Below are positions 1 to 64,000 of a stretch of 64,000 nt of DNA, in pieces. The notes beneath the pieces are model-generated. The model ran no database searches. It was not told the origin of the DNA and was given only the letters and a program-made list of their open reading frames with translations. How positions within the stretch are numbered: position 1 is the first letter of the stretch; each line of letters opens with the position of its first letter. The stretch lies in assembly GCF_026151205.1 (NCBI RefSeq), contig NC_087075.1, positions 9,601,303 through 9,665,302 of the forward strand. The letters run 5' to 3'. The position numbers were made by a program, and so were the translations under genes. Origin of the DNA: Bolinopsis microptera. Taxonomy: Eukaryota; Ctenophora; Tentaculata; Lobata; Bolinopsidae.

Positions 1-515
1 GGGTCGAAAATTTTTGCGAAACAGGGTGTTTTAGACGACATTTGGCATTAAAGAAATTTGTAGGACAGCAATAAACTGGGATTGAAAAGAATCAAGTACT
101 CACATAAATTTGGTAACTTCACAACAGCAATCTGCATTCTCCAATCAGAATTTACGACTTACTCAGGCCTCATCGTCTTAAGATTTTTACATTTCCTACG
201 GTCTAGGGGACACTATTGACTATTTATAGAAGTCTTCTAGAATGTTTGCTTGGATGTTATGACAGATATTTACTAATCCACAGTTCAAATCTTTGACTGA
301 CTGCAGTCATAAACACAGCCCAGTTACCAGGCGACGATGGGGACTAGGGGGCTTATGATCTTTTTTCTGGGGTTCGATTTTTTCCGGGGGGGCTGCCGCC
401 CCCCTAGCCCCCCCCCCCCCCTGTCTACGTGCCTGGTTTCTAATGTTATTGAGTATTTACTTTTGTAATTGTTTCCGAACGCTTGACGTACGTGTTGCGT
501 AAATGCTTTACAATA
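1..515. other. Intergenic, no gene; possible hAT-like end
   Basis: I see no coding region here. Around 380-436 a G-run is followed by C-runs and then CTGTCTACGTGCCTG, whose reverse complement begins CAGGCACGTAG and then a G-run. That resembles the outer end of hAT-type elements. I could not identify the matching left end or a target duplication, so this is only a possible transposon fragment. Confidence 0.3.
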
Positions 516-1017
516 CAGGGGTGAGCGCCGCCGCCGAACGCCGCCGCCGCCGAGTGTTTAGCCCACGCCGCTGCGCCGAACAATTTATCGGCGGCGCAAA
601 CGGCGTGAACGTGGTATTTTTTAAATTTGAATTTTCAAAAAATTACTCAAAAAAATTAAAAATTCAATGAAAAAATTTGAAAAAATTTGCTGAATATAGT
701 TATAAAATCCCTTTAGCATGTCTGACGTCAAGTAGTTCGATGTAGCATATGCAATGTTTCATGAAATTGTGAATTCATGTCATACGATCAACGATGAATT
801 TAAGTGAAATTTGCAACCTTCTAAACCTTATTAATACTAAGTCAATCCTTTACGGTAAAGGATTGACTTAGTTTACCTAAGCAATGAATTTCCATTTTGT
901 CGAGTCACAACTGAAACTGCCAATTGTCCACAGGCCACGCCGCCGAACGCCGCCGCCGCCGCTAATTTTGGCCACGCCGCCGCCGATTTTGGTTGAACAC
1001 GGCGGCGCACACCACTG
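516..1017. mobile_element. hAT-like MITE rich in GCC triplets
   Basis: The left end reads CAGGGGTGAGCGCCGCCG and the reverse complement of the right end reads CAGTGGTGTGCGCCGCCG, so the ends form imperfect inverted repeats starting CAG, as in hAT elements. Both subterminal regions (521-600 and 935-1010) carry repeated GCCGCCG blocks, and the interior is AT-rich. No open reading frame is evident. The right end abuts the broken reverse transcriptase at 1018. I did not find matching 8-bp target duplications, so the boundaries or the class could be wrong. Confidence 0.5.
836..872. repeat. Perfect 18-bp inverted repeat, 1-nt centre
   Basis: ACTAAGTCAATCCTTTAC at 836-853 is followed by one G and then its exact reverse complement at 855-872. 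It sits inside the GCC-rich element. It could extrude as a cruciform or be the scar of a small foldback insertion. No function is assigned. Confidence 0.9.
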
Positions 1018-2469
1018 CCTTGAAGAGGTTCCCAGAAGAGAAGTTGATGACTCAGAAGTTCTTCATGTCTGGCTAAATGACCTGCTAGTCTCATCCTCCG
1101 TGCAGCTATCTTATCAGATGCTCTGATGAGGTGTCCATACACCTTAGCGTTAGTCTGCCGCTCTTTCCAGTCAATGTTAAGTGCCATCCTCAGCATTCTC
1201 GTATAACATCCATCAATACGTTTTGCGAGGGTCTGGCTGACAGTCCATGTTTCAGAGCCATATAGAAGGATGGACTCGACTGTAGCCAGGAACAGTCGTA
1301 TCTTGAGATCTCTACGCATATCCGACTTCCATACAAGCTTCATCTGGTGACACGCTCCCCATGCCTTAGCTTTCCTCACTTCGAAGTCCTTCTCCGAACT
1401 CTTCATTCTACTACCCAAATATACAAAGTCATCGACTTTCTCAATGTTCTTCCCACTCCCAGCAACCAGAGTCGGGTTATCATCATCTCTTATGTTGATT
1501 CCCATGTACTTAGTTTTCCCCTCGTTGAGGTGGATTCCAACTGAGTTGGCCGCCAGTTCCAGACTCCTGAGAAAATCTTGTGCCTCCGCAACACTATTTG
1601 TTATAAGAGCAAGGTCGTCAGCAAAGTCCGCATCAGTGACCTTGACAGCCGGATAGCGTCGGCTTCTTCTAGGGTGTAGAGTAAACCCAAAGTCCCTACC
1701 TTCTAGGGACACCCTCATAATGTAGTCAATTACGATTATGAATAGGTAGGGCGCCAAAGTGTCTCCCTGCATCACTCCTGCTAGAATGAAGAATGCTTCA
1801 CTCAGACCATCCTCGGTAATCACACGAGCAAATGTATTTGCATACATTCTTTGTATCAAGCTTACAATCTCCTTGGGAATTCCATATGCCAGGAGGATCT
1901 TCATGAGGAGTCCACGGTGCACGCTGTCGAATGCGTTCTTGAAATCAATGAAGAGCATTACCGCGGTCATATCTTTATCCCGGGCTCCCTCGAATACCCT
2001 TCTTAGGCCAAGAATATGACTAGTTGTTGACAGTTGACCTACTTTCTCTGAATCCGTTCTGATTGATCCTTAAGATGTCTTCCATGGCAGGTTTGATCCT
2101 GTTCAGTATCATCTTATTGAGAGTCTTACTCACTATAGATGTCAGTGCAATACCTCTACAGTTATCTACTTTGGTCAAATTCCCTTTCTTTGGAACAGGC
2201 ACGATGTTTAGGTGCTTCCATTGGTCAGGAACATCGCCATCAACTAGTGCTTTATTGCCGAAGTCAAGGATCAAATCATCAACATCTACCCTCTTCAGTA
2301 CTTCAGGGGCAACTCCATCCTCTCCAAATGCCTTACCTTCTTTAATCGATTTCGTAGCCTCCTCCAGTTTGGTCTTGGTGAACTTATCCACACTGATGTT
2401 TTGTGGTGGATGTATGACTGGTATGTCCACTTCTTCGTTTGGAACTACTGGAGGTTGTCCATTGTCCAA
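1018..2469 (-). pseudogene. Non-LTR retrotransposon reverse transcriptase, frameshifted and truncated
   Basis: Two minus-strand frames (2469-2020 and 1970 to about 1018) together cover most of a LINE reverse transcriptase. The first carries the early RT blocks (GKAFGEDGVAPEVLK, then PVPKKG and CRGIALTS, ending NGFRESRST). The second carries DFKNAFDS, GVMQGDTLAPYLF, the catalytic FADD and the YGSETW region typical of animal LINEs. The frames are separated at about 1970-2020, where a small duplication-like insertion after RST causes a shift and stop. The endonuclease half is missing upstream and the 3' end is replaced by the GCC-rich element. It is a dead fragment. The clade (RTE-like or another) is not resolved. 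Confidence 0.88.
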
Positions 2470-2924
2470 GTAGCTTGGTAAAGTGGTATTTCCAGGCTCT
2501 CAATCTACCCTCTCTACTACCTCCTTCTACAAGACCACATGGCTTCTTCTTTCTCCCACTGACCTCATTAACAAGAAACCAGCTCTCTTTTTTCTTGCAT
2601 CTTTCGGCTGCGTTTGTGTATTTATTAATTAAAAATATCTGAAATTCGAAAAATGCCTCCCTCTGGCCTTTTTTATGCCGTTATTTTTCAATTTTACCCC
2701 GTTACATTCCATTATTGTCTATTTTTTCATTATTTTTCATTCACATATTGTAATATTTTTGCAATCACATATGATATATGTATATCCCGAACTATATACA
2801 TATAGGTCGGAAACAATAAAATCATCATTATATATATATATTTTTAGGACGCAATGAAACTACCGGACGCAATGAAACTACCGGACCACGATGTAGCGGG
2901 GCCAGCCTTTCTTCCAGTATAAGC
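2470..2924. repeat. Spacer with an 18-bp tandem duplication
   Basis: I see no gene. At 2847-2882 the unit GGACGCAATGAAACTACC occurs twice in tandem, after a short TA run. The rest is AT-rich spacer just before the MITE at 2925. Confidence 0.7.
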
Positions 2925-3853
2925 TACCTTATCGGACCTTACTTGAATGGACATTAATTGAATTTGAACGCTGGAGGTCCTAGCGTTCATTTTAATGTCC
3001 GTTCAAATAAAGTCCGTCCGTTTTATAAGGTCCGTCCAATTGTTAAAGTCCGTTGGGATTTTTTCCAAAATTATTCCACTGCGAACTCATGTTTAGGATA
3101 TGACAACTTTTTAATTTCAGTCAATTGTAATTTCTATCATCGGATTCGGACTAAACTATATCATTGGATTAATGAAAAACGAGTTATTATACAATTTAAA
3201 TATTCTAAGTAACACATTATGGCATGATCACTTTCTTGATCTTCGGCTTCCTCGTTCACTTCTTCGGAGTTATTATTTACCTCCACATCTTGTAAAAGTT
3301 TACACTGAAATGCAGGACCGAGGTGGTCGAATAAAAAATAGTTTTCAAAAAGCAGGTATTACTGATACGATGCTTTAAGCATAGAATATTTAATGCACGA
3401 TAACCCATTTGAGGAAGATGACCTGTGATATGATCATCAAATCTGGTCATATTTCGTATGCGTGTTATTTGTATTCAATTCAGAGGAGATTAGCCAATTT
3501 CAATCTAAACTCATAATGATAGACCCTCTGACAAGGGCAAAGCGTCATATATACGCTACAAACTCAATATTTCGTATCTGTTGTTTTTACACAACTTTCA
3601 TGATCACAGACACTGATATGATTATGATCTACAGATATATTTTGACATTTTTTACTGCTTAACGACCGCCTTTCTTGCTCATTGTATGCAAAATTAATTT
3701 ACAAATTATCTGCTAAAACTTAAAAAACGCCAAAAAAATATGAAAAAATCTGTATTTTTGATGGTTTTGAATGCCTTCGAGTGTTCATTTTAATGTCCGT
3801 TCATAATTATGTCCGTTCATTAAATGTCCGGTCAAATAAGGTCCGATAAGGTA
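2925..3853. mobile_element. MITE family A, copy 1 (TACCTTATCGGACC termini)
   Basis: The left end begins TACCTTATCGGACCTTA and the right end is its inverted copy, TAAGGTCCGATAAGGTA. Both subterminal zones contain many copies of the GTCCG/CGGAC pentamer, mostly in phrases like AATGTCCGTTCA. The interior has no credible protein. A second full copy lies at 18762-19465 with similar ends and a diverged centre, and fragments lie at 62820 and near 60345. Repeated occurrence with the same ends supports a mobile, non-autonomous family. Confidence 0.85.
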
Positions 3854-4201
3854 TTCTGCTATTGTTCTCTGAAATACTACAAATACAGAGCATCTAATGT
3901 CATACCACTATAATAAGCTATTGTTCCACGTCATATCACAGTCTTAAACTGTTAGATATAATAAGAAATGCTCATATAAAGATGTGATCTTGCAAAATTT
4001 ACTTTTTTGTTGATCTGAACATAAAATCTCGGAAGGTTTGGACATCCTTTGGACACCCTTCATCTGTTTATTAAATAAATGAATATTGAGTGTCACACCC
4101 TACTAAACATTCATCTACTTAAGACATTTTCGTTGCTGATCAGTATTATATGTATAAATTGTATAACATCTAGATTTATGATAGATCTGACAGTATAGGA
4201 A

Positions 4202-5689
4202 ATGGAGGTAACAACAGACTCTACAACAGACTACACAACATATTACGTCACAATATCTAAACCCCTTACTGACCCCTCACGCGGAGCCGCACAACTTGGT
4301 ATCTACCAGCTGGTATTGCTGGCAGGTTATGAGGTCCTCTGTACACTTTTGACTGTTGTACTTAACTGCTACCTTATTTTTCTCATTACATGCAAAGTAA
4401 GTCGGTTGCTTTCGACGCATTTGAATGTCACAATCGCTACCAGATATTGATTATTGATAGGATATCTTTTAGTTTGAGTATGGATAACCTGCTGAGACCC
4501 GACCAGACTCAATGTTTAAACTGACATTTCAGGTAAAGTTTGACAGACACCCACCCTCTATCCCAATATTAACTGCAGCCATTTTTGGTCTCTTCCACGG
4601 ATTTGGGTGTAATCTGGTGATGACAATATCTCTGATAAACGGAGACTGGGTCGGTTCTATGGATTGGTGTGGCGCTGCAGCCAACATCCACAAGTATATC
4701 GTATACACTATGATATACTGTCAAGTTCTTGTCACCATCGAGGTTTAACAGATCTTTATCAAATATTATCATTGCTCTTATACGTTAATTATTGAAACAA
4801 ATTTTTCATATTAATCAATTAATTTGCATCACATTTTTTGATATATGTAACTGAATTATAGTCTTAAATATTCGTGACGGTTAAGCTCGAAATTATCTTA
4901 ACTTACCATTAACTTCTGCAGGCTTCCTACCTATTGAGTCACCCAATCGGCTACTTGCGGGACAGCAGTTCTGCTACTTTGTGGATTATTGTAGGGACAT
5001 TCCTGGCCATTTTTGTAACTCTACCTATAACAATAGTTCAGTTCTTCTTCATATTGCCGAGCAACATCGTTAAAATATATGATATATTTTCAATTGATCT
5101 GACGAAATACCATTTTTACGATCTGACGAAATTCTATTTTTACGACGAAATAATCAAAATCTGTTACCGGAAATTTTTCCCAGGAACCATCGATTACAAG
5201 GTGATCGTTTACTTTATCCACACTATAAACTTTGTTGCAGTGTTACTCATCGTGACATCGTTCATAGTTATTGCCAAAGTTGTGATGAAGAGCCGCAGAT
5301 TCAAGCTACACAGTGCTGGAGCTGCCTCTACAAGTGAGCGGGAGCAGAGAACACGACACCGCAGACAAAACTTCAAAATAGCCCGGATGTCAGTAATCTC
5401 CACTTCATGTGTCCTGTTACCATGGTTACCCAGTCTGGTTATGAGTGTGTTGTTCGAGCTTGTAGACGTGCAGACTATTTATGAGAAACTTGGAGAGGAC
5501 TGGACTGTTTTCCTCCTCAGGTTGAACCAATACTTGTACTATCTGGTTACTTGGTCCTTTCCTTTGATGGCTATTTTAACGAACCCTTCTGTTTCACGAA
5601 CTAATAGAGCTTTGGTATCCAACGTGTTCAATCAGAACACAACATCTATTTACATAAATAATTCAGCTAATCCAAGACCGGGGATATAA
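4202..5689 (+). CDS. Class A (rhodopsin-like) G protein-coupled receptor, 3 exons
   Basis: Exons 4202-4396, 4533-4742 and 4922-5689 join in phase 0 with GT-AG introns and give about 390 aa. The short N-terminus is Thr/Tyr-rich. Seven hydrophobic segments are visible: TM1 in exon 1, TM2 and most of TM3 in exon 2, and the end of TM3 plus TM4-TM7 in exon 3. A Cys at the top of TM3 (DWCGAAAN) fits the usual extracellular disulfide. The DRY position reads like EAS, followed by YLLSHP. TM6 has VLLPWLP and TM7 ends in TNPSV, an NPxxY-like motif lacking the Tyr. The third loop is basic. It should be a plasma-membrane receptor coupling to G proteins; ligand unknown. A 24-bp in-frame tandem duplication lies in the second extracellular loop. 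Exact family is not recognised. Confidence 0.85.
5096..5143 (+). repeat. 24-bp in-frame tandem duplication in GPCR loop 2
   Basis: Two adjacent 24-nt units, each coding DLTK followed by an aromatic-rich YHFY or FYFY, lie between TM4 and TM5 of the class A GPCR. They differ at very few bases. The reading frame is kept, so the receptor stays intact but its extracellular loop 2 grows by eight residues. Confidence 0.85.
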
Positions 5690-6622
5690 AAGGATGTTTC
5701 TTAAATTGAGACATAAAAAACTTTTTTCTTTCGTATGATCGGACTCTACTTATTATATGTAATATCATTATTCATTTGTTGATTGTTATCAAATTAGATT
5801 GTATTAGTACTGGTCGGACTATCAGGTGACAGGTAAGAGGGGTTAAGTAATGTTGTAGTGTATATCCATAAAGTGCAGAACAATAGCAAGCAAATATATC
5901 TTTATGAGGAAGCCACACCCCAGAAGCTGAGAAGCAGGCAAAGCATTTTCATGCTATCCTCTCGTGGGCCCTTTCGTCCAGCTTATCTTTATTCATTTCA
6001 TCGTTAAATCAAATATATAAGATGAGTTCCTTGTGTATATAGCATAAGATTGGTATTGGTAATCCTAACAAGTTTTTCTTATCAGAAATATGCAATCAAA
6101 AAATCGGAACAACTTATTCTTCCCTAAAATTTTCATTTCTTAATATAAACTAACTTTGTTTTACTGTCAGAACCACCAATTTTATCAGTTCAAATTATAA
6201 CAAAAAATAAGATTGTTTCGGGAATGATTTTAATTTTCAAAATGTTTGATTTACTTTTTGTGTTACACCTATAAAGCTATAACTATGAAACAAATCTTTT
6301 TTGATTACCACCATCATTCTGACACTAATCCAAAGTAATGATTATTATATATTACAATTACCTATTAAAATGTACATTCATAACTATGGTCTCTGTTTTG
6401 TCTCCAAAATTATAATAATAGAAACCAGGGAGTTAGTGGGTGATATAACACTTGTACAATATTTGTTTCAAATATTAAATATTTAAGACCGTCGAGGAGT
6501 TCAATTCGGCGCACATTTTGGTAGGTTATAAAACTACAACCAGGGAGCCGACCTCATGACTTTGCGTAAATGTGGCACTGCAGAACTTGCGGCACTAATA
6601 TGCGGCACTATCATATGTAACA
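5690..6622. other. Intergenic, nothing identified
   Basis: This is AT-rich sequence downstream of the GPCR. I see no further exon with convincing splice sites, no RNA gene and no clear transposon end. The longest open frame (6301-6486) is short and of biased composition. Confidence 0.5.
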
Positions 6623-6765
6623 TTTTTTTTTTTTTTTTTTTTGGTCGAGGGCGCTCACTCTACCTCCCCGGATTAGCAAGGAGGCTACGTCCGCCTTGTG
6701 GCTAACGTCTGATGGAGCTCCTTTGGACTGCAGGCTTTGTACCTTTTGCTCTGCTTGGCACTATA
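6623..6765 (-). mobile_element. Possible short retroposon with poly-A tail
   Basis: A run of about 20 T at 6623-6642 is followed by 120 bp of GC-richer sequence. On the minus strand this is a GC-rich body ending in poly-A, the arrangement of a SINE or processed transcript insertion. I do not recognise the body and see no clear Pol III A and B boxes. A processed piece of some other RNA is equally possible. Confidence 0.35.
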
Positions 6766-7014
6766 ATATTATATTTTAAAATTGAAGAAATCTCAACGGC
6801 ATAAAAACACTAAAATCTCGCCAATAATCTGACCCTCCAATTTGACCAATTTAGCTCACAAATGTAGTTAAAAATTTACGATTTTTAGCAAGGCTGCTGA
6901 AACAAAATTTAACTGAACTGCAAATTGATTAAACAACACGTGCACTTGAACGAAAAGCAGACATTTGAACTTTTGTAGTACAAATTGAGTATGCAATGTT
7001 CCTGTAACGTCACT

Positions 7015-7435
7015 GTAGAGTGTGGACCGCTCCTCTATCGTTTTGTTTTGAGTGGCCGATCCAAAACCAAATCCTGTAGTTACACGAGATATGAAAGCTT
7101 GTGAGCGTGTTAAATCATGGTGTTACACGAGACGTGGTAGCTTGTGAACGTGTCAAATCCTGGGGTTACACGAGACGTGGTAGCCTGTGAATGTGTAGAC
7201 CGCTCCTCTATCGTTGTTTTGAGTGTCCGATCCAAAACCAAATATTAGGGTACACGAGACGTGGAAACCTGTGAGCGTGTTAGAATCTGTTAAGTGTTAG
7301 AGTCCTAGGGTGACACGAGACATGGTAGCATGTGAGCGTGTAGACCGCTCCTCTATCTTTGTTTTGAGTGTCCGATACAGAACCAAATCCTGGTGTTAGA
7401 CGAGACGTGGGAGTCTGTGAGCGTGTTAGTTTCCT
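7015..7435. repeat. Two-level minisatellite
   Basis: A short unit of roughly 45 bp built around ACGAGACGTGG and CTGTGAGCGTGT recurs at least six times. A longer phrase containing GACCGCTCCTCTATC, TTTTGAGTGTCCGAT and CCAAAACCAAAT recurs three times, about 150 bp apart, so short units are nested in a longer period. Copies differ at scattered positions. No protein is implied. Confidence 0.8.
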
Positions 7436-7586
7436 GCGGAAGGTGTTATTTGCCTGTGGGAAGAGCGGTTATGCTGCGGTTCTAAGGTTATAAGTAGAGG
7501 CTATTAGAGCCTTTCCTTTGTTGTAGAGATGGCTAGTCCCTTCCTTTGCATAGGTTAAAACACCCATGCACCTCCCGTTGGAGCCA

Positions 7587-7633
7587 CCCGCCCCACACCG
7601 CGTGGAGGTTCAGTGAGGTTTTCGTGGGGCGGG
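7587..7633. repeat. GC-rich 10-bp inverted repeat
   Basis: CCCGCCCCAC at 7587-7596 pairs perfectly with GTGGGGCGGG at 7624-7633 around a 27-nt loop. The region 7440-7640 is GC-richer than its surroundings and borders the minisatellite. It may be a transposon end or a structured RNA, with nothing further to support either. Confidence 0.5.
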
Positions 7634-7830
7634 CTTTCTAGTATAAATCACCATAATATTATGATATAATAACAACATATTTTAGGGCTAAGAGGTAGAA
7701 GAACCATCAAATGATGAATTGAAAGGGTTTTGAGGACACCTCACAGTAGAAAAGATGTGTTGTATTTTGAGTGTGACAAAGTTTATGAAATATTGACTTA
7801 TAACCGCTCGATCCGTGCTCTTTAAAGAAT

Positions 7831-9189
7831 GTAGTACCCATAAGTGACTACCCACACGCAACCTCTTAATAACTCACGTAATTCGTCTCCAAATTGCACC
7901 AAAATTTCAGAGATTATAGATATGGGTCAAACTTAGATTTCCTGAAAGTTTCGTAAGCCACGCCCAATTACAGTGGGCGTGGCGTGACACTCCCTCTTTT
8001 TCACTATTGTCTTCATAAAATGAGAACGCTTTAAGCTAAGAACTTAAAATTTTGTGCACACATTTGGCTTGATAATTGAAAACTTTTCCAAAAGTTTCAA
8101 GTTTATTGGTTAAAATATGGCTGAGTTATGACCATTTTAAGATCCATCGGATATGTGATCCGAGCACTCAGTCAGTGATATTTGCACTCAATTAGTGATC
8201 TCGTCACCCAATCTGGTCAAGAGTAAGGCGTTAGCGTGTATTAATGAGGTTCATTAGGCTTTGATTGGATACCGATGATGACTTTGCTAGAAAGGAAAAC
8301 ACAAATTTTTAGGATAAATCAGTAAATGAAATCAACTAATAAAATCCCCACACAAAAACAATTCAATAATTTCAATTAAGATGTTCAATTTGTCGTCCCC
8401 CAGCTGCAATCAACTTGAGGCACCACTTCTTCACACTCCGACAAGCGTTCGTAGCAAACGCTGGGTCCATATTATGGATGATGTCGATCAGGTGGTGCTT
8501 TAGCTGCGTGATGTTTGCAATAGAATATCTCTTATAGAGTTGGTCCTTTACCCACCCCCACAGGAAGAAGTCACACGGTGCAAGGTCAGGACTTCTAGCC
8601 GGCCAGTGTGTTCCAAGATGTTGTCCGATGGTTCTGTGAGCGAACTTGTTAGCGAGGAAATTCTGAACTGGTCGAACGACGCGATGTGAGGTCGAGCTCC
8701 ATCCTGCATGAACCACCAGTCCGTGGTGAGGTAGGGGTTGTTTAGGTGCTGTCAGCTGTATAGGCCGGCCCATAAGCAGGCTGCAACCAATCAAGCGGTG
8801 CATGTGAGCCAAACAGGCCATTAACCAAGTGAAAAGATCACTGACTGAGTGCTCGGATCACGTATCCGATGAGTTTTGAAATGGTCATAACTTAGCCATA
8901 TTTTAACCAATGAACTTGAAACTTTAGGAAAAGTTTTCAATTATCAAGCCAAATGTGTGCAAAAAAGTTTGAGTTCTTAGCTTAAAGCGTTCTCATTTTA
9001 TGAAGACAATAGTGAAAAAGAGGGAGTGTCACGCCACGCCCACTGTAATTGGGCGTGGCTTACGAAACTTTCAGGAAATCTAAGTTTGACCCATATCTAT
9101 AATCTCTGAAATTTTGGTGCAATTTGGAGACGAATTACGTGAGTTATTAAGAGGTTGCGTGTGGGTAGTCACTTATGGGCCACCCTGTA
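7831..9189. mobile_element. Tc1/mariner (IS630)-like element with 343-bp inverted repeats
   Basis: Arms at 7837-8179 and 8837-9179 are long, nearly identical inverted repeats. They include GTGGGCGTGGC, the phrase around AGTGAAAAAGAGGGAGTGTC and the inner GATCCGAGCACTCAGTCAGT. The right end reads CACTTATGGGCCACCCTGTA, an outer end typical of animal mariner-like elements; the left end has decayed. The interior carries a minus-strand transposase remnant. The very long arms make it a foldback-like variant. It is non-autonomous now. Confidence 0.85.
8372..8821 (-). pseudogene. Mariner-like transposase C-terminal remnant
   Basis: The 149-aa frame contains WPARSPDLAPCDFFLWG followed by VKDQLYKR, the block holding the third catalytic Asp of mariner/IS630-type DDE/DDD transposases. 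Just upstream on the same strand, in a different frame, lies a MQDGARPHIAS block that would hold the second catalytic Asp, so a frameshift separates the two (about 8640-8720). The N-terminal helix-turn-helix and first Asp are absent. It sits inside the long inverted repeats and cannot encode a working enzyme. Confidence 0.85.
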
Positions 9190-10877
9190 TCATAATTGTT
9201 AGATATTTGACCTCATCTACTATATTTGAGACCAATCGGTCTCTTTAAGGAATGTTTATTGGGCAGCTATTATAGATGTCACAAAAATGTGACATTTTAA
9301 CCATCATACTGCCTAACAACAATACATTTTTTTCTGAGCAGTGCATATGGGAGTATCATGGGTCACGGGGCTAATTTTCAGAATTTCTGAACATGCTAGA
9401 TGTTTATTGGGCAGCTAATCAGGGGTTCACCCTGATTTTTTTGTGAAACTTGGTTTCGAGATAGCAGTTGACCAACAAACTATGACCAGTGACCGAACTT
9501 TTGAGGGGGTCCCGGACCCCAACCGCCAAACGGTGCCCGCGGGGCAGCCACGCCCATATTTGGTCCAAATTAGGCCCAATTTAGCCAAATACCCTGAACA
9601 TGCCCAAAATCCAGATTTTAGGTGTTCTACTTGTAGCTAGTGGTCCCCTAAACTCGTATATGAATTTTCATCAAGATTAGACAAAAAATGACTGAGTTAT
9701 GAGCCAAAAACCATATGACCATATTTGGGCATACGCACCAAATTTGATCGATTTTGTCCCATAAATTGGTCAAATATCAATATTTTTGAATGAAACCAAC
9801 TTTATATGGAAGGTAAGCCTATACTACACATTATCTATGATTATCAGCTCAGTATCTACCTAACTGTGGATTCTGTGGTCAAATAATCGCAAAAAATGAA
9901 CAAAATTGCCCATATCTCAGTTCGCGATATTTGCAAAACTGATTTCGCTCAAAACAATAGAACTCGATAGGGTTTCAATATTTTTACATGAAATTTTCAT
10001 AATCAACGTAGAATCGCATTTCAACCTTAAGTTTTGTATTGGAATTTTGAGTTAGGCCTTTTAAAAAATTTGGCGGCCAAATTCTGAATTTTGCATTGCA
10101 AATTTTGGAATTTGCAATGCAAATTAAGCCACTATCGTCGAAAACGCTATTTTTTTGTTTACCGATATCCTCAAAGTCAAACTTCAATGAACGTGTCCAT
10201 AAATGATACGATAGTTTGTAAGTAAGAAATGCTTTCAAAAATGCGTGTTAACTGTCACAGCTATTCAGGAGTTATTCAGCTTTGTGCTCCTGTCTAATTC
10301 CTTCCGGTTTGGTCAACCACCAGCAATCTTGACTAATTTTCTGGAACTTTAGAATCAAAAGAATTGCTACGGTAGTTTTGCATTCTCGATGAGACTAAAT
10401 CACATATTCTGATATTTAATATGTATGAACTCGGATATAATTAGTCGTTCAATAAATGTTTATTTAGTGTTATTATGTCTATTTTTATCTAAAACTTAAC
10501 TCCGTGCCAAACGGGAAGCTCCACGATCTGCAAACGAACTCATGACTCACTATCATTACCTCGTAATATTTATAGCGTTTGCATCATTTAATGTGCATTT
10601 TATAAAAGCACCCTTTTTAATAACCTTAAGTTTTAAGCTCGCTGTTCAGTTGTTCAATTGCCGCTTAATTGTACCAGATCAGTTATGCTTGTCATCAATT
10701 AATTTATGTTACCTAATAATTCACTTTAAACGGTATTACTCAAAGAACCTGGTTTACATTTTCAGCTGTTTCTACACTTGTGAAACACACATTCTCTCCA
10801 CGCGAGTATAGATCTAAATTATACGAGAAATAGGAAGTTCCGTAATAAATTAGTAACCATATACTATAGATAGCCAT
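9190..10877. other. Intergenic repeat-like DNA, no gene
   Basis: The phrase TGTTTATTGGGCAGCTA occurs twice (near 9251 and 9401). The stretch 9430-10250 has the low-complexity, mismatched-copy feel of an old transposon or satellite, but I see no ends. Small open frames are unsupported. 10260-10877 precedes the receptor's first exon; no promoter element could be called with confidence. Confidence 0.4.
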
Positions 10878-10953
10878 ATGGTCGTGCAGCAATTTCTGTT
10901 TAAAGTTCTGCTACTATATTTCATCAGTGGGAACATGGGTGTAGATCCTCAAG
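10878..10953 (+). CDS. Receptor exon 1: signal peptide
   Basis: The ATG at 10878 opens a 25-residue segment with a hydrophobic core (FLFKVLLLYFIS) and polar ending, a typical secretory signal. It stops at a CAAG/GTACGA donor in phase 1. That phase fits the PAN-like exon at 11949, where the split codon becomes Asp. An upstream non-coding exon cannot be excluded. Confidence 0.65.
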
Positions 10954-13900
10954 GTACGAAAGTTTCAGTCTCGGATACCACCAAATCTGTTGGCAAGGAA
11001 CAAATGGTAGTATCGGTATCCAGTTGACAAAAATAACTTTGTTAGTAAAGCCTGTTTGTTCCGATCAGGCATTATTCACATACTTGTGTTTGATAACTTC
11101 ACAGTACGCATACTCGCCTGCATCTACCGACGTTTTTTTTTTAAATCTGAACACTTATTTTACTTCGGACATTCCAACAGCCACATTGTTACACAAGTAT
11201 GTAACCAGCCAATTACAGGAAGCTGAAGGATTCAATTATACATTAGGCCAGTGACGGTTAAGGTAGTGTGTACCATACTTTCTTCGTCCGAGACTTTGCT
11301 GCAATGGGCAGCTCCTCATTTAACACTCACACCCGATTTCTCGAGTATTTGGCTGATTGGACCGGGGGGCTGCATAGACCACTCAGGATCCATAGCTGAG
11401 CGTCGACGACGCTCACCCCACGGCTAGTGACAGAGTCGGGAATCGAACCTGGTACCTCAAGCAATGCCAGGCAGATTAACCAACTGAGCCACTAAGCCGT
11501 TGAAACTTAACTACACAAATACATCATTTTATTTCAAAGAAAATTCGCCGAATGCCCTTACATGCCTTGACAAGTGACCAAGTGTAAACAAAATTAGGGA
11601 CACCGATCAAACACTAGTTGACCAGTAAACTGGTCATAGCAATTACATCGGACCCTATATAAGTGAAGTGATGCTGCAACCAAGGCATGCTAGGTTTATT
11701 CCATTGGACTTATAAGGTTACAGCCTAAAATATAAATATAATAACAATGCACCATAATTATAAACACAATTTATTAAACATATTTTATTAATTACACATT
11801 TATCAATTTTTATTTAGATATGACCTTCACCGTCAACGATACAACGAAAATTCTAAAACTAACTAAAATAAGAATAAGTAATTGGTAACCGCTTTTAGAC
11901 ACTTACGCTCACCCAGTTTTACGCAAACGTATCTATAATCTATTTCAGATAGCAACCGAGGCTGTTATACAAGCTACGAGCAGAATGTTGGTATGTTTCC
12001 GGACTCCCATAAATTAGCACAAAGACAGTTCAGGAGTTTTGAGAGTTGTCAGGAATGGTGTGATGCTAATCCCCGCTGTGAAGGAGTAGCCGTGAGTCCC
12101 GCGTATTGGGCTTACCGAGAGTGCTTTCTGGTGGGCACTACGCACATAACAGCAAGAAGTAGATGGACTGCGAGTTCTCTAACTGATTGTGAGGGTAAAT
12201 TACAAAACACATTTTTCCTTTTTAAGCTCTAGAGTTTTTATCGTGCATGGTTTTCCGTGAGACGACCTTGAGGCACCAGTTTTGAGGCACTGCAGAGGCC
12301 CTTGAGGCACCACTTTGAGGCCCTTGAGGCACCACTTTGAGGCACTGAGGCACCACTTTAGGTCCTTGATGCACCACTTTGAGGCACTGAGGCACTAAGG
12401 CACTTGAGGCACCAAATAACAGATAGTGTAAACACAACACTGCTATCTTATCTTTCTCAAAAAACAGAATCATAAGGCTTGCATTCTGCACCAATTCGCT
12501 CTGTCAAAATCAATACTCCTAAAATAATTTAAATCATATAATATAATTTATATATTATAAAGAAATAAACTTCGGTAACTTAAGTCACGCTTTTTCAACG
12601 AGAACAGGTTAGACTGAGATCGTCTAAGTCTAACCTGTTCTCGTTGAACACAGGCACTCAGTGCCATAAAATGGACGACGTCTGCGAATGATGATGCGCT
12701 GACTCAAGACCAAGGATACACCATCGAGGCGGGATCGTTGGTAGGAAAATCTCAAACACAATTGCAACGGTTTGATTTAACACAATCATCGTGCACTACA
12801 GTTTTTCTTATTTCATTACGTATTTATATTTTACAGCCAAACTTCAAAATTTTTTATGATAACCATCTTCAGAAGTTGAATCAGTAAACAAACAAGTGAA
12901 GAAAGGCTCATATACAACAATATCCTGTGTTATCACTGGGATAACGGAAAGAGCAACAGTGACTTGGCGAACTAGTACAGGACCAGTTCCAAATGAAAAG
13001 TTCACCCCTGTCCAAGGAATCCATTCTGGAGGAACACAAACATCAACTCTTGCTGTAGACGGAACTCTTGTGAATGAAAATACTGCCTACACTTGCAGAG
13101 TGACTTCTGGTTCTTTACCTGATTCCAGCCATTCGGATACCACCGTCAATCTTAACGTATATGGTATGTTCTTTAAACGCTAACAATAAATTTGCACAAC
13201 AATTTTGATAATTTGAGATTGAATTTATACTTACAGCCAAACTTCAAATGCTTTACCATAAATTACTTCAGACGTTGAATCAGTAAACAAAGAAGCGAAG
13301 AAAGGCTCAGATACAACAATATCCTGTGTTATCACTGGATTGACAGAAACAGCAACAGTGACGTGGCGAACTAGTACAGGACCAGTTCCAGATGAAAAGT
13401 TCACCCCTGTCCAAGGAAGCCATTCTGGAGGAACACAAACATCAACTCTTGCTGTAGACGGAACTCTTGTGAATGAAGATACTGCCTACAATTGCAGAGT
13501 GACTTCTGGTTCTTTACCTGATTCCAGCCATTCGGATACCACCGTCAATCTTAACGTATATGGTATGTTCTTTAAACGCTAACAATAAATTTCGATAACA
13601 ATTTTGATAATTTGAGATTGAATTTATATTTTACAGCCAAACTTCAAAATGCTTTATGATAACCATCTTCAGAAGTTGAATCAGTAAACAAACAAGTGAA
13701 GAAAGGCTCATATACAACAATATCCTGTGTTATCACTGGATTGACAGAAACAGCAACAGTGACGTGGCGAACTAGTACAGGACCAGTTCCAGATGAAAAA
13801 TTCACCCCTGTCCAAGGAATCCATTCTGGAGGAACACAAACATCAACTCTTGCTGTAGACGGAACTCTTGTGAATGAAGATACTGCCTACACTTGCAGAG

Positions 13901-16900
13901 TGACTTCTGGTTCTTTACCTGATTCCAGCCATTCGGATACCACCGTCAATCTTAACGTTTATGGTATGTTCTTGGGACTACGGGTGGAAGATGAATAATT
14001 AAAATTCCAACAGCATCTTGTTCCCTTTATTGTACCTTACATCTAGAGTTAACATTAACTTGTGCCTTACATCTAGAGTTAACGTTACATTATTATACCT
14101 TACATCTAAAGTTGACATTATCTTGTACCTTACATCTAGAGTCGAAATTACATTATATCTTACTAGAGAGTTAACATTACTTTATACCTTATAGTTATAT
14201 CTAGAGTTAATATATAACGTTAATATAAAACGATACATTATTGATTATATCTTCCATCTTGATATCGCCATATCAAGCTACCTTACTCGGGAATATTATT
14301 ATTATAGCGGGTTAATTTATGACTGGGAAAATTAATGACCGGGAAAAATATGGCGGAATTTTCCAAAACCCACCAAGCATCAAAATGTATTACTATTACT
14401 ATTAGTTTACCTTACTCGGGAACATTATAGCGGGTTAATTTATGACTGGGAAAATTAATGACCGGGAAAAATATGGCGGAATTTTCCAAAACCCACCACT
14501 TTATCCCAGTCATAATATTCCCGAGTAAGGTAATTAGCGCTAGTAATCGGAAATTTTAAGTTTGCGGAATCTAATTCTAGCTATCGCTAACCTAGTAATT
14601 TCCTTATGAGTTATGACATGGTCATGAACTTATGCAGGCATGTTTTAACTTTTCAATTACTCGGTTGCCGGGCAACGATTTCTAAACTGGAGAATACAAT
14701 TACCTTACTCGGAATTATTATGACCGGGATAAAGTGGTGGGTTTAGGGTAATTTCGCCATATTTTTCCCGAACCACATTTTCACCGGTCGTTAATAAACC
14801 CGCCGTCTCAGCTTTTAGGGTTCCCAAGGGGTATGGGTGCTCATATTTTAATCGTTGTCTTATATTCACTAAAGAAGACTATTGGGACACTTGTTGTAGG
14901 TTTTTCGACTTCATTTGGCTAAAATTGCAAAAAATTCACCTTTTTGCCCAATTCTTGTCATATATCCTTATTGTCAAATTTGATTTAAATAGGCCAATTT
15001 TTAATTTCTTAGGTATTGACTATCTCTACATAATGAAATAGGACTCAAAGTAAAAGTAACAGTTAAATTAAAACTTGAATTAATTAAAACTGATGAAAGG
15101 GATGATCCAGATGAAGATAACGAAGATGATTACAACTTATTGGAAGACTAAACAGCTCTCCCTTTATCTTAATATCGATCTGGTTGTTACGCTTCAAATG
15201 TTAAAAATTATTTTCCATCTAGTTTGATTAACCACGAGTCATTATTTCTGTCTACTTTCAACAATTATTGATAATTCGACTTGTTTCACAAGTTTTAGCA
15301 ATGCGAAAATTTCTAAACTTGCTTATCTCTAATAAGGAAATTTACATCTGAGACAAAATTTTTGAATCTAAAATTGAAAGGTTGGACACCGGTAAAATGG
15401 CGACCGGGAAAATGTGGTGGGTTTTGAGCAATTTCGCCATATTTTTCCCGAACCATATTTTAACCGGTCGTTAATAAACCCGTCGTAATAATCCCGAGTA
15501 AGGTAGCTTACAAATTCTAACCAAAAATGCGAACAGTTTACTTTTAGCAACAAACCATTGTTATTTGACCCAGGAATTTCATTTTAGAGTTGAAAACAGG
15601 AGGATGCAGTCATCTCAAATTTCAAACTGAGTACAAAATGTTCACAAGTCACAATGATACCTGCAAGTACCTGAGAGTACCTACCAGTGGTACCTTTAAT
15701 TCTCTTTGTTACTGTGCAAATCCGTATTACTAACTATCCAGTTTCTTTGAACCCTTTTTTAAATTTTATCAATAAACTTTCAAATTGTTACACAAATACA
15801 TCATTTTATTTCAAAGAAAATTTCGCCGAATGACCTTACATGCCTTGACAAATGACAAGTGACCGAGTGTAATCAAAATTAGGGACACCGAAACACCAGT
15901 TGACCAGTAAACTTCGTTATGTTGTTAGTTTGTCATTGTTGCTCAACTTCGTAAAGGATTTTATTTGATCACGATAACCCAGCAGCTCTATTGTTCAACT
16001 TTATATAAGCGATAATACGGTATTTACGGTATAATATACTATTTCTCCATTTCAAGATATGTAATGAGATATAATCGTAATAAGTCCATGATAAGTTAGA
16101 AGTAAGTAACTCTATTATGATCGTTTGGACTAGTATTTAGTATATTAGTATTTAATATACTAGTATTTAGTAAACTAATAGTATTTAGTATACTTAATAA
16201 ATTAATAGTTGTATTAACAAATAACAAGTTAATGTAAGTAATAACTAGGAGAAGAGCTATTAATTTAAAGTGGTTCCCACCCATCGGTCATGATTTTATC
16301 TTTAACCTGAAAACAAATTAAAAGCTAAAAACGTCTTCTCTAAGAAACATGCCATTACTATTTATATAGCACACATAACGCCGGGACGCACAGAGCCACC
16401 TCTTATTTGTTATTTCATCCTTTAGCAGCATCTCGGAGGAGTTAGTGAACTCATGATGCTGGATCATAAACCCAATTTTACATGAGATTCGCATCAACTG
16501 GTTTGTACGGAATACCGTATCCTAGTAGAACTAGAAGTAGAACCAGGACTTTTGAATAAAAATAATAATTTTACTGCACCACAACAGAGAGATTCAGTAC
16601 TTCATCAGTTTCTTCAAGATCAATCTGATCATATAACTCATCTAATGCAGAGTTTATTTTCAACAGCTGTAAGTCAGGTATTGTGTCAACAGAAAATTCA
16701 TGAATCAACGGTTTAAACATCCGTTTACATTGAGCTTCAATGGAGAAAACGTCCCAGTATTTAACCGTTGCCGAAACCAGTTTCATCCATTTTGTGGCAA
16801 GGTCCGTAGAATTCATGTACACATTTAAAGCCAATTTGGGTGCACTTTTGAAACCCTCTGATTTGGCCTCAGTAATATTTCGAATGTATTCTTTAATATG

Positions 16901-19900
16901 ATCGGTTAAAGTAGCCCCTACAAATGAGTAAACCTTCTCTGCAGTTTCGAGAGGTTTCAGTGACATTCCATGATGAGTTACTCTCAAGTATCTGTCTTTC
17001 AGCCAAGGATCACTCTCAACCAGTTCCATAGCCTTTAAGTGGTCGTTACAGTAGTTGAACGCCTCCCAAGCAATTTTAATCCGCCTCTGATTGATGTCCC
17101 CAGCCACGAGCTCAACATTAGTCTTGATGTCCCACATAAAGAACTCACCACCGGTCCGTCTGGACATCATCAGAGCGACAGGGTGTCTTAGGAGCTGGAT
17201 AATTTTAACATTGGCTGATCTTATCTGGGCTATTTTCAGGATATCAGACAGATCCGCTAGTCTTATAACCTTGATCACGGTAGTGTCCCGATATCTACAG
17301 ATCTCTTGCTGTGATCCGGGTATCTTTCTTCCCCCGCACTCAGTCGAATTGAAGCGAAGTAAATTCTCCTCTTTTGAACCACACCAAGCATATTGATGGT
17401 GGAAAGGAGTGGGGTAGATGGTACAGTTGTGTAACATCTGCTGGAGATACAACATCCTCAAGTCACTCTCCGTGTGGTCAGGTCTCGCCCCGAATAGACC
17501 ATTCCGGTCACGGAGGTTCCGGATATGAGCATTGTGAAACGGCTCGAACAAGTACTGCATCGTAGGATTATTGTCGAACAGGTTTCCTAAAAACGTCGAC
17601 CCACTTCGAAAGGCTGCCACTATAATTATTAACTTCTTGTTTGGATTAAGTTTTAGATTAAATGCAGGATCTTGAGACGGCCGATGGGGTATACTGGATG
17701 CCATACTTTGAGTTTTAGTATCAACATCTATAAATTTGCTGGCATATTCCACCTCAACAGTTTGTTTTGTAGGTTGGCGAAGACAAAAGGAAAGTAACGA
17801 AATCCATAAACATCCAGCAAGGAAAGCAGCTATCAGTCGCCACCCTTCTGACTTCATAAGTCATATCCAATAAAATTGCGGACCAAACGCAAGTAATACC
17901 AACTGAACAGCAAATTGTTGAACTAAACAGGCTTCCCAAGGTGCTCTATGTAAATGTATTGTGAGCTGGAAAACAAAGTTTGGTGGATTAGATGTGGTGC
18001 TCAGTACATGCGGCAACCTCATCGAGCAAGTATAACCAACCTCTGGCTCAAGATCTTATTTCATTTTAACACTTTCCACTCTATATTTGAAATCATTAGT
18101 ACTATAAGTTTTAGTTTTAGTTTTTACTCCGTTAATTTGAATATAACAAGAAATGCGGCCACTTTTTTTGTGGATGGCCGCTCAATTTCCCGATCTGTGA
18201 TGGTGTATTTTATTATATTCCATACAATCTGGGTCCCCAGTCTTTACTGTTTATAAGCACTACTGCACTAGCAGAAACCCGTATAACCCTAATATGGTGT
18301 CAAGACTCAAGCGACTAAAATAATTATTACCTATTTAATTCGCGTTTTTGACACCACTTGGGGGTCCAAATTTTGGGCTCTAAAACTCCTATTTCTTGGT
18401 AAATTTTTTATTTTTTCATGCTGATTTGGAAGCCATTAAAGCATTTGACCCAGTCAAAAACGTTTCAGTTGTATATCTTTTACGGTTTTTGCGAAAAGTC
18501 GCGTTAAAGTTGATGCCGTGGTGTCAGTAAAATGGTACGGAACCCTCCATATATATCGTCTCGCTTAGTAAGATGCATATATGGCAGAGTGACAGGCCGA
18601 GCGCCATTCAGTAAATTCCACATTGAATTTGAAAATTTTGCATATATTTATGTAATCACATGTTTATTGTTTAACTTTATAAAACGCATTATCTGATAAA
18701 GGACCTTACATAATTCGTCAGTATGTGAAACAATCGTGTAACATGTAATAAGCTAATCCAATACCTTATCGGACCTTATTCGGACGGACATTAATTGAAC
18801 GCTGGAGGCCCTAGCGTTTATTTTAATGTCCGTTCAAATAAAGTCCGTTCATTTTGATTTAAGTTCCGTCCAAGTTAAAGTCCGTTTAATTTTTTTCAAA
18901 AATTTTTCCACTTCGAACTTTTCGTCCAGAATATGACAACTATGAGAACTTAATAATTGTGCCGTAGGTTAACGACGGAAAGCTGTTCTCCTTGGTCTGC
19001 CGGAGGCACAGAAAACTTTACTAGTATATAATGATGTTTTCAAGGGCTCAACAACATAGTTCATGAGCTATAGTCCCCGCGGCCAACATGAAAAACTTGT
19101 TCCAGCCTCTAGATATTACGGTAAGTTGCCAAGGACATTGTCCGATGTTGTTAAAGTTCATATTACTCAGTAGGTAATAATATTACTCAGGGGAGGTAAT
19201 AAAACAGTGCTAGGAAAGCGTGATGTTAACAACAACAACAAACAGGACCGGGGTAGTTTGATCATGTACACATATTTTAACATTCTTACTGCTTAACGAC
19301 TGCTTTTCTTACTTTAAAAATCATTTGCTGAAATTTAAAAAACGTCATAATAATCGGATTTTTGATGGTTTTGAATGCCTTCTAACATTCATTTTAATGT
19401 CCGTTCATAATTATGTCCGTTCATTTATAAATGTCCGTCCAAATATATAAAGGTCCGATAAGGTATCATATAATATATGCAATCAGTCATTTATTTATCA
19501 ATCGTCACCAATAGGTTCATACTCAGTTATACGTTTGATTAAATTCATCAGGTGGGCGTCTCGGAGGAGTTAGCGAACTTATGATACTGGGTCATAAACC
19601 CAATTCTACCAGAATCTCGCATGAACTGGTTTGTACCGTGTCAGAGTAGAACCAGGACTTTTGAATAATAATCGTATTGCACCACAACAGAGCGAGTCAT
19701 TACTTTTGATTAATTCATCAGGTGTAGGCACGAAACTGGCATATCTAAGGAATAACAATTAGTAGTAGGGTCTAAATCTAATATTGATGGTATAAATGGC
19801 ACAATCAGTACAGCTATGGCCTAACCGTGTGACCTTTGTTGAGTAGCTTCAGAGTAGCTTGACAGGGCCTCACTTTTGAACCTGTACTCTTATTAAGTTG

Positions 19901-22900
19901 TTATAATTGTAATGCAAACTTTAATGCAATTCAGATTTTGTATCACTTATTTAACTAAATACTCAAAGATTTCTGGGATAGAGACATTTTCATTCTAAAT
20001 TAATCTCAATATATTCTGAATAGTATTAAGTTCACTTTTAAATGAACCTTACTTTGTCCAGGTGTCGCGTAATACCATAATAATATATATATAATATAAA
20101 TCCACCCCTTTATTTTATTATTTCTATTTCTAATGAAAGTGGTTACGTATTCCTGTTTTCAACGTATCTTAATGAGAAAGATGCAGTGTCGACACTAAAT
20201 AAAGGATATCTAACTAATTCCCACACCTTCAATTGTAAATACCCATATCTATTTCCTTTCTTTCTTGATTAGAACCGTCGGGTAATTCACATGGTCTCGC
20301 AGCAATTCCTTTGTTCTTTGTCTCGTAACTAACTGCTAGTGCTATATATTCGTTTTGTTTTTACTAATGATCCTCTGATCGTAATCTGATATTTGCTGTG
20401 AGAAAAACTTAAGGGTATTTGCAGTTCATGGGTATTAAAACTCATAGAGCACTAAAAAACGAATGCATCAAAAGAGATTGGATGATTTGATATGACAGCC
20501 ACCACCCGACAGCCTCAGCCACCACCCGACAGCCTCAGCCACCACCCGACAGCCTAAGCCACCACCCGACAGCCTCAGCCACCACCCGACAGCCTCAGCC
20601 ACCACCCGACAGCCTCAGCCACCACCCGACAGCCTCAGCCACCACCCGACAGCCTCAGCCACCACCCGACAGCCACCTGTAAGTATAAGGGACCTCATCC
20701 TGTGACCTACTCTTTTCAATATCTCGTCCTCCAGCCCCCCTCCCTCGGTAATGCCCGTAATGCTATCCTAATTAGATAACAACCCCTCACGTTACTGGAC
20801 TCCTTCGCTGAACAACTACTCCCCACAACAGTACAACAGTCTCACCCCCTGGTCTGATGAGTTTACAATATCCCATGTGATAGTAAACTCTCTGTCCCTC
20901 CCTCACCGTTACTTACTGTTATAGTTAGAGGGTTTTTGTAACTACTAACTTCATCTGAGCTAGTTTAATCTTGTTCTGGTGCCGTTTCGTGTGAGGTTAT
21001 ACTGTTATACTCCTACCCTCTGTCATTGTGTCAGGAGATCAGTGGTGCAGGTTCGGTCGTGTACACTAGTTTTGTGCTAGTGAATTCTTGATTTTTGTAA
21101 ACTTTGATCGCTTATAGTCCTGGAGGTGTTTTAGGTTCTCCGTGGTCACAAAATAACATACGACAGACGACTAACTACCTGATAATCTTAACCGTTCAAG
21201 TTTCAACAAATTGGGCCCCAGTTTGTCGTTTTCATGGTTGATACCATGTAACGCATCTTATTAGAATTTAGAATAAGTGCTGTTACTACTTTACTAGCCA
21301 GACCGAGACGGATAGTTGCTTACTTTTGTTGTTGATTAACCCATTCACGTGACTAACTATACTCATCACGTGACACTCTAACATATCATAGGGTGGGAAC
21401 CAGGGACAAAAGGATTTCGCGGTTATTTTGGCCAAAAATCGCGATACCGCGAATTACATTTCGCGGTATATTAAACTATACATAAAATTTGTCGCAAAGA
21501 ATGGGAAAAAATCGCGATTCCGCACATGCCGCGATTTCCTTTTGTCCCTGGTGGGAACCTCTAATAATTAGGGTGTGTCGTACGTGAGATTAGAGGCCAA
21601 TATAACTGGCGAAAGCATGACAGGAATTAAACGGAATTAAACGGAATTAAACGTAAAGTTGTCGGAGATGGCACTAACACCATCGTCTCGACTATACATG
21701 AATGAATAACATATCTAGAGTAAGTAAAATTCGAGATTCAAGAATCATGAAAATTTAAAACAAAATTACTTAAAATTTAACTCCCGTACAAACAACCGAA
21801 ATAGAAATAATTGCTGAAATAATAATTTAACATAAGAGGAAGTAGTAAAAGGCAACTTCAATGGTCACTAAACTGCGATATTAGTATTCAAGTCCACAAA
21901 AGACACATTCATACTCAAACAGTCCTCCCACTCACAGTCACAACGTACTGGAAACAGTAATCACTAGTGTTCCATGCTCGTACAACAGATCGTGAAATCT
22001 GCATAATGATGGTTGATCTGTATTATGTCTGTTGAGTTGGTAGTCCTGATGGGGTGACAGGCAGTATTGGCGTCTTTTTCGGGTTCCTGATGCGGTGACA
22101 GTTGCAAAGGAATTTGCCCAGTTCTTGCACATGGGCAGAATTCATGATAGCTCCGTATTCCTTGAGCAGCAAAAGACTCTTAAGGTTTTCCGACAGTGAG
22201 AGTCTCGCTGAGTGGTACATTGGACATTCAGTGAGGCAGTGTTCTTCATTTTCAATGATTGTTCCTTCGAAAAAGGGGAGATATTCTAAGCCTTGAACGT
22301 TATCCTTGTTGCAGCAGAATCTGCAGGCTCTCGTCCACGTTCCAGTTTCTTTTGTGTATCTCCCTCTCTCAATAAGAAGGTCATGGCTACTGGAGCGGAT
22401 TTTTGCTATGTGCATGCGACATTGACTATTCTTTAGATTGAGATACTGCTCCTCTCCGAATACCTGTTTGATAGTGCAGTAAAATTGCATTTTCTTTTGG
22501 GATGCTAAATCTGTTCTCCAATCTTTTACAAAGTGATCAACCAAATTTCCATGTGCAGTTGAGGTCGTTCCTTCTGCTCTGTGTTGGTCGGATCGAGCGA
22601 ATTTGGCCGCTTTGGATTCAGACTGAGCGATCGAGTTCCAGGTCTTATACCAAGAGAGGTTTAGATTCTTCTGCTCTTGGAATGTCTGATGTACAAGAAA
22701 GTTGACGCTGCTCACGTCGGGTGATGTCTGAGACAATCTGTCGAAGTATCTCAGGCATTGTGGTAGTACCGACAGGGCCCATGGTAACCTGCCCGTATCT
22801 CCGTAATAGAAGTTGTTGTTAGCTTTCTTGTGTAAGCCGAGCACCCATTTCAGCATTTTCAGGTGTGTTGTCTCAAGTGCGTCCTTTGTTGCAGCTCTAG

Positions 22901-25900
22901 CAAGGTTCTGTCTTGAACCATCAGCGCAAGCCATCTCCTTTGCCATTTTTGTACACGGTAGCCATATCTGACAGGTGTACGTAGCGACTGGTTTAACAAG
23001 GCTGTCTATAAGCTTGAGCATGGTTTTTGTTGTTAATGCTCGAGTGTCGACCATGCGTCTGATCGAGAAAAATGCTCTTAGTGCTTTTTTCCTCAGTTCG
23101 TTCATGGCACCTTTAAATGAACCGTTGAGACTGAATTGAATGCCTAGATAGCAGTAAGATTTGGCCGATGAGATGTCCAGGTTCCCTAGTTTGAACCCGT
23201 AGGAGCACTTCAGCAAACGAGAGCTCGAGTTGAATACCATGATTTTGGTTTTGTCGATGTTAATTGACAGTTCCCATTTACTTGCAAATTCGTGCAGGCA
23301 ATCAAGTTGTTTCTGCAGGCTTTTGGCGTCGAGTGCCAAAAGTATCAGGTCGTCTGCCCACAGAAGATGGCTGACCGGGAAGCCGTTCAGTTCTGGAATT
23401 GACAAGTCCTCAAGAGCTGCTAGTCTAATGGAGAGGTCATAAATGTATACCTTGAAGAGCTCCGGCGACATTGGATGTCCCTGTTCGGTACCAATGGTGA
23501 CATCGATGGTGTCCGACAGCTTCTTGCTCAGTTTGATACGGGTAACTGAGTTGCTGTACATGTTCTGGAGGCAAGAGAAGAAGCTTCCTCCGATACCAAG
23601 TCTACTGAGTTTGTACATGAGAGCCTCCCTGCAGACTGTGTCGAACGCCTTACGATAGTCCACGAAGCAAGCGAATATTTTCTTCTTCAGCTTCTTTGTA
23701 TACTTCTCGATGATCGTTGTAAGGGTCAGGATATGGTCAGAGCACTGGGCACCAGCTCTGAATCCGAGTTGGTGAGGGAAGTCGGGACAGACGACTTTAC
23801 GGAATTCGATCAGCCTATCAAGGAGGAGGGATGCAAAGAGTTTTCCAAGGCAACTTCCGACTGTGATTGCTCTATAGTTATCGGGGTTCTGCTTGTCCCC
23901 CTTTTTGTGTAGGGGGGTAGTTATTGAGCAGTTCCAGGGGTAGATTCCTTGCGTTAGGCAACCATTGAATAGTTTCAGAAGGACTTTTTGGAAACCGAGT
24001 TTGGAGCTCTTGAGCATCTCGTTGGAGATAAGATCACATGAAACGCTTTTGTTATTCTGGAGCTTATTGGTGACTTTCTCCAGTTCTTGGATAGTAAACT
24101 CTGTGTTGAGTTTTTCAAGTTCGACTGATGGCTCGAGGTGGTACTCGGTTCCCTGTTCACCAGCTTCGTTGGTCGAAGTGTTCGTTTGTAGTCCACCGTG
24201 CGAGGGGTCCTTGCACTTCTGATTGTATAGGTCGTTGAAGAACTTGTGAAATGCGATCAGGTCATATATGTCGAATGTATCGGGGTCCTTGCAAGCGGAC
24301 GAGAGGTCTTTTAAAGCAGCCCAGTTGATGTTGTTGCTGAGGTTGATTTTCTCGTTAAGTTTGTAAAGGTAAGCTCCCTTTCTAGCTCGTGTTTGTGCCC
24401 TGTATTCTTTCTTACGGAGGTAAAATCTTGCTCGGTTGGATTCCACGAGCATAGGATCGATGTGGGTGTTATTCTTGGCTCTTTCGTCTCTACAGACTAA
24501 TCGTTTAGCATGCCTACAACTCCAATCAAACCATTTGTTTTTGTTAGTACTGGGCTTTCCACTTTTCTGGGTGGTAACTTGACTTGCCAGGTTAGTAAAG
24601 GTGGCAATCACAATTTCATTGAAACTGCGAATGTCGTCAGGGGAGGAAATATCAGTTTGAAGAAGAGAATCAACTTTTTCTTTGAATTGAGCGGTGTTCT
24701 GGGCTGACTTGAATTTTTCTGTGGTACCAAGTCCAGAGCAGGCATCTTTGGTCCACTTGAATGGCTTCGGGATCGATGCGAATTTGAGCTCCATTTCGTT
24801 CGAGATGTCGCCAGCCATCACAATGTTCCTTATGTTAGTGGTTAAAGTGGTGGATATTGGTCTGTGGTCAGAATAAGGGGTGAGGTCACCAACTTTGAAG
24901 AACCTTGCCCGATGAAGGAGGCTGTGGGACACGCAAATGTAGTCGACCGTACTTACTCCATTTCTTTGAATGCAAGTTGGACTGCCAAATATGTCCCCAA
25001 TTGTCCTTCCGTTTAGGATTATCATTCCAGTTGTCTGGAGTAGCTCAATGAAGGGTTTGCCGTTGGAGTTGAGAATCCGATCTTGGTTGTTTCTAGAGGC
25101 TACCTCAGTAGGAGATATAGAATGCTGGGGAGGATCGAGTTCAACTTGAAGGTCCCTAGACTCGCATGGTATAAGGAAGTCGTTCAATGTGCCGGTCCGC
25201 GCGTTCATGTCACCAAGTATGGCAGCATCTTCGGAGTCGGGGATATTTGATAGACACTCTTCTAAGTGCTCACAAGTGGTTGTATATTGTTCCATTTTGG
25301 AACGCATTCGTTTCTTGTATGAGCCATGAGCTGGCGAGTCGTACACATTGATAAGATTCAGATCTTTGTCAAGGTTGAAGTATTTGGCTTTAAGCTTTAC
25401 GATGAGTATGTCGTCGCATTTGGAAAAATGAACTCTGACTACTCCTGCAGCCAAGTGCTTCCGGATCGCTGTGCACACGCCACCTGAGTTGCTATCCGAT
25501 CTGTTGGCGTTGAAGCATTTGAATTCCCGCATAGAAACCTGTCCTTTAGTTTCTTGTAGGCAGACGATATCGTGGCCAGCTATGAGCTTCTGGACCTCGT
25601 CAATTTCGAATTTGACACCCTCAAATTTGTCACGCTGGTGGTTGATGTTCCAGCTCATGAGTTTGAGTGAGTGTCTCATCTTAGGGGGGCTATTCATCTC
25701 TAAACCTGTTCGTGCTGCGTCTGGATCTGTCCTTTGGTTGGTAGCTTACTCGAGGTAAGCGCATTGTTTTCCTCATTCCTTCACGGAGGCGCACCCACAG
25801 CATTTTTTTACCTCGTTCTCTCAGCTTGAACCCTTCGTTACTTGTGTAAAAGTTTTGGTCACCGATGCTGTCATTTTGGAAGGTAAAGATCCTATCTTTT

Positions 25901-28900
25901 GCAACCGGCTTGTGTTTGTGGAGCCAGCTCACATAGTCTTCAACATCTTTGTTGACGATGCTGATTCTCTCATTGAGGGCTTTATCGTTGCTCGATGGAA
26001 TCAGTCCTGAGAAGCATATTTGGGCTTTGGTTGTGTTCATCCGGTGCTCGGAGAACTCCTCAACGATACTCACGAGACCAGATTTCTTTTTGAGAAGGTC
26101 ATTTATCCCCGTGTGAACATATATGCATTCGGGCTTGAGTCGTTTGATGGTGCTGTTCAATAGCTTTGTTTTTTTAGTCGTATCCTCATAGCTGTCAAAC
26201 TTGAGGCAGTGTACATTGAATTGACTATTGAACAGTTTAGGGTTGAAGTGATCAAAGTTACTATCGTGGATCAGAAGAACAGTGTGCTGTCTGTAACTTT
26301 CCCTTATTCGACTGGAAGATTTGTTTCTACTCTCCTTGGCTTCACGACTCGGTTGATTAGGTTGTGCCTCGGATGCGGTGGTCTCTGAATGTTTTGACTC
26401 ACTGCGGTTGTCCTGTCTGGTTGCTGGTACAGGTACATTCTCTTTGTGGTTTTTGCTGTTCTTCTTGTTCGATGTAGTGAACGTCTCGGAGCCTCCATTC
26501 TCAACGATCTTGGACCACAGGATACCCTGTTCGCTTTCCCTGTTCGTATCATCGACAGAGGCCGGTGTGTCACGCCGGGCGGGCTTGTGGTTCGCCGGAG
26601 GCTGTGGTGAACTGGTGAGGGCCTGCGTCAGACTCTCATGGTTTACTTCAAGTGCCTCGATTCGGGTCCTATTTGAGGAACTTACAGTTTCAAATGACTG
26701 AAAGGCTAGATTGAGCTCACCCTTTAGCTCTTCAGCTGTGGCTTGTGACTGGTTCTTAGCAGTGTTTGCCACACTCTTGACTGCTTTCTTCAGATTGTCT
26801 TGGCCTAGCTCAAGTGTTTCAAACTGCCTTCTATTAGCGATATTCGTTGCTTCCAACTTGTTGAAGCAGTTAGCAAGCTCAGCTCTTAAGTCTGGAGAGG
26901 ACTGAGTCCTCGTGTTGGCCACTAGGTTCAGAGTATTGTTCTGTTCATCTACTGCCTCTCTAAGTAGGTTGAGGTCAGCTCTTAGTTGGTTCACTTTGTC
27001 TTCAATCGGACTGAGCTTTTTCGCGACTAAGACTTCCAGCTTTTTGTCTGAGGCAGTAGGTGACGAGATGATCAGGTCAGAGATTGCCTTTTGTTGCAGC
27101 ATCTCTTCTTTAAGCGTAATAATACTGTCTTGTAGCACTGTCACCGCCGCCTTTAACTCAGAGCATTGACTGCATTCGGTACTTATTAGGTGACCCTTGA
27201 GGGGCATATCGCCCGCAGTTTCCATGTCGTCGTTAATTTCAGTGGTTGGCCCGTTAGCGGATAATAGGCTCCCGGTATCAGGTGCGACTAAAGAATTCTG
27301 ATGAGGACCAAGGGGGACGCGAGGGGAGGTGTTGTTGCTACCCTTTTTTCCTTTTTCTTTCTGTGCGACTTTCCCTTTTTTTCTTCTTCGCACTTCTAGT
27401 GCAAGATTGATCCTTGGGAGTACCAAATTGAAATTTGGTATCAGTGTTACCAGACAGAGGTCCATCAGGGGTTACGTAGTCGCCCGAATCGTGTGGGCTC
27501 GGTTGGTCACGGAGAGACGGTGTGTTGTGCAACTGTAAGATGTTGCGGGTTGAATTACTCTGATCATCCTCACCTGGATTTTCGAAAACTAGTTTAATCG
27601 CGTTACTGTTGCCACTACACTGATTACTACAAAACGAGATCAGAGCCTTTTTTCTTTCTTGGGCTGAAAGGCTCAAGGGAAGATAATTGGCAAGGAGTTC
27701 CATTCTGATCACTGTTTCTTCGAGTTTATTGATGAGATGAGTGAGTAATTTCACCGTGTTCTTGCTTCCTGTAGACTCACAATTTTCGAGTAGGTCACAG
27801 AGTTTCTTTTTGTTGAGAGAGACATTGTTGCTACCCTTGAGTCCGAGAGATGTCATCAAAGTGGACAGTGAAGACTTCTTGTTAGAATTGGCTGCTCTCT
27901 TCAGGAGATCAAGGGTGATGTATTTCAGAGTGATTGAGGAGCCCTTGTCGAGACTGGGATCAGTGTGGTCCACTTCTTCATCGGCGAAGGACTCATTGTG
28001 GCTGGTGTCGTCCGGGGTTGCTTTAGTTGTCTGTTTCTGCGTATCTTCGCTTTTCTGACTGCAGCTTGATATTCTTAGGGGCAGTGATTCGGCAGCAGTA
28101 TTGTCTATCTCGTGTAGCGGAATCACCGGTTGGTCGAGTTGCACATCCAACGGCTTCATATCTGGCGATTCAGATAGCGGTGACTTGAGCTTGGTGGTGC
28201 TAGGCTCGGCAGTGGTGACTTCCTTCGTAGCAAGGTAGTCCTCCTCTATCCCCAGGGATTCAACCTTCGCTAGTGATATTTCTACTTTCGTTGTAGCAAT
28301 ATCCTCGATTGAGGCTGGTGCAGCTGGGTTGCTGTGCTGCATGATCTGAATCGGTAATTCGGCTGAGGTCTGCATGTCGACATTCTTTTCGATGAAGGGC
28401 ACTATCAGGACTTGCTCGTCCTTGCGACTGAGGGAGTTCATCTCGGGGGAAAAGAACAAGTGTAGATTTTGACTCGCCTCGGGGAACACAGTGATTAAAC
28501 TGTAGTTACCGAGGCTGACATCACATACTTCAGTGACCTCGACAGCTGGGTTGAACCTCAGTGGGGTGACGCTGAGGTCTCTTGGTTTACCGATGTGTAG
28601 GATAACGAAGGGAAGGTTATCATTCTTGTGTCTGTTCTTAAGTGGTATTCTAGAGGTTCTGTCGAATGAGTAGATTAGTTGAAGGCCATTGAACATTACC
28701 TCTTGCTTTGTGATGGCCCTGACATGATGGTTGATGCTTACCAACAAGTTTTCCATAGAGCCACCGTTCTCGGCTACTGCAGTGAGAGGGGAACTTGTGG
28801 TTGTTGGTGACTGGGAAATTTTATTGTCATTGGTAAGCTTGTTGATGACATCGGGGCACCAGAATAGTTCAGTGGAGACAGCTTTGGCATGACCGGGTGA

Positions 28901-30099
28901 GACATATGGTGATGCTTTGCGGAGGGTAGCTTTTATTTCGGCTTGCAGAGATTCCCGAGAGATTTCAGGTCCTCTGCCCAGAAATGAACAGTTACTTAGT
29001 TCAAAGAGATTTCCATCACATTCGTGAGGGCCAAGATCCCTGATCAGATACCGCTTGTACTGAAGACACCCGACATTGGCGTGTTTTGCTGAAATAGACG
29101 TGGCATCACCTTCGGACACGTGACGGGTTCTATCTGAAGTGACAACTAACTGTCCAGCCTTCGGTGTCACTTCTGTGATCATATTTGTGAAGGAATGCCG
29201 CCTGTGCCGTTCCTGGATAATCTGGCGTGGGGAGAGTGACGGCGTGTGTAGAAAATTTTTCAGTGTTTGCTTTACGTTCCTCGATCTGATGCGTGGCACT
29301 GGAGTGATTTCGGGGTCACCATGTCCAGTGTAGAAAGCATCTTTATAAGGTTCAGAGACCATTGGAGTCGAGGGAGTACCAGGGTCTTTCTTCGTGGTAC
29401 TGTTGTCCTCCTCCAATGTGTGAATTAGTATAACTGGTATACTAGGACTAGGAGAAACTGCTGTCGGAGGGGCGTAATCGGCAATTGGCGAAGGAAATGA
29501 TTGATGATCGGGCTCTTGATAGGACAGTGAATGAGTTTCACTGTTTTCGACAATCGTGTCATTATTGGTTCCAGCAATCCAACTTTTAGCATATCCCAAG
29601 ATTTTGAAGAATGATGTTTCAGACATCATGCTAGTGACAGGTTAAACCGGAAGTGAATTAGAGATGTAGTTGACTAGTTTCTTTGTCTTGATACTGATCC
29701 TTACTTTTGAGTCTTTTAGTCGGCACGTGCCTTCCCATATAAACTCAATAATCAGTACAGACATAAGACAACAGACGAATTAAATACAAATATCATAAAA
29801 TCACTATACATAAATTATCGACAATAATCATTACATATCCACATTCTTGAAATATTGAAATCCACTTCCTACAAGATCGGCTTTCTTCTTTTTTAAACTG
29901 CCAATCCTAACTCTAAAAGGCACCTGCATCGTTAGTTCGTGTATCATTGTTAGTTGGTGTAGGTGTATAACAACCACGTGCACTGTGCAGGATTGTTTAC
30001 TTAAGCTTGCAAGTCAATTGTTTATGTTGAGGTGGGTGTTTAGACAGTGGCAACTTCAGGTGCTGTTAACTGATGAGCCAAGTGGTCCGAGTGTTATGT

Positions 30100-30151
<52 letters not shown>

Positions 30152-33100
30152 GTAGTTTCTCAGGTTTATTTGTCAGATAGTCTGCTTGTGGATTTAATTC
30201 GTCTGATTGTTGGGGCCGGGATGATTGCTCCTTCATTTCTATTAAGCTATCATGGGTTGGCCCCTGGAATTCCTAACACAGAAAGCCTCTCCCCGTTTAT
30301 TGAGTCTGTAGTCTGTACAGTGTACATTTCATTTTTGAAATGATTGTTTCACTTTAATTTCACCTTAATCATTAAATTATTAACATGGAACTCAATAGTA
30401 GGTATTGGGTAGGATGCTCTCGCAGTACTTAAGATAATTGAGATATCTATATAAATCATAATCTTTTAGCCGTGAGGATTGTGCTTATTATCAAAGTTTA
30501 GGGTTACTATTAAGCTTTATTTTGCCTCCTCCTCCTTGTACCATTCAATGAGGGTAATTTCTTTAGATTGACAATGTGGGCTTTTGTTACCACAAGTTTG
30601 GTACTGTACATGTTAAATACCTTGTTTTGATTCTCTTTTTACTTGTCATTGGTATTGTTATTTCAGTTTATCTTTCAATGGAACCCTGTACAGTAATCCT
30701 AGACCATCCGTATAACTGAAATCCTATAACAACCCTACCATTCCGATCAATTATCATAACATTAACAAGAAACCTGACTCTCCAAGCTATATGGCCTGGC
30801 TGGTCATCTGCAATATAATGTGGACATAAAATCTACTAGATTCGGGGTCCTTGTCTATGTACAGGCAACAACAAGTAACAACAGCCTTAAACAGTCATTT
30901 TCTGACTCAACGTCCACATTGAACGATGTCTGTGATGAAAACATTGCTGGTAGTATATTCTGAATTATCATGTGTCATACTAAATGTAACCAGTATACCC
31001 GCTATTTTTACAAGTTTCAGAGCTGCCGTCTATAACTGTTTTATTCCGAAAAGTCTCAGTTTTGTAACTGTCATGGTACTATATATCATATCATATACTG
31101 ATAATTAGATAACGGATATATCCTGACATAATGATATCTTAATTACATAACTGCACACCGTTAACAGTTAAAGTATGGAACCGTTACTTTAGTCTGGGAG
31201 AGCATGCGTTTGGAAAAGCTTTAGAGCTGGTTACGGGTGTAATTTTCACGCAAGCGTTGCTTACAAAGAGGGTTTGGGGTAAACTCTTAAATGTAAACGA
31301 ACCCTTATTTAAGTTATTGGTCTGGTGAACCACCCGTACTTTTGAAAGTTTTAGAATACCTTACAAGACATATTTATAACGTACGAAATGTGGCGGTTTT
31401 CCGAAAATTTCGCCATATTTTCGGACCGCCAAAATTTTGGTCGTCGTAATAGAATCCGTCGCATTATCTTTTAGCTTATTTCAATGACTGTGCCTTCACT
31501 GCTTTATTTTGTTTCTAAAAAGTAATATCAAGTAAAATAAATAAATAAATTCTGGCATCTTGGGACAAATTATTACCACACCAATGACGAATTGAATGTC
31601 AAGCAATACAGTTTAAATTTGCATTAAAATACATGTATGTGCTAACATGAAAGTCTTACAGTCTTAATACAGACTAAGTTTGAACATGATTTTACCGAAT
31701 TTCAGAAATTTCCTTACTGCTTACTGTCACAAAAAATGTTGAAAAATACCCTTATTTTCTGTGACGTCCGAAATTTGACGGTTTTTGTTCAATTTCGCCA
31801 TATTTTCGGACCGCCAAAATTTCGGTCGTCGCAAATTAGGCCGCCATAAATATGTCTTGTAAGGTAATCTTTGTTGGTTTTATTCGTAATTCTGTAATTC
31901 AAATTGTTTCGGCCGTTGGGTATGCGCGCCGTACACTTTGTTTATCTCTTGTTGCTTACGAATATGATTGATGATACAGTTATACTTAAGTTCGTGTACA
32001 CTTCCGTTAGGCATGTCAACAATTAGCGTCATTCTAATATACACATGTTCTACTCTATACAAGTTAACATAAAAAACAAAAGGTGACGCGTTTTTCTCAT
32101 AACTAGGCGGACCAAGTGAACTATTGTCTTTCAGTTTTCCTTTTGTCTGCTAAATGGGGTTTGCTTGGCTCTTGTTCCCCCGCAATTTAACACTTCATAC
32201 TAAAGTTAGTCCCTCTTTTACTTGTTTTGTTACCATGGTGATGCCAGGTATGATCGGCCCTATATCTTCTTTTTGTGTCATAGTTGAGCAGATCTAGTTT
32301 CTTCGTTTAGGAGTTTTATCCTCGCCTAGCTTTAGTAAATAAACGTTTCCTAACTGGATTATCCTGAAATAAATGTAATTTGAGCTGAGGTAAGAGTTCG
32401 ATCATCTTTAATGTTGAATTTATGTATTTCGTGTGGTTCGGAATTAAAACTTCTCTTCCTCTTGATCGGTTACGTATTTTTGCGTTATTTGAGGTATTAG
32501 ATCACACAAAACTGTCAAGTTTCGGAAATTGTTATAATTTCTCGTCTTTATAATTTCTTCCAATTCCACATGCAAGTCTTCAACTTTTAGCAAGCATGCT
32601 CCTTTATAAACTCTTCCAAGCATGCTCCTGCTCGTACGATTTGTTGTCTACAGTTTAGTTGCAGCCAGCATCCTCAGTTATACTTTAGTGTTTATTTCAA
32701 ACTTCAGTTCGTTTTTTCTCAAAAATAAGATCAATTTTCTTTAAATACCAATAGAATTTTCATGAAATTAATGACCTGTAATAAAGGAACTGTCATATCA
32801 AGGAACTGTCATATCAGCCTCTATTGGCCCTGTATCGTCATAGTTACTAAAATTCTACGATGAGCCGACAATGGCGTTTCTCGTGTCGCTAATATAAATA
32901 TATTGCGTGGCTAAAATAAAATTATGGATTTAGAGTGATGCACATTATGATCTCCTGCATGACTTCAACCACTTTTTGTCGTATGATTCAGACCCTCCCA
33001 CCTTGTTCATAGTCCTATTATCTCAGGAGTCAAACTGTTGGATATTCCGTTTCATATTTGTTTTTAATCGCATCTTGTTCTTGTGAGCATTTTATCCTTT

Positions 33101-36100
33101 TATCAGTCAAAAAACTTACAATTTAAACTCATCAACCTACCGTCCACTAAACTTTTCGCCGCGCCTTTTATTTGTAAGTTTCTATACAACAATGATCAAA
33201 ACTTTCACTGTTTTCTGAGCAATAAAATGGAACATTGAGCAGCAGTTACTCCCATATCGCGACGTCTCTGATAACAATAAACCAATCACATGATCAGTGA
33301 TGTAGTCAGGTATGATTGGCCGATTTGAGACACGTGACTAAGCTAAGTTTCACTCTATCCGCTCTGTTGTTACTCAATTTGAGAATTTGAGCAGCGATCC
33401 TATGTCATGTTGTACAGAGCCTAAATGAAGTTTTTACACAATTTGTTGAGTGAGTCGAAATTTAAGAATTGAAGTACAATGTCTGTTCAATAATCGACGG
33501 AGTTATCTTTTTCTTATACTAAATTTTCTTACTTTTGTCGCTGTTTAGTTAGCATTATTTGTGAGATGAGCTCATTTCTCAACAGTAATCTGTGGGTTTA
33601 ATTCAAAAGTCTGCTTTTGCTTTATGTGAATCAATTGTTTAACCATTCCGACATCAGTTAAATTACTTTGAAGTTTTAAAAAGTATTCATATTACTGAGG
33701 TTATGCATGACATAATTTACTGTGCAACGTATAAAAATAAAGCTGCAGACCCGATGGGCGCGCTGCAGAATCAGTGGCCTTTCCAGTCAATGGAGAATTT
33801 GCCAAACCTAGAGAACAGTCTTCCACGTTGTATAAGTTTCATTATCCGTTACCAACCGTTTTATTTTACCAACAGTCGTGTTTTTCAATGGTCATCTCTA
33901 CTAAACTATAGTCACATGCTTGATTGAGAGATATTATTTTAGAGTTGTTAAACTTCAAACCTGTATTTTGCTTGAGATTATCTTTCGGTTTTAGTTTCCA
34001 TTAAAACATTGGACTACCGTCAGCACGACATATGCTTAAATTAATGCCCCATTGAGCGTAAACTTAACTTAATATTTTCCTTTATATAGCACTATTGACA
34101 AGCATACTTAATAATCTTTCAATTATATTGAATAATTTAATATGTAAATTTTAACAACCTATTAATATTGACATTCTCCGTTTTCACAGTTTGGTCCGTC
34201 CAAATTTGCAATTTTCTTGTTTCCCTTTAGTAATACCTTTTCTGAGATTGTTTATTTGTGCTCTGTTGCTATTATATAGTTATATTTTAATTACTAACTT
34301 TATTAATGATTTTATCTAAAAAACAGATATCATTTCATTTCTGAGAACTTATTTATTAACAAATTTCCATTTAATACCATACAAGATAGATTAAAAGTAT
34401 TACTTGTACTCGAAAGAATTTAGAATGCATACAATTCTCAATAATTCAATAATATCAGTGACCAAGAATTGGCAAGCATTAGTTCACAATATTGTAGCTG
34501 TGTGGCTCGTATCGTGCACTGCCTCACATTAGCTATAAAGAGGAAAGACACAGAAGAATATTTTTTTTGCTTTGTGGTGGTGGTTCTTTACGTTTCCAGT
34601 TAAATTAATACTGTGGTAGACAAACAATGAAGATGGACGTCACAAAATGAAGTTCAGTTTTTAAATTTTGAATCTTTTAAAACTTTTTTTGTTAAATGCT
34701 TTAAACCTTACCGTCGCGCTGTTATCAGAGCTTTTATTGTTTTTTCATCTGCACATTGTTGTACTTTACTCACCGTGCGAGGTGTTATATAGGTTAATGA
34801 TATTTTAGTTATCAAGTCGTTTACTCTTCAGTAGGCTACATCGTTGACACTTAAAAGTTAAATGATGTTCGTTATTCTTATTTAGTTGCACTATTTTACC
34901 CAAGACTATAAACTTGGTTCTGTTGTGTTATAATTTTTTAACGTCACGTTAAAATTTACTGAAAGTCATTCTAAAGTTTGTTGCCGAAGTGTCCAGCTAA
35001 CACGACGAGTAATAATTATTCATTATTATTTTGAAGAGGATGGTAAGGAACATACAGTATGGCTTCTGTAAAGAAGATAAAGGAATTTGTTACGAGTATT
35101 GGTATCCTTTTGAACCGATAAAAACGAGATGATACGTTGATGATGTATCCTTTTGAAGCTACAAAGCGTAAATGGAGCTTAAATCGCATTTGATTTTGCT
35201 CCTTATCGTATCTACAATTATTAAACTATTAAATAAAGCTCATAACATACTATGAATAAGATATAGAATATTATTATTTATACTATGATTACCTTCATCG
35301 AACACCCACCAACATCACCCAAACTTTAACAGATCTCCAAGGTAAAGTCAGCTTTTCTATTTACATTTCCTTTTTACATTGTATTATGTATTGAAATTAC
35401 AATCACCTGTCTCAGAAAATGTATAGTATTGTATAGTTCATAGTTGGGATCTAACGATACCCTACAACAAGATTTTCAGCTCCAAATACATGCCAAACAT
35501 TTCCTGAGATGAGGTTGAGATGACAATACTTGAGTAAAGTAAAAACAATTAATTGATTTGTATCCCCAGACCAATGCACGGCAGCCAGTAAAGGAATATT
35601 TCTAAGCGAAGGGAAGGGACTCAACATCACTTTTACACTTCCGGACTCAAATCTTGTCAACATCACCAAGTAAGATTATTCATCATAATTTAGGTATACA
35701 TATCAAACACCTCATCTAATATAAATTCGAATTCTAATTCAGAACGAAGGTTCAAAGTATATTCATTTGAGAAATTATAATTCCAATTACAACCAGTCTC
35801 TATAATAATTTCCAGGGATGGTGTCCTGGTTGAAGGAGATCTGTTCACAGGAGTAAACAACGTATACTCCTTCATCAAGACCTCAGTAGAAGCTGGAGAT
35901 GCTGGAGTCTATAAGATGAACCATGAGACTATTAAAGAACCTGCTAGTTGCTTCTCTGTTCTCATTGTGGCTGGTTAGTTTAATCAGGGTTCAAGAATAT
36001 CAGAATATGCTGTAATTGTAATTTGTCTTCCCATTTAGATTAATAATTTCATGATAGCCAACTCGGTTAGATTTGCAAAGTTTGGCTTTCAAGGCAAATA

Positions 36101-39100
36101 GTGCAAAGGGTTTAGGGTCATATCTAAGCATATGTTTTTTTCAAATTTCCTTTAACCCATTAGGGACGACGAGTTTTAAAGTTTGCCGATTTTGATGCCG
36201 TTTAACACACTAGGTCACTTTACAGCAAAAATGAGATATCCAAAAAAGCTAATCTGTATCTCGTTTACTTTAAAAGATACAGCTATGGTCGCATACGACC
36301 CACTCGTCCGGGTCGCAAACGACCCATCACGGTTTTTCGGCTTTAACTTCTGAAACAAAGACGTTAGGATAAAATAAAATAAAAAGCATAAGTTAAAAAC
36401 ATATGGTCAATACTGTGTGACTCTAACTTTTTAAAAATAAAGAATTTGGGTCATTAACGACCCACTCGGCTCACTTGCTTATTACTACATATGTCCATGT
36501 AACTTCTTGAATTCAGCCTAAAGCATGACATCATAAGTTCAAAATCGCCTCTCAGCAAGTGATAATCATCATAAACTGCGAAAAATCGGTTAAATGGGTC
36601 ATTAGCGACCCACTAAGACCACAAAATTGATTAATTAAATATAATGTTGTCAAACTTTTACAAATATTAGTATAAAAACATGTTATATCTTGGTCATTAC
36701 TCCTGTACGTTGATTTAAATTTTAAAATCGATCAACTGGGTCAATAACGACCCACTCGGAAGTTGAACCACGACATTAATTATCAGTATCATGTTGTTCT
36801 ACCATCAAGAAAGACACTCGTAGGTCTTAATTCCACGCAAACCACGGGTGGCTGACTACTAGCCCTTCTGAGATCTGGAGTCTCACGGTAATCTGCAGAT
36901 CACGTCACCCAATGACTGACGAATAATGGGCAGAATTGGATTGATAGGTAGGTGAGTTTATCAGCTGTTAGTACACGACCGTAATGTCGTGAGACAGCAA
37001 ACAACATGCCTATCTTTTCCCGATTCCTAGAACGTCCAAGAAGAACTATACAACTGCTGGATTCAGATTTCAGATGGCTGCATCTACTCTCTTCGCAGCT
37101 CCCTTTCTTTACTTCTTAGGGGCCGTTCATATATTACGTAATCACTTATTGGACAATTTTTACGCCCCCCCCCCCACCACATAGCTATTATGTCAAAATT
37201 ACACAAGCTTAATCATTTGGAAACTCCCCTCCCTCTCGGCCGATTACGTAATACTTGTTTTCGTTTTGAAAGCTGCCTCGTTGTTGCGGGGTTTGTTACC
37301 CAAAACGAGGTAGTTGTCTGAGAGATTGCAGGTTGCAGCACCGCCAGCCAAATGGGGGGGGGGGGGGGGCTTTTTCCTTGTCCTTCTTCACAGAGCTGTA
37401 GATGTAGCCATCTGAATGCAGCAGTTGTTTAGTTATTCTCGTACTTTCTAGGAATGAAAAAAACATATTGGCATGTTGGATTAGAATATGCAATTTGACC
37501 ACTCGTCTTTCAGTATTTACCCAAGGTTACATGATATCTCGTATACTTCGTTCAGGGGATTTTTCTTGAGTGACATGATCTGATCACCGTGGGACCCTGG
37601 GTCTCAAGCGGTGGGTTGTAGCAGGTCGTTTACCAAGATTCGAAATTGACGAAAAAGGTAACAGAATCTAATAAGCAACAACAACAGCATGGCTATTACC
37701 TAGCAAGTTAGGAACGAGGGCCGATTCCTTTTCTTTTGCGGCACGGCCACGGTCCTTTCGGTACAGATTTCCACGCACCATAGTATTATAGTCAGGACGC
37801 AACTCCAGGCATATGCAGTAGTGTTATTCTCGCAGCTCTTTGATGAGTGATGACGGCCCTTCAGTTGGCCCTGGATCTCAGAAGGGCTAGTAGTCAGCCA
37901 CCCGTGGTTTGCGTGGAATTAAGACCTACGAGTGTCTTTCTTGATGGTGGAACAGCATGATACTGATAATAATTGATGAGGTGGTTCAACTTCCGAGTGG
38001 GTCGTTATTGACCCAGTTGATCGATTTTAAAAGTTAAATCAACGTACAGGAGTAATGACCAAGATATAACATGTTTTTATACTAATATTTGTAAAAGTTT
38101 GACAACATTATATTTAATTAATCAATTTTGTGGTCCTAGTGGGTCGCTAATGACCCATTTAACCGATTTTTCGCAGTTTATGATGATTATCACTTGCTGA
38201 GAGGCGATTTTGAACTTATGATGTCATGCTTTAGGCTGAATTCAAAAAGTTACATGGACATATGTAGTAATAAGCAAGTGAGCCGAGTGGGTCGTTAATG
38301 ACCCAAATTCTTTATTTTTAAAAGGTTAGAGTTACACAGTATTGACCATATGTTTTTAACTTATGCTACAGTTTTTATTTTATCCTAACGTCTTTGTTTC
38401 AGAAGTTAAAGCCGAAAAACCGTGATGGGTCGTTTGCGACCCGGACGAGTGGGTCGTATGCGACCGCAGTTAGTAAACAGCGTCTAGCTCTGTTTGTGAA
38501 CATCTGATTATCACGGGCTTTTCATATGTCTCAAGGAAATCGTTGCCCGCAACTATTTTGTCCTCAACAAAATAAGCCTACATAAAGTTTTAATGTCCCA
38601 ATCAAGGCAAGAAGTAAAGTGAAATATTTTCCAATTATGACGACTAATTAGCCTAATTATTTAGTTGTTAGTAATTAATTGGGTCTCGACTGGAAAGTCA
38701 ATAATGTAGCCCAATAAATTTTGAGCATATGTGCGAAAGATTCGTTGCGTTTAGTATTATGGTTTGTCCTCTATAGCCTCTAGAAAAGGTGGGTCGTAAA
38801 CGACCCTATCGTCCCTAATGGGTTAACTCTCCAGATCTTACACTGTCATATTGCTACCAAACTAGATAATAACAATACTATTACAGTACCGACAAAAGTA
38901 GAAAAGATAAGGCTTACTGACAACATAGAAGGGAGTCTGAAATTCGGAAGTAACGAGTTCTCCAAGATAGTGGAACTGCTACCAGATCTTGAGAAAATGA
39001 TGGAGTATTTACGTTATAGCATCTCCCAAGGGACCACAGGTCAGTTTTTGAATTTTTAAATACATGTAATTCACTTGTTCAAAATTATAAGTAATTAGAA

Positions 39101-42100
39101 ATATTTATGATGAATTCTTGTACACTAATTTGTGTGTTTTGAAACTTGTACCACTACACGTCTGAACTCTGACGTCAATTTATTAATTTCAAAACAAGTT
39201 GTATTGCATTCTGTCGTCATAGGAAAACCGTTCACTGGTGCTGGGGTGTGCTCGCTATCTCATTATGTGGCTTGTATAGCATACTACATAGGCACGTTAA
39301 ACATTTGATTGATGCTCAAATGTAGTCTGTGCGCTTGTTATATATAATATATCATGCGATTTAGAATTTTCTGTCGCAATGTGAGGCTTTATAGAGGTTA
39401 ATAATCTTGGTGGTGACATACATGATACTATGAAAACTCCTATTTTTGGAAATTGGACGCCTTTACCAAATATTTAGTTTCCACTTTTCTTGTTTTCAGA
39501 CTACGGTGAGCAAGATCCCACGGTTACGAACTTCACAGAGAATGATGGTTTTGAGATCAGAGGAAAATCTTACACCTTGAACCCTGATAAAGTTGATCTC
39601 ATTTATGATTCTTCTGGCTCTGAGATAAAAGAATTCGACGTCAGCTTTAAGATTACCGTTTCAAGTGAGTTAAAAAGATCTTGTTTATGAATAAAGAGCT
39701 GTTAGACACAGTATATAATTAGATTTATACTATGTTTAGCTTATTCTTTACTTGAATTTAAAAGAAACATTTCAGTTGACCGTTCTCTCTTTTGTTTATT
39801 TATTTTTTCATTTTTTTAAATATTTATATTTCAGCTGAATGTTCTCCACAAAAAACACGTTGTAATGGTGAACCTGAATGCGATGACTTTTCTGATGAGA
39901 AAGGATGTTCTACCAGAGGAGGTTTGACTCTTTTATTTTCTTTTATTTTGTGATTAGTTATATTTTAACCGTTTAACTGTCATTGGAGATGTTTGAAAGT
40001 TTAAAATGGTATTTGTTTAGTTAACTCCCCGACGTTATTAACAATTTTTTCTCACAATTTTGCTCACAATTATATTTTCAGCATATTCAAAGATGGCTTT
40101 GAGACCAGAAATACAAGCAATTAAGTTTCCCTCTCCGCTCGAGGACCATACAGTTTGTTTTTTTACTTTCGGCCAGATAGGAATGTCTGCCTCAATGAAA
40201 AACGATGTAAGCCAAGGATTGGAGATTAACAAGAAAGGACATTATTGTGTAGTCGTTCAGAATTTGAAAGTCACGGTAAGTTATGTTTAGGTTGTCTCTT
40301 GATTCGGTTTTTAGACGGATCTGGTTCTCCTATTTTTTTACTTTTAAGATTTGGTTTATGTTGCTATCAAGAATAATAAATTGTTTTTCTGACAATTGTT
40401 CGTTAATGTGTTCCCCTAAGGACAGTTCACTACGACTTTTTAATGTTCTGAAATGACATGAAACTCGTTCATTTCTAGACGTATATCTACGGTTCTACAT
40501 TCGTGAAGGACGGATCAGATGTCGATGTTGATACAAGCGTACAGGAATGGATCATGAACGAAGGGAACAACATTAAAAACATTATAGTCTACAATAAGGT
40601 AAACTATAAGTACAGCAAGTTTTCGTCTTGTGTAATGATAGGAAATTAATTGAAATAGAAAGAAGTTTCTCTATTCAGTAAATACTGAAAAAAACAGGAA
40701 GTTACTAAAAAAGTAAAAACCAATAAAATGTATACAGAAACTAATAATTATTGATAAATTGGAGAAATAAATCTTTGAAAATATTATCATGCAACTTAGA
40801 TATACGCTATAATTTACAACATATTCTATATAGCTATATAATATATATATATAGCTATATAGCATTATCACTATATGCACTATATACACTATATTATGTA
40901 CTATATCTCTACATGCACTATATGCACTATATGCACTATATGCACTATACAACTAATTATGAAACTTTTCAGGTATTGACAGCTACAGAGATGGTTCAGT
41001 ACATTACCATGTGTGGTCAGGAAGGCTACCCAGCTGCAGCAGACCTGTTCATGGACCATCACTTTCTCGTTACCTTCCTTAAAGCAATGAGTAGTGGCGA
41101 GCAAATGAGTTATGTGGTTCTATCTTCAATGTGTGCAGGTAATTATCAGCTTCCTGTTTTTTTGTTCAGTTAAACAACAATTTCAATTTGCCCACAAACA
41201 GGCAACAACTGAGTATTAGAATATATTAATAAATCTTCATCGCATCAGAAGTGCAAAATTTCGTCAGCACCTTAAATTATTTGCTAAACAATATTGTTAA
41301 AGAATCAAAGCTCTGTTAGGCTGTATAGTCACACCCCAAATTCCCCAGAGACAGCAACCCCCACCGGTAAAGTAGACCTTGTGACCACATACTTGTGTGA
41401 CAGTGGAAAAACAATCACCAACCACTGTGAGAGTGAGAGTGACAGTTACTGTGACGACAGTAACCAAGAGGAAGAGTGTCAATATTTTAAATCAGGTGAG
41501 CTAACCTACCAACAAGAACTTTGAAATTTTCTTTTGTTATAATTTTCTGATGCCTAGGTTACCTAGATAATTGCGATATCGGTGAAAATTCGTATATGTT
41601 TTCAGAGTTTCTGCAATATCAACTTCGACATAATTGTAACTTCTGAAAACACTTAACACTGATGTATGCTTCCCCCTCTTATAAATAACACTACTTTCCC
41701 TTCAGAGACAGTGGCGTTGGCTAGAAATACTAATGGTGATACACAATGCACCAGATCTACTATAGTAAACGAATATAATAATCGTCTGGGTGTCCAAGCT
41801 ATATCCTCAGCAAATGCATTCATTCAAGAGTAAGAGGCGCTATACAGTAGCTCAAAAGAACTCTTTTGTTTTTGATCTTACACTATAATTCCTAGATCTT
41901 AAAATGATATTTCAGCGGACATTTGTTTAAAACTTTAACCCATTAAATCACTCAGTTGCACGACGTCCACTTGTACGACCAAAGCTTATCTTGAAGATCT
42001 AATGGCTGAAACTGATAATGTTTGGGCAAATGAAGATAAGATGACCTACACGAACTGGACAGCAGCTATCAATACTGCGGAGGGTAACCGACCAGTCCAC

Positions 42101-45100
42101 CTTAACAGAGATGGCAGTTGGGAGGTGGAGGAGGATACACTATCTGACAAGGGAACATTGCTCTGTGATGTTGGTGAATCTAACAGTGGTCGTAAGTCTT
42201 TATTGTCAAGTATCTATCAGCTGTTGACCAAGCTTTCAGTTTATTTGAAATTCCGGGGTTTCTTTCATATGATGAATATAGTTAATAGCTGTTGGCTATA
42301 AATGTTCCTGTAGCACTTGATACTTTGATAACAGTTCATCACTGACAGTTTCCAGTTGACCATCCCGGTATACACAGCTGTGAATTGTGGAGCAGGGGCC
42401 ATTATTTTATGTTTTTTTTCATTGATTCACTGAACCGATTAAAGTCTTCAATCTTTCAATCACTTAATTGCAGGCGCACAAAAGGCGTTGAAGTTAGGAC
42501 TCGACTCTGGATACTCGCAGTTAAAAATAGAAAAAACGTCAGTATTAAACAAGCTCACTATGTGCTGGGCCGCCTCTGGAAGTGGAGTTTTACTTCAGTA
42601 TAGTGGTCTTTCCTCTATATCTGGACAAGACATTTACATAGCAACCGGTAAGATTTATCAAGGAAAACAATTTTTTTTGCATATCTGTAACTAAATATTT
42701 CAAAAAGTTGTATATCTATATAGCTACTTGTCTATGTTACTGAAGGAAGTTGGGCCAAACTTTAAAGAGGAACTGCGAACCCTGATGCGGGACAGGGATA
42801 TATGGAGGGGGTTATCTGGCGTAGATCGGACTTAGTCCCGACATAGTCACATAGTAGTAGTAGTAGTAGTAGTCTATATCTATGAGATAAAGTATGTTGA
42901 CAGCACTTACCCTCAGAAACGATCAACTTGCGCATCTATCTGACTGTCTACATAGCTGGGTTTCCTGAGTACTTTGACCTGGACGCTACTAAAATTGGAA
43001 CCTACTTCTGTCTTAGATGGGAGAAAATAACAGGAAGGATAGATCTAGCTGTTAATGGGAAACTGATTGTCGGCAAAAACACCTGTGAGTATTTCATTGA
43101 TTAGCAACATGAATACTTGGTTATTGGTCAATACCCTTCAAAAGTATTTATTTACATTTTTATATAATGACTATGTAAGAAGAAAAGGTAAATACATATT
43201 AGCAATCGTAATTTCAGATGCAAGCAGCAGGAAAATCAACCTGCCCACCTCCGGTATAATGGTTGTTGGGGCTGGGATAAAAACCAAACCGGCCTTCTTA
43301 GTGGACACAGAACGTCGCTGGTCTGGTCAGATCAATAACTTGGTTATTTGGAATAGGTTTTTCAACCCGCTCATGCTACAAAAGACTTCTGAGAGGATGA
43401 TATGTGATAGTGTCAGCAAGGCTGAGGCTTGGTTAACGTTTGAAGAGATTATTGCTGGATCCATTAATCATGTGATGTATTCCAGTTTCGTGGAAACTGC
43501 GGAAACGTGTGGTGATCAGGTCTGTTTGAAACGTTTTTGTTAAAGATAAACCATTTTAGGGATAATGCTAATAGCCGAAAAAAATGAGCTATGTTAATTA
43601 TAAAAAACAGACCCTCATTTCAAATGGATAAGCTGATAAGTGAAGTTTGAATTAAGGTAGTCGAATTCAAATTCCTGTTTAAGATTATAGCCATTTTGCT
43701 TTGAATATTGATGTCTTTGTAAATTTCTCGATGCACAAGCCAAAAAGGGGTTTACATTAAATCATCCAGGGCCCTCAAAGACGTAAGCGGCAAGATGAAG
43801 AAGGAAGCTTGAGTGAAGAAGATTCCGTAATTGAAGTCTCCAAAAACAGTATCCGAATAAACTACTCCCTCTACTACGTCGAACCGGGCTCAATTTCAAA
43901 ATGGGCGACCTCAACTGAGGATGGAGTGACTGTTAATATTGAAAGGAAGGATATGACTTATTCTGTTAGACGGCTCAATGAAAGAGGTAGGTGCAGGAAG
44001 ATGTCTTATACATCTCTTGTTCTGCTCTAATATGTAAATACATAAAATAGGAAACCTGATAAAATTAAAACGAATCACATCTGGTAAACCAACAGCAAAT
44101 ATTTTATATTGTTCTGATTACTGGTCGCCTCCTGGCATTCTGCTTTTAGTGATGAATATATATATACTGATGGAAATTAAAAGTAAAGTTGATTATATCA
44201 TTATAAATCAGAAACTTAACAATAAAAATGTATCCATCATCTCAGGAAACATCAAACTGCACCCCCTATCTACGCTGTGCTTCTCTGGTAGATCCTTAAA
44301 AGACGACACCGCTTACAATGTGGACGTTTCTGCTCACAGCACTGGTCTGACAACGCTACAAGTGGGACAGCAAACCCTCTCCGTGAGTAGCACTGTAACA
44401 CTGTAATACTGTAATACTGTAATACTGTAATACTGTAACACTGTAACACTGTAACACTGTAACACTGTAACACTGTAGCACTGTAACACTGTAATACTGT
44501 AATACTGTAATACTGTAACACTGTAACACTGTAACACTGTAATACTGTAACACTCTGTGTGAGTAGCACCCTCTCCGTGAGTAACGGTTATTATAAAACT
44601 TCAAATCTATTACATCTATTGAGGAGTCCTAACTCTCTGAGGAGTCCTAAGATGGCATTTTTCTTGTCTCATATAATATTATGATGTATAAAACTTCAGA
44701 AAACTTTCCATGTTATGATTTAACAACTGTAATTTTATAATTGATCGATGTGTTCTATTCCAAGTTATAGTTGTAATGATAACTCTAAAACAGCTTACAA
44801 CGTATCTTACCACATTTATAAAATTTGCTCGAACTAATGGTTGATCACTTGCCAGGTTAGCTCAGGAACTCCAGGGAAATCAACAGCAGAAAACGTGTTT
44901 CCAGTAGGAAATAAGATCTGTATCACAAATGTTTTATCTCCCTCCGACTATGCTCCTTTAGATGGTACGTAAAAACTATGTTAATCAAACTATGTTGATT
45001 ACATAAATTATATCAATTAACTATGCGAATTAAAGTTTACTTAAAATTGAAAAATTGTTTAATAATTCAAATCTAAACTACGGAATGAATCGATGGAAAT

Positions 45101-48100
45101 ATGATATAAGGTGATTATAACCGTTAATTATATGAAGAGGACTTAAGATTACCACCCAAATTCAGGTTATATTGAAAGTATAACCTACTGGACACCTGAC
45201 GATGCGACTACAATATCGTGTCCCAGTGAGAATGAGCTATTAGAGGATAAGGGTGCCCTTGTCTGGCCTGCTACTTTACAAACTGGTGTTGTGTCTACCA
45301 CTTGTAAGTTGTTTTAAGTGTTTTAACAGGTCATGTATATTGTATAGCTGTATAGTGTATAGTAAGACAATGGTAAATGGTGGGTGTAGTAAGACATGGT
45401 GGTATTCTTCAAACGCTCTTTGTTGAGCCAGCTTAATGAATTTAGTTTTTATAAAATGGTTTTTGGGATAACGGAAGTCTTCTTATTATTTTAATTATTT
45501 TTTATTTCTAAGCGCTGTACGTTATCTCTGAAGGCGTATAACTGCTTCTAGATGGTCACCATTGTATTTTATTTACAGGCCAATATGGGAACGCAGCTGA
45601 CTACAAAAAGATCGGTCTTGCAACACGAACATGTGAACCAAATGGATGGTCTAGTGAGCGTGACACCTCAGCCTGTGCTGTTAAGTACACCATCAGTTCA
45701 GCGGAAGCAAAGGAGTATTTTAACGATATCACTGATATCACCGAGGAAAACGTTGACGAGTTCACTAATACTATCAACCAGGTCAGTAATAAAGATTTGA
45801 TGTTTCGTAGGTTGTGGCGGAATTTCCTTTCTGAGCTGCCAGCTGGTAAATACTATTCACAGATTTGGATGGATATGAATGACTCAAGTTTATCAGAAGT
45901 CAAAGACTGTTGATAATAAACTTGTTCATCGCATGTCAATTCTGTTTGGGCAATTGATTAATGTAATAATAATATTATGTTGTTGATGGAACAATGTTTT
46001 GGGTAATTTGTTTGTGTAGCGATGATATTTTGTTATTAACGAAAGCTTACTACAGGTGGTACAAGAGAAAGAGGAAGTGTCTTTGGATACGATGATAATA
46101 GCTTCTGATGCCTTAGAACAACTTTCAGCATCATCCGACGTGAAGATTAGTGATGCTACCATGACAACTGTTGTTGAAGTTGCAAACACTATTAACTTGA
46201 ATAGTGAAGGAGAGAAATCAAAGGATAAGGCAGAAGAAGCAAAAACTGCAGCCAAGTAAGTTTCTGATCTCTGGAACGAATTATTTGTAATTGCTGAGCT
46301 CCCAAATACAGTTAACTTATAAGTAACTAGTTAATATGACCCTAAGAATGATGCCTTTTCAATTAAGAAATCTTAACATTTATCGGATGATCAATATTTC
46401 CACAAAACGATTGCTTTCCAGCCTAATAACAGGTATGACTTACCTACATTTTTATTCACCCATTAATTTTATTACATCATTTAAATCATAACTTTAGAGT
46501 TAACATTTGAAAGTTGTGATAGTTAGATCAAAAGATTCGTCTGTACTAAACCGTGCTAGAACATACTACACCAGGATTGTAGAGTCAGTAGCAAATCTAG
46601 CAGCAAAGGTAGAACTACCAGAGAACGTGAAGTTTGTTTCCAAGACCAAGTCAGTGAGTGTGGCTGCGTTTAAACCTCCTGCAGTTTCGTCAAGTAGTGA
46701 AGGGGCGGAGGGATCTGGAGATATAACCGCTAGTTTTCAAGATGATGGTGAGACTTTCTTATTAATGCTTTACATACAAAGTTACAACGAATTCTTCATG
46801 TTATGTGTCCTGGGTTTGGACAGGATATGACGTTATATTACATAATTCTCAATAAATGTAATAGATTTGTAGTGTTATAATTAGTTTTTTTCAGATGTAA
46901 TTTTTTCAAATGACTTTTTTTCATGCCGCAATTCTGACGATTTTTGCTTGAAAATATAGTATGAAAAATATATCACTATATTGCGGAATTTTTACTCCAA
47001 CAAAGGTAACATAAAATCTTTCAGCAATAATCTTTGCAAGGGTCATTAAAATTAACTAATATTCCCCTAGTCGACGGAACTAATATCGACATCTCAACGG
47101 GTGACAATGAGAATGAGAAAACTCCAAGGAGTGTGATAAAAATCAAAAGGGATCAAGTTGGAAATGGTAAAAATGTCTGGTTCACCAGCTACCAAAAGAG
47201 CAGCACTCTGTTTGTCTCGGACACGAACTTTGATCTTGATGGTCAGATTATTGGTGCAGGTACAGAATTATTATTCACTTTTGTGTTACTTTGAGATGCT
47301 AATCGTTTAAGGGTTAAGGTACCAAATGATATATATACTAGCTTCTTAGGTAATTCATTTGTAGTGTCCATGGATGGGTAGGTGCCCGCAATATCACAAA
47401 AATATGAAATCGTCAGATATTGGCTATTTACTCTCTTAGTCTTATGTTAAACTTCCAAACAACTGAAAAAATAACATATTTAAAGGTATCGGAGAAGAGA
47501 GTACAAAGTTTGAAAAAGGTAAAGGAGTTCTTATGACATTTTATACGAATGAAGACCGAGAAAATACTAACGCACTTTGTCAGTATTGGGACATGAAAGA
47601 TGGAGTCGGCAGTAAGTGGAAATATTCTTGAAAATATATATTTTTTTAAAACTTTACCCCAGCACTCTCGGTATCTCTGGGATCCCTACCATAAATAATT
47701 TGTAGGTACGTGAAAATAGATTTCGTGAAATTAAGATCCTTAAAAGCCATTTCCACGTTAGATGTTTAACTTTTTGATAACTCAGGTTGGAGCTCGGAGG
47801 GGATGACATTTGTAAACAAGACAGACACAACTATTATGTGCGAGGCATCCCATCTCACCAACTTTGCTATCCTCATCAATCCTAGCAATACATATGTAAG
47901 TTTTATTTGTTCAATAACTTTTGCAATTAAAGAAAGTGGAATTAAAAATGATTCATTTTTCTTAATAAAGCATCAAGGAGAATAACCCACTTTATACTTT
48001 CCAATCGAGTGGTTTCGATTCAGCTCTTCAACAATAATTTATAATTTTCTAATAGTAGCTTTCTATTCTCACAAAGCATCATCCCATCAGTTCACTGGTG

Positions 48101-51100
48101 CACAAGAGCTCACACTACAGATAATAACAATAGGAGGATGTATTCTATCTATAATCGGTCTACTAGCCACTATCATAGGACTTGCTGTTTTTAAGTAAGT
48201 ACTAGACACGAGTCTTCTTTTTAATTTACAATTTTTTTAATAAATAAATTAGATTTTCGGGCCTTGATTATCATTATGATAAGTAAATAAGACTCTAACT
48301 AAGTTAGAGTCTAACCCCCTAAAACTCTAACTAAGTTAGAGTCTAACCCCCTATCTCAACATTATGATTAGTAAGTAAAACTCTAACTAAGTTAGAGTCT
48401 AACCCCCTATCTCAACATTATGATTAGTAAATACAACTCTAACTAAGTTAGAGTCTAACCCCCTATCTCAACAGACAGATAAGATCAGTGTTGACCAACA
48501 GAGTACACATAGGACTGTCTGTATCTCTCCTCCTTGCTTATATCTTCCTGCTTATTGGACCTGATCTTGTTGCAGATGAGGGTATGTGCTATGTTTTTAG
48601 ATATAATACAATAGTGTTTAATACTGAGCAACTTTCAACCACTAGTGAGGTTTGCTTGTTTTGATATTCATTATTCATTGATCAATAGCTAAGTATGATT
48701 GCATTGACGGTGACCTAGATAAATCGGCGAAGTAGATAAAGCCGATAAACGCATGCATGCTTAACACCAATATTGGTCACCATAAGATAATTTCACAAAT
48801 AAACAAAGAAATTAGCAGACAACCCATCCCAGAGGCACATATTAGGTGCGGTAAAAAAATCGAAATTATGCGGTACCGCACCCGACTATAAAGGTAAAAT
48901 GTGCGGTAAGGTGCGGTAAATTTTTACCAATTATGCGGCAAATGTGCGGCGATTTTTTCGAAATTTGTGCGGGAATTGTGCGGTTTTCTTTTGTATTTTC
49001 TCAAGGACTTTGGAAATTCTAAACGTATAACCGCCGCTCTTATCAAAAATAGGTATGTTTATGTGTTACTGAGGGTGTAGTTCTTTACTAAGACCATGGT
49101 TGAACCTATATTGAGATTCAGTTATCTGAGAACAGTGACTTGATCTGGTAGAGATCAGGATACAGTTATTTGAAGACGCCTCTTGATAGAGTCGATCAGA
49201 TCCCATGCGTGATCGCAAATATGTGACACGCTTGTTGGCATTGATCAGGTATCTTATGTTTCTTGTGTGGTGAGCTTGATGATGGGTCACTGTCTGTAGC
49301 TTTTCGTTTCTTTAGGAAACGGTGCATGACGTTGTGATGTGATATAGAGTAATCAGATGATGTGGTTAAGTTACGAATGATAACTGATACACTATAATCG
49401 AAGTACGGTAACGACGAGGGTTCCATAACGGCCTGGGTCACGGTCCCGAAAGTGACTGGGTAACGGTCCCGAAAGGGCCTGGGTCACGGTCCCGAAAGGG
49501 CCTCGGTCACTTGGCCTAAGCATGACTTCCAAAAGGGCCTGGGTCAGGGTACCGAAAGGGCCTGGGTAACGGTCCCGAAAGGGCCTGGGTCACGGTCCCG
49601 AAAGGGCCTCGGTCACGTGGCCTAAGCATGAGTTCCAAAAGGGCCTGGGTCAGGGTACCGAAAGGGCCTGGGTAACGGTCCCGAAAGGGCCTGGGTTACG
49701 GTCCCGAAAGGGCCTCGGTCACGTGGCCTAAGCATGAGTTCCAAAAGGGCCTGGGTCACGGTCCCGAAAGGGCCTGGGTCAGGGTCCCGAAAGGGCCTGA
49801 ATCACGTGGTAACTGGGTCACGTGGCCTAGGTATGAGTTCCAAAAGGGCCTGGGTCACGGTCCCGAAAGGGCCTGGGTCAGGGTCCCGAAAGGGCCTGGG
49901 TCAGGGTCCCGAAAGGGCCTGGGTCAGGGTCCCGAAAGGGCCTGGGTCACGGTCCTATAAAAGGGCCCGACTTTTAACATATTTTGGTTTTTACACTCAA
50001 AAATCTTAACGCGAAAATTTCGAAATTACGCGAAATTACGCGGAAAATGCTAGATTATGCGGAAATATGCAGATAATTACAAAATGTACGGAAATGTGCG
50101 GAAAACAATGAATTATGCGGAAGTGTGCGGAAAACGGTAAATTGTGCGATCCCGCACCCATCGCACCTAATATGTGCCCATGACCCATCCTTATCTCAAT
50201 ATCACTAGTGTCTTATCTCAATATCACTAGTCTCAACAATCTCGCAGGTGTTTGCTACTTCTTCTCGATCCTGGTGCACTTCTGCTTCCTGTCAGCGTTC
50301 TGCTGGATGCTGTGTGAAGCTATCAACCTGTATCTACGACTTGTTGTTGTCTTCGATAGCTACTCTAAGATGTTCCTCAAGTTCTCCGTCTTCTCATTTG
50401 GTATGTTTCCGTGTTTTCATCAGGGAACGACTAACGAGGGTATTTTCTCTGTTTTATCTTTTTGGTCACCAAACAAAGAGTGAATATCACAATAACAATA
50501 AAATAATTCCCGCATTCAGACGATTGGGAATTGAAAAGTTTTTCAAAGTTATTCATCATGTCATCTGCAGTGGTGAAATATTTTCATGCATCATCAGGAC
50601 TTAATTAAAAATTATATAGGCTGATATCTGGATAATTTAAATATATTTGATTTTTCAGTTACCCCTCTTACTATTGTTCTGATAACGGTGATAGTCGAGT
50701 TTGCGGGTAATAATGGAGCATACATAGTGGAAAATCCAGCCAGTGGAGTTCGAGTAGTGTAAGCTTTTTAAAGTTATTCATATTATCATATTCATATTAT
50801 CATAAAGTTATTCATGAGTATTGCTGAAAGCACAATGTAAGGCCTACACGGACCGCCTCTAACTAGCCAATCCCTGTTTACATGCCGTGTAGCAGGGGAC
50901 TAGAAAGAGCTAAACTAGTAAGCGGGGCATAGCCAATACACTATACTCCCATCATTGAGTATATTACCAACCAAAAGGAAAATTTCCTTGTGTTTGGAAT
51001 CTACCAAGACGAAAGTTGTACAATCCAGCGAAATTCCGAAGAATCATTCCAGTAGATGTTCATGTTATTGGCATGTCAAATAAATATTGTGATTGTACTG

Positions 51101-54100
51101 TATAAAGATATTCATATAATAAACCTTGATTTGATTGAACCTCTTATTTAAGCTTTCAAAAGCATACGTCCAGGGTTCAGTCCAATTCTGCTGAAGTTAA
51201 AACTGTACGAAAATCCAGAAATATAGAATTAAAATGCTATCTTGATAAAATAACTTCCAAACTTAACTTCTTCAAGAGTCACCTGACACCAACAGTACTT
51301 TTACTAATATTACAACTTTACAATCAGTTCCAAATGATATATATCTCAGTAACAGTAAACAATCGTAGGTGTTGGTTGGATTACCAAGCGAGGATGGCTG
51401 CATTTATGCTACCCCTCCTCCTCATCCTCTGTGCTAATTTCGTGGTCTTTATCCTGGTTATGAGAGTCCTGTTTGCTAGCAAAAAGAGTGCTACCGCCAT
51501 CAACAAGTATTATTCATTATTTTAAATAGAAAAAATTTGATCATGATATCATGTTATCATTTGAAAGCATCAAAGATATCAAGATGACACATTAAATTAA
51601 CAATACTATTGTTATGAAGTGGCCGCGTCACTCGCTTCGTGTCTCCTTAACCAAACAACCTGCAAACAAATCAATACAACCTCAGAACCCAGTGGTTGGC
51701 CAGGCTCAGATCCGCTGTTGCTGTGTCAACCCTCATTGGGTTGTCGTGGATACTAGGATTCTTCGCTCTGGGAGAGGCTAGCTTCGCTATCAACATTATC
51801 TTTGCTCTGTGTAACAGTTTACAGGTTAGACATTTCTCTTTTTTTAATTATTTTTTCGATGCAATTTTATTAGGCCTTATTATATCATCCGTCTTTAATT
51901 CTGGTAATATTGATAGAATATGCAAGTTTAATTTTAATTCATACTGTTCTTGCAAAAACAAAACCTTATGCTTTCTTTATAGAAGCTCCTTTAGCTTTGG
52001 CCGGAAATCTCTACTTTTATATTTCCAGGGAGTCCTCATATGTTATTTATACTGCTTTGCAAAGAACGACGTGATGACAAAATGGCGGTCTACTATTCAG
52101 ACTAGCTTTGGTAAATCAAGTAAAGGTAAGTTTACCATCATTAGAATTGTTTAGTACATATTAGTAATTATCATGGCTTTCTATTCAGCATTAATACACA
52201 TTAGTTATCATTGTGATTGTGAAATATTTTGTCTCTTTCCAGATCGATCTCCTGACAACATAATATCACTCACACAAGATTAATACTTACTCTAAAAGTA
52301 TTCATGTTTAATATTGAACAACGAATCTGTTCGTGTTTTTCCAACCGTATCATGCGCCACATTGTTCACCTGTAACCGAGTAATCAGTGACCAGTAACTC
52401 TCTCAACAATGAGATTTGCTGGGTTTACTGAGGCCTCATGAGACTTGCAACCGTGTTACCATGACCCGTGTAATCATGGGATCCACAGAGACTGAATCAG
52501 TTAAAATCGTTAATATTGGCTCCTGTAACTCACTAATTCTGTAACCGGCAATAATGCGAGAATAGTCAACTTGGTTATACTTCTTTCTAATTAAAGTGTA
52601 ATAATAGTAAATGAAATGTCAATTTGTATAATTACAAGCCAATCCTAGGAACGTAAGAGGCTTTGTAAACTCAACCGATGTGACAATTATAATTATATTT
52701 TGTAAACTATTTATATACTAATAAAAAAGTTTACATTTTTAAAAGTCATACTGATTACCTTTCAGACGCAAGCGGATTTTCAACCTCTCACTCAGGAGCC
52801 CCCAGACCCCAGAACAGGTAACTATGATAAAACATTCCTGAGGGATAGAGGTGGTATTTGAGAGTGAGAACTTGTAGTGCTAGTTTTAAAACAGAAATGT
52901 GGTTCGGATAAAAAACACATTTATATTGTCAACTCTACATTTCCTAAATCTCGAAACCTACCAATTGCATGATCCTTAAAACTTGCATACTAACTAATCA
53001 TTCTTTATAACGTCCATCATGGGTTTAACACTTTAAACCTGTTGTCTCCACTGCAGCTGTCGCCAATATATATAAGGGATAAATAGCGATTAGTATACAA
53101 TAATGATAATACATTACTCAGGTTCAACACCGGTGCTAACACGAGCAAGACCACGTCTCTCGCACTCTCAAGCTCCAACACTACCAGTGTGACTGTTCCA
53201 AACACTGAGAAGAACGGCACGGGCAAATTCGCTAATGTTTACTCCAATGTGAGTATACTCGTATATGCAGTGGTTATAAATGCTAGTGATAGTGACAAAA
53301 AATGAGTTGATTGTTATTTAACCGTTCGCCATGGCATGTCGAATGTGCATCGTGCATGTTAATTTTTGAAAGAACGAAAATATTACGTTCCGTCACATTA
53401 AGGCTGATGTTTTTGAACGGTATTAATGTATTATTCATGCTTGTGACATGCTCTTTTAATTTTGCACGGAAGCATTGAATGTTCAGATTTAACATCCCTA
53501 GACACTTAGTAGCCAGAGATTAAACCTAAACTAAAGCAAAACTGTATAATATAAAACATTTTTTAACAATGAAACAACCTTTACCCGACTTATACAGCAC
53601 AATCGACGATGTGGCCCTCAAGTTTTAATGTGCAAAGGCTGGCCATATAATCATTCGCCTCCCCGACTTAGTTATCTGGTATTGCGATTGTTTGAGATCG
53701 TTTATAGGTGTGGACATATATTTAGGACTCCGGGGTCAAGGGTGGGTGCCTGAATTTGGGGCGCATAGTCGTGGTAGGGTGTAGTATAAATAAAGATTTG
53801 AAAACCTTTTTCGATGTGCAGGTAGATGATAATTCCCATGTCTACAAACGCTTGCCTGGAAATGAGGCATCAAGGTTCGGATGTGAAAATATCGATCAAT
53901 GAATTCTGTTCTTTTAAATGTTGCAAATGATTTTGGTGACAATTTTATGACTGATTTTCCTGACTGAATTCAGTAGGCGCTTAAGGCTTTTTAAGTTTTT
54001 AAACCAAAAACAATCGTTTCTATTACCAAGTATTTGCAACATGTTTGATTGTCCGCTGGGCGCTGATCACTTGATGTTTGTTATCTAATCATTAACGATT

Positions 54101-55075
54101 TTCATATGACTTTATATTCTGAAGTGCTTTACATCCTTTCCTTTCCTTTCCTTTCCTTTCCTTTCCTTTCCTTTCCTTTCCTTTCCTTTCCTTTCCTTTC
54201 CTTTCCTTTCCTTTCCTTTCCTTTCCTTTCCTTTCCTTTCCTTTCCTTTCCTTTCCTTTCCTTTCCTTTCCTTTCCTTTCCTTTCCTTTCCTTTCCTTTC
54301 CTTTCCTTTCCTTTCCTTTCCTTTCCTTTCCTTTCCTTTCCTTTCCTTTCCTTTCCTTTCCTTTCCTTTCCTTTCCTTTCCTTTCCTTTCCTAACCAATT
54401 GGTCATTTTTTAATCACAATTTCTTTCATCCCTGAAGTATTTTTGTTGATATATCATATACTGTCTTCAGAAATATTTGTAAGCATGATAAATGGCTTTC
54501 AAATATTTCCAATTTAAGCTGCATGAATTATATCAATATGTAACAATGTGGCAATTTAGTCCATATTATCAAGTTACTATTTAAAACTTAATAATTAAAA
54601 CTGCTGATATTGTTTCTGTTGCTTGCATCAAACTAACAAGTGATCAGATATAACCCAGGAGGTATCAATCTCCCTGAACGAGGTGAAGGAGAAAGAGCCC
54701 CACTACCACCAAGAAGATCCAGTCTACTCTGACATCCCCCAATCTGACCACGAGGTTGAAGATGACCACATCTACGAAGACTTTGTACCTGACACACGCC
54801 CCGTCTTGCGGAGGAGAGATGAGCAGCCCACACCTGAAGAGGAGGAAAAGAGGAAGACCATCACCCTGTCCAGGAACCTGCAGGGACAGCTGGTCAGGGA
54901 GAAGGTTCAAACATTTGAGGGGATTATCCAAGGAGCTGAGGTGGTGGTGACATGTCCAGCAGATAACCAGAGTGGTGGTAAGACATGTCCTGATCAGGGT
55001 GATCCTAGTGCCTCGTTTCAGATTAAATCTGGTAGTGGCGCTTCTGGGGACAGCAAATCTCCTTTTGATTTGTGA
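10878..55075 (+). CDS. Adhesion G protein-coupled receptor, full model of 38 coding exons
   Basis: I chained exons with GT-AG sites and matching phases: 10878-10953, 11949-12194, 12873-13163, 13272-13562, 13673-13963, 35570-35669, 35816-35973, 38887-39039, 39500-39664, 39835-39921, 40082-40275, 40479-40598, 40973-41138, 41349-41495, 41706-41829, 41956-42191, 42474-42647, 42917-43084, 43218-43519, 43770-43986, 44246-44382, 44856-44964, 45166-45303, 45579-45781, 46056-46255, 46422-46432, 46523-46747, 47071-47259, 47486-47611, 47786-47895, 48091-48194, 48475-48581, 50248-50400, 50659-50758, 51369-51506, 51686-51824, 52029-52125, 52766-52817, 53122-53248, 54659-55075. They sum to 6588 nt, an open frame of 2195 aa. 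The architecture (Ig modules, furin site, HRM, GAIN/GPS, 7TM) recalls vertebrate group VI receptors such as ADGRF5, but orthology is not claimed. The product should be a plasma-membrane receptor, self-cleaved at the GPS, with a tethered agonist. The 13963-to-35570 join and 46422-46523 are the least certain. Confidence 0.75.
11290..11502 (-). mobile_element. tRNA-derived SINE
   Basis: Read on the minus strand from about 11502, the sequence has TGGCTCAGTTGG, a good Pol III A box, and about 40 nt later GGTTCGATTCC, a good B box, within a tRNA-like head beginning GGCTTAGTGGCTCAG. A unique body follows to about 11290. The acceptor stem is not preserved as in a working tRNA, so a SINE is more likely. 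It lies in receptor intron 1. Confidence 0.7.
11508..11640. repeat. Dispersed repeat R1, copy 1
   Basis: A block of about 130 bp containing ACACAAATACATCATTTTAT, AATTCGCCGAATG and CTTACATGCCTTGACAAGTG. It recurs in the same orientation at 15783-15915 and inverted at 63886-64000. Copy 1 directly adjoins the SINE. No coding potential; probably part of a larger transposon whose ends I cannot place. Confidence 0.8.
11949..12194 (+). CDS. Receptor exon 2: PAN/apple-like domain
   Basis: The exon, phase 1 at both ends, codes about 82 residues beginning DSNRGCYTSYEQN. The Cys pattern (RGCYTS, FESCQEWCDANPRCEGVAVSP, RECFLVG, DCEG) with an aromatic-rich centre resembles PAN/apple or WSC-type modules that bind carbohydrate or protein. 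As the first folded module after the signal peptide it would be the outermost part of the receptor. Confidence 0.7.
12266..12412. repeat. GAGGCAC minisatellite
   Basis: A degenerate unit near 20 bp built on TTGAGGCACCACTT repeats seven or eight times with indels, inside the intron after the PAN exon. The minus-strand open frame across it is a by-product of the repeat. Confidence 0.85.
12594..12648. repeat. 22-bp perfect inverted repeat next to an exon remnant
   Basis: The arm at 12594-12615, containing GAGAACAGGTTAGACT, pairs exactly with 12627-12648 around an 11-nt loop. In intronic RNA it would form a strong hairpin. It ends just before the CACAG that precedes the decayed Ig remnant. Confidence 0.9.
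12654..12745 (+). pseudogene. Decayed Ig-exon remnant
   Basis: One frame reads IKWTTSANDDALTQDQGYTI and then EAGSLVGKSQTQLQ. This aligns by eye with the VTWRTSTG...TPVQG...SGGTQTSTL part of the three Ig exons downstream. It lacks the first Cys strand and the C-terminal YxCxV strand. The preceding CACAG acceptor in phase 1 would reach a stop, so it is not usable in the model. It looks like an older copy of the same module. Confidence 0.5.
12873..13163 (+). CDS. Receptor exon 3: Ig domain 1
   Basis: A 291-nt exon in phase 1-1 codes a single Ig-like domain: KKGSYTTISCVITG gives the B-strand Cys, VTWRT the core Trp, and TAYTCRVTSG the F-strand Tyr-x-Cys. It is followed by LNVYG and a GTATGT donor. 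As a symmetric exon it can be skipped or duplicated without breaking the frame. Confidence 0.85.
13272..13562 (+). CDS. Receptor exon 4: Ig domain 2
   Basis: This is 291 nt, phase 1-1, nearly identical to exons 3 and 5. Differences include DVESVNKEAKKGSDTT at the start, ITGLTETATVTW, and TAYNCRV in place of TAYTCRV. The Ig Cys pair and Trp are kept. The introns on both sides are short and also repeated. Confidence 0.85.
13673..13963 (+). CDS. Receptor exon 5: Ig domain 3
   Basis: Third copy of the Ig exon, 291 nt, phase 1-1, with the same Cys, Trp and Cys core. It ends at ATG/GTATGT, after which the sequence diverges from the repeat unit. In the model it splices across 21.6 kb to 35570 with matching phase. 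An alternative is that this exon belongs to a shorter separate gene whose end I did not find. Confidence 0.8.
14028..14215. repeat. Minisatellite (ACCTTACATCTAGAGTTAAC)n
   Basis: Around five or six imperfect copies of a 30-40 bp unit, built on ACCTTACATCTAGAGTTAAC followed by ATTA-rich spacer, lie in receptor intron 5 just after the Ig cluster. No coding potential. Confidence 0.8.
14279..14532. mobile_element. MITE family B, partial copy plus full 125-bp copy
   Basis: A complete small element at 14408-14532 has ends TACCTTACTCGGGAA and TTCCCGAGTAAGGTA. It is preceded at 14279-14407 by a direct repeat of its left half. Both contain GACTGGGAA, GACCGGGAA and TATGGCGGAATTTTCC blocks. The nesting suggests abortive transposition or replication slippage. 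Confidence 0.85.
14701..15505. mobile_element. MITE family B, 805-bp copy
   Basis: The left end TACCTTACTCGG and right end CCGAGTAAGGTA are inverted. Subterminal blocks GACCGGGA, TTTCGCCATATTTTTCCCG and ACCGGTCGTTAATAAACCCG appear near both ends, as two direct copies (14760-14815 and 15425-15485). No transposase is seen in the AT-rich middle. Confidence 0.8.
15506..16570. repeat. Intronic DNA with dispersed repeat R1 copy 2
   Basis: 15783-15915 repeats the R1 block seen at 11508 in the same orientation. 16130-16200 is an A/T-rich tandem of TAGTATTTAGTATAC-like units. 16430-16570 is the 3' flank of the sulfotransferase gene, duplicated at 19558-19723. No further gene seen. Confidence 0.7.
16571..17857 (-). 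CDS. Carbohydrate sulfotransferase (Gal/GalNAc/GlcNAc 6-O type), intronless
   Basis: The 428-aa frame is a type II membrane protein: a short basic N-terminus, a transmembrane anchor at about 8-26, a stem, then a lumenal catalytic domain. The 5'-phosphosulfate loop is AAFRSGSTFL (R84-T88). The 3'-phosphate motif is LLRHPVALMMSRR (R224, S232), both as in the GST/CHST family that transfers sulfate from PAPS to C6 of sugars in the Golgi. Length and single-exon structure match family members. Several N-x-S/T sites are present. It lies nested and antisense in receptor intron 5; its 3' end is duplicated about 3 kb away. Acceptor sugar cannot be told from sequence alone. Confidence 0.92.
   Translation of the reverse strand: MKSEGWRLIAAFLAGCLWISLLSFCLRQPTKQTVEVEYASKFIDVDTKTQSMASSIPHRPSQDPAFNLKLNPNKKLIIIVAAFRSGSTFLGNLFDNNPTMQYLFEPFHNAHIRNLRDRNGLFGARPDHTESDLRMLYLQQMLHNCTIYPTPFHHQYAWCGSKEENLLRFNSTECGGRKIPGSQQEICRYRDTTVIKVIRLADLSDILKIAQIRSANVKIIQLLRHPVALMMSRRTGGEFFMWDIKTNVELVAGDINQRRIKIAWEAFNYCNDHLKAMELVESDPWLKDRYLRVTHHGMSLKPLETAEKVYSFVGATLTDHIKEYIRNITEAKSEGFKSAPKLALNVYMNSTDLATKWMKLVSATVKYWDVFSIEAQCKRMFKPLIHEFSVDTIPDLQLLKINSALDELYDQIDLEETDEVLNLSVVVQ
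18271..18571. repeat. Dispersed repeat R2, copy 1
   Basis: About 300 bp beginning GCAGAAACCCGTATAACCCT and ending near TATATCGTCTCGCTTAG. The inverse of this sequence lies at 62339-62643, similar over almost the whole length. No inverted termini or open frame are visible, so the class is unknown. Confidence 0.85.
18762..19465. mobile_element. MITE family A, copy 2
   Basis: Ends TACCTTATCGGACCTTATT and GGTCCGATAAGGTA match copy 1 at 2925. Subterminal GTCCG arrays and the phrases TTTTTGATGGTTTTGAATGCC and CTAGCGTT are shared, whereas the middle is shorter and different. It lies in receptor intron 5. Confidence 0.85.
19558..19723 (-). pseudogene. Duplicated 3' end of the sulfotransferase gene
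   Basis: The block shares TCTCGGAGGAGTTAG, CATAAACCCAATTCTACC-like sequence, AACTGGTTTGTAC, GTAGAACCAGGACTTTTGAA and TGCACCACAACAGAG with 16432-16612. That covers the 3' flank and last codons of the sulfotransferase. The catalytic part is absent. It is a partial segmental copy, not a gene. Confidence 0.85.
19724..20495. other. Intronic DNA, nothing identified
   Basis: AT-rich sequence without convincing exons, transposon ends or RNA genes on either strand. Confidence 0.45.
20496..20671. repeat. 20-bp minisatellite, about nine copies
   Basis: The 20-bp unit AGCCACCACCCGACAGCCTC repeats almost without change; one copy reads CCTAAG instead of CCTCAG. High uniformity implies recent expansion. 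No reading frame begins before it. Confidence 0.95.
20672..21400. other. Intronic DNA, no gene
   Basis: Somewhat more C-rich than its neighbours up to about 20900, otherwise plain. No open frame of note or repeat ends were found apart from the target site of the next element. Confidence 0.45.
21401..21550. mobile_element. hAT MITE, 150 bp, with 8-bp target duplication
   Basis: The left end CAGGGACAAAAGGA and right end CCTTTTGTCCCTG are inverted, and GTGGGAAC flanks it on both sides (21393-21400, 21551-21558). CAG-type ends with an 8-bp duplication are diagnostic of hAT elements. The body carries repeated TCGCG motifs (TTTCGCGG, ATCGCGAT). It is too short to code. Confidence 0.92.
22023..25697 (-). 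CDS. LINE ORF2: endonuclease-reverse transcriptase, 1224 aa
   Basis: The N-terminus is an AP-type endonuclease: SWNIN (about 15-19), LQETK (E49), GDMNAR (D163, N165), YSDHRPIS (D277, H278). The reverse transcriptase follows (about 550-840) with PLHKKG, NYRAITV, LGFRAG, VDYRKAFDTV, GTEQGHPMSPELF and the catalytic LWADDLILL (W780-D783; Trp replaces the more usual Tyr or Phe). The C-terminus has a Cys/His cluster (CRFCC...EEHCLTECPMY, about 1122-1158). There is no RNase H. The ATG overlaps the ORF1 stop by 8 nt, suggesting reinitiation. It would nick target DNA and copy the element RNA into it. Confidence 0.95.
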   Translation of the reverse strand: MNSPPKMRHSLKLMSWNINHQRDKFEGVKFEIDEVQKLIAGHDIVCLQETKGQVSMREFKCFNANRSDSNSGGVCTAIRKHLAAGVVRVHFSKCDDILIVKLKAKYFNLDKDLNLINVYDSPAHGSYKKRMRSKMEQYTTTCEHLEECLSNIPDSEDAAILGDMNARTGTLNDFLIPCESRDLQVELDPPQHSISPTEVASRNNQDRILNSNGKPFIELLQTTGMIILNGRTIGDIFGSPTCIQRNGVSTVDYICVSHSLLHRARFFKVGDLTPYSDHRPISTTLTTNIRNIVMAGDISNEMELKFASIPKPFKWTKDACSGLGTTEKFKSAQNTAQFKEKVDSLLQTDISSPDDIRSFNEIVIATFTNLASQVTTQKSGKPSTNKNKWFDWSCRHAKRLVCRDERAKNNTHIDPMLVESNRARFYLRKKEYRAQTRARKGAYLYKLNEKINLSNNINWAALKDLSSACKDPDTFDIYDLIAFHKFFNDLYNQKCKDPSHGGLQTNTSTNEAGEQGTEYHLEPSVELEKLNTEFTIQELEKVTNKLQNNKSVSCDLISNEMLKSSKLGFQKVLLKLFNGCLTQGIYPWNCSITTPLHKKGDKQNPDNYRAITVGSCLGKLFASLLLDRLIEFRKVVCPDFPHQLGFRAGAQCSDHILTLTTIIEKYTKKLKKKIFACFVDYRKAFDTVCREALMYKLSRLGIGGSFFSCLQNMYSNSVTRIKLSKKLSDTIDVTIGTEQGHPMSPELFKVYIYDLSIRLAALEDLSIPELNGFPVSHLLWADDLILLALDAKSLQKQLDCLHEFASKWELSINIDKTKIMVFNSSSRLLKCSYGFKLGNLDISSAKSYCYLGIQFSLNGSFKGAMNELRKKALRAFFSIRRMVDTRALTTKTMLKLIDSLVKPVATYTCQIWLPCTKMAKEMACADGSRQNLARAATKDALETTHLKMLKWVLGLHKKANNNFYYGDTGRLPWALSVLPQCLRYFDRLSQTSPDVSSVNFLVHQTFQEQKNLNLSWYKTWNSIAQSESKAAKFARSDQHRAEGTTSTAHGNLVDHFVKDWRTDLASQKKMQFYCTIKQVFGEEQYLNLKNSQCRMHIAKIRSSSHDLLIERGRYTKETGTWTRACRFCCNKDNVQGLEYLPFFEGTIIENEEHCLTECPMYHSARLSLSENLKSLLLLKEYGAIMNSAHVQELGKFLCNCHRIRNPKKTPILPVTPSGLPTQQT
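25690..27465 (-). CDS. LINE ORF1: coiled-coil protein with SGNH-esterase-like domain, 591 aa
   Basis: A basic N-terminus (EVRRRKKGKV) is followed by a long helical, Leu- and Gln-rich stretch at about 100-270, likely coiled coil, then a polar linker. Residues 395-560 look like the SGNH/GDSL esterase domain known in ORF1 of CR1-group LINEs: LLIHDSNF (S402), a YVHTGIND block (N455), and DQNFYTSNEGFKL where the family usually has Asp-x-x-His. The His appears missing, so catalysis is doubtful. The C-terminus is Arg-rich, suited to RNA binding. Start may lie further in, since 128 nt overlap the upstream ORF in another frame. Confidence 0.85.
   Translation of the reverse strand: MDLCLVTLIPNFNLVLPRINLALEVRRRKKGKVAQKEKGKKGSNNTSPRVPLGPHQNSLVAPDTGSLLSANGPTTEINDDMETAGDMPLKGHLISTECSQCSELKAAVTVLQDSIITLKEEMLQQKAISDLIISSPTASDKKLEVLVAKKLSPIEDKVNQLRADLNLLREAVDEQNNTLNLVANTRTQSSPDLRAELANCFNKLEATNIANRRQFETLELGQDNLKKAVKSVANTAKNQSQATAEELKGELNLAFQSFETVSSSNRTRIEALEVNHESLTQALTSSPQPPANHKPARRDTPASVDDTNRESEQGILWSKIVENGGSETFTTSNKKNSKNHKENVPVPATRQDNRSESKHSETTASEAQPNQPSREAKESRNKSSSRIRESYRQHTVLLIHDSNFDHFNPKLFNSQFNVHCLKFDSYEDTTKKTKLLNSTIKRLKPECIYVHTGINDLLKKKSGLVSIVEEFSEHRMNTTKAQICFSGLIPSSNDKALNERISIVNKDVEDYVSWLHKHKPVAKDRIFTFQNDSIGDQNFYTSNEGFKLRERGKKMLWVRLREGMRKTMRLPRVSYQPKDRSRRSTNRFRDE
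27338..29629 (-). CDS. LINE-associated upstream ORF (ORF0), 763 aa, unknown function
   Basis: An open frame of 763 codons lies directly upstream of ORF1 on the same strand. It is rich in Ser, Thr and Pro, with a more ordered centre (about 190-430) holding hydrophobic strands such as LPFVILHIGK and NYSLITVFPEA and several Cys (VGCLQYK, HECDGN, FWCPD). It ends in a nuclear-localisation-like run (SAKKKKRESRTERKRKKG). I recognise no domain. Gag-like or regulatory roles are possible. It overlaps ORF1 by 128 nt in the +1 frame; translation of ORF1 may use reinitiation or a shift at the A-rich end. That it belongs to the LINE is inferred from orientation, overlap and openness. Confidence 0.75.
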   Translation of the reverse strand: MMSETSFFKILGYAKSWIAGTNNDTIVENSETHSLSYQEPDHQSFPSPIADYAPPTAVSPSPSIPVILIHTLEEDNSTTKKDPGTPSTPMVSEPYKDAFYTGHGDPEITPVPRIRSRNVKQTLKNFLHTPSLSPRQIIQERHRRHSFTNMITEVTPKAGQLVVTSDRTRHVSEGDATSISAKHANVGCLQYKRYLIRDLGPHECDGNLFELSNCSFLGRGPEISRESLQAEIKATLRKASPYVSPGHAKAVSTELFWCPDVINKLTNDNKISQSPTTTSSPLTAVAENGGSMENLLVSINHHVRAITKQEVMFNGLQLIYSFDRTSRIPLKNRHKNDNLPFVILHIGKPRDLSVTPLRFNPAVEVTEVCDVSLGNYSLITVFPEASQNLHLFFSPEMNSLSRKDEQVLIVPFIEKNVDMQTSAELPIQIMQHSNPAAPASIEDIATTKVEISLAKVESLGIEEDYLATKEVTTAEPSTTKLKSPLSESPDMKPLDVQLDQPVIPLHEIDNTAAESLPLRISSCSQKSEDTQKQTTKATPDDTSHNESFADEEVDHTDPSLDKGSSITLKYITLDLLKRAANSNKKSSLSTLMTSLGLKGSNNVSLNKKKLCDLLENCESTGSKNTVKLLTHLINKLEETVIRMELLANYLPLSLSAQERKKALISFCSNQCSGNSNAIKLVFENPGEDDQSNSTRNILQLHNTPSLRDQPSPHDSGDYVTPDGPLSGNTDTKFQFGTPKDQSCTRSAKKKKRESRTERKRKKG
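29651..31356. repeat. Intronic DNA with a (TG)n microsatellite
   Basis: About 24 TG units lie at 30102-30149. The part nearest 29650 may be the LINE 5' untranslated region. I see no other gene, exon or transposon end. Confidence 0.7.
31357..31866. mobile_element. MITE family C (TACCTTACAAGACATATTTA termini)
   Basis: The left end TACCTTACAAGACATATTTA and right end TAAATATGTCTTGTAAGGTA are exact inverses. Near each end lies a block with TTTCGCCATATTTTCGGACC, GCCAAAATTT and GGTCGTCG. The first seven bases match MITE families A and B, and TTTCGCCATATTTT is shared with family B. No open frame. Confidence 0.88.
31867..35569. other. Rest of receptor intron 5, nothing identified
   Basis: About 3.7 kb of AT-rich DNA. 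Short open frames (for example 33703-33927) lack splice-site, codon or motif support. I found no transposon ends, tRNA-like boxes or tandem arrays. Confidence 0.45.
35570..35973 (+). CDS. Receptor exons 6-7: Ig domain 4, split
   Basis: Exons 35570-35669 and 35816-35973 join in phase 2 and are bounded by phase 1, so the pair is again a symmetric module. It reads DQCTAASKGIFLSEGKG and so on, with VEAGDAGVYKMNHE as the Ig-type DxGxYxC-like F strand; the canonical F-strand Cys is replaced (YKM). A later Cys in ASCFSVLIV may substitute. Domain assignment is moderate. Confidence 0.7.
36156..38822. mobile_element. piggyBac-like foldback element, 2.67 kb, TTAA flanks
   Basis: TTAA lies immediately outside both ends (36152-36155, 38823-38826). 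The ends are CCCATTAGGGACG and its inverse CGTCCCTAATGGG, the style of piggyBac elements. Long inverted arms of about 0.7 kb run inward and match closely up to the inverse pair near 36898 and 37870. Eleven copies of GGGTC-N6-GACCC or one-base variants lie in the arms. No transposase is visible. It lies in the intron between the Ig 4 exon and the next linker exon. Confidence 0.88.
37110..37265. mobile_element. Small nested MITE-like insert
   Basis: GGGGCCGTTCATATATTACG occurs at 37120-37142 and an inverted partner ending CCGATTACGTAATAC near 37240-37256, with a C-run and mixed AT between. It sits in the centre of the piggyBac-like element. Similar ends are found on short elements in other animals, but class is not certain. 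A 16-G run lies nearby at about 37356. Confidence 0.4.
38887..39664 (+). CDS. Receptor exons 8-9: linker and Asp/Glu-rich module
   Basis: Exons 38887-39039 and 39500-39664, all phase 1, code about 106 residues. The first is helical and charged (EFSKIVELLPDLEKMMEYLR). The second looks beta-rich (FEIRGKSYTLNPDKVDLIYD...FDVSFKITVS) and may be part of a small beta sandwich. Neither matches a family I can name. Confidence 0.65.
39835..39921 (+). CDS. Receptor exon 10: LDL receptor class A-like module
   Basis: The exon reads CSPQKTRCNGEPECDDFSDE then KGC. The C-N-G-x-x-x-C-D-D-x-x-D-E-x-x-C pattern is the calcium-binding half of an LDLa repeat. The first two Cys of a full six-Cys module are missing, so it is a shortened form. 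Phase 1-1. Confidence 0.8.
40082..41138 (+). CDS. Receptor exons 11-13: pentraxin/LamG-like segment 1
   Basis: Exons 40082-40275, 40479-40598 and 40973-41138 give about 160 residues. The strands IKFPSPLEDHTVCFFTF, GHYCVVVQNLKVTTYIYG and IIVYNKVLTATEM, the last like the iWnrvLs ending of concanavalin-type domains, suggest a pentraxin or laminin-G fold. The final exon runs on into a helical part with MCGQEGYPAAADLF. Assignment is by pattern only. Confidence 0.6.
40828..40950. repeat. AT-rich and ATATGCACT microsatellite
   Basis: TATA-rich sequence passes into four or more copies of the 9-mer TATGCACTA just before the acceptor of exon 13 at 40973. The short distance to the branch region may influence splicing. 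Confidence 0.8.
41349..42191 (+). CDS. Receptor exons 14-16: Cys-rich stalk, possibly lectin-like
   Basis: Exons 41349-41495, 41706-41829 and 41956-42191. The first holds an acidic, six-Cys stretch (YLCDSG, NHCESESDSYCDDS, EEECQYF). The other two contain NEYNNRLGVQAIS, DCTTSTCTTKAYL and a VHLNRDGSWEVEE stretch ending KGTLLCDV. That last part vaguely recalls a C-type-lectin ending. The last donor could be at 42187 or 42191; the GTAAGT at 42191 is the better consensus. Confidence 0.6.
42474..43519 (+). CDS. Receptor exons 17-19: pentraxin-like domain 2
   Basis: Exons 42474-42647, 42917-43084 and 43218-43519. Strands LTMCWAASGSGVLLQYSG, GTYFCLRWEKITGRIDLAVN with GKLIVG, then GIMVVGAGI and FSGQ-like WSGQINNLVIWNRFFNP follow the order of pentraxin/LamG domains, including two Cys in the usual strand positions. 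This is the clearest beta-sandwich domain outside the Ig cluster. It would serve as a ligand-binding part of the ectodomain. Confidence 0.75.
42765..42873 (+). mobile_element. LINE 3'-end fragment with (TAG)n tail
   Basis: A GC-richer stretch including GAACCCTGATGCGGGACAGG, ATCGGACTTAGTCCCGACAT and TCACA is followed by seven TAG triplets. This matches the 3' end and triplet tail of several animal LINEs. It is dead on arrival (5' truncated) and sits in an intron of the receptor. Confidence 0.6.
43770..44964 (+). CDS. Receptor exons 20-22: furin-type site and unknown module
   Basis: Exons 43770-43986, 44246-44382 and 44856-44964. The first begins GPQRRKRQDEE: RRKR is a good furin or proprotein-convertase site on a polar stretch. 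The following 150 residues appear beta-rich with two Cys (STLCFSG, NKICITN) and could be SEA-like or another Ig-like fold. No firm match. The position just before HRM and GAIN parallels a proprotein cleavage site in some vertebrate adhesion receptors. Confidence 0.65.
44383..44585. repeat. 8-bp minisatellite at a splice donor, with donor copy
   Basis: The 8-mer CACTGTAA or TACTGTAA repeats about 18 times immediately after the exon 21 donor (CTCTCC/GTGAGTAG). After the array, the exon edge recurs as ACCCTCTCCGTGAGTA near 44568-44583. A second, cryptic donor thus exists downstream. Confidence 0.9.
45166..45781 (+). CDS. Receptor exons 23-24: HRM-like hormone-receptor motif
   Basis: Exons 45166-45303 and 45579-45781 join in phase 1. 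The order ISC...VWPATLQTGVVSTTC...ATRTCEPNGWSSERDTSAC follows the HRM pattern: a Trp-Pro, then spaced Cys, then ATRxC-x(3)-GW-x-C. HRM modules precede GAIN in several adhesion receptors. The rest of exon 24 is helical and starts the GAIN domain (EYFNDITDITEENVDEFTNT). Confidence 0.78.
46056..47895 (+). CDS. Receptor exons 25-30: GAIN domain with GPS
   Basis: Exons 46056-46255, an 11-nt microexon 46422-46432, 46523-46747, 47071-47259, 47486-47611 and 47786-47895. The helical subdomain A is followed by the beta-rich subdomain B (SVIKIKRD, VWFTSYQK, STLFVSDTNF) and the GPS: LCQYWDMKDG, WSSEGMTF, IMCEASHLTNFAIL. The HL/T autocleavage triad is intact, so self-cleavage is expected, with TNFAIL as the tethered agonist start. 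The acceptor before 46523 lacks a pyrimidine tract; 46514 is an in-frame alternative. The acceptor at 47486 is also weak. Confidence 0.85.
48091..52125 (+). CDS. Receptor exons 31-37: seven-transmembrane region
   Basis: Seven exons (48091-48194, 48475-48581, 50248-50400, 50659-50758, 51369-51506, 51686-51824, 52029-52125). Segments in order: IITIGGCILSIIGLLATIIG (TM1), HIGLSVSLLLAYIFLLIG (TM2), VHFCFLSAFCWMLCEAINLY (TM3, the classic HF-FLS-FxWM-xE pattern), a TM4 split across exons, VVCWLDYQ in extracellular loop 2, TM5, TLIGLSWILGFFAL (TM6) and ALCNSLQGVLICYLY (TM7). These are family B2 hallmarks. Phases are consistent throughout. Long introns hold an hAT element and palindromic repeats. Confidence 0.92.
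48292..48474. repeat. Palindromic tandem repeat at the exon 32 acceptor
   Basis: The palindrome ACTCTAACTAAGTTAGAGT occurs four times, with the following CTAACCCCCTATCTCAACA. The last copy supplies the acceptor CTATCTCAACAG used before TM2. Repeat period is mostly near 57 bp. The splice site is therefore itself part of the tandem unit. Confidence 0.88.
48830..50182. mobile_element. hAT-like non-autonomous element, 1353 bp
   Basis: ACCCATCC flanks both ends (48822-48829, 50183-50190), an 8-bp target duplication. The left end CAGAGGCACATATTAGGTGC and right end (inverse starting CATGGGCACATATTAGG) match. Subterminal zones carry many TGCGG motifs. The core is a large minisatellite. A minus-strand 81-codon frame near 49200-49441 is too weak to be called a transposase. 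It lies in a receptor intron between TM2 and TM3. Confidence 0.9.
49427..49958. repeat. 23-bp minisatellite inside the hAT element
   Basis: The unit GGGCCTGGGTCACGGTCCCG plus AAA recurs about 20 times with point changes. A longer phrase adding ACGTGGCCTAAGCATGAGTT and CCAAAA recurs four times, so there is higher-order structure. It is much GC-richer than its surroundings. Confidence 0.92.
52243..52283 (+). CDS. Alternative terminal exon: short receptor tail
   Basis: TCTCTTTCCAG precedes an exon in the right phase (1) that codes DRSPDNIISLTQD and stops at 52281-52283. Used after exon 37, it gives a receptor with no long cytoplasmic tail. The competing acceptor at 52766 has the same phase, so the choice would be by alternative splicing. 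Confidence 0.6.
52766..55075 (+). CDS. Receptor exons 38-40: long cytoplasmic tail
   Basis: Exons 52766-52817, 53122-53248 and 54659-55075 code about 198 residues. It is Ser/Thr/Pro-rich, then acidic, with Tyr in FANVYSNEV, DPVYSDIPQ and DHIYEDFV, set in acidic context suited to SH2-type binding after phosphorylation. The two latter Tyr are 16 residues apart. The end is SPFDL, which fits a class II PDZ ligand. The stop is TGA at 55073-55075. A long intron before the last exon carries a pentamer microsatellite. Confidence 0.8.
54135..54391. repeat. (TTTCC)n microsatellite, about 51 units
   Basis: A perfect run of the pentamer TTTCC of about 257 bp, in the last intron about 270 bp before the final exon. 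Both strands are open in several frames simply because of the repeat; no protein is implied. Confidence 0.98.
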
Positions 55076-55894
55076 GAGTTGGACTCCTGGTGGGATGTGA
55101 GAGTTTATCTAATTAATCTAATTAATTAGTTAATTAGTTAATCTAATGATGATGGTTTATCCCTCTTTGATTTGTGAGAATGACTCTGATTAGTTCAGTT
55201 TAAAAACCTTTCATTCACCTGAGACGATACACAATTGTATTTGTCAGTTTACGTTTATAGATTTAGAATATTTTGATCACAAACAAGAAATACTGAGACA
55301 CAAACAGCGTTCAATATTTAGTTGGTTATGAAGATATTTTAACCTTAACCATTTATAATGATGTATGATTATTTGGTAATACTAAAATACTAATAATTTA
55401 AAATTATAATTCAAATTATTGGATGTGACAATGAAAAAATTTAAATATTTTTTGTTGAACCTTACGTAAGTTTTAGCGGTGTCGTCAGTCTGTTAAAATA
55501 TTTCCATTCTACACTAAATGATTTTAGTTTCTTTTATTATAATATCATCAATGAAAATAACGCCCTCATTAAATTTTCCTTTGAATCAAATAAGTATCTA
55601 AAATGTTAGATTCGATTTAATATTTATGTTTTATATTTTACATAACTGAAAGTAGAAATTGTAGATGTCATTCAGATGATAGATACTTCGACAATTATGG
55701 ATTTAGATTACATTAATTAGTTTCTGTGTTTTGAGTATTTGCAGTTTGGACTTACTTTTCATGAAATAGTTTTTAACTTTCTTTTCCAATCGTGATTCCA
55801 ATGTGTTTTCTTTTAGCGTCCTAAATCACTCAACAAGTAAAGCCACACCAATTGCAACAGTAAAGCCACACACTAATTGCATCAGTAGGCTAAT
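55076..55894. other. Receptor 3' flank, no further gene
   Basis: AT-rich DNA after the stop, with TTAATTAG-type repeats at 55110-55142. No good AATAAA was found in the first 150 bp. From 55850 the phrase AGTAAAGCCACAC starts to recur, marking a repeat edge. Confidence 0.5.
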
Positions 55895-57508
55895 GTCCTA
55901 AAGACTCATGAGCAACATAGCATTTGTCACAAGATGCAAAATGACTCACTTTGTGTCCAGAAACACCTAAAAAATGGCCTACCACTGACCGACAGCTACG
56001 CCCGTTTTCCACACCTTAACAGGCCATTAACAAGTTTCCAATCAGTAACGTGATCTGATTCGCCATGTCAGATTCTCAAAACGACAGTTGCACCCAAGCG
56101 CAGGTTAAGTTTGACTCCCAAAGTCGCACTTAAATATCTAAGTGTGAACTAAATCATGCAACATAGGTAAAAATGTGTACTCAATTCATTTTTAAAACAC
56201 CATAAACTGTTCGTGGAAGACACCCACTACCCAAGATGCTACGTCTAAGCTCTGGCATAAAGCCACAGACCCTCCTGCAACTTGTGGGATTAACATTCGG
56301 TTGGGAGGAAGTAAAATTACAAATTAAATAAATGCGCAAAATCCAAAAATAAAGTTCGGACGAATACTATATTACAGTCCGCTCTGAAGAATGCATATAT
56401 TCACTATTTCATCGCACATTATCCTCGATAACTCAATTTTTGCTAGGGTAAAGATAACAATGAACGATCCCGTCCTATCTGTACCATTCTTCGTAGCTTT
56501 GCGTCTATCGTTATGATCGTACGGTTTTTGATTAAATAAAGATTACTTTTATTATAATTGGAGGATTTCAATATCGATTGGGCGCAACTGTCGTATTTGA
56601 TCAAGCAGTTTTTTAATTGGTTTTGATTCGTCATCTTTCCATGGTAGCTAGATCTAGATTGGGCGCAACTGTCTGGCAGCCAAATTAGTCTTATGCCAAG
56701 TAATCTTAATCTGAGGTTCTAGAATTACAGTTCTAATGTTCTAGTATTAGTGCCCCAGATAAGATCTCGTGGCAGCTGTAATAACAAAAGAGCTAGCCAG
56801 TGCAGTAACCACTTGATTAAAAACGAGGGAGTGCAGACGTGCAGTGGCACGCATTATCATACGATGGGAAAATCTATGCGACTGAAAAACAAAACATTGG
56901 GTCATCCTGAAGTGGGAACCAAACCACTGCGGTATTATAAGAAATTAGCTAAATTAAACAGCGGCCAACAGATCTCAATTCAGGGATTACAGAGCAATAT
57001 CCAGCGAGGCAGTTAAGTCAGTTATAATTATAAAGTGGGGCACTGGCCAGTGGTCAAGCGACAATCTGGCCCGGATCCAGTGCCGAATTATTTTAGCTCC
57101 GGTATTCTTGGTACATATTATCATGATTTCATGGCATGAATAAATTAAAAGTTTGAAGTTGAATTTTGGCTAAATTGGTGCAAATGAAAAATTTTAGGAG
57201 TTTTCACAAATCATTCAGTAGTTATTTACTAATCAATCCTAAACTGAGTGTTCTTGAGTATATGATGAGCATGAGTCGGCAATTGCGAACAATTTGCTGT
57301 TAGCAACTGACCCTTTGACCTTAAGAAACCGTACTTTTGAAAAATGTCCCTTTCGTATAAGACGCAAATATACTGCTGGCCTGCGCCCATTAAGAGAAAT
57401 GCCCAATTTAGTAGATCATTCTCCGTTTTTTTAGGTGTTTCTAGATACAAAGTGAGTCATTTTGCATCTTGTGACAAATGCTATGTTGCTCATGAGTCTT
57501 TAGGACCT
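55895..57508. mobile_element. Foldback repeat with ~80-bp inverted arms
   Basis: The arm at 55895-55975 (with AGACTCATGAGCAACATAGC and TGCAAAATGACTCACTTTGT) is almost the exact inverse of 57426-57508. The phrase AGTAAAGCCACACACTAATTGCAT occurs as shorter pieces outside both arms (about 55850-55890, 57905-57945) in direct orientation. The interior of about 1.4 kb holds an 88-codon frame (56750-57016) with no recognisable features. Class unknown. Confidence 0.7.
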
Positions 57509-58037
57509 TTTTAGTTAACAGTCCAATAGCCCACTTGTGAGTATATATTGTCATTGTTCGCTCGGCAAAACTCCGTTTTTCAGCCACATTTCCGAAAATA
57601 AGCATTATAAGGTATATACTGAGATATTGCTTCATAAGTTGTAAATAAATATGGCTATTAGGCACATTTTGGTGTATTGGAATAGTCTCTACGATGTGCC
57701 TGGGCTGAAATACAAAAATTCGATTGACCGTGAAACCCTGAAAAAGGGGTGTGGCCGAAAACGCCCCTATTGCATTTATTGCAAAAATGAAATAGTGACC
57801 AAATGTTTTTAGCATCTAGAGAGGTGATAACCGTCGAGAAATCGCTTTTAACACGAAAAGCTAACGAAATAGCCTTTTAGAAGGGTTGGGATCCGACTAC
57901 AGTAGAGCCACACACTAATTGCATCCAGTAAAGCCACACACAAATTTAATTGTATTCGTTTGTAATTTTGTTGTCTCTTATCAGCTTGCTTATCTCGCCT
58001 AGTTTAACAGCGAGATTACTGTGTGTGCGTTTAAGCC

Positions 58038-59130
58038 ATGGCTACTGTTAACGACAAGGAGTTGGAGGATCTGCTCGGGAAATGTTCTGCTTGGATACCT
58101 AAAGCGATGGAAAAAGTCGGGTGCACTGCTCCAGTAGACGTGACGTCAGCAGTGTGTAAACATGCGATGAAGGACACTTTGGCTTTTTTTCTGAATCGTT
58201 CCACTTTGTGAGGTTTCAGGCGGAAAAAATTAAATAGCTAAAGGCTGAGCTGAGCTCCATCAAGAGCCGGCTAATCTAGAATCAGACGTGGGTAATCAGC
58301 AATTACAGGAGCAGATTATCGACAACAAGGAAACGCAGCTCGACGCAGTGGCGTAACGTTGCCTGTTGGCGCCCCCCTGCCGAAAAAAGCGCCCCCCTGT
58401 TGGCGCCCCCTCCCCTTATGGTGCCCCTCCCTAAAATTGAACAAATTAGGTGATTTTAAAGAATACGCCGGTAAAATCTCTAAAAAAGTGTGTATCTAGA
58501 GCAAAACGCGCAGTTTTGCTAGTACCTTTAGTTAAGTTTTCGAAATTGTCCCAAATTCAAACGACGATTTGGCGCCCCCCTGTGGTCAAGTCTTCAGTGG
58601 CTGGGAGAGCAACTTGAAAGAACAGTTCAAGTCATACAGTGAAGCTGCTGCGGAGAACGATATGGTCTACCAGACTGATAGTTTGCAGCAGATCCGGCTA
58701 CACTGAAGAAATTTGTCAAGTCCGTTATCCTGGAGGAGGATCGGAGCAGGAACGTTGTATTATTTGGACTGCCAGAACAGAAGGGCGAGAATGTGGCAGA
58801 GCGGGTACAGGAGGTATTCCAGGAGATAGGACTAAAAGTAAAACCTACTCGGCAGGCTACCAGACTACCAGAGTAGGAAAGATTCGTAAAGAGAATTCGA
58901 AGCGCCCAGTCAAGGTTTCGTTATCAAGTCACAGCGCTGTCCATCAAGTGCTATGTCAAGTCAAGAAGCTGCGCCACTCATCGACTCTGAACAAAGTGTA
59001 TGTGAGACCAGATCGCTCCGCAGAAGAGCGATCTTAGGACAGGTTCCTGGTTCATGAACTGGTGAAGAAAAGAAAATTGGAACCGCGTATAAACTGCATT
59101 TCATACGATCGGGGACAATTCACTTAAAAG
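58038..59130 (+). pseudogene. Decayed LINE ORF1
   Basis: An ATG at 58038 opens MATVNDKELEDLLGKC and stops after about 55 codons. Further in the same direction, with frameshifts, come coiled-coil-like fragments, then SRNVVLFGLPEQKGENVAER, VQEVFQEIGLKV, RPVKVSLSSHSAVHQVL and a NKVYVRPDRSAEERS block followed by LVHELVKKRKLEPR. These match the RNA-binding ORF1 proteins of animal LINEs (transposase-22-like). At least two stops and shifts and an insertion at about 58354 break it. The reverse transcriptase is not present downstream. Confidence 0.8.
58354..58592. mobile_element. Insertion into the LINE ORF1 remnant
   Basis: The coding remnant is interrupted between GACGCAGTGG and TCAGTGGCTGGG. The insert contains GGCGCCCCCCTG several times near the start and once at its end. 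CAGTGGCGTAAC at the left resembles hAT-type ends. No perfect target duplication except CAGTGG was seen. Confidence 0.45.
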
Positions 59131-62100
59131 ACAAGCCGATCGAGTGATGATGTGTGTTGTGGCTGTGGTATGTGTGCGGTTTTTAAAGATGGTGAATGTT
59201 TATGCATACCACCTTGCACTAGCTTTTCTTGTTTTCGCTCCATATGAGCACAAAAAACTTCATAGTTTTCACAATATTTTGGTTTGATTTCATTTTAGGC
59301 TAATGAAGTGTTGGGGTGAGTTCATACTAAACATGAACCATGTGTGCAGTGCCCTGAACAGAGAGATTATTCATTCACTATTATTTTATATGTTTTAATT
59401 GGTCATTAGAACTTTAGAACCGCCTGGCACCGTCCAGCTTTCAATCAAGTATCAATTTAACTATATTTCGGGACTGCGATAATATCAATCAGACATAAAT
59501 GTGAGCACTTTGTTATTACAACAGAAATCATTTATCTAAACTTGTTTGAAGTATTCCCACACCATGACATTCAAACCAACAAGTTGAGTCTTGCAACCCA
59601 AAACATTTTCACGTTTGTAGTTTTACAATTTGAAATTGAGTGGTACGTGGGAATTTATCACAGTAATAGTAATACCTCGCTATAGTGCGCATCGAAGGAC
59701 AAACGAATTTGGACCAATAAACCAGATAATAAAAATTGAAAATACTTTTAGTTTTATCAACTGTGTTCATCAATCGTATCCATAGTTAAACCTTCGTTGA
59801 AAGATTGAAGGTCCACTCCAATACTTGGTGCTCCAATGTGATGCACGTCTATTTAACCTATATCAACTTTCCGATCTACATTTAATTTCTAACCCCCAAA
59901 CGTAACCTGGATCTTTTAGCATATCGCATGTAAAATACAGTGATACTATTACAAAGTATTATCTATTAGAATCATGAGGCTGTCCAGTGTGTATTGGACT
60001 GAGATATGACACTACTATAGTTATATATCCCGGGGAAGTGGGGCAACTATAGTGGTTGTGCAACTTGAGCTAACTTAATTAGTGCTTGTTTCCTAAACAT
60101 TTAAAATTCGTTATCTATACTTAAAATATTTATATTGTTTCACAATAATTGATACCTCTGGCTCAATAGAAACTAGTTATTTTTTAAAAACATGATGCTA
60201 AATAAGTAACAAGTTTTGGCAAAACTCACATTTTGACATCGTTTTCTTTGGCTTCCTCGTTCATTTTTTCTGAGAGCAGTCTGCCTCGGGCCTCCGTATG
60301 ACAAAATGACGGACTTTTAGGTTTTTGAAATGCCTTAAATCGTTCATATTAATTTTTGTTTAGAACTATGTCCGATCACGCAATTTTTGGACAAATAACG
60401 TCCAATAAAGTACTCATATTTATTACATGAGATTGCACGTTATGTGAAAAACAAGCTCCTGATTAATACCCACAGAAACCAAACGTTTGCAGTGAGACCC
60501 CTTCCATTACACTTACATCCCATCAAAGCTCACTTGCATATAAATATAATATAACACTATTAGAAGATATAGCTATATAATATAAAGCTATTAGAAGATA
60601 TACCTATAAGGCCCACTATAAAGAATAAAATAGATTGCTCACTGTTCAGCACATATGGCTATGCGGATCCAATCGAAGATATAAATGATATCATGAAATA
60701 ATGAACGTCGATAAAATGAGCAGCATGGGCCGCCGCTTTTTTCAATGAGATTATCACTTTCTCATCAAAACAGGAGGATGGTAATTGGAAATCCTCATTA
60801 GTTTTAAGCATTGATTGCATGGCTAAGGTGTTTACTGTTTACAACAACATTAAGCTAAACCATGGGTAGTACAAGCGATATTTTGTGTAAGTTCTTTGCA
60901 CGTGTATGATGATATCTAATATGATATGTTACTTGTTATTGTTATGAGATGTGTTTGATTAAAGAAGAGCTGTGCAGACTCACTCATATGGCTGTGGTTT
61001 TACGCTAGTTTTTTACTACACTGCCAATTTTTCAACGTAAAATCGTTTTCTTGTTACAATTTGACCTTTTGAGCTCACAATCACATTAGAGCGTGTAACT
61101 TTGAAGCTTTTAAGTCATTACAAAGTTAACTTTGATCGTTTATAGAGCGATCATTGAACAAAATCAGGCCGATTCTTATTCTGGCGTCTATATCTTGTTG
61201 AAGAGGGAGAATCTTTTTCATTTCACAACTTATACCCGTTCAAATTCAATGGTGTTAATTGTGTCGTTAATGAATTTTTAACCCAATTCCCGTTCCGGTA
61301 TTAATATGATTTAGAAATTTTTGAATTTCCTAAAAATTATTTTGATAAGAGTTCGTCTTATTCCTGAATTTTTGTTCATTTATGGATAATTTGAAATTCC
61401 TGAAAGATTTCTCACAATCCCTAATCTTATAATGCCTTTAATGTTTGAAGTATTATTTAATATTTATGTTTCTAGACGACAGAATCAGACAAAATACGTC
61501 CCGGTATATAATAAAGATTTACTTGATCCCAATTCCCAGGTGTCTGTAGAGAGGCATGTTATAGAGAGGCACGGTATGTCGAGGTACGTTATTACAATAA
61601 AGAGGTTAGACTGTATACCAAATTCCAAGAAAGATATACCGTGTTTATAGATTATGTTACCCTTACCAGGCATTGTTCAAAAGCTTTTAATATCTCAGCT
61701 CACAGGAACACTCTAAAAGCTTTAAAGCTGACCAATATGCTTTATTCTCTCCAGCTAGTATATTGTATATATTGTATGACGTATGTATACATATATTATA
61801 TATATATATTGTATATATTGTATGTATATTGATCTTAATTTAGTCACCCCATTATCTCATTATACGGAATATAGACGGTGGGATTTTTGATGGGTTATTT
61901 ATATTACCATAGAGCACGATTTTCTCGCATTAAGATATTTTTATTATTTCACTCATGTAGTCTAGTTTAAAGTTACTGGGGTCTAACTGTGTTTTCCTTA
62001 TTATACTGTAATCTGTATCCTACATTTAATACACTTCCCACATGTTATGTTGCTAATGCTTTTCATTGACAAATGATCTGTAACCTACGTGTTATCCAGT

Positions 62101-62338
62101 TTCGGTTTAACTAAACCGGTCTATAGATAATCCAATCCCTTTACATGATACATACTCAATAGATTATGGAGATAACAGATGTACTACAGTGTTCAAATTA
62201 GTTTATAAAACTAATTAGTTTATTAAACTCAAATTAGTTTATAAAACTGTAGCTATAAATTCAGCATTTATACGGTAGTTGTTTTCCCATAGTTTGGAGT
62301 TTTAGATATGACTAAGTTATACAATGGTTTGAAATCTT
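59131..62338. other. Intergenic, transposon scraps only
   Basis: About 3.2 kb of AT-rich DNA. Near 60345-60412 a diverged MITE A end shows GTCCGATCACG, GGACAAATAACGTCCAATAAA. A TATATTGTA-like run lies at 61765-61832. Short frames are unsupported, and I found no convincing exons. Confidence 0.5.
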
Positions 62339-62643
62339 ACTATATATAAAGCGAGACGATATATATACGATATATGTGTTTATCCGTACCACTTTACTGA
62401 CACCACGGCATCAACTTTAACGCGACTTTCGGTAAAAACCGTAAAAGATATACAACTGAAACTTTTTTGACTGGGTCAAATGCTTTAAATCAGCATGAAA
62501 AAACAAAAAATTGGCCAAGGAATAGGAATTTTAGAGCCCAAAATGTGGACCCCCAAGTGGTGTCAAAAACGCGAATTAAATAGGTAATAATTATTTTAGT
62601 CTCTTGAGTCTTGACACCATTTTAGGGTTATACGGGTTCCTGC
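62339..62643. repeat. Dispersed repeat R2, inverted copy
   Basis: Inverse of 18271-18571, for example AAGCGAGACGATATAT at one end and AGGGTTATACGGGTTCCTGC at the other, with TTGACTGGGTCAAATGC and GTGGTGTCAAAAACGCG inside. A few indels distinguish the copies. Two copies in opposite orientation 44 kb apart could recombine to invert the segment. Confidence 0.85.
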
Positions 62644-62819
62644 TTGTACTAATAAGCTAATAGGTTATGTAATATGTGAACTGTCCACGTTTATCTGCAG
62701 AGTTAGAACTTTAGAAGGATCACCAATAATTAGTTAAATACCATTTCATCGAATTGTAATCATTGTGACTACTAGTAATGACCACTACAACAGAAATAAT
62801 TGCACTTTATTCTGCATCA

Positions 62820-62968
62820 TACCTTATCGGACCTTATTTGTGTGGACATTGCGCGGACGGACATAATTTTGGGTGGACATTATCAATTATGGACGCGAAA
62901 ATGTCTCTGAACGTCCATGGTATCCGGACTTTAATTCAGGCGGACATTACGTGGACGCTGAGCCCTAT
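62820..62968. mobile_element. MITE family A, terminal fragment or relative
   Basis: It starts TACCTTATCGGACCTTATTT and continues with GTGGACATT, CGGACGGACAT and GGTATCCGGACTTTAATTC. A matching right end is missing. The GGACAT motif array continues to about 62968. Translation across it is meaningless. Confidence 0.65.
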
Positions 62969-63120
62969 AGCGTCTGATACCACTGAGAAGTTTCCAACCG
63001 TTACCCCTCCAATAATAAACGTACTACACCTTTTGCCATGGTAAGTGTAGCTACAAAATTAAAATTACAACGTAAAAATTGTATTTATATTCGCCACATA
63101 TCCAGATAGAACATGACGTC

Positions 63121-63170
63121 ATGGTGCCCCGGTAACCACTGGTTACCACTGGTTACTAACCTAGTTACAG
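63121..63170. repeat. GGTTACCACT direct repeats
   Basis: GGTAACCACTGGTTACCACT followed by GGTTACTAACCTAGTTAC forms a short array of 10-bp direct repeats of GGTTACCACT that is also partly palindromic. No function inferred. Confidence 0.6.
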
Positions 63171-63540
63171 GGTTTAACACTGACAGGGCACATCCCCATA
63201 TACCCTCACGCTCAATACCTTGAAAGCCCTGCAGAATTACAAAGCAAATCCTATAAATTTTCACCTTATTAGAAGACCCGTAGTAACTGGACCCTACAGG
63301 GTTACCCGTTATTAATTTGTATTTGAAACAATCCAACCTCCGTCACAGCCTTTACCAGCACAATTTATATGTAATTGTATTCCATTTATTGATTAGATCC
63401 GCGACAAACCAATCCTCAGTGATATTCGCTGTCACGTGTGTCCTGATGGTGTCTCCAAAACAAAGCTCGGTCCGACAATGCCCCTTAGTTCAGCGTTTTA
63501 GAAGTTCATGTGTTTTCAACTTTATGTGTTTCGAGCTAAT

Positions 63541-63643
63541 AACCCCACAATGCTTCACAATACCCCACAATACCCCACATTGCCCCACATTGCCCCACAT
63601 TGCCCCATATTGCCCCACATTGCCCCACAATGCCCCACAATAC
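63541..63643. repeat. 10-bp minisatellite CCCCACATTG
   Basis: About ten units of CCCCACATTG or CCCCACAATG/ATAC run in tandem. They translate as repeated Pro-His-type or, on the other strand, Gly-Asn-Val-Gly-Gln-type strings, which are repeat artefacts. Confidence 0.9.
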
Positions 63644-63885
63644 CAATCTACATTTGTCCGAGTGGCGCTGAAAGCTGACACCCCACTCCAATCACCAACT
63701 GTGCACCAGTCTGCTTTGTTTTCACAGCTGTTTTCACAACTGTGGGAGGGTAACACATGTGGGAGAATTTGTTAATTGTTTTACCACCTCCGGTAATCTA
63801 ACTATCTAACTACGCTTTCAACTTTTAGTTTAGTTCGGTTTTATTGTTCAGCGTTGTCGGAGTACGTGGGTTTTAAACTTTTAAT

Positions 63886-64000
63886 TAGTAAGGTGCACAT
63901 AGGTCCCTAATTTTGTTTACACACTCGGTCACTTGTCAAGGCATGTAAGGTCATTCGGCGAATTTTCTTTGAAATAAAATTATGTATTTGTGTAACAATT
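63886..64000. repeat. Dispersed repeat R1, inverted copy, cut by the window end
   Basis: Inverse of the block at 11508-11640: TAGGTCCCTAATTTTGTTTA, CACTCGGTCACTTGTCAAGG, CATGTAAGGTCATTCGGCGA and onward to the window edge. Its true end lies outside. Confidence 0.8.

Follow-up and report, generated by a model that had tools for sequence, protein, structure and literature searches.

Results

The exon chain

The window, by which we mean the whole 64,000-nucleotide stretch analysed (C4:9601303-9665302 of its own genome), carries on its forward strand a five-exon block with PAN-like and Ig exons (10878-13973) and, beyond a gap that holds antisense elements, the gene of an adhesion GPCR (aGPCR; Table 1). 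Forward frames of the exon-bearing regions were inspected by eye, a splice-site and codon gene finder was run, and a chain was assembled by hand that is phase-compatible and free of stops from the ATG at 10878 to the stop at 55075 (39 exons, 2190 aa). Shifting the acceptor of exon 26 from 46527 to 46575 on paralogue evidence brought it to 2174 aa. A preliminary description of the locus had proposed a single frame of 38 exons and 2195 aa, arguing that a total divisible by three and stop-free supports the chain. Such a chain could be re-derived, its junction from 13963 to 35570 being putative. The argument itself is circular, because compatible junctions were chosen. In addition, 23 of the 38 introns are of phase 1, so that the phase match at the exon 5/6 junction is weak evidence.

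Trained on seed ORFs, the gene finder placed seven exons within the gap (six of them inside the LINE) and failed to find most of those encoding the 7TM. For scoring, the LINE, the sulfotransferase ORF and several tandem repeats were replaced by filler and the training set was the chain later scored, which makes this comparison circular; the retrained gene finder returned 38 exons, with exon 34 absent and exons 21 and 27 ending earlier than in the hand-built chain, and used acceptor 46575 for exon 26. Codon statistics trained on exons 20-39 were applied to exons 1-19 (at most 150 nt from the start of each) and compared with 400 random open pieces. At most 20 of the 400 scored as high for 10 of the 19 exons, 22-31 did so for exons 6, 8, 13, 15 and 17, and 73-127 for exons 1, 2, 11 and 19. 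Scans for tRNAs and Rfam families gave no matches, and a search for relatives in viral_contigs and genome_contigs confirmed none.

The window's own genome (264652675 bases, 232 contigs) contains a paralogue of the receptor on the minus strand at C4:8760-8775 kb. Both phases and the splice consensus are kept there for 22 of the 27 exons compared (exons 10-36; per-exon search, exon windows picked from BLAST matches), which backs the exon structure of this part of the chain. In the same search, phases differed at exons 16, 20, 25 and 27 and exon 19 was not found; protein matches in the paralogue exist for all five. No counterpart of exons 6-9 was recognised in the paralogue, which is therefore a weak guide to the N-terminus; exon 6 has no second copy in the genome. 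An alignment with ADGRG2 runs from the last part of exon 27 through exon 36, binding those exons together, and the Pfam matches of 7tm_2, GPS, Pentaxin and HRM cross exon junctions.

Table 1. Features at the locus (window positions) and tandem Ig exon arrays elsewhere in the genome (contig positions)
Feature	Position	Strand	Support
Exon 1, ATG and signal-peptide-like segment MVVQQFLFKVLLLYFISG..., phase-1 donor	10878..10953	+	strict signal-peptide-exon rule passed
Exon 2, six-cysteine PAN/MANEC-like, phase 1-1, dispersed family member	11949..12194	+	
Relic of another Ig exon (internal part only), phases incompatible with chain	12644..12757	+	
Exon 3, Ig domain 1, array-type	12873..13163	+	Pfam
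Exon 4, Ig domain 2	13272..13562	+	Pfam
Exon 5, Ig domain 3	13673..13963	+	Pfam
Sulfotransferase-like ORF, 429 codons, uninterrupted, in gap	16574..17860	-	Pfam
LINE (non-LTR retrotransposon), in gap, antisense	22023..29641	-	Pfam for one frame
Exon 6 (half of previously proposed Ig4; Pfam support absent)	35570..35669	+	chain, codon test
Exon 7	35816..35973	+	chain, codon test
Exon 8	38887..39039	+	chain, codon test
Exon 9	39500..39664	+	chain, codon test
Exon 10, LDLa C-terminal two-thirds	39835..39921	+	Pfam; paralogue exon 64% identical
Exon 11 (previously proposed pentraxin 1; Pfam support absent)	40082..40275	+	chain, paralogue
Exon 12	40479..40598	+	chain, paralogue
Exon 13	40973..41138	+	chain, paralogue
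Exon 14, cysteine-rich	41349..41495	+	chain, paralogue
Exon 15	41706..41829	+	chain, paralogue
Exon 16, C-type-lectin-like by eye only	41956..42191	+	paralogue phase-in differs
Exon 17, pentraxin part 1	42474..42647	+	Pfam, paralogue
Exon 18, pentraxin part 2	42917..43084	+	Pfam, paralogue
Exon 19, pentraxin part 3	43218..43519	+	Pfam; per-exon paralogue search found none
Exon 20, furin-type RRKR site, then further segment	43770..43986	+	chain; paralogue phase-in differs
Exon 21	44246..44382	+	chain, paralogue
Exon 22	44856..44964	+	chain, paralogue
Exon 23, HRM part 1	45166..45303	+	Pfam, paralogue
Exon 24, HRM part 2	45579..45781	+	Pfam, paralogue
Exon 25, GAIN region, helical by eye	46056..46255	+	chain; paralogue phase-out differs
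Exon 26, GAIN region	46575..46747	+	paralogue-corrected acceptor
Exon 27, GAIN region	47071..47259	+	chain; phases differ in per-exon paralogue search
Exon 28, GAIN/GPS part 1	47486..47611	+	Pfam, paralogue
Exon 29, GPS part 2, HL/T cleavage site, tethered-agonist-like TNFAILI	47786..47895	+	Pfam, read directly
Exon 30, TM1	48091..48194	+	7tm_2, paralogue
Exon 31, TM2	48475..48581	+	7tm_2, paralogue
Exon 32, TM3	50248..50400	+	7tm_2, paralogue
Exon 33, TM4	50659..50758	+	7tm_2, paralogue
Exon 34, ECL2 CWL triad and TM5	51369..51506	+	7tm_2, paralogue; skipped by gene finder
Exon 35, TM6	51686..51824	+	7tm_2, paralogue
Exon 36, TM7	52029..52125	+	7tm_2, paralogue
Exon 37, cytoplasmic tail	52766..52817	+	chain
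Exon 38, cytoplasmic tail	53122..53248	+	chain
Exon 39, cytoplasmic tail and stop	54659..55075	+	chain
Tandem Ig exon array, C2	17435879-17445779		
Tandem Ig exon array, C4	4787167-4868953		
Tandem Ig exon array, C7	7248771-7251469		
Tandem Ig exon arrays, C11	17413698-17446280 and 20713889-20808191		
Tandem Ig exon array, C13	1234941-1239425		

Domains of the receptor

Judged from its sequence, the right-hand gene is a real adhesion GPCR (class B2), as it combines a 7tm_2 domain with a GPS that contains HL/T. Exons 30-36 matched 7tm_2 (PF00002) with 117.8 bits (cut-off 20.6; 6.1e-34) over positions 3-250 of the 250-position profile. GPS (PF01825) was matched by exons 28-29 with 40.9 bits as a segment (cut-off 22.5; 1.1e-9 in a two-part scan), and the HLT cleavage site is present in translated exon 29. 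Upstream, Pentaxin (PF00354; exons 17-19) reached 29.0 bits as a segment (cut-off 25; 7.1e-6 in the two-part scan). HRM (exons 23-24) scored 29.6 bits as a segment (cut-off 26.2) and 23.8, below cut-off, in the long scan; Ldl_recept_a (exon 10) scored 31.8 bits as a segment (cut-off 24.1) and 23.5 in the long scan, its match covering positions 12-37 of the 37-position profile only. Within the putative GAIN region, PDB matches extend into the GAIN domains of ADGRF1, L3 and G3; a Pfam GAIN match is absent. The best PDB relatives were ADGRG2 (136.3 bits), ADGRL3 (130.4), ADGRD1 (128.0) and ADGRG6 (120.5), and bit scores of this kind do not separate subfamilies G, D and L.

The second and fourth GPS cysteines are replaced by M and A in the receptor and by M and S in the paralogue, with HL/T kept in both. 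These two residues form a pair in known GAIN domains, so that one whole disulfide would be lost here; four GPS cysteines are usual in adhesion GPCRs, not definitional. The motif RRKR in exon 20, which we take to be a furin-type site as the preliminary description did, is absent from the paralogue (protein match read).

Exons 6-7, 11-13, 14-16 and 20-22 gave no meaningful Pfam match, and a PDB search with the pentraxin-to-HRM stretch as query returned 0 matches. Several candidate modules were dropped: a fourth Ig domain in exons 6-7 (no Pfam match, no significant likeness to the third), a first pentraxin in exons 11-13 (no Pentaxin or LamG match; BLASTP to the second pentraxin, E 0.40), a C-type lectin domain in exons 14-16 (neither a Pfam C-type lectin nor a PDB match) and a SEA domain in exons 20-22, which had no Pfam match at E up to 10 and might be a diverged SEA. 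Of the modules proposed initially, 7TM, GPS, HRM and LDLa (two-thirds of it) are borne out by Pfam, HRM and LDLa only as segments; one of two pentraxin-like segments (the second) and three of four Ig domains survive the same check, and the PAN, fourth Ig and first pentraxin modules do not.

Amplified exon families in the upstream block

Three stretches in exons 3-5 matched C1-set/Ig with 54.4 bits (1.6e-14, two-part scan); exon 5 alone reached 23.8 bits for C1-set (cut-off 21), with Ig_3 and I-set below their own cut-offs. Exon 2 reached no PAN cut-off (PAN_4 at most 17.0 bits against 27, PAN_1 at most 15.9 against 21.4), and PAN was therefore dropped as an established Pfam domain; we refer to the exon as PAN-like. 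Both exon types belong to large families in the window's own genome.

The PAN-like exon gave 35 matches at E up to 10. Fifteen close copies, the window's included, are free of stops at 62-100% identity and lie at 13 places on nine contigs; the 14 besides the window's own are 62-88% identical. Of nine others that were read, six share intron sequence on both flanks with one another. In the three tandem copies at C4:7.16 Mb the likeness covers the exon and little of the upstream intron; the window copy shares the exon and the 3' flank with other copies. One copy adjoins an F5/8-type-C domain, and others have unassigned sequence as neighbours. The six cysteines are invariant in 9 of 9 aligned sequences, among them a 31%-identical one from a locus on contig C11. 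When four other family members were scanned, three matched PAN models below cut-off and one had no match. Across ten copies, amino-acid differences occur at 29 of 71 codons and purely silent ones at 9; one position takes four different residues and another five, and mean dN and dS are 0.097 and 0.131 (45 pairs); the family could be diversifying.

The Ig exon yielded 790 first-look candidates. The best 150 of these were scored: all are at least 86% identical and 149 are without a stop, the window's three included, and the family may comprise at least 150 and perhaps several hundred copies. Tandem arrays with a period of about 400 or 466-472 bp occur on five contigs (Table 1). Among 29 distinct array exons read on C2, C4 and C7, a count limited to full-length, stop-free exons matching all 97 residues, an AG acceptor precedes all 29, with a GT donor in 28 and a GC donor in one. 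Next to the C2 array, in the same orientation, lie further Ig exons and an SRCR domain (7.9e-13); array and neighbours would together form one gene. A CUB-like stretch was noted by eye upstream of this array.

Parts of the window's block match sequence on C2. Positions 12644-12757 are 95.6% identical over 114 bp to the middle of an Ig exon that precedes the C2 array; directly beside them, from 12755 onward, the window is about 91% identical to sequence that starts 846 bp further along C2. The adjoining matches look like the result of an internal deletion. Resemblance to the array unit breaks off at 13973, 10 bp past the end of exon 5, and 12644-13973 as a whole gives the appearance of a rearranged fragment of an Ig-array locus. 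The piece at 12644-12757 was tried as an exon of the chain and dropped, its phases not fitting.

Read from sequence alone, the block 10878-13973, which supplies the first 400 residues of the chain, is a patchwork of exons whose families are dispersed or amplified in tandem; being phase 1-1, such exons can be inserted without a frameshift. Compared with 11 other copies, the window's Ig exons show a dN of 0.038, a dS of 0.13 and a dN/dS of about 0.29 (33 pairs); among these 11 copies dN is 0.020 and dN/dS 0.17 (55 pairs). A dN about twice that among the other copies, an Ig relic cut at both ends with an internal deletion, and surroundings rich in repeats would all suit non-functional debris, that is, remnants of an Ig-array gene together with a PAN unit, deposited before the aGPCR. 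We regard this as unlikely, given that exons 1-5 contain no stop, that each of the three Ig exons is exactly 291 nt long and that a signal-peptide-like exon is in place.

The gap between exons 5 and 6

The distance from exon 5 to exon 6 is 21606 bp, 7 times the next-largest intron of the chain (2913 bp; median of all 38 introns, 264 bp). In a Pfam scan of eight frames from the window, inside and outside the gap, three matched reverse transcriptase, one sulfotransferase and four nothing. The sulfotransferase-like ORF reached 6.6e-8 for Sulfotransfer_3 and 1.2e-6 for Sulfotransfer_1, both above cut-off. In the LINE, the minus-strand frame 22026-25745 (1240 codons) matched RVT_1 (2.7e-26) and Exo_endo_phos (4.8e-12); two more long frames of this region, up to 29641, had no Pfam match and were attributed to the LINE by position. 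Antisense LINE frames cover about 7.6 kb of the gap.

Exon 1 satisfies our strict signal-peptide-exon rule, and nothing between 13964 and 35569 does (ten block shuffles averaged 0.7), nor does any start in 33.8 kb of non-coding plus strand, a stretch that overlaps the gap. Applied to the 25.5 kb that precede the LDLa exon of the paralogue, the same rule finds three start sites; it is therefore no proof that block and receptor are united. At a middle setting the gap holds 6 candidates (4.7 in shuffles, 3 on the opposite strand), at the loosest phase-1 setting 25 (10.7 and 7). With the loosest any-phase setting, 43 of the 46 candidates listed for 29700-35569 lie in or start beside a TG repeat.

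A single gene of 44 kb and 39 exons, running from signal peptide, PAN-like module and three Ig domains to the 7TM and enclosing the sulfotransferase ORF, in antisense orientation, within an intron of 21.6 kb, is quite possible, if somewhat short of an even prospect. The chain is phase-compatible and without stops, the strict rule is passed by exon 1 and by nothing in the gap, and the Ig exons keep open frames at the dN/dS given above. Five terminal exons were found after exon 5, the best of which (19552-19649, score 6.3) is short and sits in a repeat that recurs at 16428-16508. Two genes also scored lower than one (358 against 367), a small difference from a simple gene finder trained on the chain. 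At a locus on contig C11 (17328001-17338000, minus strand), moreover, a PAN-like exon, 33% identical in the BLAST alignment and not recognised as PAN by Pfam, lies some 5.3 kb 5' of GPS (4.0e-5) and 7TM exons; no exon chain was built there. By coordinates only, PAN-like matches lie 3.9-8.3 kb 5' of a same-strand 7TM match at two further places on C11 and two on C3. The C11 locus makes a PAN-aGPCR fusion plausible in this genome and is no demonstration for the window's gene.

Against a single gene stand the size of the gap, with the antisense ORF and LINE inside it, and the mosaic, partly broken nature of the upstream block, whose exon families are spread through the genome. In the paralogue, the 25 kb that precede the LDLa exon gave no PAN or array-type Ig match. 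Phase agreement is little informative, and the retrained gene finder starts at 10935 and so omits the signal peptide that exon 1 offers under the strict rule.

Alternatively, the PAN-Ig exons may form a short gene of their own (10878-13998), secreted or truncated, followed by an aGPCR whose first exon went unrecognised; we find this two-gene reading possible and rather doubtful. Reading through the donor of exon 5 leads to a stop at 13996-13998 with ATTAAA at 13998, which is the best left-hand gene, and the antisense ORF would lie between the two. A first-exon candidate at 32154, one of the three away from the TG repeat, combines a strong phase-1 donor (3.9) with a weak hydrophobic stretch, and in the paralogue a relaxed signal-peptide candidate lies 1.7 kb upstream of LDLa. 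The lack of a strict signal-peptide exon in the gap and the good donor retained at exon 5 speak against two genes.

Repeats elsewhere in the window

Inverted repeats of about 590 bp (36287-36875 and 37874-38465, 97% identical) lie in the intron between exons 7 and 8, with no ORF above 76 aa between them. A second pair, 352 bp long and 96% identical, lies at 7837-8188 and 8828-9179; a 161-codon minus-strand frame without Pfam match (8375-8857) lies between these repeats and reaches into the second. The last intron contains a perfect TCCTT array (54134-54392, 51.8 copies). Two reverse transcriptase frames were found at 873-2499 on the minus strand (RVT_1 1.4e-18 for one; 8.1e-6, below cut-off, for the other). 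Copies of a short dispersed repeat, 88-95% identical, occupy 11512-11631, 15783-15913 and 63903-64000, and one of them adjoins a tRNA-like SINE near 11410-11500, as judged by eye.

Discussion

In our judgement the locus is probably best explained by an aGPCR gene at 35570-55075 and a mosaic exon block at 10878-13973, with splicing between them left to one junction. That at least one transcript splices the block into the aGPCR seems to us conceivable, though with slightly less than even confidence. Still more tentatively, we propose that phase 1-1 extracellular exons (PAN, Ig) are mobile amplifying modules, pieces of which still land before genes, this aGPCR among them, so that ectodomains would have been recently reassembled.

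The receptor gene would comprise exons 6-39, about 1776 residues with an uncertain true first exon, and probably works in the ordinary mode of its family. Its predicted layout is LDLa, cysteine-rich modules, pentraxin, furin-type site, HRM, GAIN/GPS, 7TM and a long tail. By analogy with the family, the region from LDLa to pentraxin likely binds a matrix or cell-surface ligand. Furin may cut after the pentraxin, at RRKR, and the GAIN domain would cleave itself at HL/T, as in known aGPCRs; loss of the N-terminal part would then expose TNFAILI as a tethered agonist and switch on the 7TM. In human ADGRG6, a furin-type cleavage is reported in the region after the pentraxin (PMC6954182), and the CWL triad in ECL2, which is present in exon 34, is described as key in ADGRF5 (PMC9489211).

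What the locus means depends on that junction. Should the PAN-Ig block prove to be part of the receptor transcript, the locus would show exon shuffling in progress in an adhesion GPCR. Otherwise, it is a warning that phase-chaining of open frames fuses neighbours where phase-1 extracellular exons abound. Either way, the PAN and Ig families offer a countable system for receptor ectodomain diversification, probably in an early-branching animal.

The preliminary description had found the module order unusual relative to vertebrate receptors. This comparison was too narrow: a 2008 study reported amphioxus aGPCRs that carry Ig (I-set), LDLa or C-type lectin modules (PMC2246102), sponge aGPCRs carry Ig, EGF, fn3, SRCR and HRM (PMC4302439), and HRM-GAIN-7TM combined with varied ectodomains is described as older than animals (PMC12716839; PMC13197933). 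Mixed ectodomains are therefore common outside vertebrates, which leaves PAN as the unusual element; no description of an adhesion GPCR with a PAN domain was found in the literature searched. The receptor, as we see it, has the standard aGPCR machinery and modules that are arranged in a partly new way, a view offered with some reserve since the headline architecture hangs on one junction.

Closest in layout are ADGRG6 and ADGRG4, in which, as here (PF00354 and the HRM segment), a pentraxin precedes HormR, GAIN and 7TM (PMC6954182; PMC10687090). In ADGRG6 of human and mouse the furin-cut region likewise lies between pentraxin and HormR (PMC6954182). Unlike these two, the receptor here has no CUB or SEA match in Pfam, lacks two GPS cysteines and carries LDLa and further modules, possibly PAN and Ig, before the pentraxin. 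Pentraxin-like domains are reported for ADGRD1, D2, G4 and G6 (PMC10687090), so that ADGRD1 and ADGRD2 share this feature, and ADGRD1 is also a near-top PDB match. The added Ig and LDLa modules are shared with the amphioxus aGPCRs (PMC2246102), which probably represent a different lineage.

As for the Ig exons, the literature surveyed on ctenophore Ig domains and ctenophore adhesion GPCRs names no such arrays. Neither ADGRD1 nor ADGRD2 is known to contain Ig, LDLa or PAN. In arthropod Dscam, Ig exons are tandemly duplicated. The arrays described here resemble Dscam in their tandem Ig exons and differ from it in that the copies are closely similar and the arrays lie at several places.
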